Shown here: one piece after another, positions 1 through 64,000 of the stretch
How the letters are laid out: each line of letters opens with the position of its first letter
Position numbering within the stretch: position 1 is the stretch's first letter
Assembly (NCBI RefSeq): GCF_964204865.1
Contig: NC_135258.1
Location: 8,981,001-9,045,000, forward strand
Reading direction: 5' to 3'
Length of the DNA: 64,000 nt
From: Styela clava
Lineage: Eukaryota; Chordata; Ascidiacea; Stolidobranchia; Styelidae
Position numbers and translations under genes: made by a program
Notes under the pieces: model-generated
The model's database searches: none
Told to the model about the DNA's origin: nothing
The model's input: the letters and a program-made list of their open reading frames with translations, nothing else

Positions 1-507
1 GATATTTCATAGTTTTGTGACGTATTTTGTTCTATAGACTTTGAGATATTCTTAAAAATCCTACTGACTTGAAAATCAGGAAATTCTCTTTCAAACTTCT
101 TACTTGGTAAATATAAAATTAATAAAATGAGATAATGAGTCCGATCGTTTTTAAAAAGTAACTCCTAAAACAACTATGCCAAATAGTAAAATTTATTGTC
201 TTTACTGCATTATCTCAGTCCGACAAAATACAATCATTCAATTAGAATAAATTTCCTGGGCAGATTTTCTCTTATGCTCGTCTAATTATGGACGATACTT
301 GCCTTCGTACGGTTTTCATGTTCACCAAACATTTTGAATCAATTTTTAGTTTATAGAACAAAATCTGATTGAATATTATTTTGACTAAGTTTTCATATTC
401 TGATTTTGACGTACACTATGTATAAGTATTGAGTAATTCACTCAAATAAGGATCGACAGAGAAAAAACATCATTTTTTGAGAAAACTTATCGTTTTCTTT
501 TTTTTAG

Positions 508-656
508 GAAAAACGAGTTTGAGCTGTTTGAAATGCCATGCAACGAGAACCAACGTTGCTGCTGTATTTGCAACACAAATTCTGCGTCGCGCTCATCGAT
601 CTCAATTAATGACAACAGTCAATAACGACTACACCTTGATCGAGGACTGCGGTTAG
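508..656 (+). CDS. Possible terminal exon of an unidentified upstream gene (partial)
   Basis: A strong pyrimidine tract ending in TTTTTTTTAG precedes 508. From there a 49-codon frame (phase 1 entry) runs to a TAG at 654-656. It begins KTSLSCLKCHATRTN and ends NNDYTLIEDCG, which resembles a short basic-then-acidic C-terminal tail. AATAAA motifs follow near 773 and 855. A second frame over the same bases, rich in Cys (NQRCCCICNTNS), also stays open for about 38 codons, so the frame is uncertain. No family was recognised. The rest of the gene would lie left of the window. Confidence 0.3.
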
Positions 657-3526
657 TTTGGTTTAGATAAGGTCTCAAGTTAAGGTATATATACCTTGAA
701 AACAGAGATCTTGGAAGAAAACTGCTTCTCATAGACGGTATTGAGAATGTTACACCAACATTGCAATTATGAAATAAATGTATCGTACGATATCGTTTTG
801 TAATCAGGCTATAAAAGTATCGATAGTGCAATATTATACCTGAACATAGCTATATAATAAAACATGCACATTGGTAAAACGTAATGTTACATTAGATAGT
901 AACATATCACAACGCAAATAATCAAATTTGTCGCGGATGTGGACGTTTGGAATACTGTAAAATGGCAGTAAGGTTTATAAATCTTTTCTGAAGTAACAAG
1001 AGAGTTGAATATACTCCAAAGAGACGAAAATTTTGTGGCTTATGAGACCGCGTTAAATTTCTTTATAATTTGGCAACGAGAATGGGAAAAAATTGGCCGT
1101 TATTCAAATACAGCGCACCTGCTAGAAAATCTCTCACACTCCGCGTTGATCTCGCAAGAGTAAACATATCCGAGATATCTTTTGTCGCTACGTACTGGCC
1201 CTTTTATTCGACTAAGGGCGAAGTTAAGCCATCCCACACAGGCTTCAAAATCTCTTTACAAATCTTTGGATTAGAGGATCCATACTGAGACCGGAAGATG
1301 AGAATATTGAGAATAGCTTCGTGACTTCAGATTTTAATTCAAAACGGTCATAAATGGACCTAAGACCGCGACCGGAAAGAACGCCAAAAGCCAAAGATGG
1401 TTGGATTATAAAAAAGAGTCTAAACATTAGGAATGTTTTAATATGGATTGAGAACATATTTTACGGCGGATAAGACTTTACCAACACAAATGAGCACAGT
1501 TGTTACGAAATTTTATTTAGGTGAGAAAAATTGGAGTTGCATCCTGGAATACAATACAATAAGAGATAAATGTAGCAGATCGTAAAATATTTGCGATCCA
1601 CAGGGTTCATTCAGAAAAGGTGCCGATAACAGCGACAGAAGACGTGTTCGACGATCGCAATATTCGCACCCGCCCATTTCGTTGAAGGTTTTCACCGAGG
1701 TCAGTTGCTTTCGAGTTGGTCAAATAGTTTGGTAGGAGTAGGATACAGGTGGGTGATTGCTGAAGGTTTTGTTAGTTTTATAATAAGTGAGCAACAATAG
1801 ACAAGCTAAAAAAAATTGTTAATGATGACAAGGAGGAAGCAGATAAGGAGATAATATCATACTATATAACAGAACCAACTTCAGACGGAATCACCTATGA
1901 CTGAAATTCGTTAAGTGGGTTATCAGTATTCTCTAAATACTTTGACGATTTAAAAACTGTGTTGTGGAAAAACAGCAAGTCAATTCAATATTTATATTAT
2001 TTAATGTTGCTAATATTTGCAGTACATTTCATATACAAATACATACTGGAATGTACATGGTATATACTTGTAAATTGATCGAATCTAAATTCCTTTCGGG
2101 TGAAGCATGTAAAAAATCGTGCTTTTTATATACGCTTGAATTTTTAGCGGTTTTACGGAGCTTTAGTTTATTATGAATATGTGTTTTTACAAAATGTATC
2201 GAAAATAAGCAGTCGCCATACGCAATGTTACAGTTTTTATATCATTTTGACTTTCTTTTAATTGTAATTACATGCTACTCGCAGACCAACAATTATCGAT
2301 AAGTTCTCGGAATTTGCAAGCGCATTGTGTCGAGTTAAGTGTACACAATTGTCTTCCGTTACAACCTATGAACAATGAGATGAAGCATTGTTTGGTTTAC
2401 TAAATTCCGGCACACACATGAACAGCAATGTGAGCTCCATAATTTGTTACTAATATAAATCATTCTTTCTATTTCGTCAGTATAACTATTATGCCAGTGT
2501 AGAATTGAGCAATATTTATTGCCATTGCTATTCGATTTCTTTTTTGCATCAAAGTCTCATGCAATTTTTATCAAATTGCATTTTGATAATTGTGATCATA
2601 AGCGTGATTAAAATCATGTAATATGCTGATTGATATAACGTAATTTAAACTCAGTAGAAAAAATAGAAATATCTCGTGTTAACCACAACACACATCAAAA
2701 ACAGCACGCAAAAACCAGCAGTAAGGACATATTTGGTGTCAACAAAAACGGTTTCTTATAAGCATTATAGTATATAATAAACAATGTACATGATATGTAA
2801 AGTCGCAGTAATTTTTTGAACATGAGTGCATATAGCTGATAACAAACCATGTATGGACTGACTTACTCATGCTTATTGTGAGTGCTTCAGTACTGAGTGT
2901 ATTTTCCTACAGCAACTCACATGTCACTCAATTACACTATTTCAGTGTACTGTCATTAAGATGTATATTTAAATACTTCATAAGAATGAGAATATTACTT
3001 TTGGGTCGAAATTATGCTTTTTCAATCATAGAAAAAGATTTAATAAAAATACTTGTGGTCCATACTAAACCGCACCAGTTTGTATTCAATCTTCAAACCA
3101 TAGATATCGCCTTACCGGAGAATCGAATTGTTTGATCAAATACTGTTGTGGTATATAAGCGGTAGACGAAAAAATCGCTCTCGAGTAAAAACTATTTTCA
3201 TGAGGTGAGATTCGCTTAGTATGCGCAGAATCGTTGTCGCGTCACGGTTTTCAGATTGAAAACCAAATAGTCAAAATATATTCATTTCCTTATATTGAGA
3301 ATAGTTTTTATAATTAGTTTTATAATTTGAATGCGTTTTGGTTTTCAAATAAATTCAAACAGTCTTGTTAGTCATTTAATTTAGTCATATTAACTTAGAA
3401 ATTGTTGAGTTGCATATTACCAATTTCTATGTTATTGCAGTTGTATTACATTAGTACCTTGCTTTAAATTTAAATTTTGAAACAACATTTGAAACGTCGA
3501 ATTCGAAAATCAACTTCTGCCAGAAA
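657..3526. other. Intergenic, upstream of Wnt5
   Basis: Only short ORFs without recognisable domains. Nothing firm is seen beyond AT-rich sequence. The Wnt5 promoter and 5' UTR must lie at the right end, but no TATA box or initiator could be fixed. Confidence 0.5.
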
Positions 3527-6500
3527 ATGGATACCGATTTCCGCAGACACCGATCAATCTTACCGGTTATTATTGTGGTTTTATCTCTGAGTTGGAGTCA
3601 AGTCAACGGACATTGGTGGTAAGTAAGGAAGGAAATTTGTCCATTATATTATAACTTTTGGAAAACAAATCACAGAAACCAGCTGAATAGTGCGGTCAAG
3701 TTTCTCCCAAAAGTTATTTTTATCACTTTATGACGTAAATGTAGTATCCGAACCTATCGAGATGTAGTCATCGATATTTATACGAATCATACTTAAACAA
3801 TACTTGGTCTTATATACGTGGAGTAATATATTTAGTTTCCGGGAAATAACGTCAAACGGGAGGGATATGGGGTATAATATTGCCTTGATCAACTGGACAG
3901 TACATTACCAATTTTGTAGATTTTCAGTTTTTAAATTGGTTTTTCCCACGCTAACTGCGCAGTAAAATTAAAGTTATTAAAAACCAACGTACCAACGCCG
4001 ATGTAGGGATGCTGCTAATAGTCGAGTGAAAAAGTCTTTGCAAAATCTTTATTCAACGCTATGTTCGTGCAGACAATGAGTAAATAACCCACTTTTGGAC
4101 AAAATAGTCAAAATTGAGTCAAATATTGACCCATACCAATCACATCAAATAACGCGAGAAACAATCTCCGAGGGCAATTTTAGTTTGAAGACAAAAAAGC
4201 TCGTCGAAAATCTAAATTAAATAATGACTGAATATGAAATTCAATCCGACCGGACGTTGTACTTTATTCTTCGGTTGTTTTACGAGTTCACTCCGTGTAA
4301 GCCAACAAATGTCGCGTACTGACGTCATCCAAGGTAATTGTTATTGCAATAAAATTAAAACGACAGACATGTTTTGAATGAGTGGAACAATTTATAGCTT
4401 GAAAATATTTTGAATAATATGTTTTCTAATAAGTCCCTCGAAGTGTTTCATCAAATATTTCTAAAGTTGGCCCATTGAAAATATTCAATAAAAGACAATT
4501 AGCATAAAACCAAAACACCAACCATGCGAAAATGCTTTTGGGTATAGAATTTTATTGAAAAATGTCATTTTTAACAAGATTTAAAATTGAAACTGCAAAT
4601 TAATACGTTATTTCAACCATGTGGTCCGCCATGTCAGCTTCGCACCCGTTTGTCGAGCAGTTAACCAAGGTCCCCGATCCACAACAAATGGTAATTAATT
4701 TGGTATGTTGCGTTGAATGGACATAATTCAGTTCAGTAAAATATTAGTGTCCTAAACGTTCTATGGGATGCCTAATAAAGGTAAAGATGGAATCATGAAA
4801 CGGATCATGTTATAGTCTAATTAAAAGTTATTAGTCCAATCATCACATGTTTATAAATATTATTCCTAATTTTACAAGCGTACATGAAAATTTTGAATTT
4901 AATCAAAAGATCAAAGTTTTTTTGAAAGTAGCCAGGTGTGAATTTATCCAGACATTAATTTTCAAAGCTATACGGTTCACCGTCTCGAAAATTTGATCAC
5001 GTGCACATAAACGCACGCTATCTAGTCGTCAATTGATCAGATTGAAGTTAACGGCACCAGAAATAATATCAGTCAAAGTCGATTTTCGTTGTTTTTGTTG
5101 ATTCATGTTGCCACAACATTTACGGTAGTGCACGAAATAAACGACGTTTGCCCCTATCAGACTACTGTACACAATAATAATTTTTACCCGCCCATGTTTA
5201 ACACGTAAATAAATCATAGTCTATTATTTTGGTTTACCAACATCTCGAGCTTGATTGTATTGTTATAATAACCTATATATCCTAGAATAATTGGGCACCA
5301 AGGTATTTAGCAAGATCCACATTCCTGTTTGCTGAACTGTAAAGTTCACATGCAAAAATGATGACTTGCCCTGACATATGTTGTGGGTTGCTGTACTTAG
5401 TTCATGGTGATACAGCTTCATTTATCTTGCACCAAATATCGGCAACCCCCAAAATCGGAATTTCTTTCGTGGGGCTAGAAAAACTTTAGTTCATTTCAGG
5501 AATAATTCATACCTCTCAAATAAAACTCATTTTTCAGGTACACAATTAGACACTCTATCGATAAAAAAAAACATAGTTTCGTACCAAAAATGTTTTCGTG
5601 AAATTTGATCATTTTTGAAAAAAACTTCAAAGACTACGAATATGTGAACCCATATGAAGACAGATATAAATACTTGTGGCGTTAATAACATAATCCTTAA
5701 TCGTGACATACAAAACACTGAAAAACAACTTTCAATGTCGGATCGTACAACTTTGATCAGAACAGCTTATTTCATATCTTGTTTATTTTTTATTTAACAC
5801 AAAGTCGGATTTAAGACAAATATCCAGCTTAAAAGCACTACTAACTCAATCAATTGTTGTCTGCTCAACTTAGGCATAAATTTGAACTGAATTTGGCTCG
5901 AAGTTTATATGCCGTATTTGGTGAAATATTATGTTTCTGACGTATAATTCGTTTTCTCAAGTGGATTCGACAGTCACAAAGTCACAAAATTCACCCATTT
6001 GCGTAATTCGCTACAAATCTTGGTACGACGTGGCGGTCAAGTGCAGATTATTTAAGTAGTCATTTTGGAATTATACCACCCATATTCGAAAGACTTCCTG
6101 GTCTACAAGACAGCAATATCTATTAAATTGTCTTGCGGAAAGACTTAATAAAGTGGAGCTGAAAAAACAAGCCAACAGTTGCGAATTGAAACGTCATGTT
6201 TTTGAGCATTTCAAAATTATTATGTACATGTACACAGTACTTATAAGCCCTATTTCATAAAACTATTCGTGTGTACTGCAAGTAATACGACGCCGTTGTT
6301 ATTAGAGAAGTCATTTAGGGATAAGGCACTTCAAAGAAAGCAAGGCACGTGTTTTTAAAAAATCTTTACGTATCGAATCTTGCTGCTATTGATATACAGT
6401 ACCTGGTTTAATAAACAATACCAATTTGAAGTTTATTTCGTTTCTGTAATCCCTGCGAGGTACGAATGATCACATAATGGTTATTGTTGTGAATTCCTTT

Positions 6501-9500
6501 CTCACATTGGCAGACACTCCGCTCATTTCTGTTATACCAACGAATGTTTCTGTATTCATAAATGGTTATTAAATTTCAAATTTCAAAAATCCCTGAGATA
6601 TCGACTGTTTTATGAATTGTATCATTTTGATTTGTACCCATCACTCGATCGTGTTTTTATTTTCAATAATTATTAATTAATTTAATTTTTTGTTTCATTC
6701 TAGGTCGGTTGCCACAGATCCAAATATTGACAAGCTTGAACAAGGAATAACTTCAATATGTGAGCATTTCAAGGGCTTGTCTAGAAATCAAGAAGCCCTT
6801 TGCAAGAGATATCACAACCACATGTCGTTTGTCAGTGAAGGAGCAGAAAGTGGAATCCAGGAATGTCAACATCAATTCAGCGGACACCGATGGAATTGTT
6901 CCACTGTTGAAGACAGTACAGTATTCGGCAAAGTGCTTAACATAGGTATGTCCACGAAACATTTAAAAAGAAGCAAAAAATAGAATATAAAATACCAATC
7001 GAACAAGCGACAGACAGACACCATCTTGACCTTGTCTAACCCCCAACATCGAGCGTCCTTCTTGTTGTTTAGAGCTGTGGTTTCGTGACATTCATGCCCT
7101 AAAATTTGTATTTTGTAAACTTGGTGTGTTTTGTATTTCCCATTGACTCATTTTCCATTTATCAAAAATTAGTTATTTTTCCAATGACACCTGTTATTAT
7201 CGTAAGAAGATTTCACAAATAAGTATGCCCCTGTCTCTATCTATACTACGTAATTAATTTTGATGGAGCATTTTCAGTGAATCACGTATTTTTTACGCTA
7301 TTAAACTTATGACGTATCTTACGTATGTTTCTGATAATGAAAATTAATTCGACTTCGGAGTGAATCACGTTATATAACCTCCACAAAGTGTGAAATTTGT
7401 TGTCATTTGGACGGATATCACAATTTTTCCCTATTGCGGGTATTTCTGGCAATATTCAAATAAGTTTGTCAAAAAAATCATATCTAAAGCGAACAAATCC
7501 AAATATATTTTAAACCATTGTCATTGATTTCAGGCAGCAAAGAAATTGCGTTTACATACGCTATCGCCTCCGCTGGAGTTGTGCATTCCATTGCAAAAGG
7601 ATGTAAAAGTGCCGAATTAAAGTCGTGTGGTTGTAGTAAGAAGCCACGACCAACGGGACTGCATAACGATTGGGTAAGCTAATTCAAAAAAATCCTCAGC
7701 CAAGAAATCTGTCTACATAGTCTACATTATTTCATATTACCCAGCATCCATTCTAGCATTATCTAATACGTGGAATAATAATATACAGAGATGGGGAGGC
7801 TGTGGAGATGATACCGATTATGCTTATGGATTTGCAAGAGAATTTATTGATGCGAGAGAAAGAGACAATGTCTCTCCTAGAGGACAGAAAGCAAAAGCAA
7901 GAAAAGCAATGAACTTGCATAACAATGAAGCTGGAAGAATGGTAGGTTTTCTGTAAATTAAATCTTCATTTTTGTGTTTGCAAGTTTAAGCAATATGGCA
8001 CGGTAATGGGAAAGCTTATCCAAATATTATAGCAACTGAATGCCCCATATAAAATGTCCCGGCTTTCTGCTAATTGTTTTCCTGCTTTGAATTTTTTAAC
8101 TAATGCTCGTGGTGTAATACTATACGTAGTAATATAACCTTCAGAATTACATCGGGATTCTTTGCATGTTTGCTATGCTCCAAAAAGTTAAATTTCTGAT
8201 CAATCACTGTCAAATTTTAATATTTCATCGTACTAAGGCTCGATATTTTTTGGGACAAAACTATCATTGCTTCACTGCTTATGAAAGTTTAATCCACTAA
8301 GAATTAGGCCGAATTAGCTTAAGCCAGACCGAAACGTCGTATCAGGAGAAAAACCGCATACATGTTTACGATTTTAAGATCAAAGAACTAATTTTGGAAC
8401 TTGCTAACGACTGTCGCAATTTTTCGCCCAATACATACATCCGGATAAACATATATAGGAACAGTGGCCAAAAATGGTTTATACTATTTTATATTGAATG
8501 AGAATCGCAACGATTTACCCAAAAACTATATCTCGTTACTAACGCAATGAACCAGAATGTTTTCAATTTGTTGAAGGTAAAATTGATCTCAAAGTATGAA
8601 AATTATTCACATTGAGTTTTTTTTAACAGAAATAAGTTAGGTTTGTTTATAATCTGTGTATAACTGGCATGTATGATTTGCTGAAACAAATCTAAGACAT
8701 TTAATATTGTTTAGAGAAATATTTTAGCCGATTTCACACTTCCGTTTGACCCAACTCGCATAAATGTATCTTAACGCGGGTCAAAAACGTTTAAACCTTT
8801 AGGACAATGACCCAGTACAAATACTGACAACCCTACCTGCATGGCGCCATATTCCTGCACTGAATTTTGTGTTTTTTACGTTTCCTCGTCAAACCCTCGG
8901 TAGATTTATGAATAGTTTGACTTAGCGCGTCATCCAATTTATTAGCCAAAAATACGTAAATATTTGACTTTTTAGGAAAACGAATATTAACTACAGTTTT
9001 TCAGATTCTTTTCATATTGTCGTTAAGCCAATTTTCGTCGCCAAATAGTTTCCCTTTTGTCATCAACGTTAGATCATCATTCAAAGTTCAAAGTGTACGT
9101 GATAACCTTGAGGTTATAACGACACGTGCTTTGACACGCAAAAAAAAAATCAAATACCAGAATTCGGTACAATTGTAAAATAATTTTTTGTCTCCATAAT
9201 GAGAATTGGGGCTCAAAGTATACGGCTGGAACCACTAGAGTCCCACAGATTTATTAATCAATTATTGTTATGTCCAATATGATTGTGTTCTGCTGCCATG
9301 GCCAAGTACCAAGCAAGATTTGTCATAATTATAATTTTGTATTTTCTTCAAGTTCAAAAATTAGAACCATTTAAATTACCATCACGAGCTCAGATAAATA
9401 GACTTTAAAAGTCAGTTACTTGGCCTATCATTGCTGTTGTCAGACATAAAACTCATTATCATGTTACGACGACGAATTATGTTTCTAAAAAACTTCTTCC

Positions 9501-11162
9501 ACAAAATTAAATTCAAGTTGAGTCAAATTACTGAAATATCATGACCACATTTATACATGTGATTTAGTTTAACATGAACTAGTGTTAAAACACTCGGATA
9601 TAAATTATGAACTCGTTTCCGTTTGTTTGAACATCCGACGTAGCGTTTTCTCGTTTGATTTGACATAAGTCAATATGTACAGGTATTTTCATCCACCTGC
9701 GATCCCGTATATTATATTGATATCCATTCATAAAATTTCGACAATGTAAATAATATAGAATCCACCAAACCGATATCTGCTATGAAGTGATTTAGATAAA
9801 TGTTTCTTGAGTATAATTGACATTCTTATATTATATAAGTCACAGATTAACGATTTCAAAGAGAGTTTAATTTACAAAATGCATGAAAAAACTGGCCCCT
9901 CTACATACCGAGATTATAATCGGTGACGAATTTTTTTAATCAACGCGTTTTCAATGCGAGAAGTTATTGATTGTACCTTCGTAGATTAACTATCACTACA
10001 ATAATATGAGCTAAAAGATAATTTTTCAAGAATCCATCTTGATATAAAATAGACAAATGGGCAAAATTAAACTGTCGAGTTACAGAACACAAACAAACAT
10101 GTGTCGTTGAAAATGCAAGTACTTCCACCCTGGATTCATTTCAAAATTTTCATTTGCCCATGTTACACAGCTCAGTCAGACGTCACGTCTTAAAAAGTAT
10201 AATAAGTCGATAAAAGTCTATTTTATCGAGAAAATTCTTGTTTTCGGCACGCATATGTAATTTCAAATTGGATTATTAGAGATGTGAAATATATGTACGT
10301 GCCATGGTTTATGCCAGGCCTAAATTATTATATACACCTATATATCTGCGATCCCTTTTCATACTAATTATTAAAAGTAGGCAGAGAGTAATTGATCAAC
10401 TGCAATACACCCAAAGGACCCTCTACCTTTGTCGTGAGTTACCTGAAAAAGTGTACATATATTTTTATTTTGTCAAAAGTGTTGTTTTTCAGTCTTACTT
10501 GCCTCTTGTTTATTGATTTATGCCTACACGCTGTGTAGAAAGTATTGATTATGAAAGTTGATTTAATCTAAATCCCTCACATTCATTCAAATTCAGATCT
10601 TAATCTGAATTTTAGTTCCGATCATTACGTATGCTCCTTTCTACATTTTGACTTTATTGCATTGTAAAAATACCTAAATTCTGACCTTTTTTTTCATTTT
10701 TAGGCCGTGGTTCGGGGTACACGACCTGCATGTAGATGCCATGGTGTGTCAGGATCCTGCAGTTTGAAGACTTGCTGGTTTCAAGTACCCGACTTTCGTG
10801 TGATCGGGGACAAATTAAGACAAGCTCACGTAAACGCTATTGAAATGCGAATGAGTAAACGAGGACAAATACGTCCACGAAAATCAGGAAGAGGGAAGCC
10901 AGTTTTAACGGACCTTATATTTATAGAATCATCGCCCGACTATTGTAAACGTAATTCTAAAACTGGCGTTCCCGGCACTAGAGGGCGTGAATGCAATAAA
11001 AATTCGTCAGGCGACGATGGGTGCGGACTTCTTTGCTGTGGGCGAGGCTTTCGACGTCAAGATGTTACCGTTGTTGAAAGATGCAATTGTAAATTTCAAT
11101 GGTGTTGTACCGTGCGGTGTGAAAAATGCAGAAAAACTGTTGTAAAACATTTTTGCAGATAA
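3527..11162 (+). CDS. wnt5: Wnt5-type secreted signalling protein, five coding exons, 361 aa
   Basis: Secreted, lipid-modified Wnt ligand of the Wnt5 class, which usually acts in non-canonical (planar polarity, cell movement) signalling. Coding exons are 3527-3618, 6704-6945, 7534-7673, 7789-7941 and 10704-11162, all with GT-AG junctions and consistent phases. The start ATG opens a basic then hydrophobic signal peptide (to about residue 28, VNG). It is followed by a WWS near the mature N-terminus, as in vertebrate Wnt5a. Diagnostic stretches are [60 protein letters not shown] (which holds the acylated Ser) and the Cys-rich end [16 protein letters not shown]. Length fits the family. Oddity: between NNEAGR and CRCHG the usual conserved stretch reads [10 protein letters not shown], across the exon 4/5 junction. 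AATAAA follows near 11386. The Wnt5 assignment over other Wnts rests on the exon 2 motif and general similarity. Confidence 0.95.
7942..10703 (+). other. Wnt5 intron 4 (2.8 kb)
   Basis: Flanked by the donor GTAGGT and an acceptor preceded by a T-rich tract. No gene, hairpin or element was recognised inside. It is the second largest intron of the gene, after intron 1 (3619-6703). Confidence 0.8.
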
Positions 11163-14137
11163 ACTATACTATCATCATTCAAAACATGTTCCGGATATTT
11201 CAATGCCATGACAACTTTCATTCTTCTGATATTACCTGATTGATTAAAAAGTTAAAAGCCGCCAAAGCTGACTTGAAAAAAATGAATGAAAAACTGTATT
11301 TTACCTACATGGAAAATATATAGGATATTTTTTGCGCAATAATAATCAAGAAAAATACAAAATTTTCAACTTCTTCAAAGAAAAGGAAATAAAAAAAATG
11401 GTTAGTATTATTTAAAAAATAGTATTTATAAAAAAATACTGTCATCGAAACATGACCTACATTGGGTATTTACAAACAGCTTTAGTGTGGCAAGCTGTTA
11501 TTATTAAAGGCTGTTGTGGTTAAATATTGCCAAGCCTAGCATTGTCGGCATGATTTAAACTTTTATGAGAATCTTTTTAAAATCTTGCAATAGCCTGAAA
11601 GAAAATTTGCCGGAAATCCTATTAAATATTTTTACGTTATGCTACCGTATTTGAAATTTGACATTTTTGTGAAAAAAAAATCCGCTTGTACTGTCCTTAA
11701 ACCACATGGACAGCCAATACAAATTATAGCATTTAGCAGTACATTGATACTTTGAATATGTGCTTTATCATCAGTTAAAGAAATTACCACAAAGTATCTT
11801 TGTTGTACCAAAGAATATTCAATATGGGAATCCATCCATAAACATTAACCTACTTTGACGACGTGTAGAGCTGGAGTATTCCGTCAAATTGACCTTAATT
11901 CTTTTTGTTTTGTGTGCATTTAACCATAATTACATGAAGCTATACCACACACGTTTAGCGATATGTTTAAAATTTCTGGGCAACAAATTTTATTTGCTTA
12001 TCGACAATAATAGGCTACCCGTTGGGAATATCAGTTAAAATTTGAAAACCCTACAAAAATCTAAAAAATCAAGCAATTTGACTAGTATATATATGTATAT
12101 CGAAGACTATTTTAAATTTTACGGGCCTGGAAAAAATTTGGAAAGATATTCATGGTTCTCTGACAGTATGGGGTTTAGAGATAATACTCATTTAGAAACC
12201 ATACATAACGTTTTAAACACGATTTCAAGCGAACAAGAGTTTGATTTTTTGAGTTACACTTGTAGCTAATTCGAAAATTTTGAAATTGGGCAAAATGGAA
12301 TTTCTTATTTTCTAATCAAATTTCACAATTTCTCTCGATGATTTTCCTTGAAATAAAAAACCCAACATGGTCGTATCGACCAATGAGATTCAATTACGTC
12401 TTTGTATGGTCTCTACAAATGCGATTATTCTGTGAGTAACTCGCAATCCCCTCTCAGCAGTTAACCTCATAATATCATCGGTAAACGTTATTAAAAAAAT
12501 TTAACGCACCGCGGGATTCCTCAAACGATGAAATTACAAACATCACGCCGACATTCCAAACATTAAATTATTATTTGTTACATTTTTCAGAAAAACATCA
12601 ATTTTACGAAGAAGAAATATCCAGAATTTTTCGAATAAAGAAACAAATACAGTAATCATCGAAGTCAACAACGTCGTGACATCTCCAGTTATAATTTGCG
12701 GCGTTAGTTTGAAGTCACGGAGCATTTATGTCGGATAAATTGTCTTGCGCATACTTTCATTGAATAATCACTGTGACCAATTATTATTGTCGCCATTCTT
12801 TTATCTCATCTGTAATTTTCTGTCTGCGATCATTTTTATTCGTTATTTGCGTGATTTTCAACAATTTTTGTGTCACCGTGTCAACGAAGCATTCTGTAAA
12901 CAAGGTATAAATTAGGTACCGAAACACATACCTTCATCAGCCTTGTTTGTAAAGCTATTTTATAGTTGTCAGAAAAATTTCTATTTATTTCAAAAATTCT
13001 TTTTTGATTATGTGCTTATACCTCTCGAAGTAAATTATGTTCAAAATTAATTTGAGATATATCATATTATTATACATTTTGCTTCATCTATTGGTGTAAA
13101 CTTTTTTATATTCAATTTTCATTCAATAATATTAATTTAGAAGTCAAGAATATTCGAGTTTGCATTTCACTTTCAACGCCTGCTTTCAACACGTATTATT
13201 ATTTTTGTCTTTGTCTTAATTTTATTCATATTATTTTTTTAAGTTATATTTTTTGACTTACTGAACTATTTCTCACTCATTTTCACTTCATTTCTATTAC
13301 AAAAAATAATAAAGAAAACAAATTAAGCCGCTTTGTATTCTCTTATGACTTTTAACTAAATTTAGCGGCTTAGAAGTACGTTTGAAACCAAAATATGCAA
13401 ACGAATGAGCACTTAAAACTAAACAATGTTCTTCCCAGCTTTTTATTTTAAAAGGGGGGTTTCCAAATTTAGGGGGGGGGGGGTAAATATTTTGCTATTA
13501 ACGATAAAACTATTTGCAACCCATTAATATGTGCTATGTATCCGATTGATCATTTGCCCTGGTACATGTGCCACTTTCTGATAAGTTGATAGAAGCATGT
13601 AAATTAATGAAAATATCAAAATACTGGTTTGTAGTATATGAGATTGGGATTGAATATCTGATATAAAAACTCAGTCTGGACATTGGTCACGGTCACTTTA
13701 AATTTCGATTAAATATCAGGTTTGCAAGATATGAAAAAAATTTCTGCGACTTATTGCCAATTATGTGATCATCTCACTACGTTATCGATTTAATAAAATT
13801 CAGCATTGACGAACTGAATAGAAAGGTTAAATGCCCATCTGGTCAAGGTCAACTGAAACAGTCAAGGTCAAAGTTCAGACTTTGATGTCGAAGTACTGAG
13901 TGACAACAGCTTGAATAGAGAAAGGGGGAATTATGAGCAACTTTGATTTCAGCTGTTCTTTTTATTATAATTATAGGTCGTAACGGGCTCTGGTCGGTGC
14001 GTGAGAGTTGAATTAAGCAAATTTTTAGTCATCATTTTGTTAAAAAAAAGTTGATTACGTGTCAGCAAATAAGATGGCAAACATTATTTGAATAATTTTA
14101 TTTTTTTTTAACTTGAGAGCATATGAACTTTAAAATT
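11163..14137. other. Intergenic, 3' of Wnt5
   Basis: Contains the Wnt5 3' UTR (AATAAA near 11386). A small stem at 13324-13332 / 13364-13372 (TAAGCCGCT and its complement, 31 nt loop) and a G-run near 13470-13483 are visible. No gene was seen. Confidence 0.5.
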
Positions 14138-14528
14138 TTACATCCCGCCCAACATTTTTGGTCGGATACGATGTAAATGACGAAATTGTAGCAAAGTAGA
14201 ATTCAATGTATGACGCAACTTGATGTCCGCGATCAGTTTTGTTGTAAATTCGAAATCAAAAAATTTTTGAGACGCCCATCTGTGGATGTCCTTGTTCTCT
14301 GCGTGTAGTCTCGGTTTTTTGGCTGGACAACCGGACTTTTCCTTTAGAAAATCCTGTAGTAATGACGCACTGTAGACAGGCGTCATACCATTGAAATTTA
14401 ATACTAAGCCGCTTGAAAAGAAAGCTACTTCGAAATTTGATCCTGACTGTTTAGCAATTGTGTGACGTATTTTCGACGTTTGTCCATTGTTATCAATCTG
14501 TTGAAGCAAATTTTTAAGATGTCTGCAG
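14138..14528 (-). CDS. Unrecognised ORF, possible terminal exon
   Basis: An open frame of about 127 codons ending in TAA at 14138, with AATAAA about 40 nt downstream on the same strand. Composition is protein-like. It includes HLKNLLQQIDNNGQTSKI, VLNFNGMTPVYSASLLQDFL, a basic SGCPAKKPRL patch (possible nuclear signal) and FDFEFTTKLIADIKL. The only Met near the N-terminal end is a non-ATG TTG, so it is more likely an exon (a possible CAG acceptor lies near 14529) or a processed copy than a whole gene. Family not recognised. Confidence 0.4.
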
Positions 14529-17500
14529 TCTTAACTGAAATATTTAATTCCGGGCTAATCTATTGAGTGACAATATCACGGATTGATTGACTTTCTGCAA
14601 ACGATCTGAACTTTTATAATAAAAAATCATTCATTCTACTTTATGCAAATTTTGAGACAAATGAAAATCGTGTGCATTTGTCTTCTCTCATGCATACAGA
14701 AGAGAAAAGAAGCTCATAATTTAAATTTAACAAAGTCAGCAATGTATAGTAGATGATATCGATGGATAACTATTCAACAAGTTTGGTTGCTACAACTAGA
14801 CTACACATAATATGGATAACAACTTGTAGTGGAACATTTCTCTTTAAAATTGCATAGCCTTAACTGTAACACAGTCGCTGAACCAAAATGTTTTGATTTT
14901 CTAGGGAAAGATAAAATTTAAGTTTGAAAAACCGCCCATTCTTGAAAAAAATTTATACTATAAAAAAGTAAATAAACTGAATGGATATATCTATTTTATA
15001 ACTTTGCTCATGTAGCATATAATTTTGTTCAAACATAAATATTCGCAAAAACTTAACAACAAGCCTGGCAAATAAGTATATAAACAACAAATAAATGATA
15101 TTGTAGGTTTTATAGAATTTTTAGATTGAAGTGGGTTATTTCAATCAGCATAGATACTCCGAATCTTTCGAAAAAGTTTTCTATGCGATAAAAAAAACAT
15201 TGTGTAGTACGAACTAAGCAGCGAATGACTGTAAAATGCCATTGTGTCAATAGATTTTTATATTATTGTTACTGCTGGAGGATGGTCACAAATTATTAAG
15301 GCTATTTCAGAGATAACGAACAAATCCAAAATTATGGTTAACGTAATGATCACGAAGAAAAATAGTCTTAAACTTCAGGTATCTTATGTAAATAAATAGA
15401 TCGGCGAATCAAAAGTATAATTTTCTACTCAAGATATGGCTTACCACGAATTGTAATATAATGTGGGTTTTGTGTCTTTATGCAGATTATGTTCACACTA
15501 TTAGTCAAAAACGACATGTTTTTTATTTGAAAACGTTCTCGACGCGATAGAACTGACCTGTTCTAGTCTAAGGCATACATGTATTTTATCACTCCATCAA
15601 AATGCTGTATTTATACATGTCAATTTGGAAAAATACTTTAATTGCTTTGCAACACTTATCATTGCAACACAATAGCAACAAACCTATTATCGGATTTTCT
15701 TGACTAGCACGAAAAATTTTGAATCATAATTTCATTCAAATATTTGATGGTTATACTTCGAGTTACATTTATTTACAGTTGTCAAAAATATTCATTGTTA
15801 TCGTACATAAATTTACAAAATTATAAAATACCTCTCTTGAATTATTGCAATTATTGTTAGATAACAATAACATTTATTATGATGTCATACCACACATTTG
15901 TTTCAGTCCTTTGAGTTCACTTTGGTATTTTAAAGACCGCTGTACATTATAGGCGTTTCTCATAACGAATGTTCATACTCCTACAGTTTTTCAACTTTGC
16001 AATGCAACGTAAACCAAAACGCAAATACCACATCCAAATTTTTCGCATAATTTTCATTTTCTCCTGTTTATCGTCGCAAATAAATGAATATATTTAATCA
16101 AAAAAGTTATCCGCGGATTCGACGATAGAGGTGTTTCCAGTAACCATAAGTTGGAAATTGCATGGTTTCCATGGCATCACATCTAACGATAACACGAAGG
16201 CCTTGAACCGAGTGGCACAGACATAATAATTTAGATAAAATGTTTAGATACAAACGTTTACATTGTTCGTTGCAAAATATAAACTATATTTTTGGGATAA
16301 TTTCACTGTGTGGTGCAAATGTCTTTTTGTGAATAAGATTATCTTCTAATGCACCTTCTATTATAGTGTAATGTTACCATGAACCCATGCAAAAATCATA
16401 TATTTTGCTTCGAAAACGTGTGATGCATCTATATTTATATATGTGATGTAATGCGGAATACTAGCCAGTATGTCATTAGGTCATTAAAATAACATTCGAA
16501 CGTAAAGACCCTTCATTTATATTGATGCAATGAATTCAAAAATAAGATATAACTGCCGTGATTGGTCTCAACGGACTATAACTGTCCTAGTGTGATAGAT
16601 AACAACATTTATTTTTGTTTCACAAAATTAGGTTTTCGTGGAAAATTCGGGTATAAAATTATTGAAAAGCTAGAGAAAAAGAACATTGATGTAATCTGAT
16701 ACTAAATAGTGATAAGTATCGTTTATCAAAGGCGTAGCGTGGTCATTACCGCAGACCGAATGATACGGGACTCATTCAGACATGACGTCTGATCATAATT
16801 TGGAACTACATAATGCCAAAGCATATTTTGTTTAAATTCAGTTTGTAACAGAAAAATTATAAATTTCACAAAAATTTGTCAAAGGTAAAATCGATACCAG
16901 GCACCATACCAGTTGTCCAACGGAATCAACAAAATAATTCATTTGTGAAATATTCGATAAATTTTTGAAGCAAATTAGTTCTAGTTAGCTATACTATGAA
17001 CCATGATTTCATTTTTATTGGCCTAATAATTTCAAAAATCCTTCCCCACAAATTACAAAAGTTAATGACGTGCAACCTTTACATGGAACTGCGTTCTGAA
17101 TATCTCTGTGTGATATAAAATTGACTCTCGTTCTGGCAATTATGTTATTATTTATAGCAATTCTATTGAAAACAATATCACATACTCAATGTTTGCCCAT
17201 GTTAATTTCCCACTGATATTGGCACTATTTTGTTATTTACGTCACGAATAATTGCACCACCTGATGCCTCGGTACTTCAATATTCAGTATTACTTCCCGG
17301 AATAAGCAAATAATTTATAAATTCTTGTTGCTATGTCGTAACAAATATTCAAAATCTAGTATATTATTCGTTCGGAAGTCGCAGGTTCCAATAATCCATG
17401 CTAATTGTAAATTTTGCGCTCTTGTTATTATTCCATAATTTCATGTACAATCTACCATAAATAATCTAGACCAACTCAAAGTTATGACCTTTGTACCATA

Positions 17501-19311
17501 TTCAATCAGTAAGCAAAATTTGGCGAGAGATCATTGAGGTAATCGCGACCACAAACGATGCTTATTTTGTTCGTAAACCATGTATGCCTAAGGATAATTA
17601 AAAACCATACAGACATGGAAGAACTTACCATATATCTTCTGTTAATTGACTATAAACGTCTATAACGTACAGGAAATCCAAACGTGCTCAACAGCCCTAT
17701 AAATTTACCTCGACGATATCGGTGATTTGGAACGGGATTTATTTACATTTCCCAAATTTGAAATTAATTTACTCTATTACAAATTCTCAGATGTCACTGA
17801 CCGATTAATATCGCATGAACGAAGGAAATGGCTGTTTGGAAAGGTGACGTCAAAACAATTCCCAAGTAGGAAAATATGAATCAGTGCTGGATTTAGCATC
17901 TCTCATACGTATAGTAAAAAGCGATGGAAAAATAAGAGTTTTAATTGCCAGCATATGGTAGGAAATCTTTTCTTGCGATATTGGGTGAGATCTTTAATTG
18001 TCAGTTTTTGCATTTAGTATATACTCAGAGTGTCTTATGCAAAAGGTTTTTTGTCAAACATTCCAAACATTATGATAATGAATATAGTGAGACCGAAAAG
18101 TGCTTTAGCAACACGTGATTTCGAAAACCCACATTTCCACGATGTATTGAATGTATTGCATGTCGTTGTGATACGACCCTCACCAGAACATTTTATCTAA
18201 TTAACGTCTCCGGCAATCAATTTTCACGAGACATGATATTTTATGATCAACCCTTATCTGCATAAAAAGTGCAATTACAAATTTTTTTTTATTTAAACAT
18301 GCAAAAATACTCATTTTCATTTTATCCAAGATTGTGAATGAATAATCAGAATGACGAAAACATTTGTGGGAACGTGAGCGAAACAAATAAGAAGGCCATT
18401 TCGGTAGTTCCGTTGTAAGGTTTTTGTTTTTCATCGAAAATCCTTTAATTCCCGATGTCCATGGATAATTTGTTTGATCGATTTGTTAACCAACACCAAA
18501 GTGCAGATTCGTCGAAAACAATCCTGGCTACAGGTAGACCACAAAAGTCAACTCGTTTTGTTATTTCCCAAGTATGTGCAATCAAACATAATACATAGAT
18601 AAATTTGACTATTAGAAGAATAATTTATGTAAGGTCCAAGTATATTAACGAAATACCATTCAACTTTTGTGTGACGTCACGGGCTAAGAGGACATAAGAT
18701 AAAGTTGTTATTGGGGTCAAATCACCGTCGCAAATTAATGGTAACCCAATCCAAAATTTCAGCTGTTTCAATCATCAGTTAACGCAGTGAGTTAATCCTT
18801 AAATCTTCTTGTCGCAACTTGTTTGCACAAAAGGGAAATAGAACAACGGCATGAAAAAGACTTTTCAAATTTATCGACGGTTTAAACTTTAAAGTAACAG
18901 CTTGAAACATTATTCTCACACGCTATCCGGATTGCCAACCATGGAATTTTAACCCACAGCGTCAAGTCAACTTTTTAACAATAGTAGTATTTACAATTTT
19001 TACACGCAATGAAAAATTTAGCCACCAAATGGCAATAGATATCACAATAAAAACAACTCATCGGATAATGAGCATGAAAAATATTGACATATTTTTGAGT
19101 TAATTTTTGAAATGTAAACATACAACACTAACAATCCCTCTACGACAAGATGAAGCATTTTTTGTTCCATAAGTTGACGAAAGTTCAGAAAAATACAGAA
19201 TAATTATTAAATAAGTACAGCACCGTAATTACGTTTAAAATTAGTCAAACTTTAAAATTTGTAGGATTAAAAATTTAATTTGGTGAAATTTTATTTTGAA
19301 TATGTCATATT
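14529..19311. other. Intergenic, nothing recognised
   Basis: AT-rich, only short random-looking ORFs on both strands. No transposon termini, RNA genes or repeats were identified by eye. Confidence 0.45.
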
Positions 19312-19605
19312 TTATATTTGATGTTGATGAAAATTAGAGTTTCGTATTTTTTTCTTTTTCCGGAATTTCTCCCACAATTTCTTCACATAAAGAACGCACG
19401 CGATTTGGTTTTCACAGAATAGAAATCGGGAAATCGAATTGATATTTTGGTCCAATAATCTATTATTTGGCAATTTAGCATTCCATTGTCCGATAATTGC
19501 GTCTGATCTATCAATTGTGTAAATTTCAATAAAAGCAAAATATTTGTGTACGTCATGAATTGCCAAATACAATAAAATATGCAATTTTCTTATTTCATCC
19601 TTCAA
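19312..19605 (-). CDS. Weak candidate ORF, unrecognised
   Basis: A 97-codon frame ending in TAA with a basic C-terminus (KLWEKFRKKKKIRNSN) and an AATAAA just downstream. It starts from a non-ATG codon, and no clear acceptor or domain is seen. It may be chance in AT-rich DNA. Confidence 0.15.
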   Translation of the reverse strand: MKDEIRKLHILLYLAIHDVHKYFAFIEIYTIDRSDAIIGQWNAKLPNNRLLDQNINSISRFLFCENQIACVLYVKKLWEKFRKKKKIRNSNFHQHQI

Positions 19606-20206
19606 TTCACAAAACGTAGGGCCGCATATGATTTCCCCATTTTAATGTAGTATATACATACCCCTTGAATGATCATATATAATATAGCTGTACATTTTCA
19701 ATTTACTCAATCACGCGAAGTTTAGATAACCCCAGTCTATACCCTATCATTAGGGCTTAGATGGGATTTAAAGCTTCCTTGTAGGCTCCATTCTTATCTA
19801 AACTAAGGACTTTTTAAGGACGTATAAAGGATTTTATACGTTCTGAAATTGGGTAAAAATATTTCACGTATTTCTGAATTATTCGAAATGAATTGATATC
19901 AATTTTTCGTGCACTCGATTGTGAGGATGCAATATTATGTTCCGTAGTAAATATTTTAGCTTTCGTTGAACTGGGCCTAAAAACTGATAATTGCATCAGT
20001 AACATTTTTCAAGAACAACCCAGTGAATTTTTTAAGTATTGCTGACAAACATAGGTACTTTACAATTCATAGTTAATAACATTTACAATAGTTGAGACGA
20101 ATCCAATTTCGGTTCTATTTTAAAATATCTTTTTTGGTACACATGAAATTATTAATTTGTAAAGACTCATTGCTGTATTAAAACTCATTTTACGGAACCT
20201 GATTTA

Positions 20207-20419
20207 TTAAAGAATTTTAGGTTTGATATAAGATAAAATTTGGATCAAACGTTTGATTGCAGGCCTTTGTTTAGTGAAGTCAACATATCTTTCCTTTTTG
20301 ATGACTCGCTGGCAAATTAACTCCACAATTTGCATCGCCAACGGCAAATTTTCTTCTAGGCGGCATTTGTGGTCAGATGAAACAAGTAGTAATCTTTTGT
20401 AATTCCTAAGATCTTGTGT
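20207..20419 (-). CDS. Possible terminal exon of an unrecognised gene
   Basis: An acceptor TTTGTTTCCAG is followed in phase 0 by 70 codons and a TAA. The polyadenylation signal AATAAA (20203-20208) overlaps the stop. The peptide is helical-looking and balanced in composition: TQDLRNYKRLLLVSSDHKC, then ENLPLAMQIVELICQRVIKK, then QRPAIKRLIQILSYIK. It has two Cys and no membrane segment. Upstream exons on the minus strand (above 20420) were not found. Family not recognised; chance cannot be excluded. Confidence 0.35.
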   Translation of the reverse strand, partial: TQDLRNYKRLLLVSSDHKCRLEENLPLAMQIVELICQRVIKKERYVDFTKQRPAIKRLIQILSYIKPKIL

Positions 20420-23400
20420 CTGGAAACAAAGAATTACATTATAACCAAGCAGATAAACTAAAATCTTCAAATTGCGATAAACGGCCAGTACACAATTTTG
20501 TATTGTAAAATATATGTCGTCATTTTAACTCACTCCATGGTGAACTAGGAATGTTTGATACGAATTGACCTATAATGTGGGATCTATTTATGATCAAGCG
20601 CTAACGCGAACTTTGGTTATAAATTTATTACATTTTTCTGAAGACTTTAACATTCCAGCACATGAGTATTGAATTCTACCAGAAAATGTTCAATGCATCA
20701 GACACATGTTAACAACTATAGCAGTGTGATTATTGTTTTTAGATGTTGCTTATATTATTTCATTTTTGAAAAAAAAAAATCACCGGAAAGAGAAACTCGT
20801 ACGTAACATCGCGCGATTTGCATTTGTAACGATGAGATCTTGTGACTTGCGGTGTATAATATCGAAACATTCCGATGTCGCATTTGTGTCGTTCACATTT
20901 CTCACTCAGTATTATTAACAATATTATCATATCTTGGTAAACTGTTATGAGTTCAGCTCATCTGAAGATTGTTTTAATATTAATTTTTTTTGCATCGCGA
21001 TGCTAATACATAAATTTTTAGTTCTGAAAACTGTCTTGAGATTTCAAAATAAACGACTGAATAGACCTATACCATTATAGCAAAATAAAAAAAATTAGTT
21101 GGCAATATATAATTGTAAAATGCCTTCATGTATGTACGCTGCACTTGCTATTGTGTGAATAGCTCAGCTTTTACCGGGATAGCGATCTTTGGGATATGCC
21201 TGTTCAATTTATGTTCCATACACCAACGTCTATATTTCAAACACGCTGTCCACTAGACTAGGCTATCTCATCGTATATTTTAGTAATATTTTGAAATGAA
21301 AGGTCGATTCGAATGACCCAATTTCTTGAAATATATGTAGAATTAATGTGACAAAATCATTTACGTTGCGAATAAAAACTTATACATTGATATTTGCTTA
21401 TTTAATAATTCTCTTCCTTTGCACACCTGTTGAGATATTAGTCTACACTTTGATGAAACATCGTCAAATATTGCACATTTTTCAGTTATTAGAATGTTTG
21501 ATATAAAGCTCCGACTAGATATGTAACTGTAATAAAAAGGATCACTCAAAAATAACCTAAAATTCATATTGGTTTTGATAAGCTTTATATTAATATGAAA
21601 TCTTTATATAAGAGACTTTTGATTGTGTTTTGAGTTGTTTGCTAAGAAAATTAAAATTTGTTTGACTTTTTGTTTTAATGCAACAAGAGCAAACACATCA
21701 AAAAAGTTTGCGGCAAGACACCGGACGAAATATCCCTTTTGATTTATCGAAAGCGAATATATCAAAGCACCGTGGATATTTTATTGTGTCATAAGTGTCA
21801 AATAATATACCTATAATAATGTTAAATATTTGTTTCATTGATAAGAATCGCACACAAGGCTTTATTCTTTATCTGCCTTGATTTGTTCAGTAAATAATAT
21901 CACGTGTGCAATATACACAGTAAAAGTGTCAATATTCCGCGATTTATTCAACTATCGGATGAACGCCTGAGTTATAACACTTAATACTTATTTCACTTAA
22001 TGACAATAATTCATAACAAAATTTCAGATTGAAATTTGAGGATATTTAATTGAATACTATTTAATATTATAAAAAATATGCTTTAATTCGAGATTTTGAT
22101 AAAATTTCGCGGTATAAAATGATAACAAAACGTTATATATATTGTGTGTCTTCTGACAAAGGCTCAAACATTTCGTTTTTGAAAAGAAAAAAGTGAATTG
22201 GTGTACGTACAAAGTTGAAAAATATATGAAACCACTTCATGCGCTTTCTCATCTTAGGAAGGATTGCGTTGACAGAGAAATAAGCTCAAACTGGAACGCC
22301 AAATACGCCTCAGTGACACGGATATGTGATGGAATCGGATCGTGGGAGCTCACGATGTGTGCTACATTGGGCATATTGGTCACCAAACATATTCTTTTTC
22401 TATACGGACCAGGTTAATGAATTCGGAATTTCACAATGTTGCAAACCGAGAACACGTAAAAATGCCTGTTTTCCTCCGTTTCTCAATAGAATCTTACATT
22501 TACTCGTGGGTGAGACATTTCCACTATACTATGTTTACACTACCGACTAGAATGGAATATTTCAAGATGGTGAAGTTAGGGAAATAAAAACATTTTATGA
22601 ATTTGTGTCATCATAACTCAACACAAGGTCGCATTATAACAACAAGTTTTTGTCTGAAGTTCAAGTGCCCGTCCATCGTAAAATATCATTCAAAACATTC
22701 CGAGATAAAACGACAATAAAATTCAATTGAGCTACGGAACGCATTTGTCTTTTTGCAGGAGAAGTATAAACAAAACTTCCTGTGTGTTGCTTGAGAATTT
22801 TATGGCAATAAAGGCAGAAAAAGCGCGAAGAGAAATGACGGAAGCACGATTTCGGCGTTAGGATTAGAGTTAAGTAATATTATTACCTAGATTAATATAG
22901 TATGTGTGCATGAAGTTTGCTCAGTATAGAAATCAATATAAAAATTCCACCCTTAATCCCTTTTCAATGTATGCATATTTTATTCCCGATATTCATATTT
23001 ACTTTTCCAACTTCAAAAGGGCATTCGGAAAGTTTTTGCTTGTATTGTGACTAATCGGCACGACCATATTGAATTGATCATTCGATTCCATTCAGAAAGC
23101 GGTGATCGCTCCCATAATATTGGCAAGTTATAGGTGCGTCTTAAAACGCCTCTTGTTTCAAAATAGGATTAATATTAATACTCTCTAATCCCTAATTTTT
23201 GTTTATTCACTGTGAAGATACCGCACGATCACTGCTAGCAATCTAGTCAGCGCTGAATGCTCATATGCATTTGAACGAATTGATTTTTGATCAGGTAATA
23301 ATATTCTGATTCTAATTCCAGGATTTTTCAGAGGCTTTGTTTCCATTCACGTATGAATATGTTTAAATTCATTCAATGTGGTTTTTGTCTGAAACTTTAT

Positions 23401-25381
23401 TTAAAAAAACGTAGGCATAACAACAACATAACAAAAAACAGCGCAGTGGTTTCTTATCACTCTAATGATCTGAAAATGTGTCCATATCATTTGAAAGTAG
23501 AAATAGTTTGTTTAGAACATGTTATACTTCCATTAGATAACACATATCCTTTCAAATCCATTTATCTTAATATATTCTAAAATCTGCTTCCAATATTAAA
23601 CTCAATGTTGAGATATGCTAAATTTAGCCATACGCGAATTTTATGCCATGTTATCATTGTACATTAAGACCACTTTAGGAAATAATACTTTATCAACAAA
23701 AAGAAAATCATTTACTGAAACATATTCAAACGCAAAACCCAAACATGAATCGATTCTAATAGTACAATATATCTATGGCCGTGATTGGATATAGTAACGT
23801 GTATATTCCATGAACTTTGTGTGGTAAAATGTTGTTTTTATCTTGCTAAGTGTGACAAATGATGGTAAAATTCTTGACCGCGAATAACAAGATAAGTTTG
23901 TATTACTGCATGATATACAGATTCCAGACTTTCCAGTAATAAAACTAAAATACAAATTAACATGGTGCGCTTCGGGAACTGTTAAACTAGCTAAGTAAAG
24001 TGGTAAAATTACGATAATTAGACCTTTATTCTATTCAATGGGTGAATAGGCGAAGCCTTTATTCTACTCTGCCATTACCGGTAATTATTTGATTCAAACA
24101 ATAGGTTGTACAAATAACTCGTGTCAGACATTTGTTATAAGTACTAGTATTTACAAACCATATAACGTCAAATCACACCTGTGTAATGGATTTGATAAAA
24201 GTTGTATCTTTGGGAAATATATTATTAGAATCAAATCTCGACGATTAAACTTATTTTGAACTTCATTTCAAAAAATCAGTTTTCTAAACTTATCGAATCT
24301 AAGCATAGTATTTATGAAAATGGTGTATTGTTTTAAAAAAAAATGATTTTAGAAAACACATCATATTTAAGAAAATTGTGTTTACTGATGCTCCTACAGT
24401 AGAAGTTTAAAATGCCCATCACAACAGGGATGAGGAGTACATAAACACACGTATTTTTGATGACTAACCGATTTGTATTCAAAAAATATGATCATTCAAA
24501 ATAAACATTCAAGAAAGAGATATTTTACAGCACTGCATTTCCTATTATGATTCTTGAGTTGCCATTTGAAATTACGTGTACGATATGAATGAATTGAGAT
24601 TAGCATTTTAAGTTCATGTCAAATACAAAGTGCACGCCATAATATCTAACCTTAGTATAAACTATGATAAAATTAGCATTTTTGTTTCGTAAAATTGTCT
24701 TACCTATACGTTTGAGTCAGTTAACTTAGATTTTCGTGCATTGATGATATACGACCAATACCAATTGTCATATTTCTCCACAGACTTATGAACAAGTGTT
24801 TCTTGGAGAATGCGAGTCAAAATTATAGAATGTATTGTGCTATTATTTTGCAATTTGATCTGTCAATCATATTTTTCACTTAAATCAGCAATCAAAAAAT
24901 GTAACAGATAGCAAATCAATAATACAATAATAATACATATATTTGTAGAATACAAAAATAAATAAATAACTTCATTTGTGGTAAAGAATAGATTGAATCA
25001 AATGTGTAATAAAAATAAAAATCGAAAGCAACAAATTCCAAAAGTGATTACCGCAAGTCATAAAATACACATTAACATTTGATGGAGAAGAATCGCAAAT
25101 TGTGAATTGCCAAATTATTTTAATTTTCTATTCTGATTTTAATTGGCAGTCGCATTAGAACGCTTCAAAAGTTAATCAAAAATTTGCAAGATGCTTGAAA
25201 CTTAAACTTAAACACAAATTGGAAATTCACAACTACTAAGAAAGCGATGTTGAAATATCATTATATGTCAATGTCATCCTGGTCGTACTGTCAGATAAGC
25301 AATTAAAAACACCAATCATTTGCACTTATTAAATTATTATAATCTACTTGAAGAGTTTTAATTTGATTTTATGGAGTAGAC
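20420..25381. other. Intergenic, nothing recognised
   Basis: AT-rich. Many overlapping short ORFs near 22.2-22.6 kb do not form a convincing exon. No mobile-element termini seen. Confidence 0.45.
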
Positions 25382-25857
25382 CAGTGGTTCTCAAACTTTC
25401 TAGAGTCGGGACCCACTATTTATTACCACAGCTTATGGCGACCCACATAACTTTGATTTTCTGATAAAGGAACGCCAAAGACCTCTTTCAAAAAAAAACC
25501 ATAGTGTTATTCTTCAAAAAAAAAATAAATCTAAATTCTGTCTAAATTTCGGGGAAACACGGTAAGAAGTGCTGTACAGTGTACAAAACTGCTATGCGTA
25601 AAAAAAGCCAAATGGTCATTCTTTGAGTAGCAAATTTTTGTTCTTTTGAGAAGATCGTAAAAAGGAAACTTCCACAGATTAGAACTTAAATTCAATTTAA
25701 TTTCTTTGTTTTTTTTTTTGAAGATTTACGTATTCGAGTCGCCACTGATCCTAATAACCAGTATAATTAACCAAAGCTTTCTACATCTTTTCACGACCCA
25801 CTAAGATTCCTTCCGCGACCCACCAGGGGGTCGCGACCCATAGTTTGGGAACCGCTG
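25382..25857. mobile_element. hAT-type MITE, 476 bp
   Basis: Terminal inverted repeats CAGTGGTTCTCAAACT and AGTTTGGGAACCGCTG are flanked by an 8 bp target-site duplication with one mismatch (GAGTAGAC / GTGTAGAC). An 8 bp duplication and CAG...CTG ends are typical of hAT transposons. There is no coding capacity, so it is non-autonomous. An internal stretch near 25550 (TTCGGGGAAACACGGTA) matches one end of the unrelated MITE at 61.6 kb. Confidence 0.85.
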
Positions 25858-27259
25858 GTGTAGACTAATGGATTTATTTAAGTTTAAGGTAAGAATTGCA
25901 CTTCAGACTTTAAGGGGCTTGTCAACAAAAACTCAGAGTATTGCTTATTATACTATAGGATCAAATTCCAATCTTATGAGTTATAAAATTATCAAATTGG
26001 ATAAACGTTTGATTTGTAACTGATACCATCGTTATACCTATTTTTAACATGCTGTGTTGTGAAACTGAACACCCAATACATGGATCTGTTGCTCGATTAA
26101 CAATGCATCGTCGGACATAAATAAAATGATCAACTGAACACGGTACAATTTCATTTTGTGTATGATGTCGTCTTATTGTTTTGTTTCGGACAACCAGGAA
26201 ATCGAAAATCTTGAAACAAGTCAACATATGTGGTAATATTAAACTTTTTCTGTCTCTTAATTCGGGATTTATTTACAACCCTTATGAGACACCAATGGCA
26301 CATTTTTGAAGCACGCAAATAAATTGTTGAACCGTTTGTGCATAAACCAGATAAAAACTAATAGTTTCCTATCGTTGACTGGATCGCAGTTTTCTCCCAG
26401 CAACACTCCGTGAGACCGTCATTCTACTGTGAAGATCTTTATTTTGCATTAATAAAATAAAATCTACCAAACTACTGCAAACACAAACAAAGTATATATA
26501 GAAGTGTACAAGGGCTAAGGTTTTCCTATTTTCCATATTCGAACAAAACACCAAGGATGTGTTTTCTCAATAAAATACACCCAACTGATTACTCATGTTC
26601 TATATACGACAGCAATAAAAACTATAATGTACATTATACTACTGATTGATCACTTTATAAAATCGTGTGTTTGAAGTTGAACGTAGGTGTCTTCTTGTCA
26701 AAAAGCGGAATAAACTCCGACAATATACGAAAAGAATTTGTTATGAAGTCGTATTGTTTACAGAAACATAATATTTAACCGCGTGACTGGACCGGCCTTT
26801 CGTAAACTGTCGAAAAACAAATAACCGGATGATATATTGATGATATCATTAAAATGCTGAATGATGAGTTTGCGTCGTCATTATATTTTGAACAAATATA
26901 TATGATTTGAAATTAATGTACGTAACTAACCGTATATAGTATGTATGTTATCACATCATAATTACTTTTCGTCAGTTTCCCAAACGATAGGAAAAAATAA
27001 AGCTTGAAATGCAGTAAAAGGAATCTTACATAGTGCCTTTAATCAGTTATATTTTATATGAATAAATTATTCGATTCTACAGTCGTAATATTCAGTTTTC
27101 ATTTTGTGTATTCAGGCACCAACCTACAATAGGGTTTAAACGTGGTGGTAGATTGTTACATTCGAAATAAGATGCGTAGGAAGAAGTTTTGTTTGTCTTT
27201 TATTGTCTGTAAGTATTTACAAATAGACAAAATGGTCTTCAAAGTGTAGCAAGTTTAGT
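25858..27259. other. Intergenic, nothing recognised
   Basis: No gene or repeat seen before the duplicated block beginning near 27260. Confidence 0.45.
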
Positions 27260-27836
27260 AAGATCTTCCAAATCTGCGGGGTGGTGCAATAACTTAAGAT
27301 TAGCATCACCTTCTGCTGCTGTTATGATAGTAGTATGTTAGACGTATCGGGTATATTGTTACTGAAACTTATACAGTATCACAATTAGGCTAGGGCGTGA
27401 GAGATAAATACGTAACTTATTCCAATAGAGCAGGAAAGGGCTGAACAAACAGTCTAACGGTGCCGGGCTCTGGGTAATAGTGCGAATTGTTTTGTTATTG
27501 TTTTAATTATTGAGTTGTTTATATCCATGGCAGTCATGGGAAATCGTCTCAGTAACCGGGTTGTTCCATCACTTCTCTAGTCATTTTCAAAGCTCACCTG
27601 CGCTATACAGCGGGAATTTTTGTCGTGATAGAATAAGAAATTGGTAATTTAGACGCACATTTCATGCAAAAACGGTTGATTTGGTGTATTACCTTACAAT
27701 TTTTTCTACGAGTATGTTTTTATTATAAAAAAAATATCGATTATGAATGGGTGCTCCTTCTGTGACAGTAGATAGTAAGAGTTTATACGACAAGTTGGGG
27801 CCCATGAATAGATTTCCGGTAAGGTAAATTATGAAA
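27260..27836 (+). repeat. Duplicated block R1, copy 1
   Basis: About 580 bp that recurs in the same orientation at 35813-36492. Shared landmarks include AAATCTGCGGGGTGGT, ATTAGCATCACCTTCTGCTG and TAGTAAGAGTTT followed by CCATGAATAGAT. Both copies end at a GTAAGGT sequence. Small indels separate them. No intact reading frame is shared, so this looks like an old repeat or decayed gene piece. Confidence 0.8.
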
Positions 27837-28319
27837 CATATCATATATATACTTGTGAAGTTAGCGAGAATAAGTCACGTCAGTAGTCAATAGTACAGAC
27901 AATTAGGCCACAGACAATTATACATGCTTGTAGCTGCCCAGCAGAACTCAGTGTTGATGCCAAGCATTATTGTTTGTGGCGCTATTGACTTCAATCGAAT
28001 GGGCAAGTTTTTGCCAAAAACATCATCATTACATCAGCAAAGATTGTTACTGACAATTACAAGCCAAGAAAATAGGTGGATCAAACGGCGATTACTAAAC
28101 TTGTAATGTTTTGTATATATATATACTGCTGTGGCAGTTAACAACATAACATGTTTTCATCCGGATGGCGGGAGAGCAAGTGTTTAGGCGGGCAAGATGC
28201 AGGACCCGGTGACATGGGAATTTCATTTATAACCTACACATTGTCGTGATAGCTATCAAATTTTGTAGTATATTAGACTAATGGTCTCGAGAAGATGGAA
28301 CTGAAAAGCGGTCTACGAC

Positions 28320-28385
28320 AGTGGTTCCCAGGCTGTGGGTCGCGACCCGGGTGGGGTGAAGTGAAGATTTTTAGAGGTCGCTTAA
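28320..28385 (+). mobile_element. Truncated hAT-type MITE end
   Basis: CAGTGGTTCCCAGGCTGTGG followed by GTCGCGACCC has the sequence style of the left or right end of hAT-type MITEs like the one at 25.4 kb. No matching opposite terminus was found, so it seems truncated. Confidence 0.45.
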
Positions 28386-29040
28386 TTTCTGTTAAACATG
28401 CGCACACAATTGACTAGGATTTAAAAATTGGAGAGTAGGGTAAATTGGATTTTTCGCAAGGCTTCGAGAAATTATGTTGGTTTGTTATTTTGTACCAGTG
28501 TAGTCGCTTGGTTATTGAATATACAGAGCAAAGTTGATTTATTTGGCAATTGGTGCTTAATTAAGTATGGTATTGACAAGTACGCCAAGCGATGTCTTGA
28601 CCGAGTTATCCCACTTTGGGTTTTGATCAGTTGCGAAAGCGTATTGTTAATTCGCGCACGTGTCCAAAATCTACAAATAGTGTGTTCTACGTGTTTTCGT
28701 CCACATCGCCTCCGCATAAAAGTGAACATTTTTACATATTTTTACACCGTAGTTTTCATACCATGCCTTTTGAGGATTCCCTTTATTCCATGCATTGTCG
28801 GGACCGCTCATATATTTTGTGATCGATGTTCATCATCCACGTCCACTTGCAATCGATATAAAGGCACATTGTTCTTATTGATATATTTTAATTGTATATA
28901 CTGATTTTTGATTTTTGATGTTTGCAGTACTCATGTTGCATGAACGACCCGATTATGCCTATATTTGTAATAGTCTATCCTTTGTTCGTCCATCAAGCAA
29001 AAAATGATATTTATTCACTAAACCTTTCGTCGAAGTATTC

Positions 29041-29114
29041 GTACCAAGATGGCACAAAACCTGAATATATCATGTGTAGCCGGTCAGGGTCCAGGATGTG
29101 CGTAATCTTGGTAC
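29041..29114. mobile_element. Short foldback element
   Basis: A 74 bp segment with imperfect inverted ends (GTACCAAGATGGC ... GTAATCTTGGTAC) and an inner inverted pair around ACCTGAA / CCAGGATGTGCG. A relative lies at about 37584-37664. Probably a tiny MITE. Confidence 0.5.
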
Positions 29115-29871
29115 TAATACTTCCGAGGCGCGCGAAATCGGAGGCAAGATTTTAGCAAGTTTGTGTGGTAACCCACTTCATGAATTTTTCTCTGGCTGAC
29201 TGGAGTACCATACTCTCCAAAGAATGAAGCACTTGTATACTTGATTTTTTTTTTCATTTTCAAAAATAGCTCGTGCTCTTTTTTAGGCTGACGTGCGAAT
29301 CGCAACATAGAATTAAAACTGGGAAAGTCAGAGCTATCACGAACACATTTAAGGATATAGCGATACAGTGGAAAACAACTAAAATTACCAGCAGTGAAGT
29401 CGTGACTGCAAGTAGACCTTTTCGTTTGCGAATGAGTGCTGTCAGTTTAATCACCAGTTTACATGATGGCTAAAATAAAATATCTTAAAAAATATGAAAT
29501 ATCCACTCGATATAATATTAAGGCTTTTTATCGTAAGCTATATATTCTTTATGCTGCGATGACATACATACTCAAGGCCGCAGGTTTACGTAGCAGTGTA
29601 TGACTTGAGCCTTGCTTCAATGCCGAAAATGTGATTGGTCAGACACGCGGGGCCGAATTTGTCGGAGTTAGGTGCCAAATTCGTCGCATCTATACATTTT
29701 TCATTGACATGCATTTTGCTGATATAATATGTGGAAGACTGTCTTCTGAACTCTATGCCTTTTATCACTGCCAAGTAGACTTATTTTAACATAACCGCGA
29801 GATAGTTGTTTTCATTAAAACCGTTTTTGTATGTTACGTATAATTCACTGTTTATTTAACAACCGTATGAT

Positions 29872-29882
29872 TGTTTTATAAA
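29872..29882 (+). promoter_or_regulatory. Possible TATA box for the lectin-like gene
   Basis: TTTTATAAATA lies about 170 bp before the start ATG of the lectin-like gene. The 5' leader just before the ATG (TTTGACGACCAGGCCAC) is conserved in the pseudogene copy at 54.2 kb. Confidence 0.35.
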
Positions 29883-30049
29883 TATGCAACAGTATGTGTA
29901 TTTTTACATCGTACAAGCAGTGAAATTACGCAATGATGATGTAAAAATACGTAATAATAGTTGCACTGTAAAATTATTTTCCAACATATTATTACCGTGC
30001 TAAACTCTTGAAATTAAAGTCAGTGTTTGACGACCAGGCCACAAAGACA

Positions 30050-33000
30050 ATGCGATTCTACATGATAACCAGCATAGTTGCATTTGCTTTTGGCTTTTTA
30101 ATGGCAATACAAGGTAAGGTATTATGGTAACTACTGAAATACAGTTTTCCCCTTTTACATAAGTTTTTTAATATTATAAACAGATATTATTAATAATACA
30201 CTGTTTTCGCGTTGTGCATGAATTTATTATGTAGACCAGTGTTTCCCAACCCCAGTCCGCGGTCTCAAATGAGTCCGCGGAGCGTTTGAATGAGTCCGCA
30301 ACGAGCCAGAAATTCACTGCGGGTCGCAAACGTTTTTGCGAAACTTAACCATCAGCCACGATTTACGCTAGAATTTACATAAAACATAAAAAGTAAGTTT
30401 ATTCATATAACATTAATCGAGTCAATAATTTCTGGATACTGAATGAGTAGGGCTTGGCATATATTCGAATATTCAATTATTAGAATATCAATTTATTATT
30501 CGAAAATTTGGTAACAAGTAACGCGACAGGTCACTTGCGCGTCGTTTAATCAAATGATTGGATTTAGTAGTTGTTGTTCGAGGAATAATTTTTCTGGTAG
30601 GTGTCAATGGGGGCAACCTAAATTTTCTAAATTGAAAAGCGGCAATACAAAATACTGAAAATAAAACTGAAAACACCATAAGTTTTTTAAAAACGCTTCT
30701 TTAGACATGTTGCAAATTGCAAAATTTCGGGTGCTAATGTAGTATTCGTATCAGGGCATTTCTCTCATAATTCTTTGCTTTACTGCAGAGTCTGCAACCT
30801 ACGGCCAGCGGAGCAATATAATCAGGCCCGCGACGTTTCTCTGAATTATAGTGACAAAACAGCTGTTTTTTGCGATTATATTATTTACGTGACAGAATTT
30901 ATTTTGTGGCACGTTTAGACTAAATTATATCATAACCTAACAAGTATATAGTTCAATTATAATTAGGCATTCAATGGCAACAAAACGCAGAAAAGTTGAA
31001 CGCTAAGTGCAATTGGTTCAATATTCGAATGGTCAGTCTTCGGGCGCTGCTTAAAATTCAACTTCTGATCTGTATGAAAAAATGTGATTCATTGGCCATA
31101 CGCCCGGCTTTCAACTTTCTAAAAATATGCGTGGCCCACCAATGACTTGCAATCTTTAATTTTGGCCTGCGAGCGACAAAATGTTGCCGACTCCTGGCTT
31201 TCCTGTTGTACGAACAGCTCATATTTGTCGAATTCACAAAAATACGAGTCGCAGAGTAAAATGATCACAATTAAATTAATATTAAAGCAAGGCGATGAAT
31301 ATTTTTTATTTTTATTTACTAATATACTAATTATATTTTTAATAAGTACTAAATCAAGTTGTACTTTCTAGAAATTTATAGCAGATAGTAGGATTTTTCT
31401 AACGGCGATAACAAATTCGCAAGATCGCAAATAATTTAAATCAAAACTAAATATAACCGGGCAATATATTCTCACATTATTATGTTCGCAGATTGCCGTG
31501 ACATTTAAAAGAAGTAAAGCTTTCATCTTGTCATAAGTCAACCGCGAGTGACCAGGAACACAATTAAATTAAAATAAGACAACATTTTAAATTCTTGTCG
31601 TTGTCAAGGATAGAATATTGTGCGACAGAAAGGACAATTTATACACTAAAGAAGTCGGCCCTTTTAACGAAGGCGTAATTGCGTAGCCGATTTTGAAATT
31701 CTGAAAAATTCTATTGTGTTTGGTTTTATTACTTCTTCACACAGAATACGTTTGCAAAAAACTCACGTTGAGTCCGCAAAGGTTTTCGCCAGAGAGAAAA
31801 TAGTCCGCGACCAAAAAAGGTTGGGAAACGCTGATGTAGACAGATGGTATTTGAAAATGTAATACTACATTCGTATTATCGGCGACTATACAAAATCGTT
31901 TAATTAGATAATATTGCGACAGATCATGAGAATATTATGTATTCTGTGAAATTTACAAAAATCTATGTCTTTAGGGGATTCAGGCGCGTGTATTACCAGG
32001 ATCATCAACGGACGTTTCGTTACTCGAGGACATTGCGAGAAACCTGACGGAGAAGGTAATGCTTTCTATGATCAAATGAAAGCATGCAGCAAATATTTCA
32101 TAAAATTAAAATGAGTGCGTAATAATTAACTAGCTGGCCAATAACAGAGAGATGTTTTCTAGTGTATATTCATATCATAATAATAAATAAATCTCCAAAA
32201 AAGATGGGTTTACAGATAGTATGACTTACTGATATCAGGTTTATGTTTGGTAAATTCAACTAAATTTTATATTTCTTGAACTCGACGCCTAACTTTATAG
32301 AAATGACGGCAATTTGGCCATTCTATACAATAAAATGAATCAGTAAAATATTCAAATAATAAAAACATATTTAAAAATTAATTTTTTTTAACCCAAACTT
32401 GCTATTTTTTCTATAAATGATATGAAAATTTAATCCCGCATCGTTTTTCTCTGTCAGATATTGTTGATCAACTACGTAGAAGGGTTAATGCAGCCACAGA
32501 AAGGGGTTAGTTGCATAATTTATATTTTCAAAGAAATTTAATGGATGCAAAGAATTTCTACGCGCTACAAAATGATGTTCCGCATTTTACTTTAAAGTAT
32601 CCCGTTTAACTGATATAATATAATTTAAGTAATAGGCTAATGCCAAAATGTTTCACAAACCTTTTTATTCACTGAAAAGCTAAAATGACAATTGATCAGC
32701 TTTCGTTAGATTAGATTGAATAAATAATCAGTCATGAATTATATTTTACAGAAACGTGCCCGATCTACTATAACGGTAAATGTATCTGGCCAATTAAAGT
32801 TGGTGAAAAAACAACAAACTTTGCTAGTGCTATCTCGGTTTGCACAAATATTGGTCGAAAACTCGCCGACATCACAAGTAAAAAGCAATATAATCTTATT
32901 GCTTCATACATGGAACCATGGTTAGATGAGGATTCAAATCGAAATCTTTATATTTGGACTGGAATGAAATACAGTTCTAAGGTGAGAATCAAATTTTTTA

Positions 33001-33702
33001 AATTGAACCCTATTAGGCTGGCTTGTGAGATTGAATTATGAGAAGTTTTCAATCCAGCAACTATAGTAGACAACTCATATGCGGCACTTTTGCTCATTTT
33101 ACTGGTGTTATTACACGCTATGGATTATTACAATACGTTTATGGAAAATCTTTGGCATTGTCCCAAAGTCGTTTGTGGACATTATTAGCCCTTCCGAGCA
33201 GCATCTCAACAAAAGTTTTATATCAAAAGTTTACACAAAATATCCTAATAACAAAATATTTATCTTGTCGAGATTTGATGAATATTTTAGATCCTGGCAT
33301 GCCAGAAAGTATTTGCCTCAATTTCCCTCAATTTTGGGTGAGAATGCGATATTTTTATTGGTGCATTATATATATAATCGGGAAATTACAAAATATGATT
33401 CCCATATTATTTTACTTAATGTATGTTGTATATTCAATTTTTTTTTCAATCATGATCAATACTTTGTTATAAAGATATTACACACGATACCAGCGGAATC
33501 AATACTCGCTTCAAACCGATTTTTTTTACAGATTAAAAATCTGACGTACATCGATGGTACCAAACCCAACTGGTTGTTAAAATATCCTAATCCGCCAGCA
33601 AAAGAAAAAAATGTAGGAGTGGTAATAGGAATATCAGATGCACATGAATTTATTGATTATCGATATTGGAATAAAGTAGGCTTTGGTGCTTTATGCCAGT
33701 AA
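30050..33702 (+). CDS. Secreted C-type lectin-like domain protein, five exons, 197 aa
   Basis: Coding exons are 30050-30113, 31975-32055, 32458-32505, 32752-32981 and 33532-33702; every junction is GT-AG and in frame. Exon 1 is a signal peptide (MRFYMITSIVAFAFGFLMAI). Exons 2-3 give a short linker with Cys and a neck-like DIVDQLRRRVNAATERG. Exons 4-5 form one C-type lectin-like fold: CPIYYNGKCIW, an alpha-1 stretch ISVCTNIGRKLADI, YIWTGMKYSS, DGTKPNWLLKYPNPP, and the end FGALCQ. The outer disulfide pair (VCTN with ALCQ) is present. The inner pair is missing both Cys: VGVVIG stands where a Cys is usual, and no Cys precedes the final strand. The EPN/WND calcium and sugar motifs are absent, so sugar binding is doubtful. 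Intron 1 holds a 1.6 kb hAT-type element. A decayed copy lies at 54.2-55.4 kb. Confidence 0.88.
30237..31833. mobile_element. hAT-type non-autonomous element, 1.6 kb, in intron 1 of the lectin-like gene
   Basis: Ends CAGTGTTTCCCAACC and GGTTGGGAAACGCTG are inverted repeats. Both sides carry the perfect 8 bp duplication ATGTAGAC (30229-30236 and 31834-31841). No transposase ORF was seen. The lectin pseudogene at 54.49 kb keeps the surrounding intron sequence (ACAGATGGTATTTGAAAATG) without this element, which acts as a paralogous empty site. Another element is nested at 30786-31196. Confidence 0.88.
30786..31196. mobile_element. Nested hAT-type MITE, about 410 bp
   Basis: Starts CAGAGTCTGCAACCTACGGCC and ends GTTGCCGACTCCTG, the same family as 45613-46054. 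Flanks GCTTTACT and GCTTTCCT resemble a target duplication with a one-base offset. It lies wholly inside the 1.6 kb element, so it inserted later. Confidence 0.75.
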
Positions 33703-33986
33703 AGTTATTATATATATCTTTGTAGCAACACCATATATTGACTATATCGGTATCGGATGAATGTGGACCGATTTTTTAATTATGAACAAATATATAAATC
33801 GAATATTAATGGATTTTCCAATGAGTATACTACAAAATATGTCGTTATATAGGTACAATCCTGCGCACGATCGATAGGAAAAGTAAATATTCATTTATTT
33901 TACCACCCACAGTAGCCAAACCCTAAGAGTTTTCTAATTGAACACCAAGATTACTATCGTCAGTACATAAAGCAATTTCTTATTCT

Positions 33987-34017
<31 letters not shown>

Positions 34018-35812
34018 CTTTCCAATCTGAATTGATGTGCGCTATGAATATTGCTCAAAGACTATTGTTCCAACCTTTAAACTATTCTACACACTTGAGA
34101 TAATAATTACATAGTATCGGAGTATCGACTTTTTTGGTGTGAAATGGTGTATCGGCGACAGTAGCGGTATCGGTACATCTCTAATATATATTGATCAAAA
34201 AACTAAAAATATCACCTGTTAATATTCTCATCTAGTTGTACAATATTTTCTCTTTTTTGATTTGTTGTTCACTTTTCGTCATTCCTTATTTTTTATTAAA
34301 TCATGAAAAGAATAAATGAAGTCAATGTTTTTATTTTTCGATGTTTCGAGGATTAGTCTTGATGAAATATGAGAAGGAGGAATATCATCCAATTTTGCAA
34401 TCATATGTCGAAGGCCTTGAAATTTAATCTTTTACTAATCTTCGTTACGCATATCGTTAGTATAGTTTAAAAGAAAAATGTAATATGATATTGGGGAAGT
34501 TTAGTAATATTCATATATAAATATATATATATTGAAGAGGAATTATTGGAAAACGTCTCACGCGGTACACCGGTTGAAACCACTGATCTGTAGTATATAG
34601 CCCAAATTATTTTGTCTTAAGATTTGTGGGAATTTCAAGTGGCTTCGTCAGTTTACATCTAAATTGTGGATAGTTCTATCTTTGTATATAACTATAGATA
34701 GGGTTACAATATTTTTGTGACCTCACAGCGGGACGCCTCCAAAGACCATAGATGTGAATTTTTCAACTTTAAATTTACCGATTTTACATTAGGGGCCTAC
34801 ATTTAAAATCATCCCGGCTGTCTTCATTGGCCATTGTCATCGAGAGTTCGTGCGCTGTCTGTCTAAATATCGATTTCAATTGGTAAATTAGAAATAAATT
34901 TACATTAACGTTAAGTACCCTTTTGGCGTACGGCGCTTACCAGTAACAAATTGTAGCAATTAAAACAACGGAAAAATCAAAACCACGCATTCACATTCAG
35001 TAAGTAGGCTACCGGTACGCTACACAGCAACAACTGTATTGAGAACATGCTAATTGGTATTGTTCGTGTATTATTACGACTGACTGAGCGCCAAAGCGGG
35101 ACTTTTGGCTGGCTGGTCGGGACGCCAGGACAAAACGTTGAAATGTGGTACTGTCCCGCCTAAATCGGGACGTATGGTAAGCCTAACTATAGATATTCGT
35201 CGATTTATTTATGAACACTAGGTTTTGTACAAAACAATTCTCTTTCGAAATATCTGTTTTCATTAACCAGTCTTGCATTAAGATTCATACTGGGTTACTC
35301 GGACTGACTTTCCATTCAAAATCAAATGTTCCCGATGATTCGCATCTATAGTTTTTATTATTCCTAGGCCCTAGCATACAAGAGTCACAAACAAATTTAA
35401 CGGAGTCAAATTGTTCATGGTATATAATATATATGCAGTCCAAGCCGACCCATAATCTGGCAACCCTGAATTTCACCATGCCACTCTCTTTATTCTGCAA
35501 TTTAGGGGGTCAGTCTCTGTCATTCGGCTTTGGACTTTTGGTTTTGTGAGCGGGATTTTTCATATTTTATATAGATAGCTTAGGTTTGGAGTGATGGTTA
35601 TACAAATAGATCAAATTCTGAGGAAATGGCGAAACGATCTGACCCACCGATGTTCATTACTGCAGTAATGAAATCTCAGCATCAAACATTACTTGGTCAA
35701 TATTGGATCAGTGTTCTTGGTATTACCCGCGCAGTCAATCACACTATATATATCACTTCATATTCGTGGCTGGATGATAGCACCAGTTATTACCTACATT
35801 CATAGCAGAAAA
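33703..35812. other. 3' region of the lectin-like gene and intergenic
   Basis: Holds the 3' UTR, an (AT)n microsatellite (33990-34017), and a segment ending GCGGTATCGGTACATCTCTAATA (to about 34186). The latter is inverted relative to the starts of the R2 repeats at 36.5 and 55.45 kb, suggesting TIR-like ends of one repeat family. No gene seen. Confidence 0.45.
33990..34017. repeat. (AT)n microsatellite
   Basis: An uninterrupted run of about 28 alternating A and T. Confidence 0.9.
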
Positions 35813-36492
35813 AGATCTTTCAAATCTGCGGGGTGGTACAATAACTTAAGATTAGCATCACCTTCTGCTGCTGTTATGATAGTAGTATATATGTTAGACG
35901 TATCGATTATATTGTTACTGAAACTTAAACAGTAGCACAATTTGGCTAGGGAATGAGCAACAAATGCGTAACTTTTTATTTCACTGGACTCGGAGAGGGC
36001 TGGGCTAACAGTACAACGATGCCGTGCTCTCTGTAATAGTGCGAATCGTTTTGTTATTGCTATAATAATGAGTTGTTTACATCCGTGACAGCCATGGGAA
36101 ATCATCTTAGTATCCTTTGGGGATAGGATGGAAGAAGAACATGAATGTTCGGAACTTTAGCTTTCAAGTCATGGTAATACCTATATTTAATTTCATAATT
36201 TGTAATAATACTACCGGAACCGGGTTGTGTCGTCACTTCTCCGGTCATTTTCAAGCTCACCTGCGCTATATAACGGAAATATTTGTCGCGATAGAATATT
36301 AAATAGGTATTTTAAACGGCACGTTTTATGCAGAAACGGTTGGTTTGGTGTATTATCTTGCAATTTTTTTCCACGAATATGTTTGTATTATGAAAACATA
36401 TTGACTATGAATGGCCAGGGTGCTTTTTTGGTGACAGCAGATAGTAAGAGTTTCTACGACAAGTTAGGGGCCATGAATAGATGTCTGGTAAG
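35813..36492 (+). repeat. Duplicated block R1, copy 2
   Basis: Direct-orientation copy of 27260-27836, with about 100 extra bases inserted near 36117-36215. Near its end it stays open through NGQGAFLVTADSKSFYDKLG before a GTAAGG donor-like site; copy 1 is out of frame there. No function recognised. Confidence 0.8.
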
Positions 36493-36493
36493 G

Positions 36494-37000
36494 TGACTAG
36501 AGATGCAACGGTATTGGAAATATCGGCCAAATTTTCGGTAGTAGTCTATTGTAGAATACTCTATCTTCAAGTTCGGAAAATTTGTAAATTCATCGAAAAG
36601 CTATTTTTCACGATAACAACAGTAATACAGAGCAAGGTCGAGCGACCTATAGGTGTAAGACGTGTAATTCTAACCCACTTCACTAATGGTTCTTAACCTG
36701 AATGACAACAATTCAATGACCATATTCAGTGCGATATATTTTACTTTTATGGACTTATTTAAATATATATATTTTGTATATTATTTTTCAAAATGCCTTA
36801 GTTGCAAACAATATTTCTTATTTGTTGTTTGTTTGTTTTTTGTAATTTTAATAGGTCTACCTTACTTCAACTTTACCTTTGATGTAAATTTTCTCTCGAT
36901 ATGCTTTTCTTTTTTTTTCTTTTATTATACATTTTGGAAAAATTGCTTTTACTGTGAATTTTTTCGATGTTGTGCCAAAAGAAGAGAATAAGCTTGTCAA
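36494..37000 (+). repeat. Duplicated block R2, copy 1
   Basis: About 500 bp matched at 55455-55950: AGAGATG..., a TATCGGCC(A/C)AATTTT motif, GTAGTCTATTG / ACTCTATCTT, CCTGAATGACAACAATTC(A/G)ATGACCAT, and GATGTAAATTT(T/C)CTCTCGATATGCTT. Its partner lies directly behind the lectin pseudogene stop; this copy lies 2.8 kb behind the intact lectin-like gene. Confidence 0.75.
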
Positions 37001-37583
37001 CTTATTTTATTGGCAAAGAAAATAAAATAAAGTTCTAGTCTAAGGTCTATGCAATCAACTAAAAGTTTTTAATTTATGGTAGTGAAAGACATAAACTATG
37101 TATAGCTGAAGTCTGTTTCTGATAATTGAAGTCCGGTCTAGTTTTTTAACTTCTTTACAACCGCATTATTGTTATCTGTGTTGATAATTAGGTTGATAGG
37201 GAAATAAAAAAGTTAATCGCACGATAGCAGTTATCTGCCTCGTTAGTGAATATGGCACTTTAAAATATATACATATATATGTATATTTGCAAACCTTGAG
37301 TAGGCCAATAACTCAAAATGATTTTTCTAATCACGTAACATCTTCATCCGTAGTAGCAAAACGAGCATGCCATTAATGGCATTGAATAAATCTCAAACAC
37401 AATCGGAAATTCTTGGTTCGACTTCATACTGATGTCTCATGTAAAAGTGGAAGTATATTCTATGGGTCAATACTTGTTGGCGAAAACTCCAGTCCTCCAA
37501 TAACTATCAAAAATTGGGTAATCTTCTCTTTTTTTTTTATTAAACACATATATACCCACATATTCACAAAACTCTACTTAGGC

Positions 37584-37664
37584 CAACATATTGGTGCACA
37601 ACCTGAACCTTGCGCTGGTACAAATACTATGTTCAGGATGTGCGCCATCTTGGAGCACATACCT
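37584..37664. mobile_element. Short foldback element, second copy
   Basis: GGTGCACAACCTGAAC ... GTTCAGGATGTGCGCC inverted arms. Related to 29041-29114. Confidence 0.45.
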
Positions 37665-37984
37665 GTGGATCTCCGTATTATTTCCATTTTCTCTCTTCGC
37701 TATTTCCACACCATTTCCCCACTGTCGGCAGTATTTGGTGCTGCTTACTGTATATTACCGATATTTTGTATCGGGGCAATGAAAAATTGTGGCACCTTAT
37801 GTAGAAGAATATTTTCAGCCGTGTTTTTATTATTTAAAATTTGTATTTCAATACAATACGACATTTCCAGAATACATGTGAATTAAAAGATTTCTAGATG
37901 CATGTATAATTCAAGATATATATAGAAAGAAAATCAATGTTCGTTCTTGCTGGAGTCCGTTCGGGTATGCTATGGTGACATTCT

Positions 37985-39410
37985 TCAATCACTGGCATCG
38001 TTGTCAGGCAACTCAAAACGTTTTGGGTAAACTGTAAAAATAACATTTAATGTCAAAACACTTTAACACAGCAATCAATAAAAAGCAACTCAATTTAATG
38101 TGAAAAACTATATTTAAATATGAATATTTAACATTAATATTATATTTTTTTGATAGGAACATTGTAACTTTTTTTATTCGAAGCAAATTACCATACTTTT
38201 CTATGATTTGAACCTTTAAATTTAAACGGCCCAGTCAATTGAATACAGTCAACAACAACGACCATCTATAAGTTTTGTCATGCGATTGCGTTTTATACTA
38301 AATTAATGTAATATTTTCAAAAAATAATGTTTATTTCAACAATTCAAACTCGAATATGGAACAAGAACACGGTACAAATTGCTTTTAGTCAATTGATAGT
38401 TGATAAGATAATATGTATAATGTACATCTTACTTTCCTTGAGTTCTTCTAGTTGACGAAGTAGATTCTCACCCAATTGGTCATCATCAGTGAACAATTCC
38501 TGCGAAGGGAAACATTTTTAAATATCTTACAGATTGAGAGTTATCAAATACTCATTTGTAACATTAAAAAAACTTTACCTGTAATGGTTTTTCATCCCAA
38601 CTCCATCTAATTGCACGACGGATGACTCTAATAAAGAACATTTTGTCAATATAATGAGGAATTATGGGCTGGTTGTTTACGATCAAACGGTTTTTATTTT
38701 TTATGCTCATCGTGATGATGAAAAAATGGACCAATCGATTTCACAACATAACATCAAAACGAAAGAAATCGCTGGAGCGATATAACTTTTAAGCAATTTA
38801 TCTCTTATTTGAAACAAATTTTGCTGTTACAAGGCTACTCAACTATTTTTACCGAAGATCCACATGCACAACTTTAAAATTATATTTCGGCATCCTTAAA
38901 CACGCACTTCCTCGGCCGGCTAATGATTATTAGCTAATCAAAATTGTTTAATATGGCGTTATAGTTCTTTTCATATATATATTCACAACTATATAAAAGT
39001 GATTTTATAGAAGAAAACCTCAAAAGTGGGGCTAATGATCCGTAATAAAGAATTAGGTGCGGTCCGAATCAAATACTCAAAAGATCCTGAGTTTAGTAGC
39101 CCTGTTATATAATACGTGAAAACACTCTTTTTATTATCATCAAGTATATTTATCGCAGAATAGCATCTTCTTTTACAATTGAATGTTGTGAAGCAGGTAA
39201 ATTGGAAAAAAATGGTCAAATTCAATATAATTGTCTGGACAATATATTCAAATGAGGAATTTTTTTAATTTATATCTAAATTTCAGCATATAAAAAAACA
39301 TACGCTTTTTTTGCAATTTTTCCCCTCCTTCTTCTTCTACCCCATTCCAAAGAATCCATAGCCATTAAAAGAACAACTAAAAAAATGACCAGCACTTTCG
39401 ATCGAAACAT
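37985..39410 (-). CDS. Gene A: Arg-rich AMP-like precursor, four exons, 89 aa
   Basis: Likely secreted cationic host-defence peptide precursor. Exons in coding order: 39304-39410, 38579-38627, 38433-38499 and 37985-38031. Intron phases are 2, 0 and 1, all GT-AG. The start ATG opens a signal peptide (MFRSKVLVIFLVVLLMAMDS, then LEW). Residues 24-46 are strongly cationic with no acidic residue: GRRRRRGKIAKKA, then VIRRAIRWSW, with 8 Arg, 3 Lys and 2 Trp. An acidic tail follows (LFTDDDQLGENLLRQLEEL) and the protein ends PDNDASD. This signal, cation, anion order is that of tunicate AMP precursors. The tandem sister is gene B, with the same exon plan. A polyadenylation AATAAA lies at 37826-37831 on the minus strand. 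No sequence match to a named peptide was recognised. Antimicrobial activity is inference. Confidence 0.85.
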
Positions 39411-39498
39411 GTTTCTGAATTTCGCTATTGACAAGATGTGAAACCGCGATATGTAGGCGTTGTTGAAAGTACTAGTTCGAAAATGAGCTTTTCAGTCC

Positions 39499-39504
39499 TT
39501 TATA
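39499..39504 (-). promoter_or_regulatory. TATA box of gene A
   Basis: TATAAA on the minus strand about 90 bp before the ATG. Gene B has a weaker TTTTAAAA at the equivalent place (about 44519-44526). Confidence 0.55.
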
Positions 39505-41308
39505 AACCCTCCTTTCATCAACATCATAATGATTAATCACTTTCTTCATTAATGATTTTAATCTATCACTTTTTCTACATGTTTTATGAATAGTATATAT
39601 GCAACAATTTAGTGCAAGTGTTCAAGCGATGTTCAATCGCCTCAATCAACTTCCTAGACAAATTAATAACAATGAAGGGGAATATTACACAATATAGTGT
39701 AGCTGACAATCTTTAGTGCATTTGGAAGCTGACTCACTTTTGTATTTGAAATCGACGGAAATAACCCGATCAAAGAAACACCAGTTTTTGAATTTAGTGA
39801 CTATCTGTTTCATCATATAGGTTGTGGTCTTGATTAAAATACCAATAATATTTAATTGTTGGTTTGAAACGTTCGTTAAAAAACTCCAATCATGCATGTA
39901 TGCCGTTAGGACTCGAGAAAGTTAGTAAATTCATAAGTATATCTTGAATATGATCACTGGGGCACCACTCCATACTGTTTAATGGCATTGCTTAAAAATT
40001 CTTCAAAAAAATCAATATTTTGTACAAATTTGTTCTGTTCGATCTCTTACGAAAATCTTGCTTTTGTATTATTACCTAATGGATTTGTTGCTGAGGTAAA
40101 TGCGGATTCACAAATCACATTAAATTTTATTTTAACCAGTTTTTAACCAAAGGAAGAAATTATTTCTAAGCATTTTGAGCAAAAATTGTACAAAAAAAAT
40201 CATCGTATTTTTACTTTACTAACAGGTAAAATGAATATGTGGAACCCAACCCAAACGATAAACAATTTGGTCTTGAGAAAAGGCAATAAATAAGCAAAAA
40301 ATGTCTTTTCTGAATTATTTTCCAAAGACATGTGCTTTATTCTAAGTCTAACGACGAGATTTATGCAAGACTATAAGATTCAGTTGTATTTTACACAACT
40401 GAAAAGTCGATATTGCATAGTTTAGTATTTAATTGAAGTATAGTCGACACAATATCTTATTTGTGATTGTAACTGTTGGAACAATTATTCGAATCACCAC
40501 TATCTAAAATTTGGAAACAATAAAGTTCTAAACACTAATGTTGTCATAAAAAAAACATCCAAATTTCTGTGGATGCTCCACATTTTATCTACTTTAAGCA
40601 AAGGTATGTAACCCAATATTAATCTAGAACAAAAAGGGGCAGGAGGCCATAAACTCTATTCAATCGCCAACGGTGTGAACGTAACAATTATTTGTTGTTG
40701 CATTCAATAAAACCGGGTACCTACAGTTGCTTCCTCACATAACCATCACAACCTCCCAGGTTTTGTTTGGCTTGGAGGTCGTGCCTGATATACAGAGTTT
40801 ATGGCACAAGAGACATTTATCGTCCAGGAAATATTAGTGATGATAACCGACAACGTTCGCAAAATTTATTGGACGTAAATCAGTCCAAATTTTTTTAATC
40901 TCATTTTTTCGTGCAATATTCTGTAAGCTTGTATGTTGTATATCTATGTATGCTCAAATCGATGATGGCGTAATTTATAATTTTCGTAACAATTATTCAA
41001 TGTAATTCAATAATATTTAATCTTTTTTGCTGTTATTTTTTATAGTAGATAGTTCGCTATGACGTCAGATGCGTTTGTAGTTGAAATTGAATCCATCGAA
41101 ATTATAGAAAAATAAGGGAACAAAGTTCAAAGACATGGTCACGTGAGTACAATGACTACTACGTGAGCACTAGCCTGAACTAAAAACACGTGATGACAAA
41201 ATCTACTTAAAAATAGAAAATGTTGGGTGAAATATCAATCTCCACAGGCACTGGAAAAAAATTGAAGGTTATAAAAAATTGCATTCTAGGAACTTTTCCT
41301 ATTTTCAG

Positions 41309-41483
41309 GTCCCGCAATTGTAAAATTCATTGGCCCATCAATTGCAGAGAGCAGCCATTTTACAACAACGACAGAATCAACTATTTTGCAAAACAATGCG
41401 CGTTGTGTGGAAAAACGATCAATGGTGGTTCACACTGTCACCACAACATTCCTAAAATAACAAAACTTTTTCCAATGCTATGA
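41309..41483 (+). CDS. Cys-rich candidate terminal exon
   Basis: An acceptor TTCCTATTTTCAG precedes a frame (phase 2 entry) of 57 codons plus TGA. The peptide reads SRNCKIHWPINCREQPFYNN, then DRINYFAKQCALCGKTINGG, then SHCHHNIPKITKLFPML. Five Cys and the C-x-x-C step recall small secreted Cys-rich (for example ShK-like) modules, but the spacing does not fit ShK cleanly. Upstream in-frame codons exist, but a signal-peptide exon was not found. It is the only plus-strand coding candidate inside the AMP cluster. Family uncertain. Confidence 0.35.
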
Positions 41484-43382
41484 AAAATGACACTATAAAA
41501 CATTAAATATATATATAAAGTGGTTTTTAATAAGTTTATAGTGTTTGTATTTGACTGTTGTATATTTCATTACATAAGACATTTTTATGTTTATGTGGCC
41601 ATCTCCGTGGGTATCAGCTCCGGATAGCGGAAATCCAAATTTATGAGTGGGAGAGATGGTCTGACGCAGAGATTTCAACGTGGGAGTCGCGACATTAATC
41701 ACATTTACTTTTATTTTCGCCAGTTATCAAGATCCAAAAACATGTTCGCGAAGGGAACGACAGAAAATAAAATGTTCTTAGTGGTGTACAGTATATTTGA
41801 AGTGGTATTTGCGTTTTGTATGTTCACCAAATTGAACATCGCTCTGAATTCCCCGAAATCAGTGAAACTGATACTGGCGGCTTCATGTCAACCTTTGATT
41901 GTGAAATATTGTGAATTCTGACATTTGAGACATAATTTAAATCTCTATTGCAGTTTTTAAATTAATAAACAGGCCAAATTTTCTTCATGTATAAGATTAG
42001 TAATAGAGTTATTTGCATATATAGAACTTTGCTTTGTCACAAAATCACCGCATTCTTTGGAAAATTCCTATCTTTCGATATGTACTGCTATGTATGAGTT
42101 AGTTTTGTCGTCCAAACTTTGCTTCAAAATATGAAATTAACTTCATTTTTCTACGATTCTTCATCTCGCGCGCTTTTCTAACGTCAACATTAGTTGTGTA
42201 TATTGTGAAAAATAATATAAAAAAGTGGTACGATAAAGCCCCCTAAAATTGCATTTAATTTTATTCTATTGACTTTGTATTGTATAGAACGGGTAACAAG
42301 GCTCAGGGGCGCAGCCATGACGCGGGGTTGGGGGTTGCCATTTCACTTATTAAAAAAGCTGACTTTTTCCGCTGATATTGATTTTTTCCGTATTTCTCAA
42401 TCTAATGATAATACTGTTCTAACCCAACTAAATTATCGATGTCCTCGTCGCGCAACTCGTACATTTCTCGACAGATAGGGGAAAAAGATTGTGAGAATTT
42501 TTAGAAACTGATATTGAGATGTTCACTAAAATGAAATAATAACGTCTCACTTCGATGAGCGATTAAAACAAGACAAGACCCGAAGAAGCACTTTATTACC
42601 ACCTCCCTATTCAGTCTTTCAAAAAACTGGCAGCGCCATTGATCCGACCCTCCCTTATCTGATCATTTATGAGATGCCCTAGCTAAGAGCTTTTTCAAAA
42701 AAAAAATTAAAAATGAGTCTGAATTTTGTATTTAATTGTAAAAAAATTTCCAACTTTCTCCAAGAGCCGGGGGCGCGCAAAATGCAATATCGGGCCGTAG
42801 TTTGTCCATCCCTTGTCTGGAGTATAGCATTAAATTATTGTATTTCTATGGTCCTTGCCACGGGAAATTTTATTGACTGCGGTCATCATAATTATTAAGT
42901 TAAGTATTGCAGTTTGATCATTTATCTGGGACAGGTTGTGGTTTTTGTGACAATTTCTCAGCATCTAAATTTTGCAAAGAACTTGTAGTCTCCAAATCAA
43001 CTAAATACTACTACAGGGTGGGACAAATGTGGGTTAACAGTCAGTGGATTTATTGGATTTATGTTATTTTATTATTTATGTTATGTTATTTATTGGATTT
43101 ATTAGGAATAAATGTCATCCTACTTTTGGCCCATTTTGTATATTCTGAACGGTTTTCATTTGTTTTACTGTATTATTGTGGCAGTCAGCTCAAAGCTCAG
43201 CATCCTATTGCTTCATCCATATTATCTAAAATACTCGTTATTCTCAGATAAAACATTTATTTGTCTATTTTTATTTATGTCGACTTGATATGATGACTAT
43301 AAAATTATATATGATTACATGTGTAAAACTTGCATGTATATAGATGAGTAGGGTGAGGATATTTTGCTTTCATCAATCATCT
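41484..43382. other. Intergenic between genes A and B
   Basis: Contains only weak ORFs. CAGGGGCGCAGCCATGA near 42303 has the look of a hAT-type terminus, but no partner end was found. No gene recognised. Confidence 0.4.
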
Positions 43383-45100
43383 TTATTTAGTCACATCGCT
43401 GCGCGGTGATCCAGATAGGTTCATCTCAGCTGTAAAAATAATTTTACTGCGATTTAAAACCAGGAGAAAAATCTCAGTATTAACCATAGTAAAATATTGT
43501 TAGAACCGCTTATTTGCATCATGATTATTTACACATAATGATTGAATTTCTCCATTTACTGAAAGCTTTTATTAAAAAAATTGTGGTGGGGGGAGTAAGA
43601 AAAACCTGAATCATAAAAATATAATATTTTGTATATTACTTTCTCCAAGCAGTTCCAAGTCCCGCAGTGTGTCTTCATCTAATTGATCACTGATCTTAGC
43701 TGAAGTTTTCTGCAAGCATCATATATTAAAACAACACTTTATCTCAAAAATATTGTCTTTGGAGCATACCAAAATGATTCATATTAATTAGTAAATTACT
43801 TTTTCTTCAGATTGTTGAGTATCCCACAACCATAGCCGCCTCCACCAGCCTCGTCGACGAGCGCGATGACGTATTCTATGAAAGAAAAATATATGTTAGA
43901 CTGTTAGAGCATCGCAAAACGAGTGCGTGGATATCATTAAGTCTTTAGTAGGGCAAAATAGAATAACAACCTGCATAACAACTACTTTTGATTTACCTGC
44001 ATAAATGCGTGTTTATATAACCAAGTCGAGAACACCAAATTAGTCAAATTACATGTCAATATCATGTAAAGATCTCTAGATAGTGATCATTTAATAGCTG
44101 GTGTCATAAATTGCAGCCCAGTTGTAATATGATGTTGCATAATATTTTCCTTTGTTCATGGTCATTTAGCAAGTTTGACTTGTATCCTACTGTGTTTATA
44201 ACTGCATTATTTTTTCAAAATACTCTCTATGGTCTCGTTAGCAAATAAACACGATGAAATAAAGCAAATGGACCAGCGAGCAATCAACAATTTTAACATA
44301 TATAAAGAACGCATACATTTTTTTCGCGACATTGTGCCTTCTTCTCCTTCTTCTTCTCCTTCTCCATTCCAAAGAATCCATAACCATTAAAATAACCAAT
44401 AAAAGAATAATTGACGTTTTCAGTCGAAACATGCTACCAGGTTTTACACACGGTTACACAATATCTGGGCGTTGTGAACAGGACTGATTTTAAAATGAGC
44501 TCAATTTCCACCCGTCACGCTTTTTAAAAGCATATTCCATCTATACCAATGGGTTAACGACACATTCTTTATACCATTTGTAATTTTGTTACATCTATAG
44601 AATGAAACAATAAAGTGCAAGTGTTTAGGTGGTTTAATCAATTTCCTGATCTATTAAATGAGAATACATGATCTAATATATTAAACAATATATTGTAAGC
44701 TAACACGTTTTTAAAACGCACTTGCACAAACACTCTATTCTTCATAATTGTTTTCACCTTAAACACCAGCCTGGAACAATAAGAGACATCAGTCATAACC
44801 TTTATTCAATTGTCAACAATTAGATATTAAGCATCGTGTACCCAAAATTGCTTCCTCGTCTGACCCCCATAACTTCCCTGGTTTTGTTTTGTTTGAAGGT
44901 CGCGACTATTGCACAGAGTTTATGCCATGGGTTGAATTTATCGTGCAGCAAATTTCAGTAATGAGGTTAATATTAGGTTTCGTAAAATTAGCTGGATGTA
45001 AATTTGTTCAATTTTTTATGCAGTATTCTATTGTATATGCTCAGAATTATGGGATGGCAATTTACAATTTTTATACAAGTTGTTAAAAGTGAACTGCGTT
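43380..45100 (-). repeat. Tandem duplication unit with gene B
   Basis: Partner of 37980-41000. It is shorter mainly because introns and spacer are smaller. Small ORFs on the plus strand upstream of B (44.9-45.2 kb) are not conserved in the partner. Confidence 0.7.
43383..44432 (-). CDS. Gene B: poly-Arg / Trp-rich AMP-like precursor, four exons, 102 aa
   Basis: Exons in coding order: 44317-44432, 43800-43875, 43640-43709 and 43383-43429; phases 2, 0 and 1 as in A and E. The signal peptide (MFRLKTSIILLLVILMVMDS, then LEW) matches A closely. Directly after it come nine consecutive Arg coded only by AGA/AGG, then HNVAKKI, then IRHRARRRGWWRRLWLW. Residues 24-56 thus hold 16 Arg, 2 Lys, 2 His and 4 Trp with no acidic residue. 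The rest is milder: DTQQSEEK, then KISDQLDEDTLRDLELLGE, ending SDVTK. AATAAA overlaps the TAA stop. Such an Arg/Trp core is expected to bind membranes or nucleic acid. The role as an AMP is inferred from precursor layout and neighbours. Confidence 0.85.
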
Positions 45101-45612
45101 TGATGTTTTACATTTATTATTGTTTTTGTTTAGTATGCGTTGGTACCTTTGGCATAGCATCGGTTTTTGAATGTATGGCGGGTTAGTCTGACGCAATGTC
45201 ACGTGGTAGAAAAACGACTGAAGGGTAAGGGGAAATGTAGAACCCATAGATCTCGAATTGAATGAAAAAAGGGATTATTACCTTCTAGAGCCCTTTTTTC
45301 ATGTACTGAAAATTTGAAATCTATTGGATGAGAAGAGAAGAATTGTCCAACCACAGAATTCTTGAAAAAATAATAATATTACTAAAATGTTTAAATTGTG
45401 TAGTATTTTGATATTCTAGCTATTTATTATTCGATGAAAATAATGAGATGTCGGCTACAATATCGTAAAATTGGGTGTTACGTGATTCTGGATTTAAAGT
45501 TGAGTTTCAGTCGCATTTATATACTAACTCATCTGAATTTATTTATTTTTTTAATTTGGGAATTAGGGTTGGATCTTACTCATATAGGAAAAATACGATC
45601 TACAGTCTACGA

Positions 45613-46054
45613 CAGGGGTCGGCAACCTACGGCCGACTATAATCCGGCACTATAATCCGGCCCGCGACGCTTCACTGAATTATAGTAACGAAACATCCGT
45701 TTTGACGAATATATTCTTTAGACTAAATTATATTATAACCTAACAATTATATAATTCACAATTACTTGTTCAATGAGCATATAATTTAATGATAATTAAG
45801 CAAATGGCAACAAAACGCAGAAAAGTTGATGCTAAGTGCAAAGGGTTCGATGGCGCTGAAAATATTCAAATGGGATTTTATGAGATGCACTGAGGAAATA
45901 ATTCTATATTCTATGCGAGAGATGTTTCACTGCTTGATTTTTATTATAAAAAGTACCATCTGTTCGGTTTCATCTTTCTAAAAATATGTGCGGCCCGCCA
46001 ATGACTTGCAACCCTTATTTTGGCACGCGAGCGACAAAAGGTTGCCGACCCCTA
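45613..46054. mobile_element. hAT-type MITE, 442 bp
   Basis: Starts CAGGGGTCGGCAACCTACGG and ends GGTTGCCGACCCCTA (last base changed from G), with a perfect 8 bp target duplication GTCTACGA (45605-45612 and 46055-46062). Same family as the nested copy at 30786-31196. Non-coding. Confidence 0.88.
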
Positions 46055-46062
46055 GTCTACGA

Positions 46063-47476
46063 CCTACGTAATCGTTGATATTTAGGCTAAATGTTTGAAA
46101 CATCTTTTCAGCCCTTGGGACCAATAGCAATACCGGACATGTGTTACACTATATAAAACAGCCCTTGTTCAAATTTAACAATAGAAGAAAATAGGTCACT
46201 TCTTGTTGTTTCATAATCTTAAGGTTATGATTTTTAAAAGACAATGATGATTATGACTAGCATGTTTATGACCAGAGCCAAACAGGGAACATTTATGGCA
46301 AATATAAATACACTTAGCCGAAATTATCTTTCTATATATGAACAAGGATTGAACCAGACAATTTTGAAATAGCACTATTGTATTTTGGGAGTTATGAGTC
46401 ACTTTGTGAAAACTGAATATTTGCAATAAAGCGACAGAATATGCATTTTGAGAAAATTCTATAATAAAATAAACAATTATTCCTACTTCAGCAGAAAACT
46501 CCAACAAATGCCTCAAATGAGTCTTTTCTATGTCATATATTATATCATTAGTAAATTGTTTTTTGATACGATGGATACACGTTCGAAACAGATCATTAAT
46601 AAATTTTAATTGAGGATCCAATATACGTTAGATGCCATCGATGTACAATTATCTCGGATTGAAAACCTTACTAGTTATTTGATTAACATGTGCCTGTCAT
46701 CTAACTCTGGCATATTGTAGGGAAAGGGAGCGCATCATTTGCATACCCTTCATACTTCTACAAAGTAGTCTTGTAAAAAGGGCGCCACTGCAATTCCGTG
46801 CGACTAACATTTTTACGACTCTCTTATCATTCCATACGGCCTACACTAACTTAACCTTCTGTACAGAAACGTGGACAGAATTATTATAAATTCAAAAATA
46901 TTATATTTCGTAGGGTTGGGAAAGTAAAGATGCATTTTTTTTCAACCAGTTTTATTTTGTATTATCACCATGACTGGTTTCAGTGTATTTGTACCGGATC
47001 TATTTTCTGCTTTTCAGGAACATTAAAACAACGTGGAAAACGATGAAACCCTGTTTGATATCATTTCCAGTCACGGTATGACAGCGGAAAGATACCAGTC
47101 CTCCCAAATAATAGTTAACTCCTTACATATCGTTAGATATCAGCGGCTGCTTGTATAGGGAATTGTACCAAGCAAAAAGCGTGAATAAGTGTGGTATAAA
47201 AATTGCTGACTATGCTTGTTTATAAGGACTTCAAAGAATTGTTTTAAAGATTCATTTTATTTTCACCGAATATTACAAAATGAAAATAATAGAGGTCGTT
47301 GTCATACTAAGTAATTTTAGTGTCATAACCATAATTGAAATGTATTGAAAATTTTGTTCAGACATTTAAGCTGAAACACTATTGAAATTGTGATTTTCCC
47401 ATGTTTTACTGTGTTGAACATAATTTATCATTTCAAATTGTGGTTATGAAACATGGGTGTTTGTTGTGATTTCGTT
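46063..47476. other. Intergenic between B and C
   Basis: A minus-strand 136-codon ORF (46211-46621) has no ATG-bounded domain and is judged chance. Nothing else recognised. Confidence 0.4.
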
Positions 47477-48045
47477 TTATTCATAAATGTCTTCAAATAT
47501 TTTTTGCAATTTTTCGGCCATGGTGTCTTGGTATGCCAACTCATCACTGTCGTCGTCGAACGTTGTCAAAATTTCGTCCAAACTGTCTTTTGGAGCAGGA
47601 TTTTGCTGCATCCACTTTCTTCTCCATTTTCTAGTAAAAAAGGAAATAGTGATTAAAATAGTGATTGAAAATTATATACAAAACTAGAATGATATATAAA
47701 ACTAGCTACGTCAAAAGGAAAGTTTGTACACTAATAATAAAAAATTCGTGTACAGCAACTTAAGTTGTTACTTCGTTGAAATTGATTCATTTTTACTCAA
47801 ATATTCAAAAAACGTATTCGGTCAGAGACCGAAGACTTATCGACCGAAAGTTAGGGGATCCCCCAAAACAGCGCTCTTACTTCATAGTGACACCTTGTGT
47901 CCCATCACCAATTAATTAATAACTCGCCAATTATACGACATAATTCATCCAAAATCATTAGGCTTCTGGTCCGACATCTGATGAATGCACATGCAAAATC
48001 TGGAGCAGATTCAATCTCGCTTTCGTGAGATATCGCGTGCATTTA

Positions 48046-48076
<31 letters not shown>

Positions 48077-48283
48077 AATACCTATCAGACAAATACCTAT
48101 CAACATACTTACCGATTAAAATCGATATCAGTAATAATTGTGTTTCACTTACAGGTGGTTATACCAGAAACGTTTTAGTTTCTGTAGCCGAATTTCTTTA
48201 GTAGTAGGTTCAGAAGTAGCCTCAGCGAAGCTGATCAATACGACTGCCAACAACAACACCAACACGATTGCACGCATCTCCAT
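47477..48283 (-). CDS. Gene C: Trp/Arg-rich AMP-like precursor, two coding exons, 94 aa
   Basis: Coding exons 48153-48283 and 47477-47630, with a phase 2 GTAAGT/TAG intron. The upstream of two in-frame ATGs was chosen (MEMRAIVLVLLLAVVLISFA, then EA); this Met-x-Met opening is also typical of styelin precursors. The mature part starts TSEPTTKEIR, then the cationic core LQKLKRFWYNHLKWRRKW (three Trp, eight basic residues between 32 and 49). A long acidic tail follows, including DSLDEILTTFDDDSDEL and KIFEDIYE. The intron cuts the core after FWYNH. The plan and the KRFW motif match gene F. A 5' UTR intron (48290-48409) and a TATA box precede it. AATAAA overlaps the stop. AMP function inferred. 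Confidence 0.85.
48046..48085. repeat. CAGA microsatellite in the intron of gene C
   Basis: About nine CAGA-type units, followed by a short tandem CAAATACCTATCA duplication. Confidence 0.85.
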
Positions 48284-48289
48284 ACTTAT

Positions 48290-48409
48290 CTGTAAGAATA
48301 GAAAATAAAATTTCACTGACGGTATTTTAAAACGATAACTTTGAACGGCATGACACTTGTTTTTCTTAAATAATTATTTTTTGATAATATTGAAGTTTTT
48401 TGTACTTAC
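48290..48409 (-). other. 5' UTR intron of gene C
   Basis: Donor AAG|GTAAGT and acceptor TTCTATTCTTACAG lie just upstream of the start ATG. Gene F has a comparable acceptor (ATATTCTAG, at 60528-60529), so a leader intron may be general for the two-exon class. Confidence 0.65.
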
Positions 48410-48482
48410 CTTCTAACAGGTAATACGTCTTCGTCTATGAGTAAAGTTGAACAAAATATGTCTAAAAGCAGCGACTGCATTA

Positions 48483-48490
48483 CTTTTATA
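48483..48490 (-). promoter_or_regulatory. TATA box of gene C
   Basis: TATAAAAG on the minus strand, about 75 bp before the leader donor. This places the transcription start near 48455. Confidence 0.65.
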
Positions 48491-48788
48491 CATAATAATC
48501 CAGGAAGAACTCTATTGACAAGGCATATCGTATTTCATTGTTTTATTAAAAAGCGTATAATATTATGAGTCGTACGGAAGCGTTTCAACATTTACTCTTT
48601 GAAACCTTTTGTTTTATTGATTCTCAATAATGATGAACCCGTACCGAACCTGACGGTAAAAGAATAAAAATGGCTATTTAAAGTCGTAACGGGGGCAAAA
48701 GTAACCTTCATTGAATAGCGTTAATATTTCCTGTCGCGTGCACATATTCTTGTATGATAATAAACTAAACCTCCGTTTCCCCAGTTTA

Positions 48789-48969
48789 AACATAATCCTG
48801 ATTAGTGCATGATTGCCACCAGGTAAACTCATGTTGATAATAAATGAAGCAAAACCGGTGTTAGCAAAACGATGTAATTTGCCAACGTTTCGAATTATGC
48901 CCTGATGAAGTTTTTCTGTATAGAAATTCTTTTTGTGCTTCATTTATTATCAACATAATCCTGATTAGT
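48789..48969. repeat. Nested inverted and direct repeat (large hairpin)
   Basis: A perfect 20 bp inverted pair (48831-48850 and 48937-48956, ATGTTGATAATAAATGAAGC) encloses about 86 bp. The 18 bp AACATAATCCTGATTAGT occurs directly at 48789-48806 and 48952-48969. The loop contains CAACGTTTCG and CCCTGATGAAG, a phrase often found near the 3' ends of some retroelements. Origin unclear. Confidence 0.7.
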
Positions 48970-49429
48970 TTTACTAATTAAAACTCTCCAAACGCGTGAA
49001 GGACAGTACTCGTTGCACTAATAGCAAAATTACAGTTAGCAATAGAGTTGGACTAAATCTTTATCACAGTTTATGAACATTTATTTGAAGAGCATTAAAG
49101 CAAATAAATGATTACTAAAAGGGCCCACTTGTACACTCGTACAATAAAACAATCCAACAAATAGTGGATTTATTCATCCTCCATCTAGAATTCTAGCAAA
49201 ATTTTACAGAAAAGAATAAAAGCTTATGGAGTAACTTACGTACAATAAGAGAACATATATCACTAATTTTTCATTTCTGTAATCCATGTTATCCGAAGGT
49301 TACACATTTTAAACCTTGTCACTCCAGGATCAATTTTATACTCACTAGCCATTGTATATTTTTTTCCTAGAGGAAGCGCATGTTTTTTAAATAGTTAATA
49401 ATCTTTAACCTTTTTTCAAATTCATATTT

Positions 49430-50983
49430 TCGGACTCACTATAATGTCAAGCTCGGAGATTTATTTTTTTCAATTTTCCTCAGTGTGGTGCTTTGAGAAA
49501 ATAGTTTTAAAAAGTATTCATTTTCTGGTTGTAATCTCCATTTTTTTTACTTTTCATAAATTCTACATTATCTCGTACTTTCATGGAAGAAAGCACGTTA
49601 TATAAGAGCCATACTAAAATAATATTTTATCTATTTTAAAATTACCTATCAAAATAAAACTATTACGAACGAACATTTGAAGGATACCGGACGAAAAGGG
49701 TCATCATAAAATACAGACACGTAGCATTTGACTACAGAAGCTTTCAATATTAGTAGGTAAAACCATGCAGGCAAAGTAAAACTATTCACAAATTTAAGTA
49801 AGAAATTTTGATAATTATGGTAGGCGATCCTCAATTAATATAATAACATGTATATTATACGAATGCATTGGTTTCCCAGTAGTTTTTTTTTCATTTTTTA
49901 TTGTCCGTGTGATCAACTGCGATTTTACATAAAAGTTGGGTCCATATTATCTGCAAGAATTCCTTTTCGCACAAACTAGTACACTTTTATTTAGGAAACA
50001 ATTGACAATTTGTAGACATAATTATATGTATCGTAGAACCGTTTTGTACAATTTTTATTCTTGCATAAAAATAAATTATTTTCCATCTCTCGATCTGGAA
50101 AGACACTGAAGCAACACACAATCGTCTTTCATCTTGTGCAAAACTTCATAAAAAGAAGCACTAATTACGTGAAATATTGGTTTCATTAGCAACTATTATT
50201 ATCGCTCTTGTTTTAGGATGAAATACTCTTTATTTATCCTTTATTTCACTATTTTACAGATAGCAATATAAATTTGCCTTTCGAGATGGACGGTGGAAAT
50301 TCTGCCTATATTAAGCCTATTTTTTTTTTAAAATGGCAAATATTTTATTTTTCATTTCTTATATATTCTGATTATTGAACTGATACATTGTATTGAACTT
50401 TATCAACAAATAATTATTTTCAATTATAGGCGTTCACATCATTGACGAATTCCTGCATACGTTTAAAGATCACGTCATCAGCATCTTTGTATTTTGAATC
50501 TGTGGTTTCGTGGTCTAACTCAGCCACTATATTGTCCAAAACATCTCCGGATGAAAATTGCCTGTTTATCTTCCATCTTCTACTAGAAAAATAAAGTTCA
50601 TAGGTATACGACGTCATCTGGTATTTGTCGTCACAAAAAATGCTGTTTTTTAAAAATACTAGGAAACACTAAACTTTGAATCAAACTAACATTTGAAGTT
50701 CTATGATTTACAATTTTCAACATCACTTTTGGAGTAAAGTGTGGTTCAATATTATTATTTGAATACTTATCCCCAGGTCTGATTTTTCATTCAATCTATT
50801 ATTTACAAAGAATAGTTCTCAGTCTTTTCTATCTGGTTAACTTTCTTTAATCATTATCATGCCACGATTGTCGTGAATCAAACAATTTTTTTTCATTAAA
50901 CGAAACTTACAAAAACTTAATAAACCATGACTTTTTTTGGTCTAAAATTCTTTGGATTCGGAATTGTCGCCTGCCAATTACTT
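49430..50983 (-). repeat. Segmental duplication, D copy
   Basis: Same-orientation copy of about 59100-60360, sharing TTTTCTGGTTGTAATCTCC, ACGTACTTTCATGG-like and TTATATAAGAGCC stretches, the whole exon 2, and intron 1 up to TCGCCTGC(C/A)AATTAC. Homology stops near 50981, about 30 bp before the position matching the exon 1 donor in F. Confidence 0.85.
50420..50579 (-). pseudogene. Gene D: orphan second exon of an F-type AMP-like gene
   Basis: This 160 nt exon is the same length as exon 2 of gene F and has an intact frame, acceptor CTAGTAG and TGA stop. It codes the end of the cationic core (RWKINRQFS) and the acidic tail (SGDVLDNIVAELDHETTDSK ... EFVNDVNAYN), differing from F at only a few residues. 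No F-like exon 1 exists upstream, because the duplication ended inside intron 1. The nearest upstream exon candidate (51488-51718) ends in phase 0, but this exon needs phase 2, so they do not join in frame. It is best read as a truncated recent copy, unless an unseen exon feeds it. Confidence 0.75.
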
Positions 50984-51487
50984 TTTAATGAATGAACAAT
51001 TTGAAACCGATGTTGGTACTTGAAAAACAACCCATTGACTCCAATAAAACTTTACAAAATAAAAGTTGAATACACAAGATTTAATTATATATTTGTAAAT
51101 ACGATTCGACGTGAAAGTGACATAGTCCCAATCATAAAACCAGACTGACCCTGGATAAATTGAAACTTTCTATTGCATTAAACAATGAACAATGTTGTTA
51201 AAATGTCAAATTCAATTTTGAAACCATGGCATATACTGGCCTATTAATGCCCTGAACTAGTTTCGTTGATTCGGTGTATCTTTATGTCATGGTAGTAAGG
51301 CGGGGGGCATACACCTAACTTATCGTAAGCTAAACAGAATTTAAAGAAAACAGATCAGAACGTAGTGAATGATGAAAACAACAGGATGCTATCCCAGCAC
51401 AATTTAAAAAGCTTTGCCCCAGCTTTACATCAATATGACTAGAACAGTCCGTAAACATGCATCAATTTGCAAGTGAGTAATACATAC

Positions 51488-51718
51488 CTGAATCCAGTTT
51501 TCTAATAGCTGACATTTCTCCAGCCATGATTCTTCAGGTAGGGAATACCCTTTTCTATGCAATGCAGATGGTGGCTTACCAGGGGTTGCAACATGCAAGT
51601 TTTCATCGTTTCTGTCGCTTTCCCTCACAACTGCTAGTATGTCCTGAGTATCAAAATCCGCCATGGCGATAGTAAACAATAACATGGACAACACATAAAC
51701 AACAGAAAACCGCAGTGC
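51488..51718 (-). CDS. Candidate exon of an unrecognised secreted protein
   Basis: A 231 nt open block with acceptor-like TTATTAG and a good donor CAG|GTATGT, phase 0 at both ends. It reads a hydrophobic start (RFSVVYVLSMLLFTIAMA), then DFDTQDILAVVRESDRNDE, then HVATPGKPPSALHRKGY and SLPEESWLEKCQLLENWIQ. The start resembles a signal peptide with cleavage after AMA. The first in-frame ATG lies inside it, so an upstream exon or the internal ATG would be needed. A second frame just upstream (ATG CAG CAG CTG...) is also hydrophobic, so a small frameshift is possible. Neighbouring exons were not found. Family not recognised. Confidence 0.4.
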
Positions 51719-53064
51719 CTAATAACAGCTGCTGCATGAAATCTAAATGCATTTTATAGTCATTCAATTCATTAAGATGTATCACAATTTTATTAAAACA
51801 AATCCACGTAAAGAAAGCCAACTATAAAATATGTGAAAAACCTGATAAAAATGCAATCGTAGACTCTATCAAACAAAATCATTTCAAAATTAGTAAATGT
51901 TCGATTTACCTAAAAATGTACATAAAATGTAATTGTTATTCTTTACTTGTAATAAGCGTTTTTTATTTGTTTACGATAATTGTTTAAAACCGTATTAGGC
52001 ACTTTAACACGGGATTTTGAGAGGTAAAAAACGCGAGTTTGTAAATTTCACAGCTTTCTACATTTCGTATTTTTCGCATTCGATTGTCAAAAATGTCATT
52101 GTCATTTCAATTATCTCCATTGTTCACAGTATATAAGGGTCGAATTACAAAACCACGATTTAGCTTGCTTGCCAAACAGTCAATACTACTGGCTACCTCT
52201 CGGTCGCTTCGCTAGCTTTCACGACCGACAATCTTTGATCAATCTACGACTGACCTGCAAACTTTTCCAGTCTTTTGTCCATTCAGTGTCATTGACGTTT
52301 ACCAAACAATCTGTACTCGATGCCCTAATGACAATTGACCTACATTAGCATGCGGGCAAGATAGCATGTCAATTGCAATGACATAGAACTCTCCTAATCT
52401 GTTTGCACAAACTCACTCATATATCTTTTATCTCTAACAACTAAAACACGACTTTAACTATACTGGACCAATTGCTTTGAAATTCTCAATGATGAAAGAT
52501 TGTATTTTTTGCTAGAAGTCTATTACTTTTATTTATTTCCAAAATTTCTGGGCTCCTGAATTTGTTTGTTTGGGTGCCATTACGTTATCTAAATTAAAAA
52601 GTGTGCACATTATAGCGGTTGAAATCGTGAAATGAAAACTGCGGCACCAGTAGAGTCTCTCGTGACAAATTGCAAACCTGTACTACCTCGTTTTGACTTT
52701 CGTTTCGATATATTTAAGCATCCCTCTCTTGTTGAACAGTAGCATGATTTTTTGGCGTATTTAGCCAATTATACGTTTATATTGATAGATCGCAAAAAAA
52801 TAAATATATACCACAATTAAGGGACTGAATCAAGCAAGTTTATATAAATTTATATTCCTTTTATATTAGCAAATTTTGAGCAATTTTATTTTCAAGATTT
52901 TTTTGTGTGATATAAAAAGTTTCACACTCGTTCACTCCCAAACTCGCGTCACTCTCACTGTGAAAGTCCTTTTTCCTGAAACGCCATCTGCTAGCGTCTT
53001 CTGTTTCTTTGCTTCAATGTCTGAACCAGTAAAGGGGTAATTTTCAAATTGAATCACTTTATTA
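51719..53064. other. Intergenic
   Basis: A plus-strand TATATAAGG lies near 52131-52139, but no coding sequence follows it. Nothing else recognised. Confidence 0.4.
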
Positions 53065-53329
53065 ACAGCGCTGACGTGGAAATAATGTTGGATTTTCTGC
53101 AACGCCACACATCACGTTAATCGATTCTCTAATAAAGTATAATTCAATGATGGCAAAACTGATTAAAATCAATTCTATCTAATTGCCACGATTGTACAAC
53201 GACGACATTTTGCTCACTCAAGGCTTCCTCTATTTTTCTTTTTCTTCCAACAATACCCAGATATGAATATGTTTCATAAGAACTTATACTCAAGACAGTT
53301 AATTTGACGTATCGCCACACCATCGCTGT
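53065..53329 (+). pseudogene. Inverted partial copy of the 3' end of gene E
   Basis: About 265 bp, complementary to 56646-56910. It starts inside the last coding exon of E and keeps the end of the acidic tail in frame (SADVEIMLDFLQRHTSR, then TAA) plus the 3' flank out to ATCGCCACACCATCGCTG. No upstream part of the gene is present, so it is a fragment made by an inverted duplication. Confidence 0.85.
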
Positions 53330-54165
53330 TCTACCATAAATTTTGTCTCAATGGCGCCGCGACAGGTATCTGAATAAATGTGTATTAATGCGAGTATTGG
53401 AGTACTCATACCTCCTTCAACTTGACATACGTGTGTGTCAGGGATCCTATATTTTACCATCTTTCCTAATGTGATATGTTTTTTATAATTAATTTTAATT
53501 ATAAATGTCATTTATTATTATTACTAATTTCGCAAACAAGAATATGAATTGTGACTACAAGACTGCAAAATAAATCAGCATTCTTCGAGACAAAAATTTC
53601 GATTGAAATAACAGATATTTTACACTAAAATAACTGCCATTTTATCAATTTGTATTGACATATAGATTGTCATTCGAATTGTCACAGTTGTAAAAATGAC
53701 ACCAGAAAAGTTCTTTTTTTCAAAGAATGCATAGGCTGCACTTGTTAACAGGATCCATCGTGAACTGGAATAAAAGTCTGTTTCATTCTACATCATTCAT
53801 CATTGATATAACAATGTGAGTTCCGTCCAAACTTGTGTAACGTTATTACAGCAGTAGCTTGAGCGTGGTATTACTAAATTTTCATAAATACCCTGATTCT
53901 AGTGAACGGTCGGAAGCACTGAGTCAATGTTATCAATTTTTAATCGCATCCCATTATGTTGGAAGTTTTATAATGACAAAAACATGGCAGTGAGCATTCT
54001 CTAAAAAGGGTATTGATCATTTCAATATAGGAATTATAATGAAGTTTGAGCGTTCGTAGCAAATATTTAAAAAAAAAGTGGCGGTGCATTAACGTATCTA
54101 TTGATTATGTTTAACTCGAATTTCTAGCAATTTCAAAATTTTTTGTCGTTTTTTCTGTACTTGTT
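53330..54165. other. Spacer, nothing recognised
   Basis: AT-rich. No gene or repeat seen between the inverted E fragment and the leader of the lectin-like pseudogene. Confidence 0.4.
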
Positions 54166-55418
54166 TTTACTGTCAAATTATTTCCCAACCTATTATTACT
54201 GTACGAAACAGTTAGAATTAAAGTCAATGTTTGACGACCAGGCCACGGAGACGATGAAATTCTACATGATAATCAGCATTGTTGGATTTGCTTGTGGCCT
54301 ATTAATGTCAATACAAGCTAAGGTATTATAGTAACTATGAAAACACTGTCTTTCCGTTTTACATGAAATCATTATTATTATAGACAGACTCCATTGTATT
54401 TGAACACAGTTTTTTTTTTGTTTTTGGCCAATTAATAGCAGTACAGGACAAGGTGTTCTTGTAAATGTATCAATATAATTATTTTATAAACAGATGGTAT
54501 TTGAAAATGTAATATTGCATTTATATTATCGGCGACTATACAAAATCAATCAATTAGATCAAGAGTCTTCAAACTTATTTGACCGCGAGCCAGGTATGAC
54601 TCAAACTGGGTTTAAACGGGTCGGACAAATAATTTTGTCAATGCGATACAAAAAGTTGGGAAATGCATTCAATTTATTCAACAATATGAATTCTACATTT
54701 CTGAAGTCTTGAATATTAAATTCTATATCGCAGAATATAGAAAAAGACAGCTGATCCTGAGGTTTGCTGTTAGCAAAAGAATTGCATGTAGGCAGTACAA
54801 AAGTTAACATGACTTGTAAAATGCGTTCGACGTTCATTTTAGCACGAGAATACCGATGAGGTCTAGCCTTCATTGATGTTACCGCACGGTACCTATTTAA
54901 CAACGTTATATCAGGTAGTGCTCAACTTTTGGGAACTATGGTAAAGATCTACAAAACTTCAAAAAATAGCTTACTTATGCCTTTTAACACCGTCTTAGCA
55001 TAACTTAAGTAGTAATAACTAGCATTTTAACAAAAGTTTTATATCAAAAGTTTACACGAAATATACTAATAACAAAATATGTATCTTGTCGAGTTCTGAT
55101 GATTGCTCCACGGCTTCATTTTAGATCCTGGAAAGTCAGAAAATATTTGCGACTTTAACATTGACCAATTTACCTTAATTTTGAGTAATAATTCGATTTT
55201 TTTTCATTGGTGCAATATTAATTTATACTTGAGAAATTACAAAATATGATTCTAGTATTATTTTACTTAATGTGAGTTGTATATTTAACTATTTTTAATG
55301 ACGATCAATGCTTTGTTATGTGTTATGTCGGAGTGGTAATAGGAATATCAATTGCACAAGCATTTATTCTTTATCGAAATTGGCACAAAGTAGACTTTGG
55401 TGCTTTATGCCAGTAAAA
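54166..55418 (+). pseudogene. Decayed copy of the lectin-like gene
   Basis: The leader (AATTAAAGTCAATGTTTGACGACCAGG region) and the signal-peptide exon (54254-54317, MKFYMIISIVGFACGLLMSI) match the gene at 30050. The exon 1 donor is changed from GGTAAGG to GCTAAGG. Intron 1 sequence is recognisable at 54494-54570 without the hAT-type element. Exons 2-4 are missing. Pieces of intron 4 recur at 55030-55320, and the end of exon 5 is kept at 55328-55418 (VVIGISIAQAF ... FGALCQ, stop). It cannot make the full domain. Confidence 0.82.
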
Positions 55419-55454
55419 TTGTTATATCTTTGCAAAAACACCACATACTGACCA

Positions 55455-55950
55455 GAGATGTATCTATGTATCGGTATCGGCAATATCGGCCCAATTTTTG
55501 GTAATAGTCTATTGGAGATTACTCTATCTTTAATTAAGTTCTGAAAAATTGTAAATTCATTGAAGAGCTATTTTTTACAATAAAAACATTTTTGCAAGGC
55601 AAAGTAAAGCGAACTATAGGTGTAAATCTAATTCTAATCCGATACCCGCTACAGTAATAGTTCTAAACCTGAATGACAACAATTCGATGACCATTTTCAT
55701 TGCGATTTACTTTATTTCTTATACGAAGTTGAATATATATATTTTGTATATTATTTTTGAAAATGCTTTAGTTGTAAGCAATTTTTCTTATTTGTTGTTT
55801 GCTTTCTTTGTAATTTTTACAGGCCTACATTTCTTCAACGTTGCCCTTGATGTAAATTTCCTCTCGATATGCTTCTCTTGTATTTATTGTATTTTACATT
55901 TCAGAAAAATTGCTTTTACTTTAAATTTTTTTGATAAATCATCTTTTTCA
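55455..55950 (+). repeat. Duplicated block R2, copy 2
   Basis: Partner of 36494-37000. It begins about 36 bp after the stop of the lectin-like pseudogene with CCAGAGATGTATC and a GTATCGGTATCGG motif. Confidence 0.75.
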
Positions 55951-56030
55951 AAACAGTCAATAGTTGTAACATATGTAGTTACTTTTCAAACTCAACCAGT
56001 AACAGTGGGTTATAGATGTGGCGCTACTTG

Positions 56031-56271
56031 AAGACCTCATAAGGTCTCTCTGACTCCTGTCATTACCAGTAATAATATCGGTATCAATTTCTGTGCAATC
56101 ATTATTTGCGATGACAAATAAAATATTGCCTGACTGAATTATATGTATACTTCGTGTAAAAAGCTGACGATGATGGTCCGCGTATGGCCACTCTCCAACC
56201 ACAAACACAAGTGAAATAATATTTATATCATGAAAATGAATCGTTTCTGCTATACCGTTTCTATACCTCAA
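56031..56271 (-). other. Possible NTF2-like domain fragment
   Basis: An open frame containing SLVFVVGEWPYADHHRQLFT followed by RSIHIIQSGNILFVIANNDC resembles, by eye, the last two strands of the NTF2-like fold of nuclear export factors (FTR..., then ...VND). There is no clear start or splice context, and the frame continues into an unrelated Ser-rich tail. It may be a gene fossil or chance. Confidence 0.2.
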
Positions 56272-56645
56272 ACTACTTGATGTTGTTATTCTTATATATA
56301 CAGTCGTTGTATTTTAATGACGCGAAAAGCATTCTACCCCAGTATTTATATATATTTTTGTCATGCACGCCCAATTTATTGCGTTTTATCCGTACTGCCT
56401 GCGGTAGTATGTTTTACTTCTCACGGCACTATCAAAATGAAATTTATGGTATTTTTCGTTTTCATTTGAAGTTTTTGTATGATATTGTTTCAGTCTGTAA
56501 GAGAGCATAGCGCCTATAAGAGCCAATTTCAACATTTTTTCGAGGCCGCAGTTTGCATACCTACACACCCCTGTGTTCTGCAATAATAATAAGGAAACTG
56601 ATATTCTACGTTTACGATATATTTGCATGAGAGATGACCCTAGTA

Positions 56646-56910
56646 CAGCGATGGTGTGGCGATACGTCAAATTAACTGTCTTGAGTATAAGTTCTTATGA
56701 AACATATTCTTATCTGGGTATTGATGGGAAAATAAAGAAAATTATAGGAAGCCTTGAATGAGCAAAATGTCGTCGTTGCATAATCGTGGCAATTGGATAG
56801 AATTGATTTCAATCAGTTTTGCCATCACTGAATCATATTTTATTGAAGAATCGATTAATTTGATGTGTGACGTTGCAGAGAATCCAACATTATTTCTACG
56901 TCAGCGCTGT
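56646..56910 (-). repeat. Inverted repeat arm, 3' end of gene E and flank
   Basis: Pairs with 53065-53329. The arms face each other across 3.3 kb holding the lectin-like pseudogene and R2 copy 2. Confidence 0.85.
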
Positions 56911-58249
56911 CTTCATCTTGTGTATTGAATTCCATCTTTTGCACATGTTGAAGTTCACCTGCTTATGAAAAAAACGTATACGCGCTAAATTTGACGCATT
57001 CTCCATCGATTAAGTCTACTGTAAATACTGTGTTTTAATTTAAAATATATTCTTTTACTGGCTCAGACTTTGAATCACAGAAACACAAGACAATAGCAGG
57101 AGTTCTATTACACCGTATACTAGAGAGAATTATTAAGATATTCAATTTTCGATTTCTTTTGGAATTTGTTTCTCTTCGGAAAATATTGCGCATTTTGGGT
57201 GTCCAATTACCAAATTTCCGACCTACTCAACCGACGTTGTCAAAAGTGCTATTCAGTACTAGAGTACTTTAAAATTTGATTATTGTATCTCAATTTTCAT
57301 GTTTACAGTTTTCTATCATTGCCATTCTAAATAAATCTAATATTATGACTGCAATGTGTTTCATTACCGTCAGACAAGTTGACAATTTCCTCAACTGCTT
57401 GCATGAAATCTGCAACTGTGTCATCGCTCAGCTCTTCTGATAAATCATTTTCCATTTTGGACATTGCCTTTCTAAGTTCTGCTTCGTCCTAAAAATTTTG
57501 CATTTGTATATTGAACTGAATAGCTTAGAGTTGAGGAAAAATTTAACCATTATAACATATAGTTATGAATGAGGGTATATATTTGATCATTTTGTTGTTT
57601 TCCCTTGCACAGCTACAGTGGATAATAAGCAGAAATAGATTTTGGATACAGAAATGTTTTTGAGTGGGACCTTACCATATTTCTTAGCGTTTTGATTCCA
57701 TCCCAGAATCCAGTCGCCACCGCTGCTCCTTTAACTGCGTATCTGACAATGCTGGAAAACACCAGTAAAAAAATTTTCACAAAAAAACAAGTAGTTGATA
57801 TTTAGGTGATTGTGTCAAAATTAATAATTTGTTTGTCTTCAATGAAGGGAAATTTAGTTGCGGCAGAGATGTAATTGATGCTTATTTGAAACATCTTGAT
57901 AGCTTGATAAGTTTTGAATAGGTAAATTCGATTTTGCCAATTTTCATTTGTAATAAATCAAATCTAACACTCATTCATGATAAACAATATTGCCCAGATT
58001 TGACGGATAGAGAAGATTGAGATATTAAAGATGCAAACTTCTTAGATAGTTTTAGAAATGTAAATTCAAATGATTCAAAATAAATTCAGACAAATAGTTC
58101 TGTATAGTGTGTCTTTCATCTACTTACGGATATTTTTTCCACACACGATGTACGGTTCTGACTGTTTTTTTCACCCAGCCCCAGCCTTGGGTGTCTTGTA
58201 TCAGTAACGCAGCCAATAAAGCAACAAGTATCACCGCTTTCGTATTCAT
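56855..58249 (-). CDS. Gene E: styelin-like AMP precursor, four exons, 140 aa
   Basis: Exons in coding order: 58128-58249, 57676-57751, 57368-57488 and 56855-56958; intron phases 2, 0 and 1 with clean GT-AG sites. The signal peptide (MNTKAVILVALLAALLIQDT, then Q) is followed by a cationic amphipathic core starting GWGWVKKTVRTVHRVWKKYP and continuing IVRYAVKGAAVATGFW; residues 22-57 have eight Lys/Arg and no acidic residue. The Gly-Trp start and spaced aromatic and basic residues match the styelin / pleurocidin-like AMPs of Styela blood cells. An acidic tail follows (ENDLSEELSDDTVADFMQAV, then EEIVNLSD), as in styelin precursors, but an extra exon 4 (ELQHVQKMEFNTQDEDSADV and on) makes the precursor clearly longer than the roughly 80 aa styelin precursors. 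TATA box and AATAAA (56839-56844) are present. Strongest AMP call in the window. Confidence 0.88.
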
Positions 58250-58304
58250 CTTGTATAATATGTCAGATTTTGAATTTTAGATATGTGATTGGAAAGAAAT
58301 GGCA

Positions 58305-58312
58305 TATTTATA
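58305..58312 (-). promoter_or_regulatory. TATA box of gene E
   Basis: TATAAATA on the minus strand, about 56 bp before the ATG. It leaves a very short 5' UTR and no room for a leader intron. Confidence 0.65.
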
Positions 58313-58339
58313 GGTTTTGGATCCCACGCTGTGTGATAT

Positions 58340-59068
58340 TTTAATAGTTTCCTACTCATTGCCTATCAAATAAATGAGTTGGACCTTCCCACTGCTATTT
58401 TTCTCTGCGTTGCTGCGTGCTAGTGTTAATACATATGTACTGACTGTAAAAACATTGTACCAAAATTGAAAACGACTATATCAAGCGTGACAACAGCACA
58501 GCTTCATAACTAGATTGACGTTAATGTTGGAGGCAAAATAAAATAAGTGCAACTGTACCACTAATTTTGTAAGCAACATATTTGAAGGTCACTTGTCACT
58601 TCAAGATTTATTCGATACCTAACATTTAGATTTAGACCACCGAAAAACAAATTGAGTAGTGCGTGCCCTATAGAAATTATTTCCAGCCTATTTTCGAGGT
58701 TTTCATCTAGTGGTATGAAATATCTGAATAAAAATGCTACCATGTGCTTCTACTTTTAACCCCTTTCTTAATTCTGTACTCGACCCCGTTAAGAAATGGC
58801 ACCGGAGTCTCACAACGTATCAGATCCGGGTCACTTCCGTAAACAGGGATCTTGTCCTCTCCACAAATCCTTTCATAATTGTTTTAACACGACCAAATCA
58901 GGACCATCCGGGGCACCATTTCCTCCTATCTTTTTGACTGCCTACAATCTGCAGGAGAAAAAAAAATGACCTGATTTCCTATGATACGGTATTATTATGT
59001 ATTTAGGGTATTAGAGTCCCTCATGTTTATATATGCTGACATCAAAAATCATATAGATTCAATTTTAC
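58340..59068. repeat. Inverted repeat arm left of gene F
   Basis: About 730 bp complementary, with small indels, to 62925-63690. Landmarks: ACATATGTACTGACTGT, ACAGCTTCATAA, GTGCCCTATAGAAATTATTT, TCACTTCCGTAAACAGG, ATCAAAAATCATATAGATTC. It lies immediately upstream of gene E and downstream of gene F. Confidence 0.88.
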
Positions 59069-59099
59069 AAGGAGAATTTTACAAATCTCAATCACTATT

Positions 59100-60360
59100 A
59101 TCTGAAACTCGGGAATTATTCTTTTCAATTTCTGAGTGAGTTATCGTGATCTTGCTTCAAGAAAAAGGTTTTAAAAAATATTTATTTTCTGGTTGTAATC
59201 TCCATTTTTTCACATTTTATAAATTCTACATTATCACGTACTTTCATGGGACAAAGCAGGTTATATAAGAGCCCTACTAAAATATTATTTTACCTATTTC
59301 AAAATTACCTATATTATCAATATAAAATTATTACGTACAAACATTTGAAGGATTCCGGACGAAAATGGTCATCATAAAATACAGACACATAGCATTTGAC
59401 TATAGAGGCTTTTGATATTAGTGACTATTCACAACTTTAAATAAAAAAATTGTAATAACAATGGTAGGCGATGCTTAATATAATATCATGCATATTATAC
59501 GAATGCATGTTTTGCTAAGTAGTTTTTTCATTCTTTTCCCATGTGATCAACTGCGTTTCTTCATATAAGTTGGGTCTATATTATCTGCAAAAAACTCCTT
59601 TCACACAAACTTGTACAGAGGACACACGACACACACGATTCTTTCATCTTAAGCAAACTTTTATAACAAGAAGCACTGATTACGTGAAGTATTAGTTTTA
59701 TTAGCAACTATTATTATCTCCTTCATTTCATTATTTTACAGATATCAATATAAATTTGCTTCTCAATATGGATGGTGAAAATTCTGCCATTATGAAACCT
59801 ATTTTTGTTTAAAAATGACAAATATTTTGTTTTTCATTTATTCTGATTAATAAAAATCATGTATTGTATTGCAACTTTTCCAAGATATTATTTTCAATTA
59901 TAGGCGTTCACATCATCGACGAACTCTTGCATACGTTTAAAGATCACGTCATCTGCATCTCTGTATTTTGAATCTGTGGTTTCGTGGTCTAACTCAGCCA
60001 CTATATTGTCCAAAACATCTCCGGATGAAGATTGCTTGTTTCTCTTCCATCTCCTACTAGAAAAATAAAGTTCATAGATATATGACGACATTTGGGATTT
60101 GTCTCCACATAAAATATTATTTTCTAGAAATACTACGAAACACAAAACTTCGAATCACACCAGCATTTGAAGTTCTATGTTTAACAATTTTCAACATCAT
60201 CATCGGCTTTCCTAACTTTCTTTAATTATCATCATGCCACGATTGTGGTGAATCAAACATTATTTTTTTTTTAAACGAAACTTACGAAAATTTAATGAAC
60301 CATGACTTTTATTTTGGTCTAAAATTCCATTGGCTTGGAACTATCGCCTGCAAATTACTC
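59100..60360 (-). repeat. Segmental duplication, F copy
   Basis: Partner of 49430-50983; see gene D. This copy runs on into an intact exon 1, so it is closer to the ancestral state. Confidence 0.85.
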
Positions 60361-60513
60361 ATAATCACAATTATAAATCTCGAATACTTACAACTGCCAG
60401 AAACGTTTCCACTTTTCCCTGCGCAATTTCTTTTTCTCGGGGTCAATTTTTGAATCAATGATTTGAATGAGAGCAATTGCTAATAACAACAACGCAATCG
60501 TTCCACGAAACAT
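59894..60513 (-). CDS. Gene F: Trp/Lys/Arg-rich AMP-like precursor, two coding exons, 93 aa
   Basis: Coding exons 60392-60513 and 59894-60053, with a phase 2 GTAAGT intron. The signal peptide (MFRGTIALLLLAIALIQIID, then S) starts MFR like genes A and B. The cationic core is KKKLRREKWKRFWQLRWKRN, then K, with 12 basic residues, one Glu and three Trp between 27 and 47. The acidic tail follows (DVLDNIVAELDHETTD ... EFVDDVNAYN). Gene C shares the KRFW motif, the intron position within it and the precursor length. An acceptor-like ATATTCTAG just upstream of the ATG suggests a 5' UTR intron. AATAAA lies about 55 nt after the stop (near 59835). Activity is inferred. Confidence 0.88.
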
Positions 60514-60529
60514 GTTAGTTACGCTATCT

Positions 60530-61589
60530 AGAATATATGGAAAATATGTCATATTCATTTTTTAAACTTAAAAATTCCAATTAGTAAACTTATTGAAGTA
60601 ATTATTATTGATTTAACATCTATGTATTTAGATACCAGAATAGGTTTAAGATAAACTAATACTAATTTTCAGCAGTGTTCCTTTTTCCTTTCGAGTAATC
60701 ATTATATTCGTAATCTGTACGACTTTTTTTTTAATTTTTATCTAAAGGTTGAATAAGGTTACCTGTCAGAAATCTTACCCAGGGTCTCAATCGAGCAGAT
60801 AAGTATATGTTTGATACATACACATACATATAAAGTTTGTGATTGGATTTTATTTAAAACGCCCAATTATCAACAGCTACATTCTCAATATACGATAGTG
60901 CGCTCGTGAATGAGAATATGAAATTATACATAAAATATTCTGACAGCATAATTTTTTTAAATTGATTTATTTGATAGCAAACCCCCTCTATTACCTTCTC
61001 GATGGTTGAATTTTAGAATATCTAATAACAGGTTGTCATTAGCACGTCTTATATACGAAAGCCAGGATGTCCCCGAAACAATGCTTTATGTGACACATTG
61101 GTTGAATAAAATCGACGTAAAAGTTTCCGTTAGTTGTTCAAGACATAGGCCAATGGCCAATGAACGAATTTAAAGGTTTAATTAATATATCCATCCAAAT
61201 AACGCTCTGTTTGCACAATCATTTGAATGGAAACTATTGTCTGTAATTCCTTATTTTGCTTGACCTGAGCAATATTGTATAAATGCTATTTTTGCTTATG
61301 GAATGACCTCGACATCAGCATGATTGAAGTTATATTCATTACGTCCTATTTTAAATAAATATTCACTAAAATTGCTAGCTTCATTTCAAAACTGTTTGTA
61401 TGTTGAGAATAAGATCAACAATATGTTTAAAAAATATTTTTTGCAAAACTTCTGGAATTCTACTGCGATGAAATGGTGTAGTAATGTATTAAAACACTAT
61501 TCTTAGACATGCAACATATTGTAAAAGCACCGATTGAGTCATCCGACTGAAATGTCATATTTGTAATCGCAATTAGTGCTCATTGGATG
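60530..61589. other. Upstream region of gene F
   Basis: Probably holds the leader exon and promoter of F. Donor-like GGGTAAGA and CAGGTAACC sites lie near 60765-60785 on the minus strand. No other gene seen. Confidence 0.4.
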
Positions 61590-61974
61590 CCGTGTTTCCC
61601 CAAAAATAAGACCTACCCTGAAAAAAAGAATTGCCCTGAATTTTAAAAATAATTTTAATATGAGCCCTCCCCTTAAAATAAGACTTAGTCAACAGCGCGA
61701 ATTTTTTTTTAACCTAGTCGATAGCAAGAAATCTCTCCTACACGTTTTAAATCATTGATAATCTATGTTTTGCAGTTATTTTGAATAAAAACGTGGTATT
61801 TATAAGAGAATAAATATCGGTTTTTGTATTCTGTATGTTTGAAAATCACGTTATTCTCTATTTTGTAATTTTGTTTTTTATAAATGAAAATATAAGACAT
61901 CTCCCGAAAATAAGCCCTAGTGTTATTTTTCGGAATAAAACTGAAATAAGACCCATATTTTCGGGGAAACACGG
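61590..61974. mobile_element. MITE with CCGTGTTTCCCC termini, 385 bp
   Basis: Starts CCGTGTTTCCCCAAAAATAA and ends TTTTCGGGGAAACACGG, inverted repeats of about 20 bp, with repeated AATAAGAC / AATAAGCCC motifs inside. The target duplication is not clear. Non-coding. Confidence 0.75.
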
Positions 61975-62629
61975 TAGTAAAACGTAAAAAGGTAATGACA
62001 ATTAAAACTGGAAAATTAGTGAAAAGTGATTTAAATATATATAATTGAAAAAGGGCAAGACGTTCTCTTCAGAGGTTCAGAGGTTCCTTCAGAGTTTTAT
62101 TCGCTGTAAACATTTTTTATTTTCTTTTTCCATTTTCCTGTCAAATTACGATATGGTTGATTCCGTTTTGGGTATAGTGGTAAAAATATTAAAAAAAAAG
62201 TATCAAGTTGAATTACGAATTACTCATATTAACATATAATAATAAATACAAGGATATTACTGAATTGATGAAATATAATACTGGACTCTGATTTGACCCA
62301 TGATCCCCGTTTTACCCTTTGCACAACGTTTATTTCGGGTTATAGAAAGTGTACGACTTGACAGAATTGAACAAGCACAGCCTGTAACCCTATTTATGGT
62401 ATTATATTGAAGCGGCAAAGGCACTTCCACAATCAGGCTACATTGTGGTTCACATAAAATGATTCGTAAACTTTATCCGGACGTTGTCTTTACTAACGAA
62501 TGCAATGAGGTCATGTGTGGTACATGATATATATTGGCACTACTATTTCTATGAGAATCTTATGTATCAATATACCAATCACATTTATCCTTTTCTATAT
62601 ATTCAGAAGAATTTTCAATATAGCTGCGG

Positions 62630-62830
62630 TGTACGTACAGTACAGTATAGAAAATGGTGCCCCTGGTTTAACCGTATTAAAACAATAAATTCAAAAGGGT
62701 TTAAGAGAGGACAAGTGCCTTGTTTACGGATGTGACCGGGGCCTGATACGACGTGGGCACCATTATTAAACCGGGCGGTGAACAAAATTATTAACTGGGT
62801 GAATGGGTTAAAAGTATTTCGCACATGGTA
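62630..62830 (-). repeat. Extra copy of part of the flanking inverted repeat
   Basis: GAAAATGGTGCCCC..., TGTTTACGGATGTGACCGGG and a GGGTTAAA stretch match 63070-63250 in the same orientation and 58755-58960 inverted. It is a third copy of the same unit. Confidence 0.75.
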
Positions 62831-62924
62831 AAATAAATAAGCAGAATAGCAGAAAATAAAATCAGCCATAGGTTTGTTTTAACTTCCAAATAAATTGAAA
62901 TGAAATTGAGATATTGTAAAATAC

Positions 62925-63690
62925 AGATTGTAAAATTGAATCTATATGATTTTTGATATCAGTATATAGAAACAAAATATATAATCTATATATTACCGAA
63001 TCATAGAAAATTGGGTCATATAATATTATTTTTTTTTTACAGATTATAGGCAGTCAACAAGATAGGAGAAAATGGTGCCCCGGATGGCAATGATTCGGTC
63101 GCGTTAGAACAATAATTATGAAGGGATTTGCGAAAGTACAAGAGCCCTGTTTACGGAAGTGACCGGGTTCTGATACATTGTGAGCCTCCGGTGCCTTTTC
63201 TTAACAGGGTCGAGTACAAAATTATGACAAGGGTTAAACGTAGAAGCGAATGATAGCATTTCTGTTCAGATATTTTCCCACTACCGACAAAAAACATCGG
63301 AAATAGGCTGGAAATAATTTCTATAGGGCACATATTACTCAATTTGTTTTTCGATGTTCTAAATCTAAATGGTTGGTATCGAATGAATCCTGAAGTGACA
63401 AGGTATGGATTTCAAGATATCGAACTTTCAAATATTTGCTCACAAAACTAGTGGTACAGTTGCAACTATTTAATTCTGCCTTCATCATTGACATTAATCT
63501 AGTTTTATGAAGCTGTGCGTGTTGTCATGCTTGATATAACCGTTTTTAATTCTGCTACTATATTTTAACAGTCAGTACATATGTAAATACTACAACGTAG
63601 AAAAAATGGTAGTAGGAAGGTGAATGCCACTTTCATCAATTTTAATTCATTTAAGTTCAAATAGGCAATAAAGAAGTCAATACTTTAATC
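62925..63690. repeat. Inverted repeat arm right of gene F
   Basis: Pairs with 58340-59068. Together the arms enclose gene F and the MITE (about 3.9 kb). Confidence 0.88.
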
Positions 63691-63709
63691 TACTTTGTCG
63701 GTGTTGGCC

Positions 63710-64000
63710 TGACGTGGGCAAACAAAGGCCGGCTGGCCAAATCCGGCCAGTTTGTTGATTCAATTTGGCCCACCTGACACTGTCATAAAATTCTTTTAAC
63801 CAATTCTGCATTCTCTACATAGTTGTTGCTATTAAAATCTGTATGGTGCAATAGGCTTGTTAAATTAGGATTGTAGTATGTGTAAGTTGATATTTGTTTG
63901 TCACAGAATTTCATGTTATGGGGACGTTAACAAAAATTTAAGTTTTCTTGCTCACTTCATTCGTCAGCGAGCTTTTCACACCACCTTATTTTGTCGCTTG
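63710..64000. mobile_element. Possible left end of another hAT-type element
   Basis: CTGACGTGGGCAAACAAAGG, GGCCAAATCCGGCCAG and TTTGGCCCACCTGAC have the style of the hAT-type MITE termini seen elsewhere here. The element would run past the window end, so no second terminus can be checked. Confidence 0.3.

Follow-up and report, generated by a model that had tools for sequence, protein, structure and literature searches.

An intron-split gene plan in a cluster of candidate antimicrobial peptide precursors of Styela clava suggests diversification from a styelin-type ancestor

In a window of 64,000 nucleotides from Styela clava (the whole stretch of DNA analysed here), genes A to F probably form one cluster of a large host-defence peptide family whose ancestor would have been a gene of the styelin type. 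The combined evidence suggests that their very different-looking peptides arose by diversification of one ancestral gene. The cores of antimicrobial peptides evolve too fast for sequence alone to show descent often; here, gene structure and intermediates within the same genome unite Arg-tract peptides with styelins in one family. This family is a source of candidate new peptides as well as a test bed for the evolution of an intron-split core.

We located genes A, B, C, E, and F on the minus strand of the window, all at the coordinates given in the first-pass annotation, and splice models reproduced the span from the F start codon (60513) to the end of the A stop codon (37985; Table 1). GT donors and AG acceptors are present at the introns modelled, the splice sites having been picked by hand with the hypothesis already known. 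Each of the five genes encodes a signal peptide (called by eye and hydrophobicity), a cationic core, and an acidic tail, with charges, at a hand-placed core/tail border, of +11, +18, +8, +8, and +11 for the cores and -9, -6, -11, -9, and -8 for the tails of A, B, C, E, and F, respectively. Their first coding exons measure 107, 116, 131, 122, and 122 nt, and intron 1 is of phase 2 in all five, cutting the core at codons 36, 39, 44, 41, and 41. The three-part layout proposed by the first-pass annotation is borne out by both the models and the computed charges, and the proposed core-cutting phase-2 intron at codons 36-44 recurs in every splice model. The proposal of a same-strand cluster holds for the part inside the window, but E2, an inverted copy of E, lies on the opposite strand about 6 kb beyond F and outside the window; the cluster runs on past the window edge.

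Table 1. Exons of genes A, B, C, E, and F and the exon copy D (positions within the window; a slash stands before the Asp after the core)
Feature	Positions	Strand	Content and phase
Gene A exon 1	39304..39410	-	signal peptide and Arg-tract half of core; ends phase 2
Gene A exon 2	38579..38627	-	second core half, end ...RWSW/DEK; ends phase 0
Gene A exon 3	38433..38499	-	acidic tail; ends phase 1
Gene A exon 4	37985..38031	-	tail end and stop
Gene B exon 1	44317..44432	-	signal peptide and Arg tract; phase 2
Gene B exon 2	43800..43875	-	Arg/Trp core half, end ...LWLW/DTQ; phase 0
Gene B exon 3	43640..43709	-	acidic tail; phase 1
Gene B exon 4	43383..43429	-	exon 4 and stop
Gene C exon 1	48153..48283	-	signal peptide and first core half; phase 2
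Gene C exon 2	47477..47630	-	Trp/Arg core half, acidic tail, and stop
D	50420..50582	-	F exon 2 copy, open frame
Gene E exon 1	58128..58249	-	signal peptide and first half of styelin-like core; phase 2
Gene E exon 2	57676..57751	-	second core half (...GFW/DG); phase 0
Gene E exon 3	57368..57488	-	acidic tail, 121 nt; phase-1 donor
Gene F exon 1	60392..60513	-	signal peptide and first core half; phase 2
Gene F exon 2	59894..60056	-	Trp/Arg core half, acidic tail, and stop

Genes A and B carry the full 2-0-1 series of phases over four coding exons, and their first exons show a DNA match of 72%. The claim that phases 0 and 1 are common to A, B, and E stood for A and B and in part for E, which has the phase 0 intron and a phase-1 donor; a by-eye look at positions 57100-57300 only gave no credible candidate for an exon 4. 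If left unspliced, E exon 3 stays open for 13 more codons until the stop at 57327. Exons 1 and 3 of E and E2 differ at 10/284 sites, against 56/549 in the introns (Fisher p = 6e-4). In F, intron 1 has two candidate acceptors 3 nt apart, giving Phe or Leu as the junction residue. We use the letter D, skipped in the first-pass annotation, for the copy of F exon 2, which differs from its source at 9/163 sites, compared with 90/563 in the flanks (p = 4e-4). This duplication ends at 50982/60359, within F intron 1 and roughly 33 nt before F exon 1 is reached, and a scan of 50583-57300 for a first exon for D, as well as scans of the whole window, yielded poor phase-2 candidates only.

The plan is a feature of a genome-wide family and is not restricted to the A-F cluster. 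We counted 34 first-exon matches at 8 places, after setting aside rows that hit other exons, duplicate rows of one gene, and a match at C1:11068434 (E 0.66; 25% across residues 1-108); 19 of these matches were read as genes, while 15 are search rows alone. Seven rows on C18 have E-values of 0.013-0.76, and the two of them that were read both fitted the plan. A phase-2 first coding intron within the cationic core is found in all 19 genes read (5 in the window and 14 outside), a phase 0 second intron in 17 (C and F being without one), and a phase-1 donor in 14, the three styelins having phase 0 instead and C and F none. The pattern is more than chance, given the conservation of the E and E2 exons and the 14 outside genes with the same phase-2 core intron. 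Seven of these 14 genes (A, B, E3, G1, H, M, and H3) also have an acceptor and an open exon 4; that of G2 runs out of frame near its end, and that of J, with two possible acceptors, was left uncounted. Of the 17 genes with an exon 3, 10 have one of exactly 121 nt. Moreover, the 2-0-1 plan is common to genes on C1, C3, C4, C10, and C18, some of which combine an A/B-like Arg tract with either a third exon of the E type or a helix resembling that of styelins, and we refer to these as bridging genes. In the open-access literature searched, mainly as listings and abstract openings, we saw neither this gene plan nor any Arg-tract relative in Styela described.

The same genome encodes clavanins and true styelins, which marks it as that of a Styela-type ascidian, the styelins scoring above the curated cut-off of 27 bits for Pfam family PF17562 (STY1, 138.8 bits). 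Scores below this cut-off were obtained for E (10.4-10.6 bits), E2 (16.3 bits), and M (8.2 bits), while A, B, C, and F gave no match to this family up to E 1 and E3, E4, G1, H, J, and K none up to E 10; G2, H3, and K2 were left out of the scan. Matches to other Pfam families were rejected as sub-cut-off and senseless (a Wnt match of another ORF aside), the best being CTD1 for G1 (1.4e-4), which falls on the acidic part. Comparison of the E profile with solved structures gave nothing useful (3 matches, E 0.13-0.77).

Profile comparison (hhalign) aligned 76 columns of the E family with the styelins, beginning at the start codon and reaching into the tail (96.8%, 2.5e-10). The bridging genes matched the E family (2.5e-15), the styelins (2.6e-10), and A/B (3.3e-8), the last over just 32 Leu/Arg-rich columns of signal and Arg tract. 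These three matches scored 93.0, 59.7, and 50.4, whereas the best of 60 column shuffles per comparison scored 16.1, 17.9, and 22.6, respectively. Direct comparison of A/B with E (7.2%) and with the styelins (2.3%) was not significant, 3 of 60 shuffles reaching the A/B-styelin score, so the link of A/B to the family needed the bridging genes. C/F matched the styelins over the signal and first core half (75%, 2.5e-5; score 30.9, the best of 60 shuffles scoring 17.3) and gave no clear match to the bridging genes (18%), the E family (9%), or A/B (28%). The shuffle control is a weak one, as four comparisons at only 7-28% probability likewise beat all 60 shuffles. Clavanin, compared with five profiles, gave 0.3-27% and no clear match; its 27% with the styelins rests on the signal alone, and is close to the value for C/F with A/B and higher than that for C/F with the bridging genes.

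It is improbable that these likenesses are convergent, with unrelated families of small secreted peptides gaining phase-2 introns and acidic tails independently and only E being related to the styelins. Convergence would accommodate the non-significant direct comparisons of A/B, the match of C/F to the styelins alone, at a moderate level, and signal peptides that are all Leu-rich and of similar length, but it has to contend with bridging genes that lie at unlinked places, carry features of both types, have the 2-0-1 phase series and usually an exon 3 of 121 nt, and whose profile matches to E, styelins, and A/B far exceed those of shuffles, as well as with a clavanin gene in the same genome that has a different plan. 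A narrower alternative, on balance still somewhat unlikely, takes A, B, and E as styelin-type and C, F, and D as a separate two-exon family that lies in the cluster by chance. C and F are without a second intron and any equivalent of exons 3 and 4, their profiles match those of the bridging genes and the E family weakly and no better than clavanin matches the styelins, and no further copies were found in the genome for F (at E 0.001) or C (at E 1), all of which would fit a family apart; against this stand the same phase-2 cut of the core, at codons 41-44, and the C/F-styelin match, which lies well above its shuffle maximum. The first-pass argument for one ancestral gene has good support in the case of A, B, and E and moderate support in that of C and F, from phases together with sequence links.

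Under descent from one styelin-type gene, the ancestral plan would have comprised four coding exons with phases 2, 0, and 1, encoding the signal and first core half, the second core half, the acidic tail, and the tail end. A and B would have kept this plan and E at least its first two introns, the styelins would have retained phases 2-0 while shortening the tail, and C and F probably represent a two-exon version of it.

An exon junction inside the active peptide had been suggested to let the two halves of the core evolve or be exchanged separately. Separate evolution finds partial support in two of the three gene pairs compared, both of them recent, and in D, a copy of the second exon of F without the first; exchange of halves between genes is conjectural. 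Differences between E and E2 fall mainly in exon 2 (pN 0.20-0.28 and pS 0.21-0.45, depending on gap placing) and those between STY2 and STY3 mostly in the part of the core encoded by exon 1 (pN 0.25, pS 0.46), and G1 and G2 present no clear contrast between halves. Intron 1 alignments of STY2/STY3 and G1/G2 were left out as unreliable, their lengths differing by 200-350 nt. Classical positive selection on the variable half is not supported, synonymous differences being raised as well. A more far-reaching scheme, which we regard as unlikely, would make the core intron a seam at which the halves diverge and recombine separately, with new peptides arising from the re-pairing of exons 1 and 2 and D acting as an alternative last exon of F across E or as the donor half of a new pair.

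A defence role for A-F is predicted from homology, and their transcription, cell type, cleavage site, and activity are likewise putative. Blood cells would make the precursor, from which the signal would then be removed, and the acidic tail would neutralise the cationic core during storage. Cleavage, probably on the N-terminal side of the Asp next to the core (W/D in A, B, and E), would free a peptide able to damage microbial membranes. It seems doubtful that these proteins serve instead as secreted tunic components, signals, or storage products. The A, B, and F cores are Arg-rich with helical amphipathicity not above that of shuffles, which would fit such a role, and STY1 does not clearly exceed its shuffles either (145/1000); conversely, E is homologous to the styelins, the core is cationic and the tail acidic, and the active Ciona peptides KH.C7.94 and KH.C1.640 have Arg runs and a similar layout (PMC7387483).

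Among known systems, the styelins of S. clava (PF17562) come closest, sharing with the five window genes the signal, cationic core, and acidic pro-tail, and with A, B, and E a phase-2 intron inside the core followed by a phase 0 intron; C and F share only the first of these phases. All three styelin genes have phases 2-0-0, with the phase-2 intron within the mature peptide. They differ in their third intron, which is of phase 0 in styelins and of phase 1 in A and B, in their short tail, which is longer in A, B, and E, and in their cores, those of A and B being Arg tracts. The residue before the Asp is Gly in STY1-3 (...LG/D) and Trp in A, B, and E (...FW/D in E); the styelin Gly preceding the Asp cleavage site is the amide donor. 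Clavanin likewise consists of signal, core, and acidic tail, but it is interrupted by introns of phases 2 and 1 within the signal and pro regions, with the mature peptide in a single exon (one of two genes read), a plan found in none of A, B, C, E, and F. Cleavage before D and DD is stated for styelins and clavanins in PMC7387483. Botryllin of Botryllus schlosseri, a styelin-like product of morula cells that kills bacteria and yeast, has a precursor with signal and propeptide, as in the styelin-like genes here, and a single gene is described for it (PMC9966394). In Ciona, peptides with a signal, a cationic helix, and an anionic region kill bacteria, and the LCAMPs (Ci-MAM/Ci-PAP and relatives) have signal, cationic, and anionic helical parts in this order, with alike signals and differing cores, some with Arg runs (PMC7387483). 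A, B, C, E, and F have the same layout, with signal, cationic region, and anionic region in order.

The splice models, which rest on DNA with sites picked by hand and the hypothesis known beforehand, place a phase 2 first intron inside the cationic core (codon 36-44) of all five candidate antimicrobial peptide precursor genes in the window (A, B, C, E and F), as the first-pass annotation had read it. Its further claim, that A, B and E share phases 0 and 1 at the next two introns, holds for A and B; E has the phase 0 intron and a phase 1 donor only, its fourth exon being missing from the gene model. With the core/tail border set by hand, cores carry charges of +8 to +18 and tails -6 to -11. A and B, which are 48% identical and have DNA matches in exon 1 and one upstream piece, are tandem relatives; C and F (31% identity) are also related.

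Coordinates of genes and other features, in the window unless a contig (C) or sequence stretch (L) is named
Feature	Location	Strand	Description
A		-	4 exons; phases 2, 0, 1; 89 residues
B		-	4 exons; phases 2, 0, 1; 102 residues
C		-	2 exons; phase 2; 94 residues
E		-	phases 2, 0 and phase 1 donor; 119 residues if third intron unspliced
F		-	2 exons; phase 2; 94 residues
D/F duplication	49436-50982 and 59092-60359		three BLAST pieces
Open frame	51428-51718	-	just upstream of D; hydrophobic start, possible phase 0 donor
Inverted repeat	58383-59092 and 62905-63621		79% identity; further inverted copy of the E upstream flank, besides that adjoining E2
Wnt gene	6681-11159	+	Pfam wnt match in ORF 10704-11159 (1.8e-57); upstream ORF 6681-6980 resembles a Wnt exon by eye
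Open frame	32724-33038	+	weak C-type lectin match (E 0.0095), under Pfam cut-off
Window and flanks			6 first exons
STY1-3	C10:16.312-16.342 Mb		3 first exons; 4 coding exons each, phases 2, 0, 0
E3	C3		1 first exon
E4	C1		1 first exon
First exons	C3:16.14-16.22		10
First exons	C3:7.75-7.77		3
First exons	C4		3
First exons	C18		7
Array	C3:16.142-16.237 Mb		dense Arg-tract members; ten first exons in ~76 kb, three genes read; matches of other exons continue to 16.2366 Mb
Array	C18:11.399-11.444 Mb		seven weak first-exon matches, two read (K, K2)
H intron 3 donor	L053 2307		GC donor, AAG|GCGAGT
G2 exon 4	L027 about 2319-2440		out of frame relative to G1

The exon copy D repeats F exon 2 with its frame open, and a first exon belonging to it was not found; the duplication ends within F intron 1, ~33 nt before reaching F exon 1. 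Between D and its counterpart in F, 9 of 163 exon sites are different, compared with 90 of 563 sites aligned in the flanks (Fisher p = 4e-4); hence D exon 2 has been maintained by selection or gene conversion. The open frame just upstream, which matches nothing in Pfam up to E 1, does not fit as a first exon of D.

Relatives of these genes were found across the genome (376.6 Mb, 379 contigs), in which the window spans C10:8981001-9045000. E2 is an inverted near-copy of E ~6 kb beyond F, and E3 and E4 are distant relatives of E, E3 having phases 2-0-1 and a clear fourth exon. Weak matches of A, B and E3 (E 0.05-0.96) turned out to be members (G1, G2 and J on C3, H on C4), and small extra stretches, fetched once the plan was known, yielded K and K2 (C18), M (C3) and H3 (C4), all four of which fit 2-0-1 at their donors, with an exon 4 acceptor in M and H3. 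At E 1, genome matches of A were A, B and also G2, and those of C were C and F; at E 0.001, F matched itself and D. Counting rows that begin at precursor residue 1-4 with E up to 1, the weakest of which may be chance, gave 34 first exons, spread over 8 places on C1, C3, C4, C10 and C18; 19 were read as genes and the other 15 are search rows only. The first intron is phase 2 inside the core in 19/19 genes read, and the second is phase 0 in 17, C and F being without it. A phase 1 third donor is present in 14 (7 with acceptor and open exon 4), and the three styelins, STY1-3, have phase 0 there. Of 17 third exons, 10 have a length of 121 nt (E, E2, E3, E4, G1, G2, H, H3, K2 and M), and the others measure 118 (J), 124 (K), 67 (A), 70 (B) and 57 nt (styelins). 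K and K2 have long cores in which a Cys follows the Arg tract, and their third exons are very acidic. With its fourth exon out of frame, G2 could be a copy in decay.

Several of these members combine features of otherwise dissimilar precursors. An Arg tract directly after the signal, as in A and B, occurs in G1, G2, J, M, K and K2, and an E-like third exon in G1, G2 and M. M also has a helix aligning with that of styelin (KATRKVGKFYKRNR vs KAAKSVGKFYYKHK; pairwise BLASTP E 7e-5, 23% identity, 107 columns), its intron sitting two codons further on. In hhalign comparisons, a profile of M, G1, G2, J and H scored 98.5% (2.5e-15) against the E family, 96.8% (2.6e-10) against styelins, 95.1% (3.3e-8, 32 columns) against A/B and 18% (1.3e-3) against C/F. 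E family and styelins matched at 96.8% (2.5e-10); C/F reached 75% (2.5e-5) with styelins, 28% with A/B and 9% with the E family, and A/B 7% with the E family and 2% with styelins. When columns were permuted within the signal and within the rest (60 shuffles per comparison), the observed score was reached by 0/60 shuffles in nine of ten comparisons and by 3/60 in A/B vs styelins. This control says little alone because four comparisons at 7-28% also pass, and we therefore rely on score sizes. The A/B link rests on low-complexity columns and the gene plan, and membership of C/F in the family is uncertain.

The first-pass annotation had also proposed that the exon junction lets the two core halves evolve separately. 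E and E2 differ at 1/56 sites in the exon 1 core and 13/67 (plus a 9 nt gap) in exon 2, compared with 10/284 in exons 1 and 3 together and 56/549 in introns, so that exon 2 is faster than the exon 1 core (nominal p = 0.003) and introns (nominal p = 0.037). Between STY2 and STY3 the exon 1 half is the faster (13/45, against 6/54 in exon 2, nominal p = 0.04, and 66/1069 in introns 2 and 3, nominal p = 5e-6; signal 0/66). This change of the fast half between pairs favours the proposal, although counts are small and G1 and G2 give no clear contrast (12/17 and 25/30 residues kept), and we regard it as partly supported. Selection and local conversion are indistinguishable as causes because synonymous differences are raised too.

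Within the family, only for styelins does a curated protein profile span the exon junctions. Pfam Styelin (PF17562) gave 9 genome matches at E 10, 8 above cut-off, all within the three genes STY1-3, where intron 1 lies within the mature peptide; STY1 scored 138.8 bits across the whole profile, and 2 of 14 control genomes had matches, 0 above cut-off. By homology with styelins and botryllin (PMC9966394), the precursors would be made in blood cells and kept in granules, the acidic tail would mask the core, and cleavage would liberate a membrane-active cationic peptide. Read by eye in the gene models, the second exon has an Asp at the charge turn, preceded by Trp in A, B, E, E2, E3, G1 and G2, by Gly in STY1-3, E4, H, H3, J, K and K2, and by Tyr in M. 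Styelins are cleaved before Asp, according to PMC7387483, and a similar cut would release the peptide at this point. The helical moment was matched by 4 (E), 55 (C), 883 (A), 407 (B) and 888 (F) of 1000 shuffles, and by 145 and 12 for the true styelins STY1 and STY3; with so many shuffles matching A, B and F, these three are predicted to work as Arg-rich peptides and not through an amphipathic helix.

Clavanin A (query letters from PMC4904370) matched two places on C1 (83 and 87%) and scored 0.3-27% against the five profiles, the 27% being a match to the styelin signal. Having both styelin genes and these clavanin matches, the genome belongs to a Styela-type ascidian. In the one of these two genes that was read, introns of phases 2 and 1 fall in the signal and pro part, leaving the mature peptide in a single exon; the core-splitting plan is therefore no general rule for antimicrobial peptide genes.
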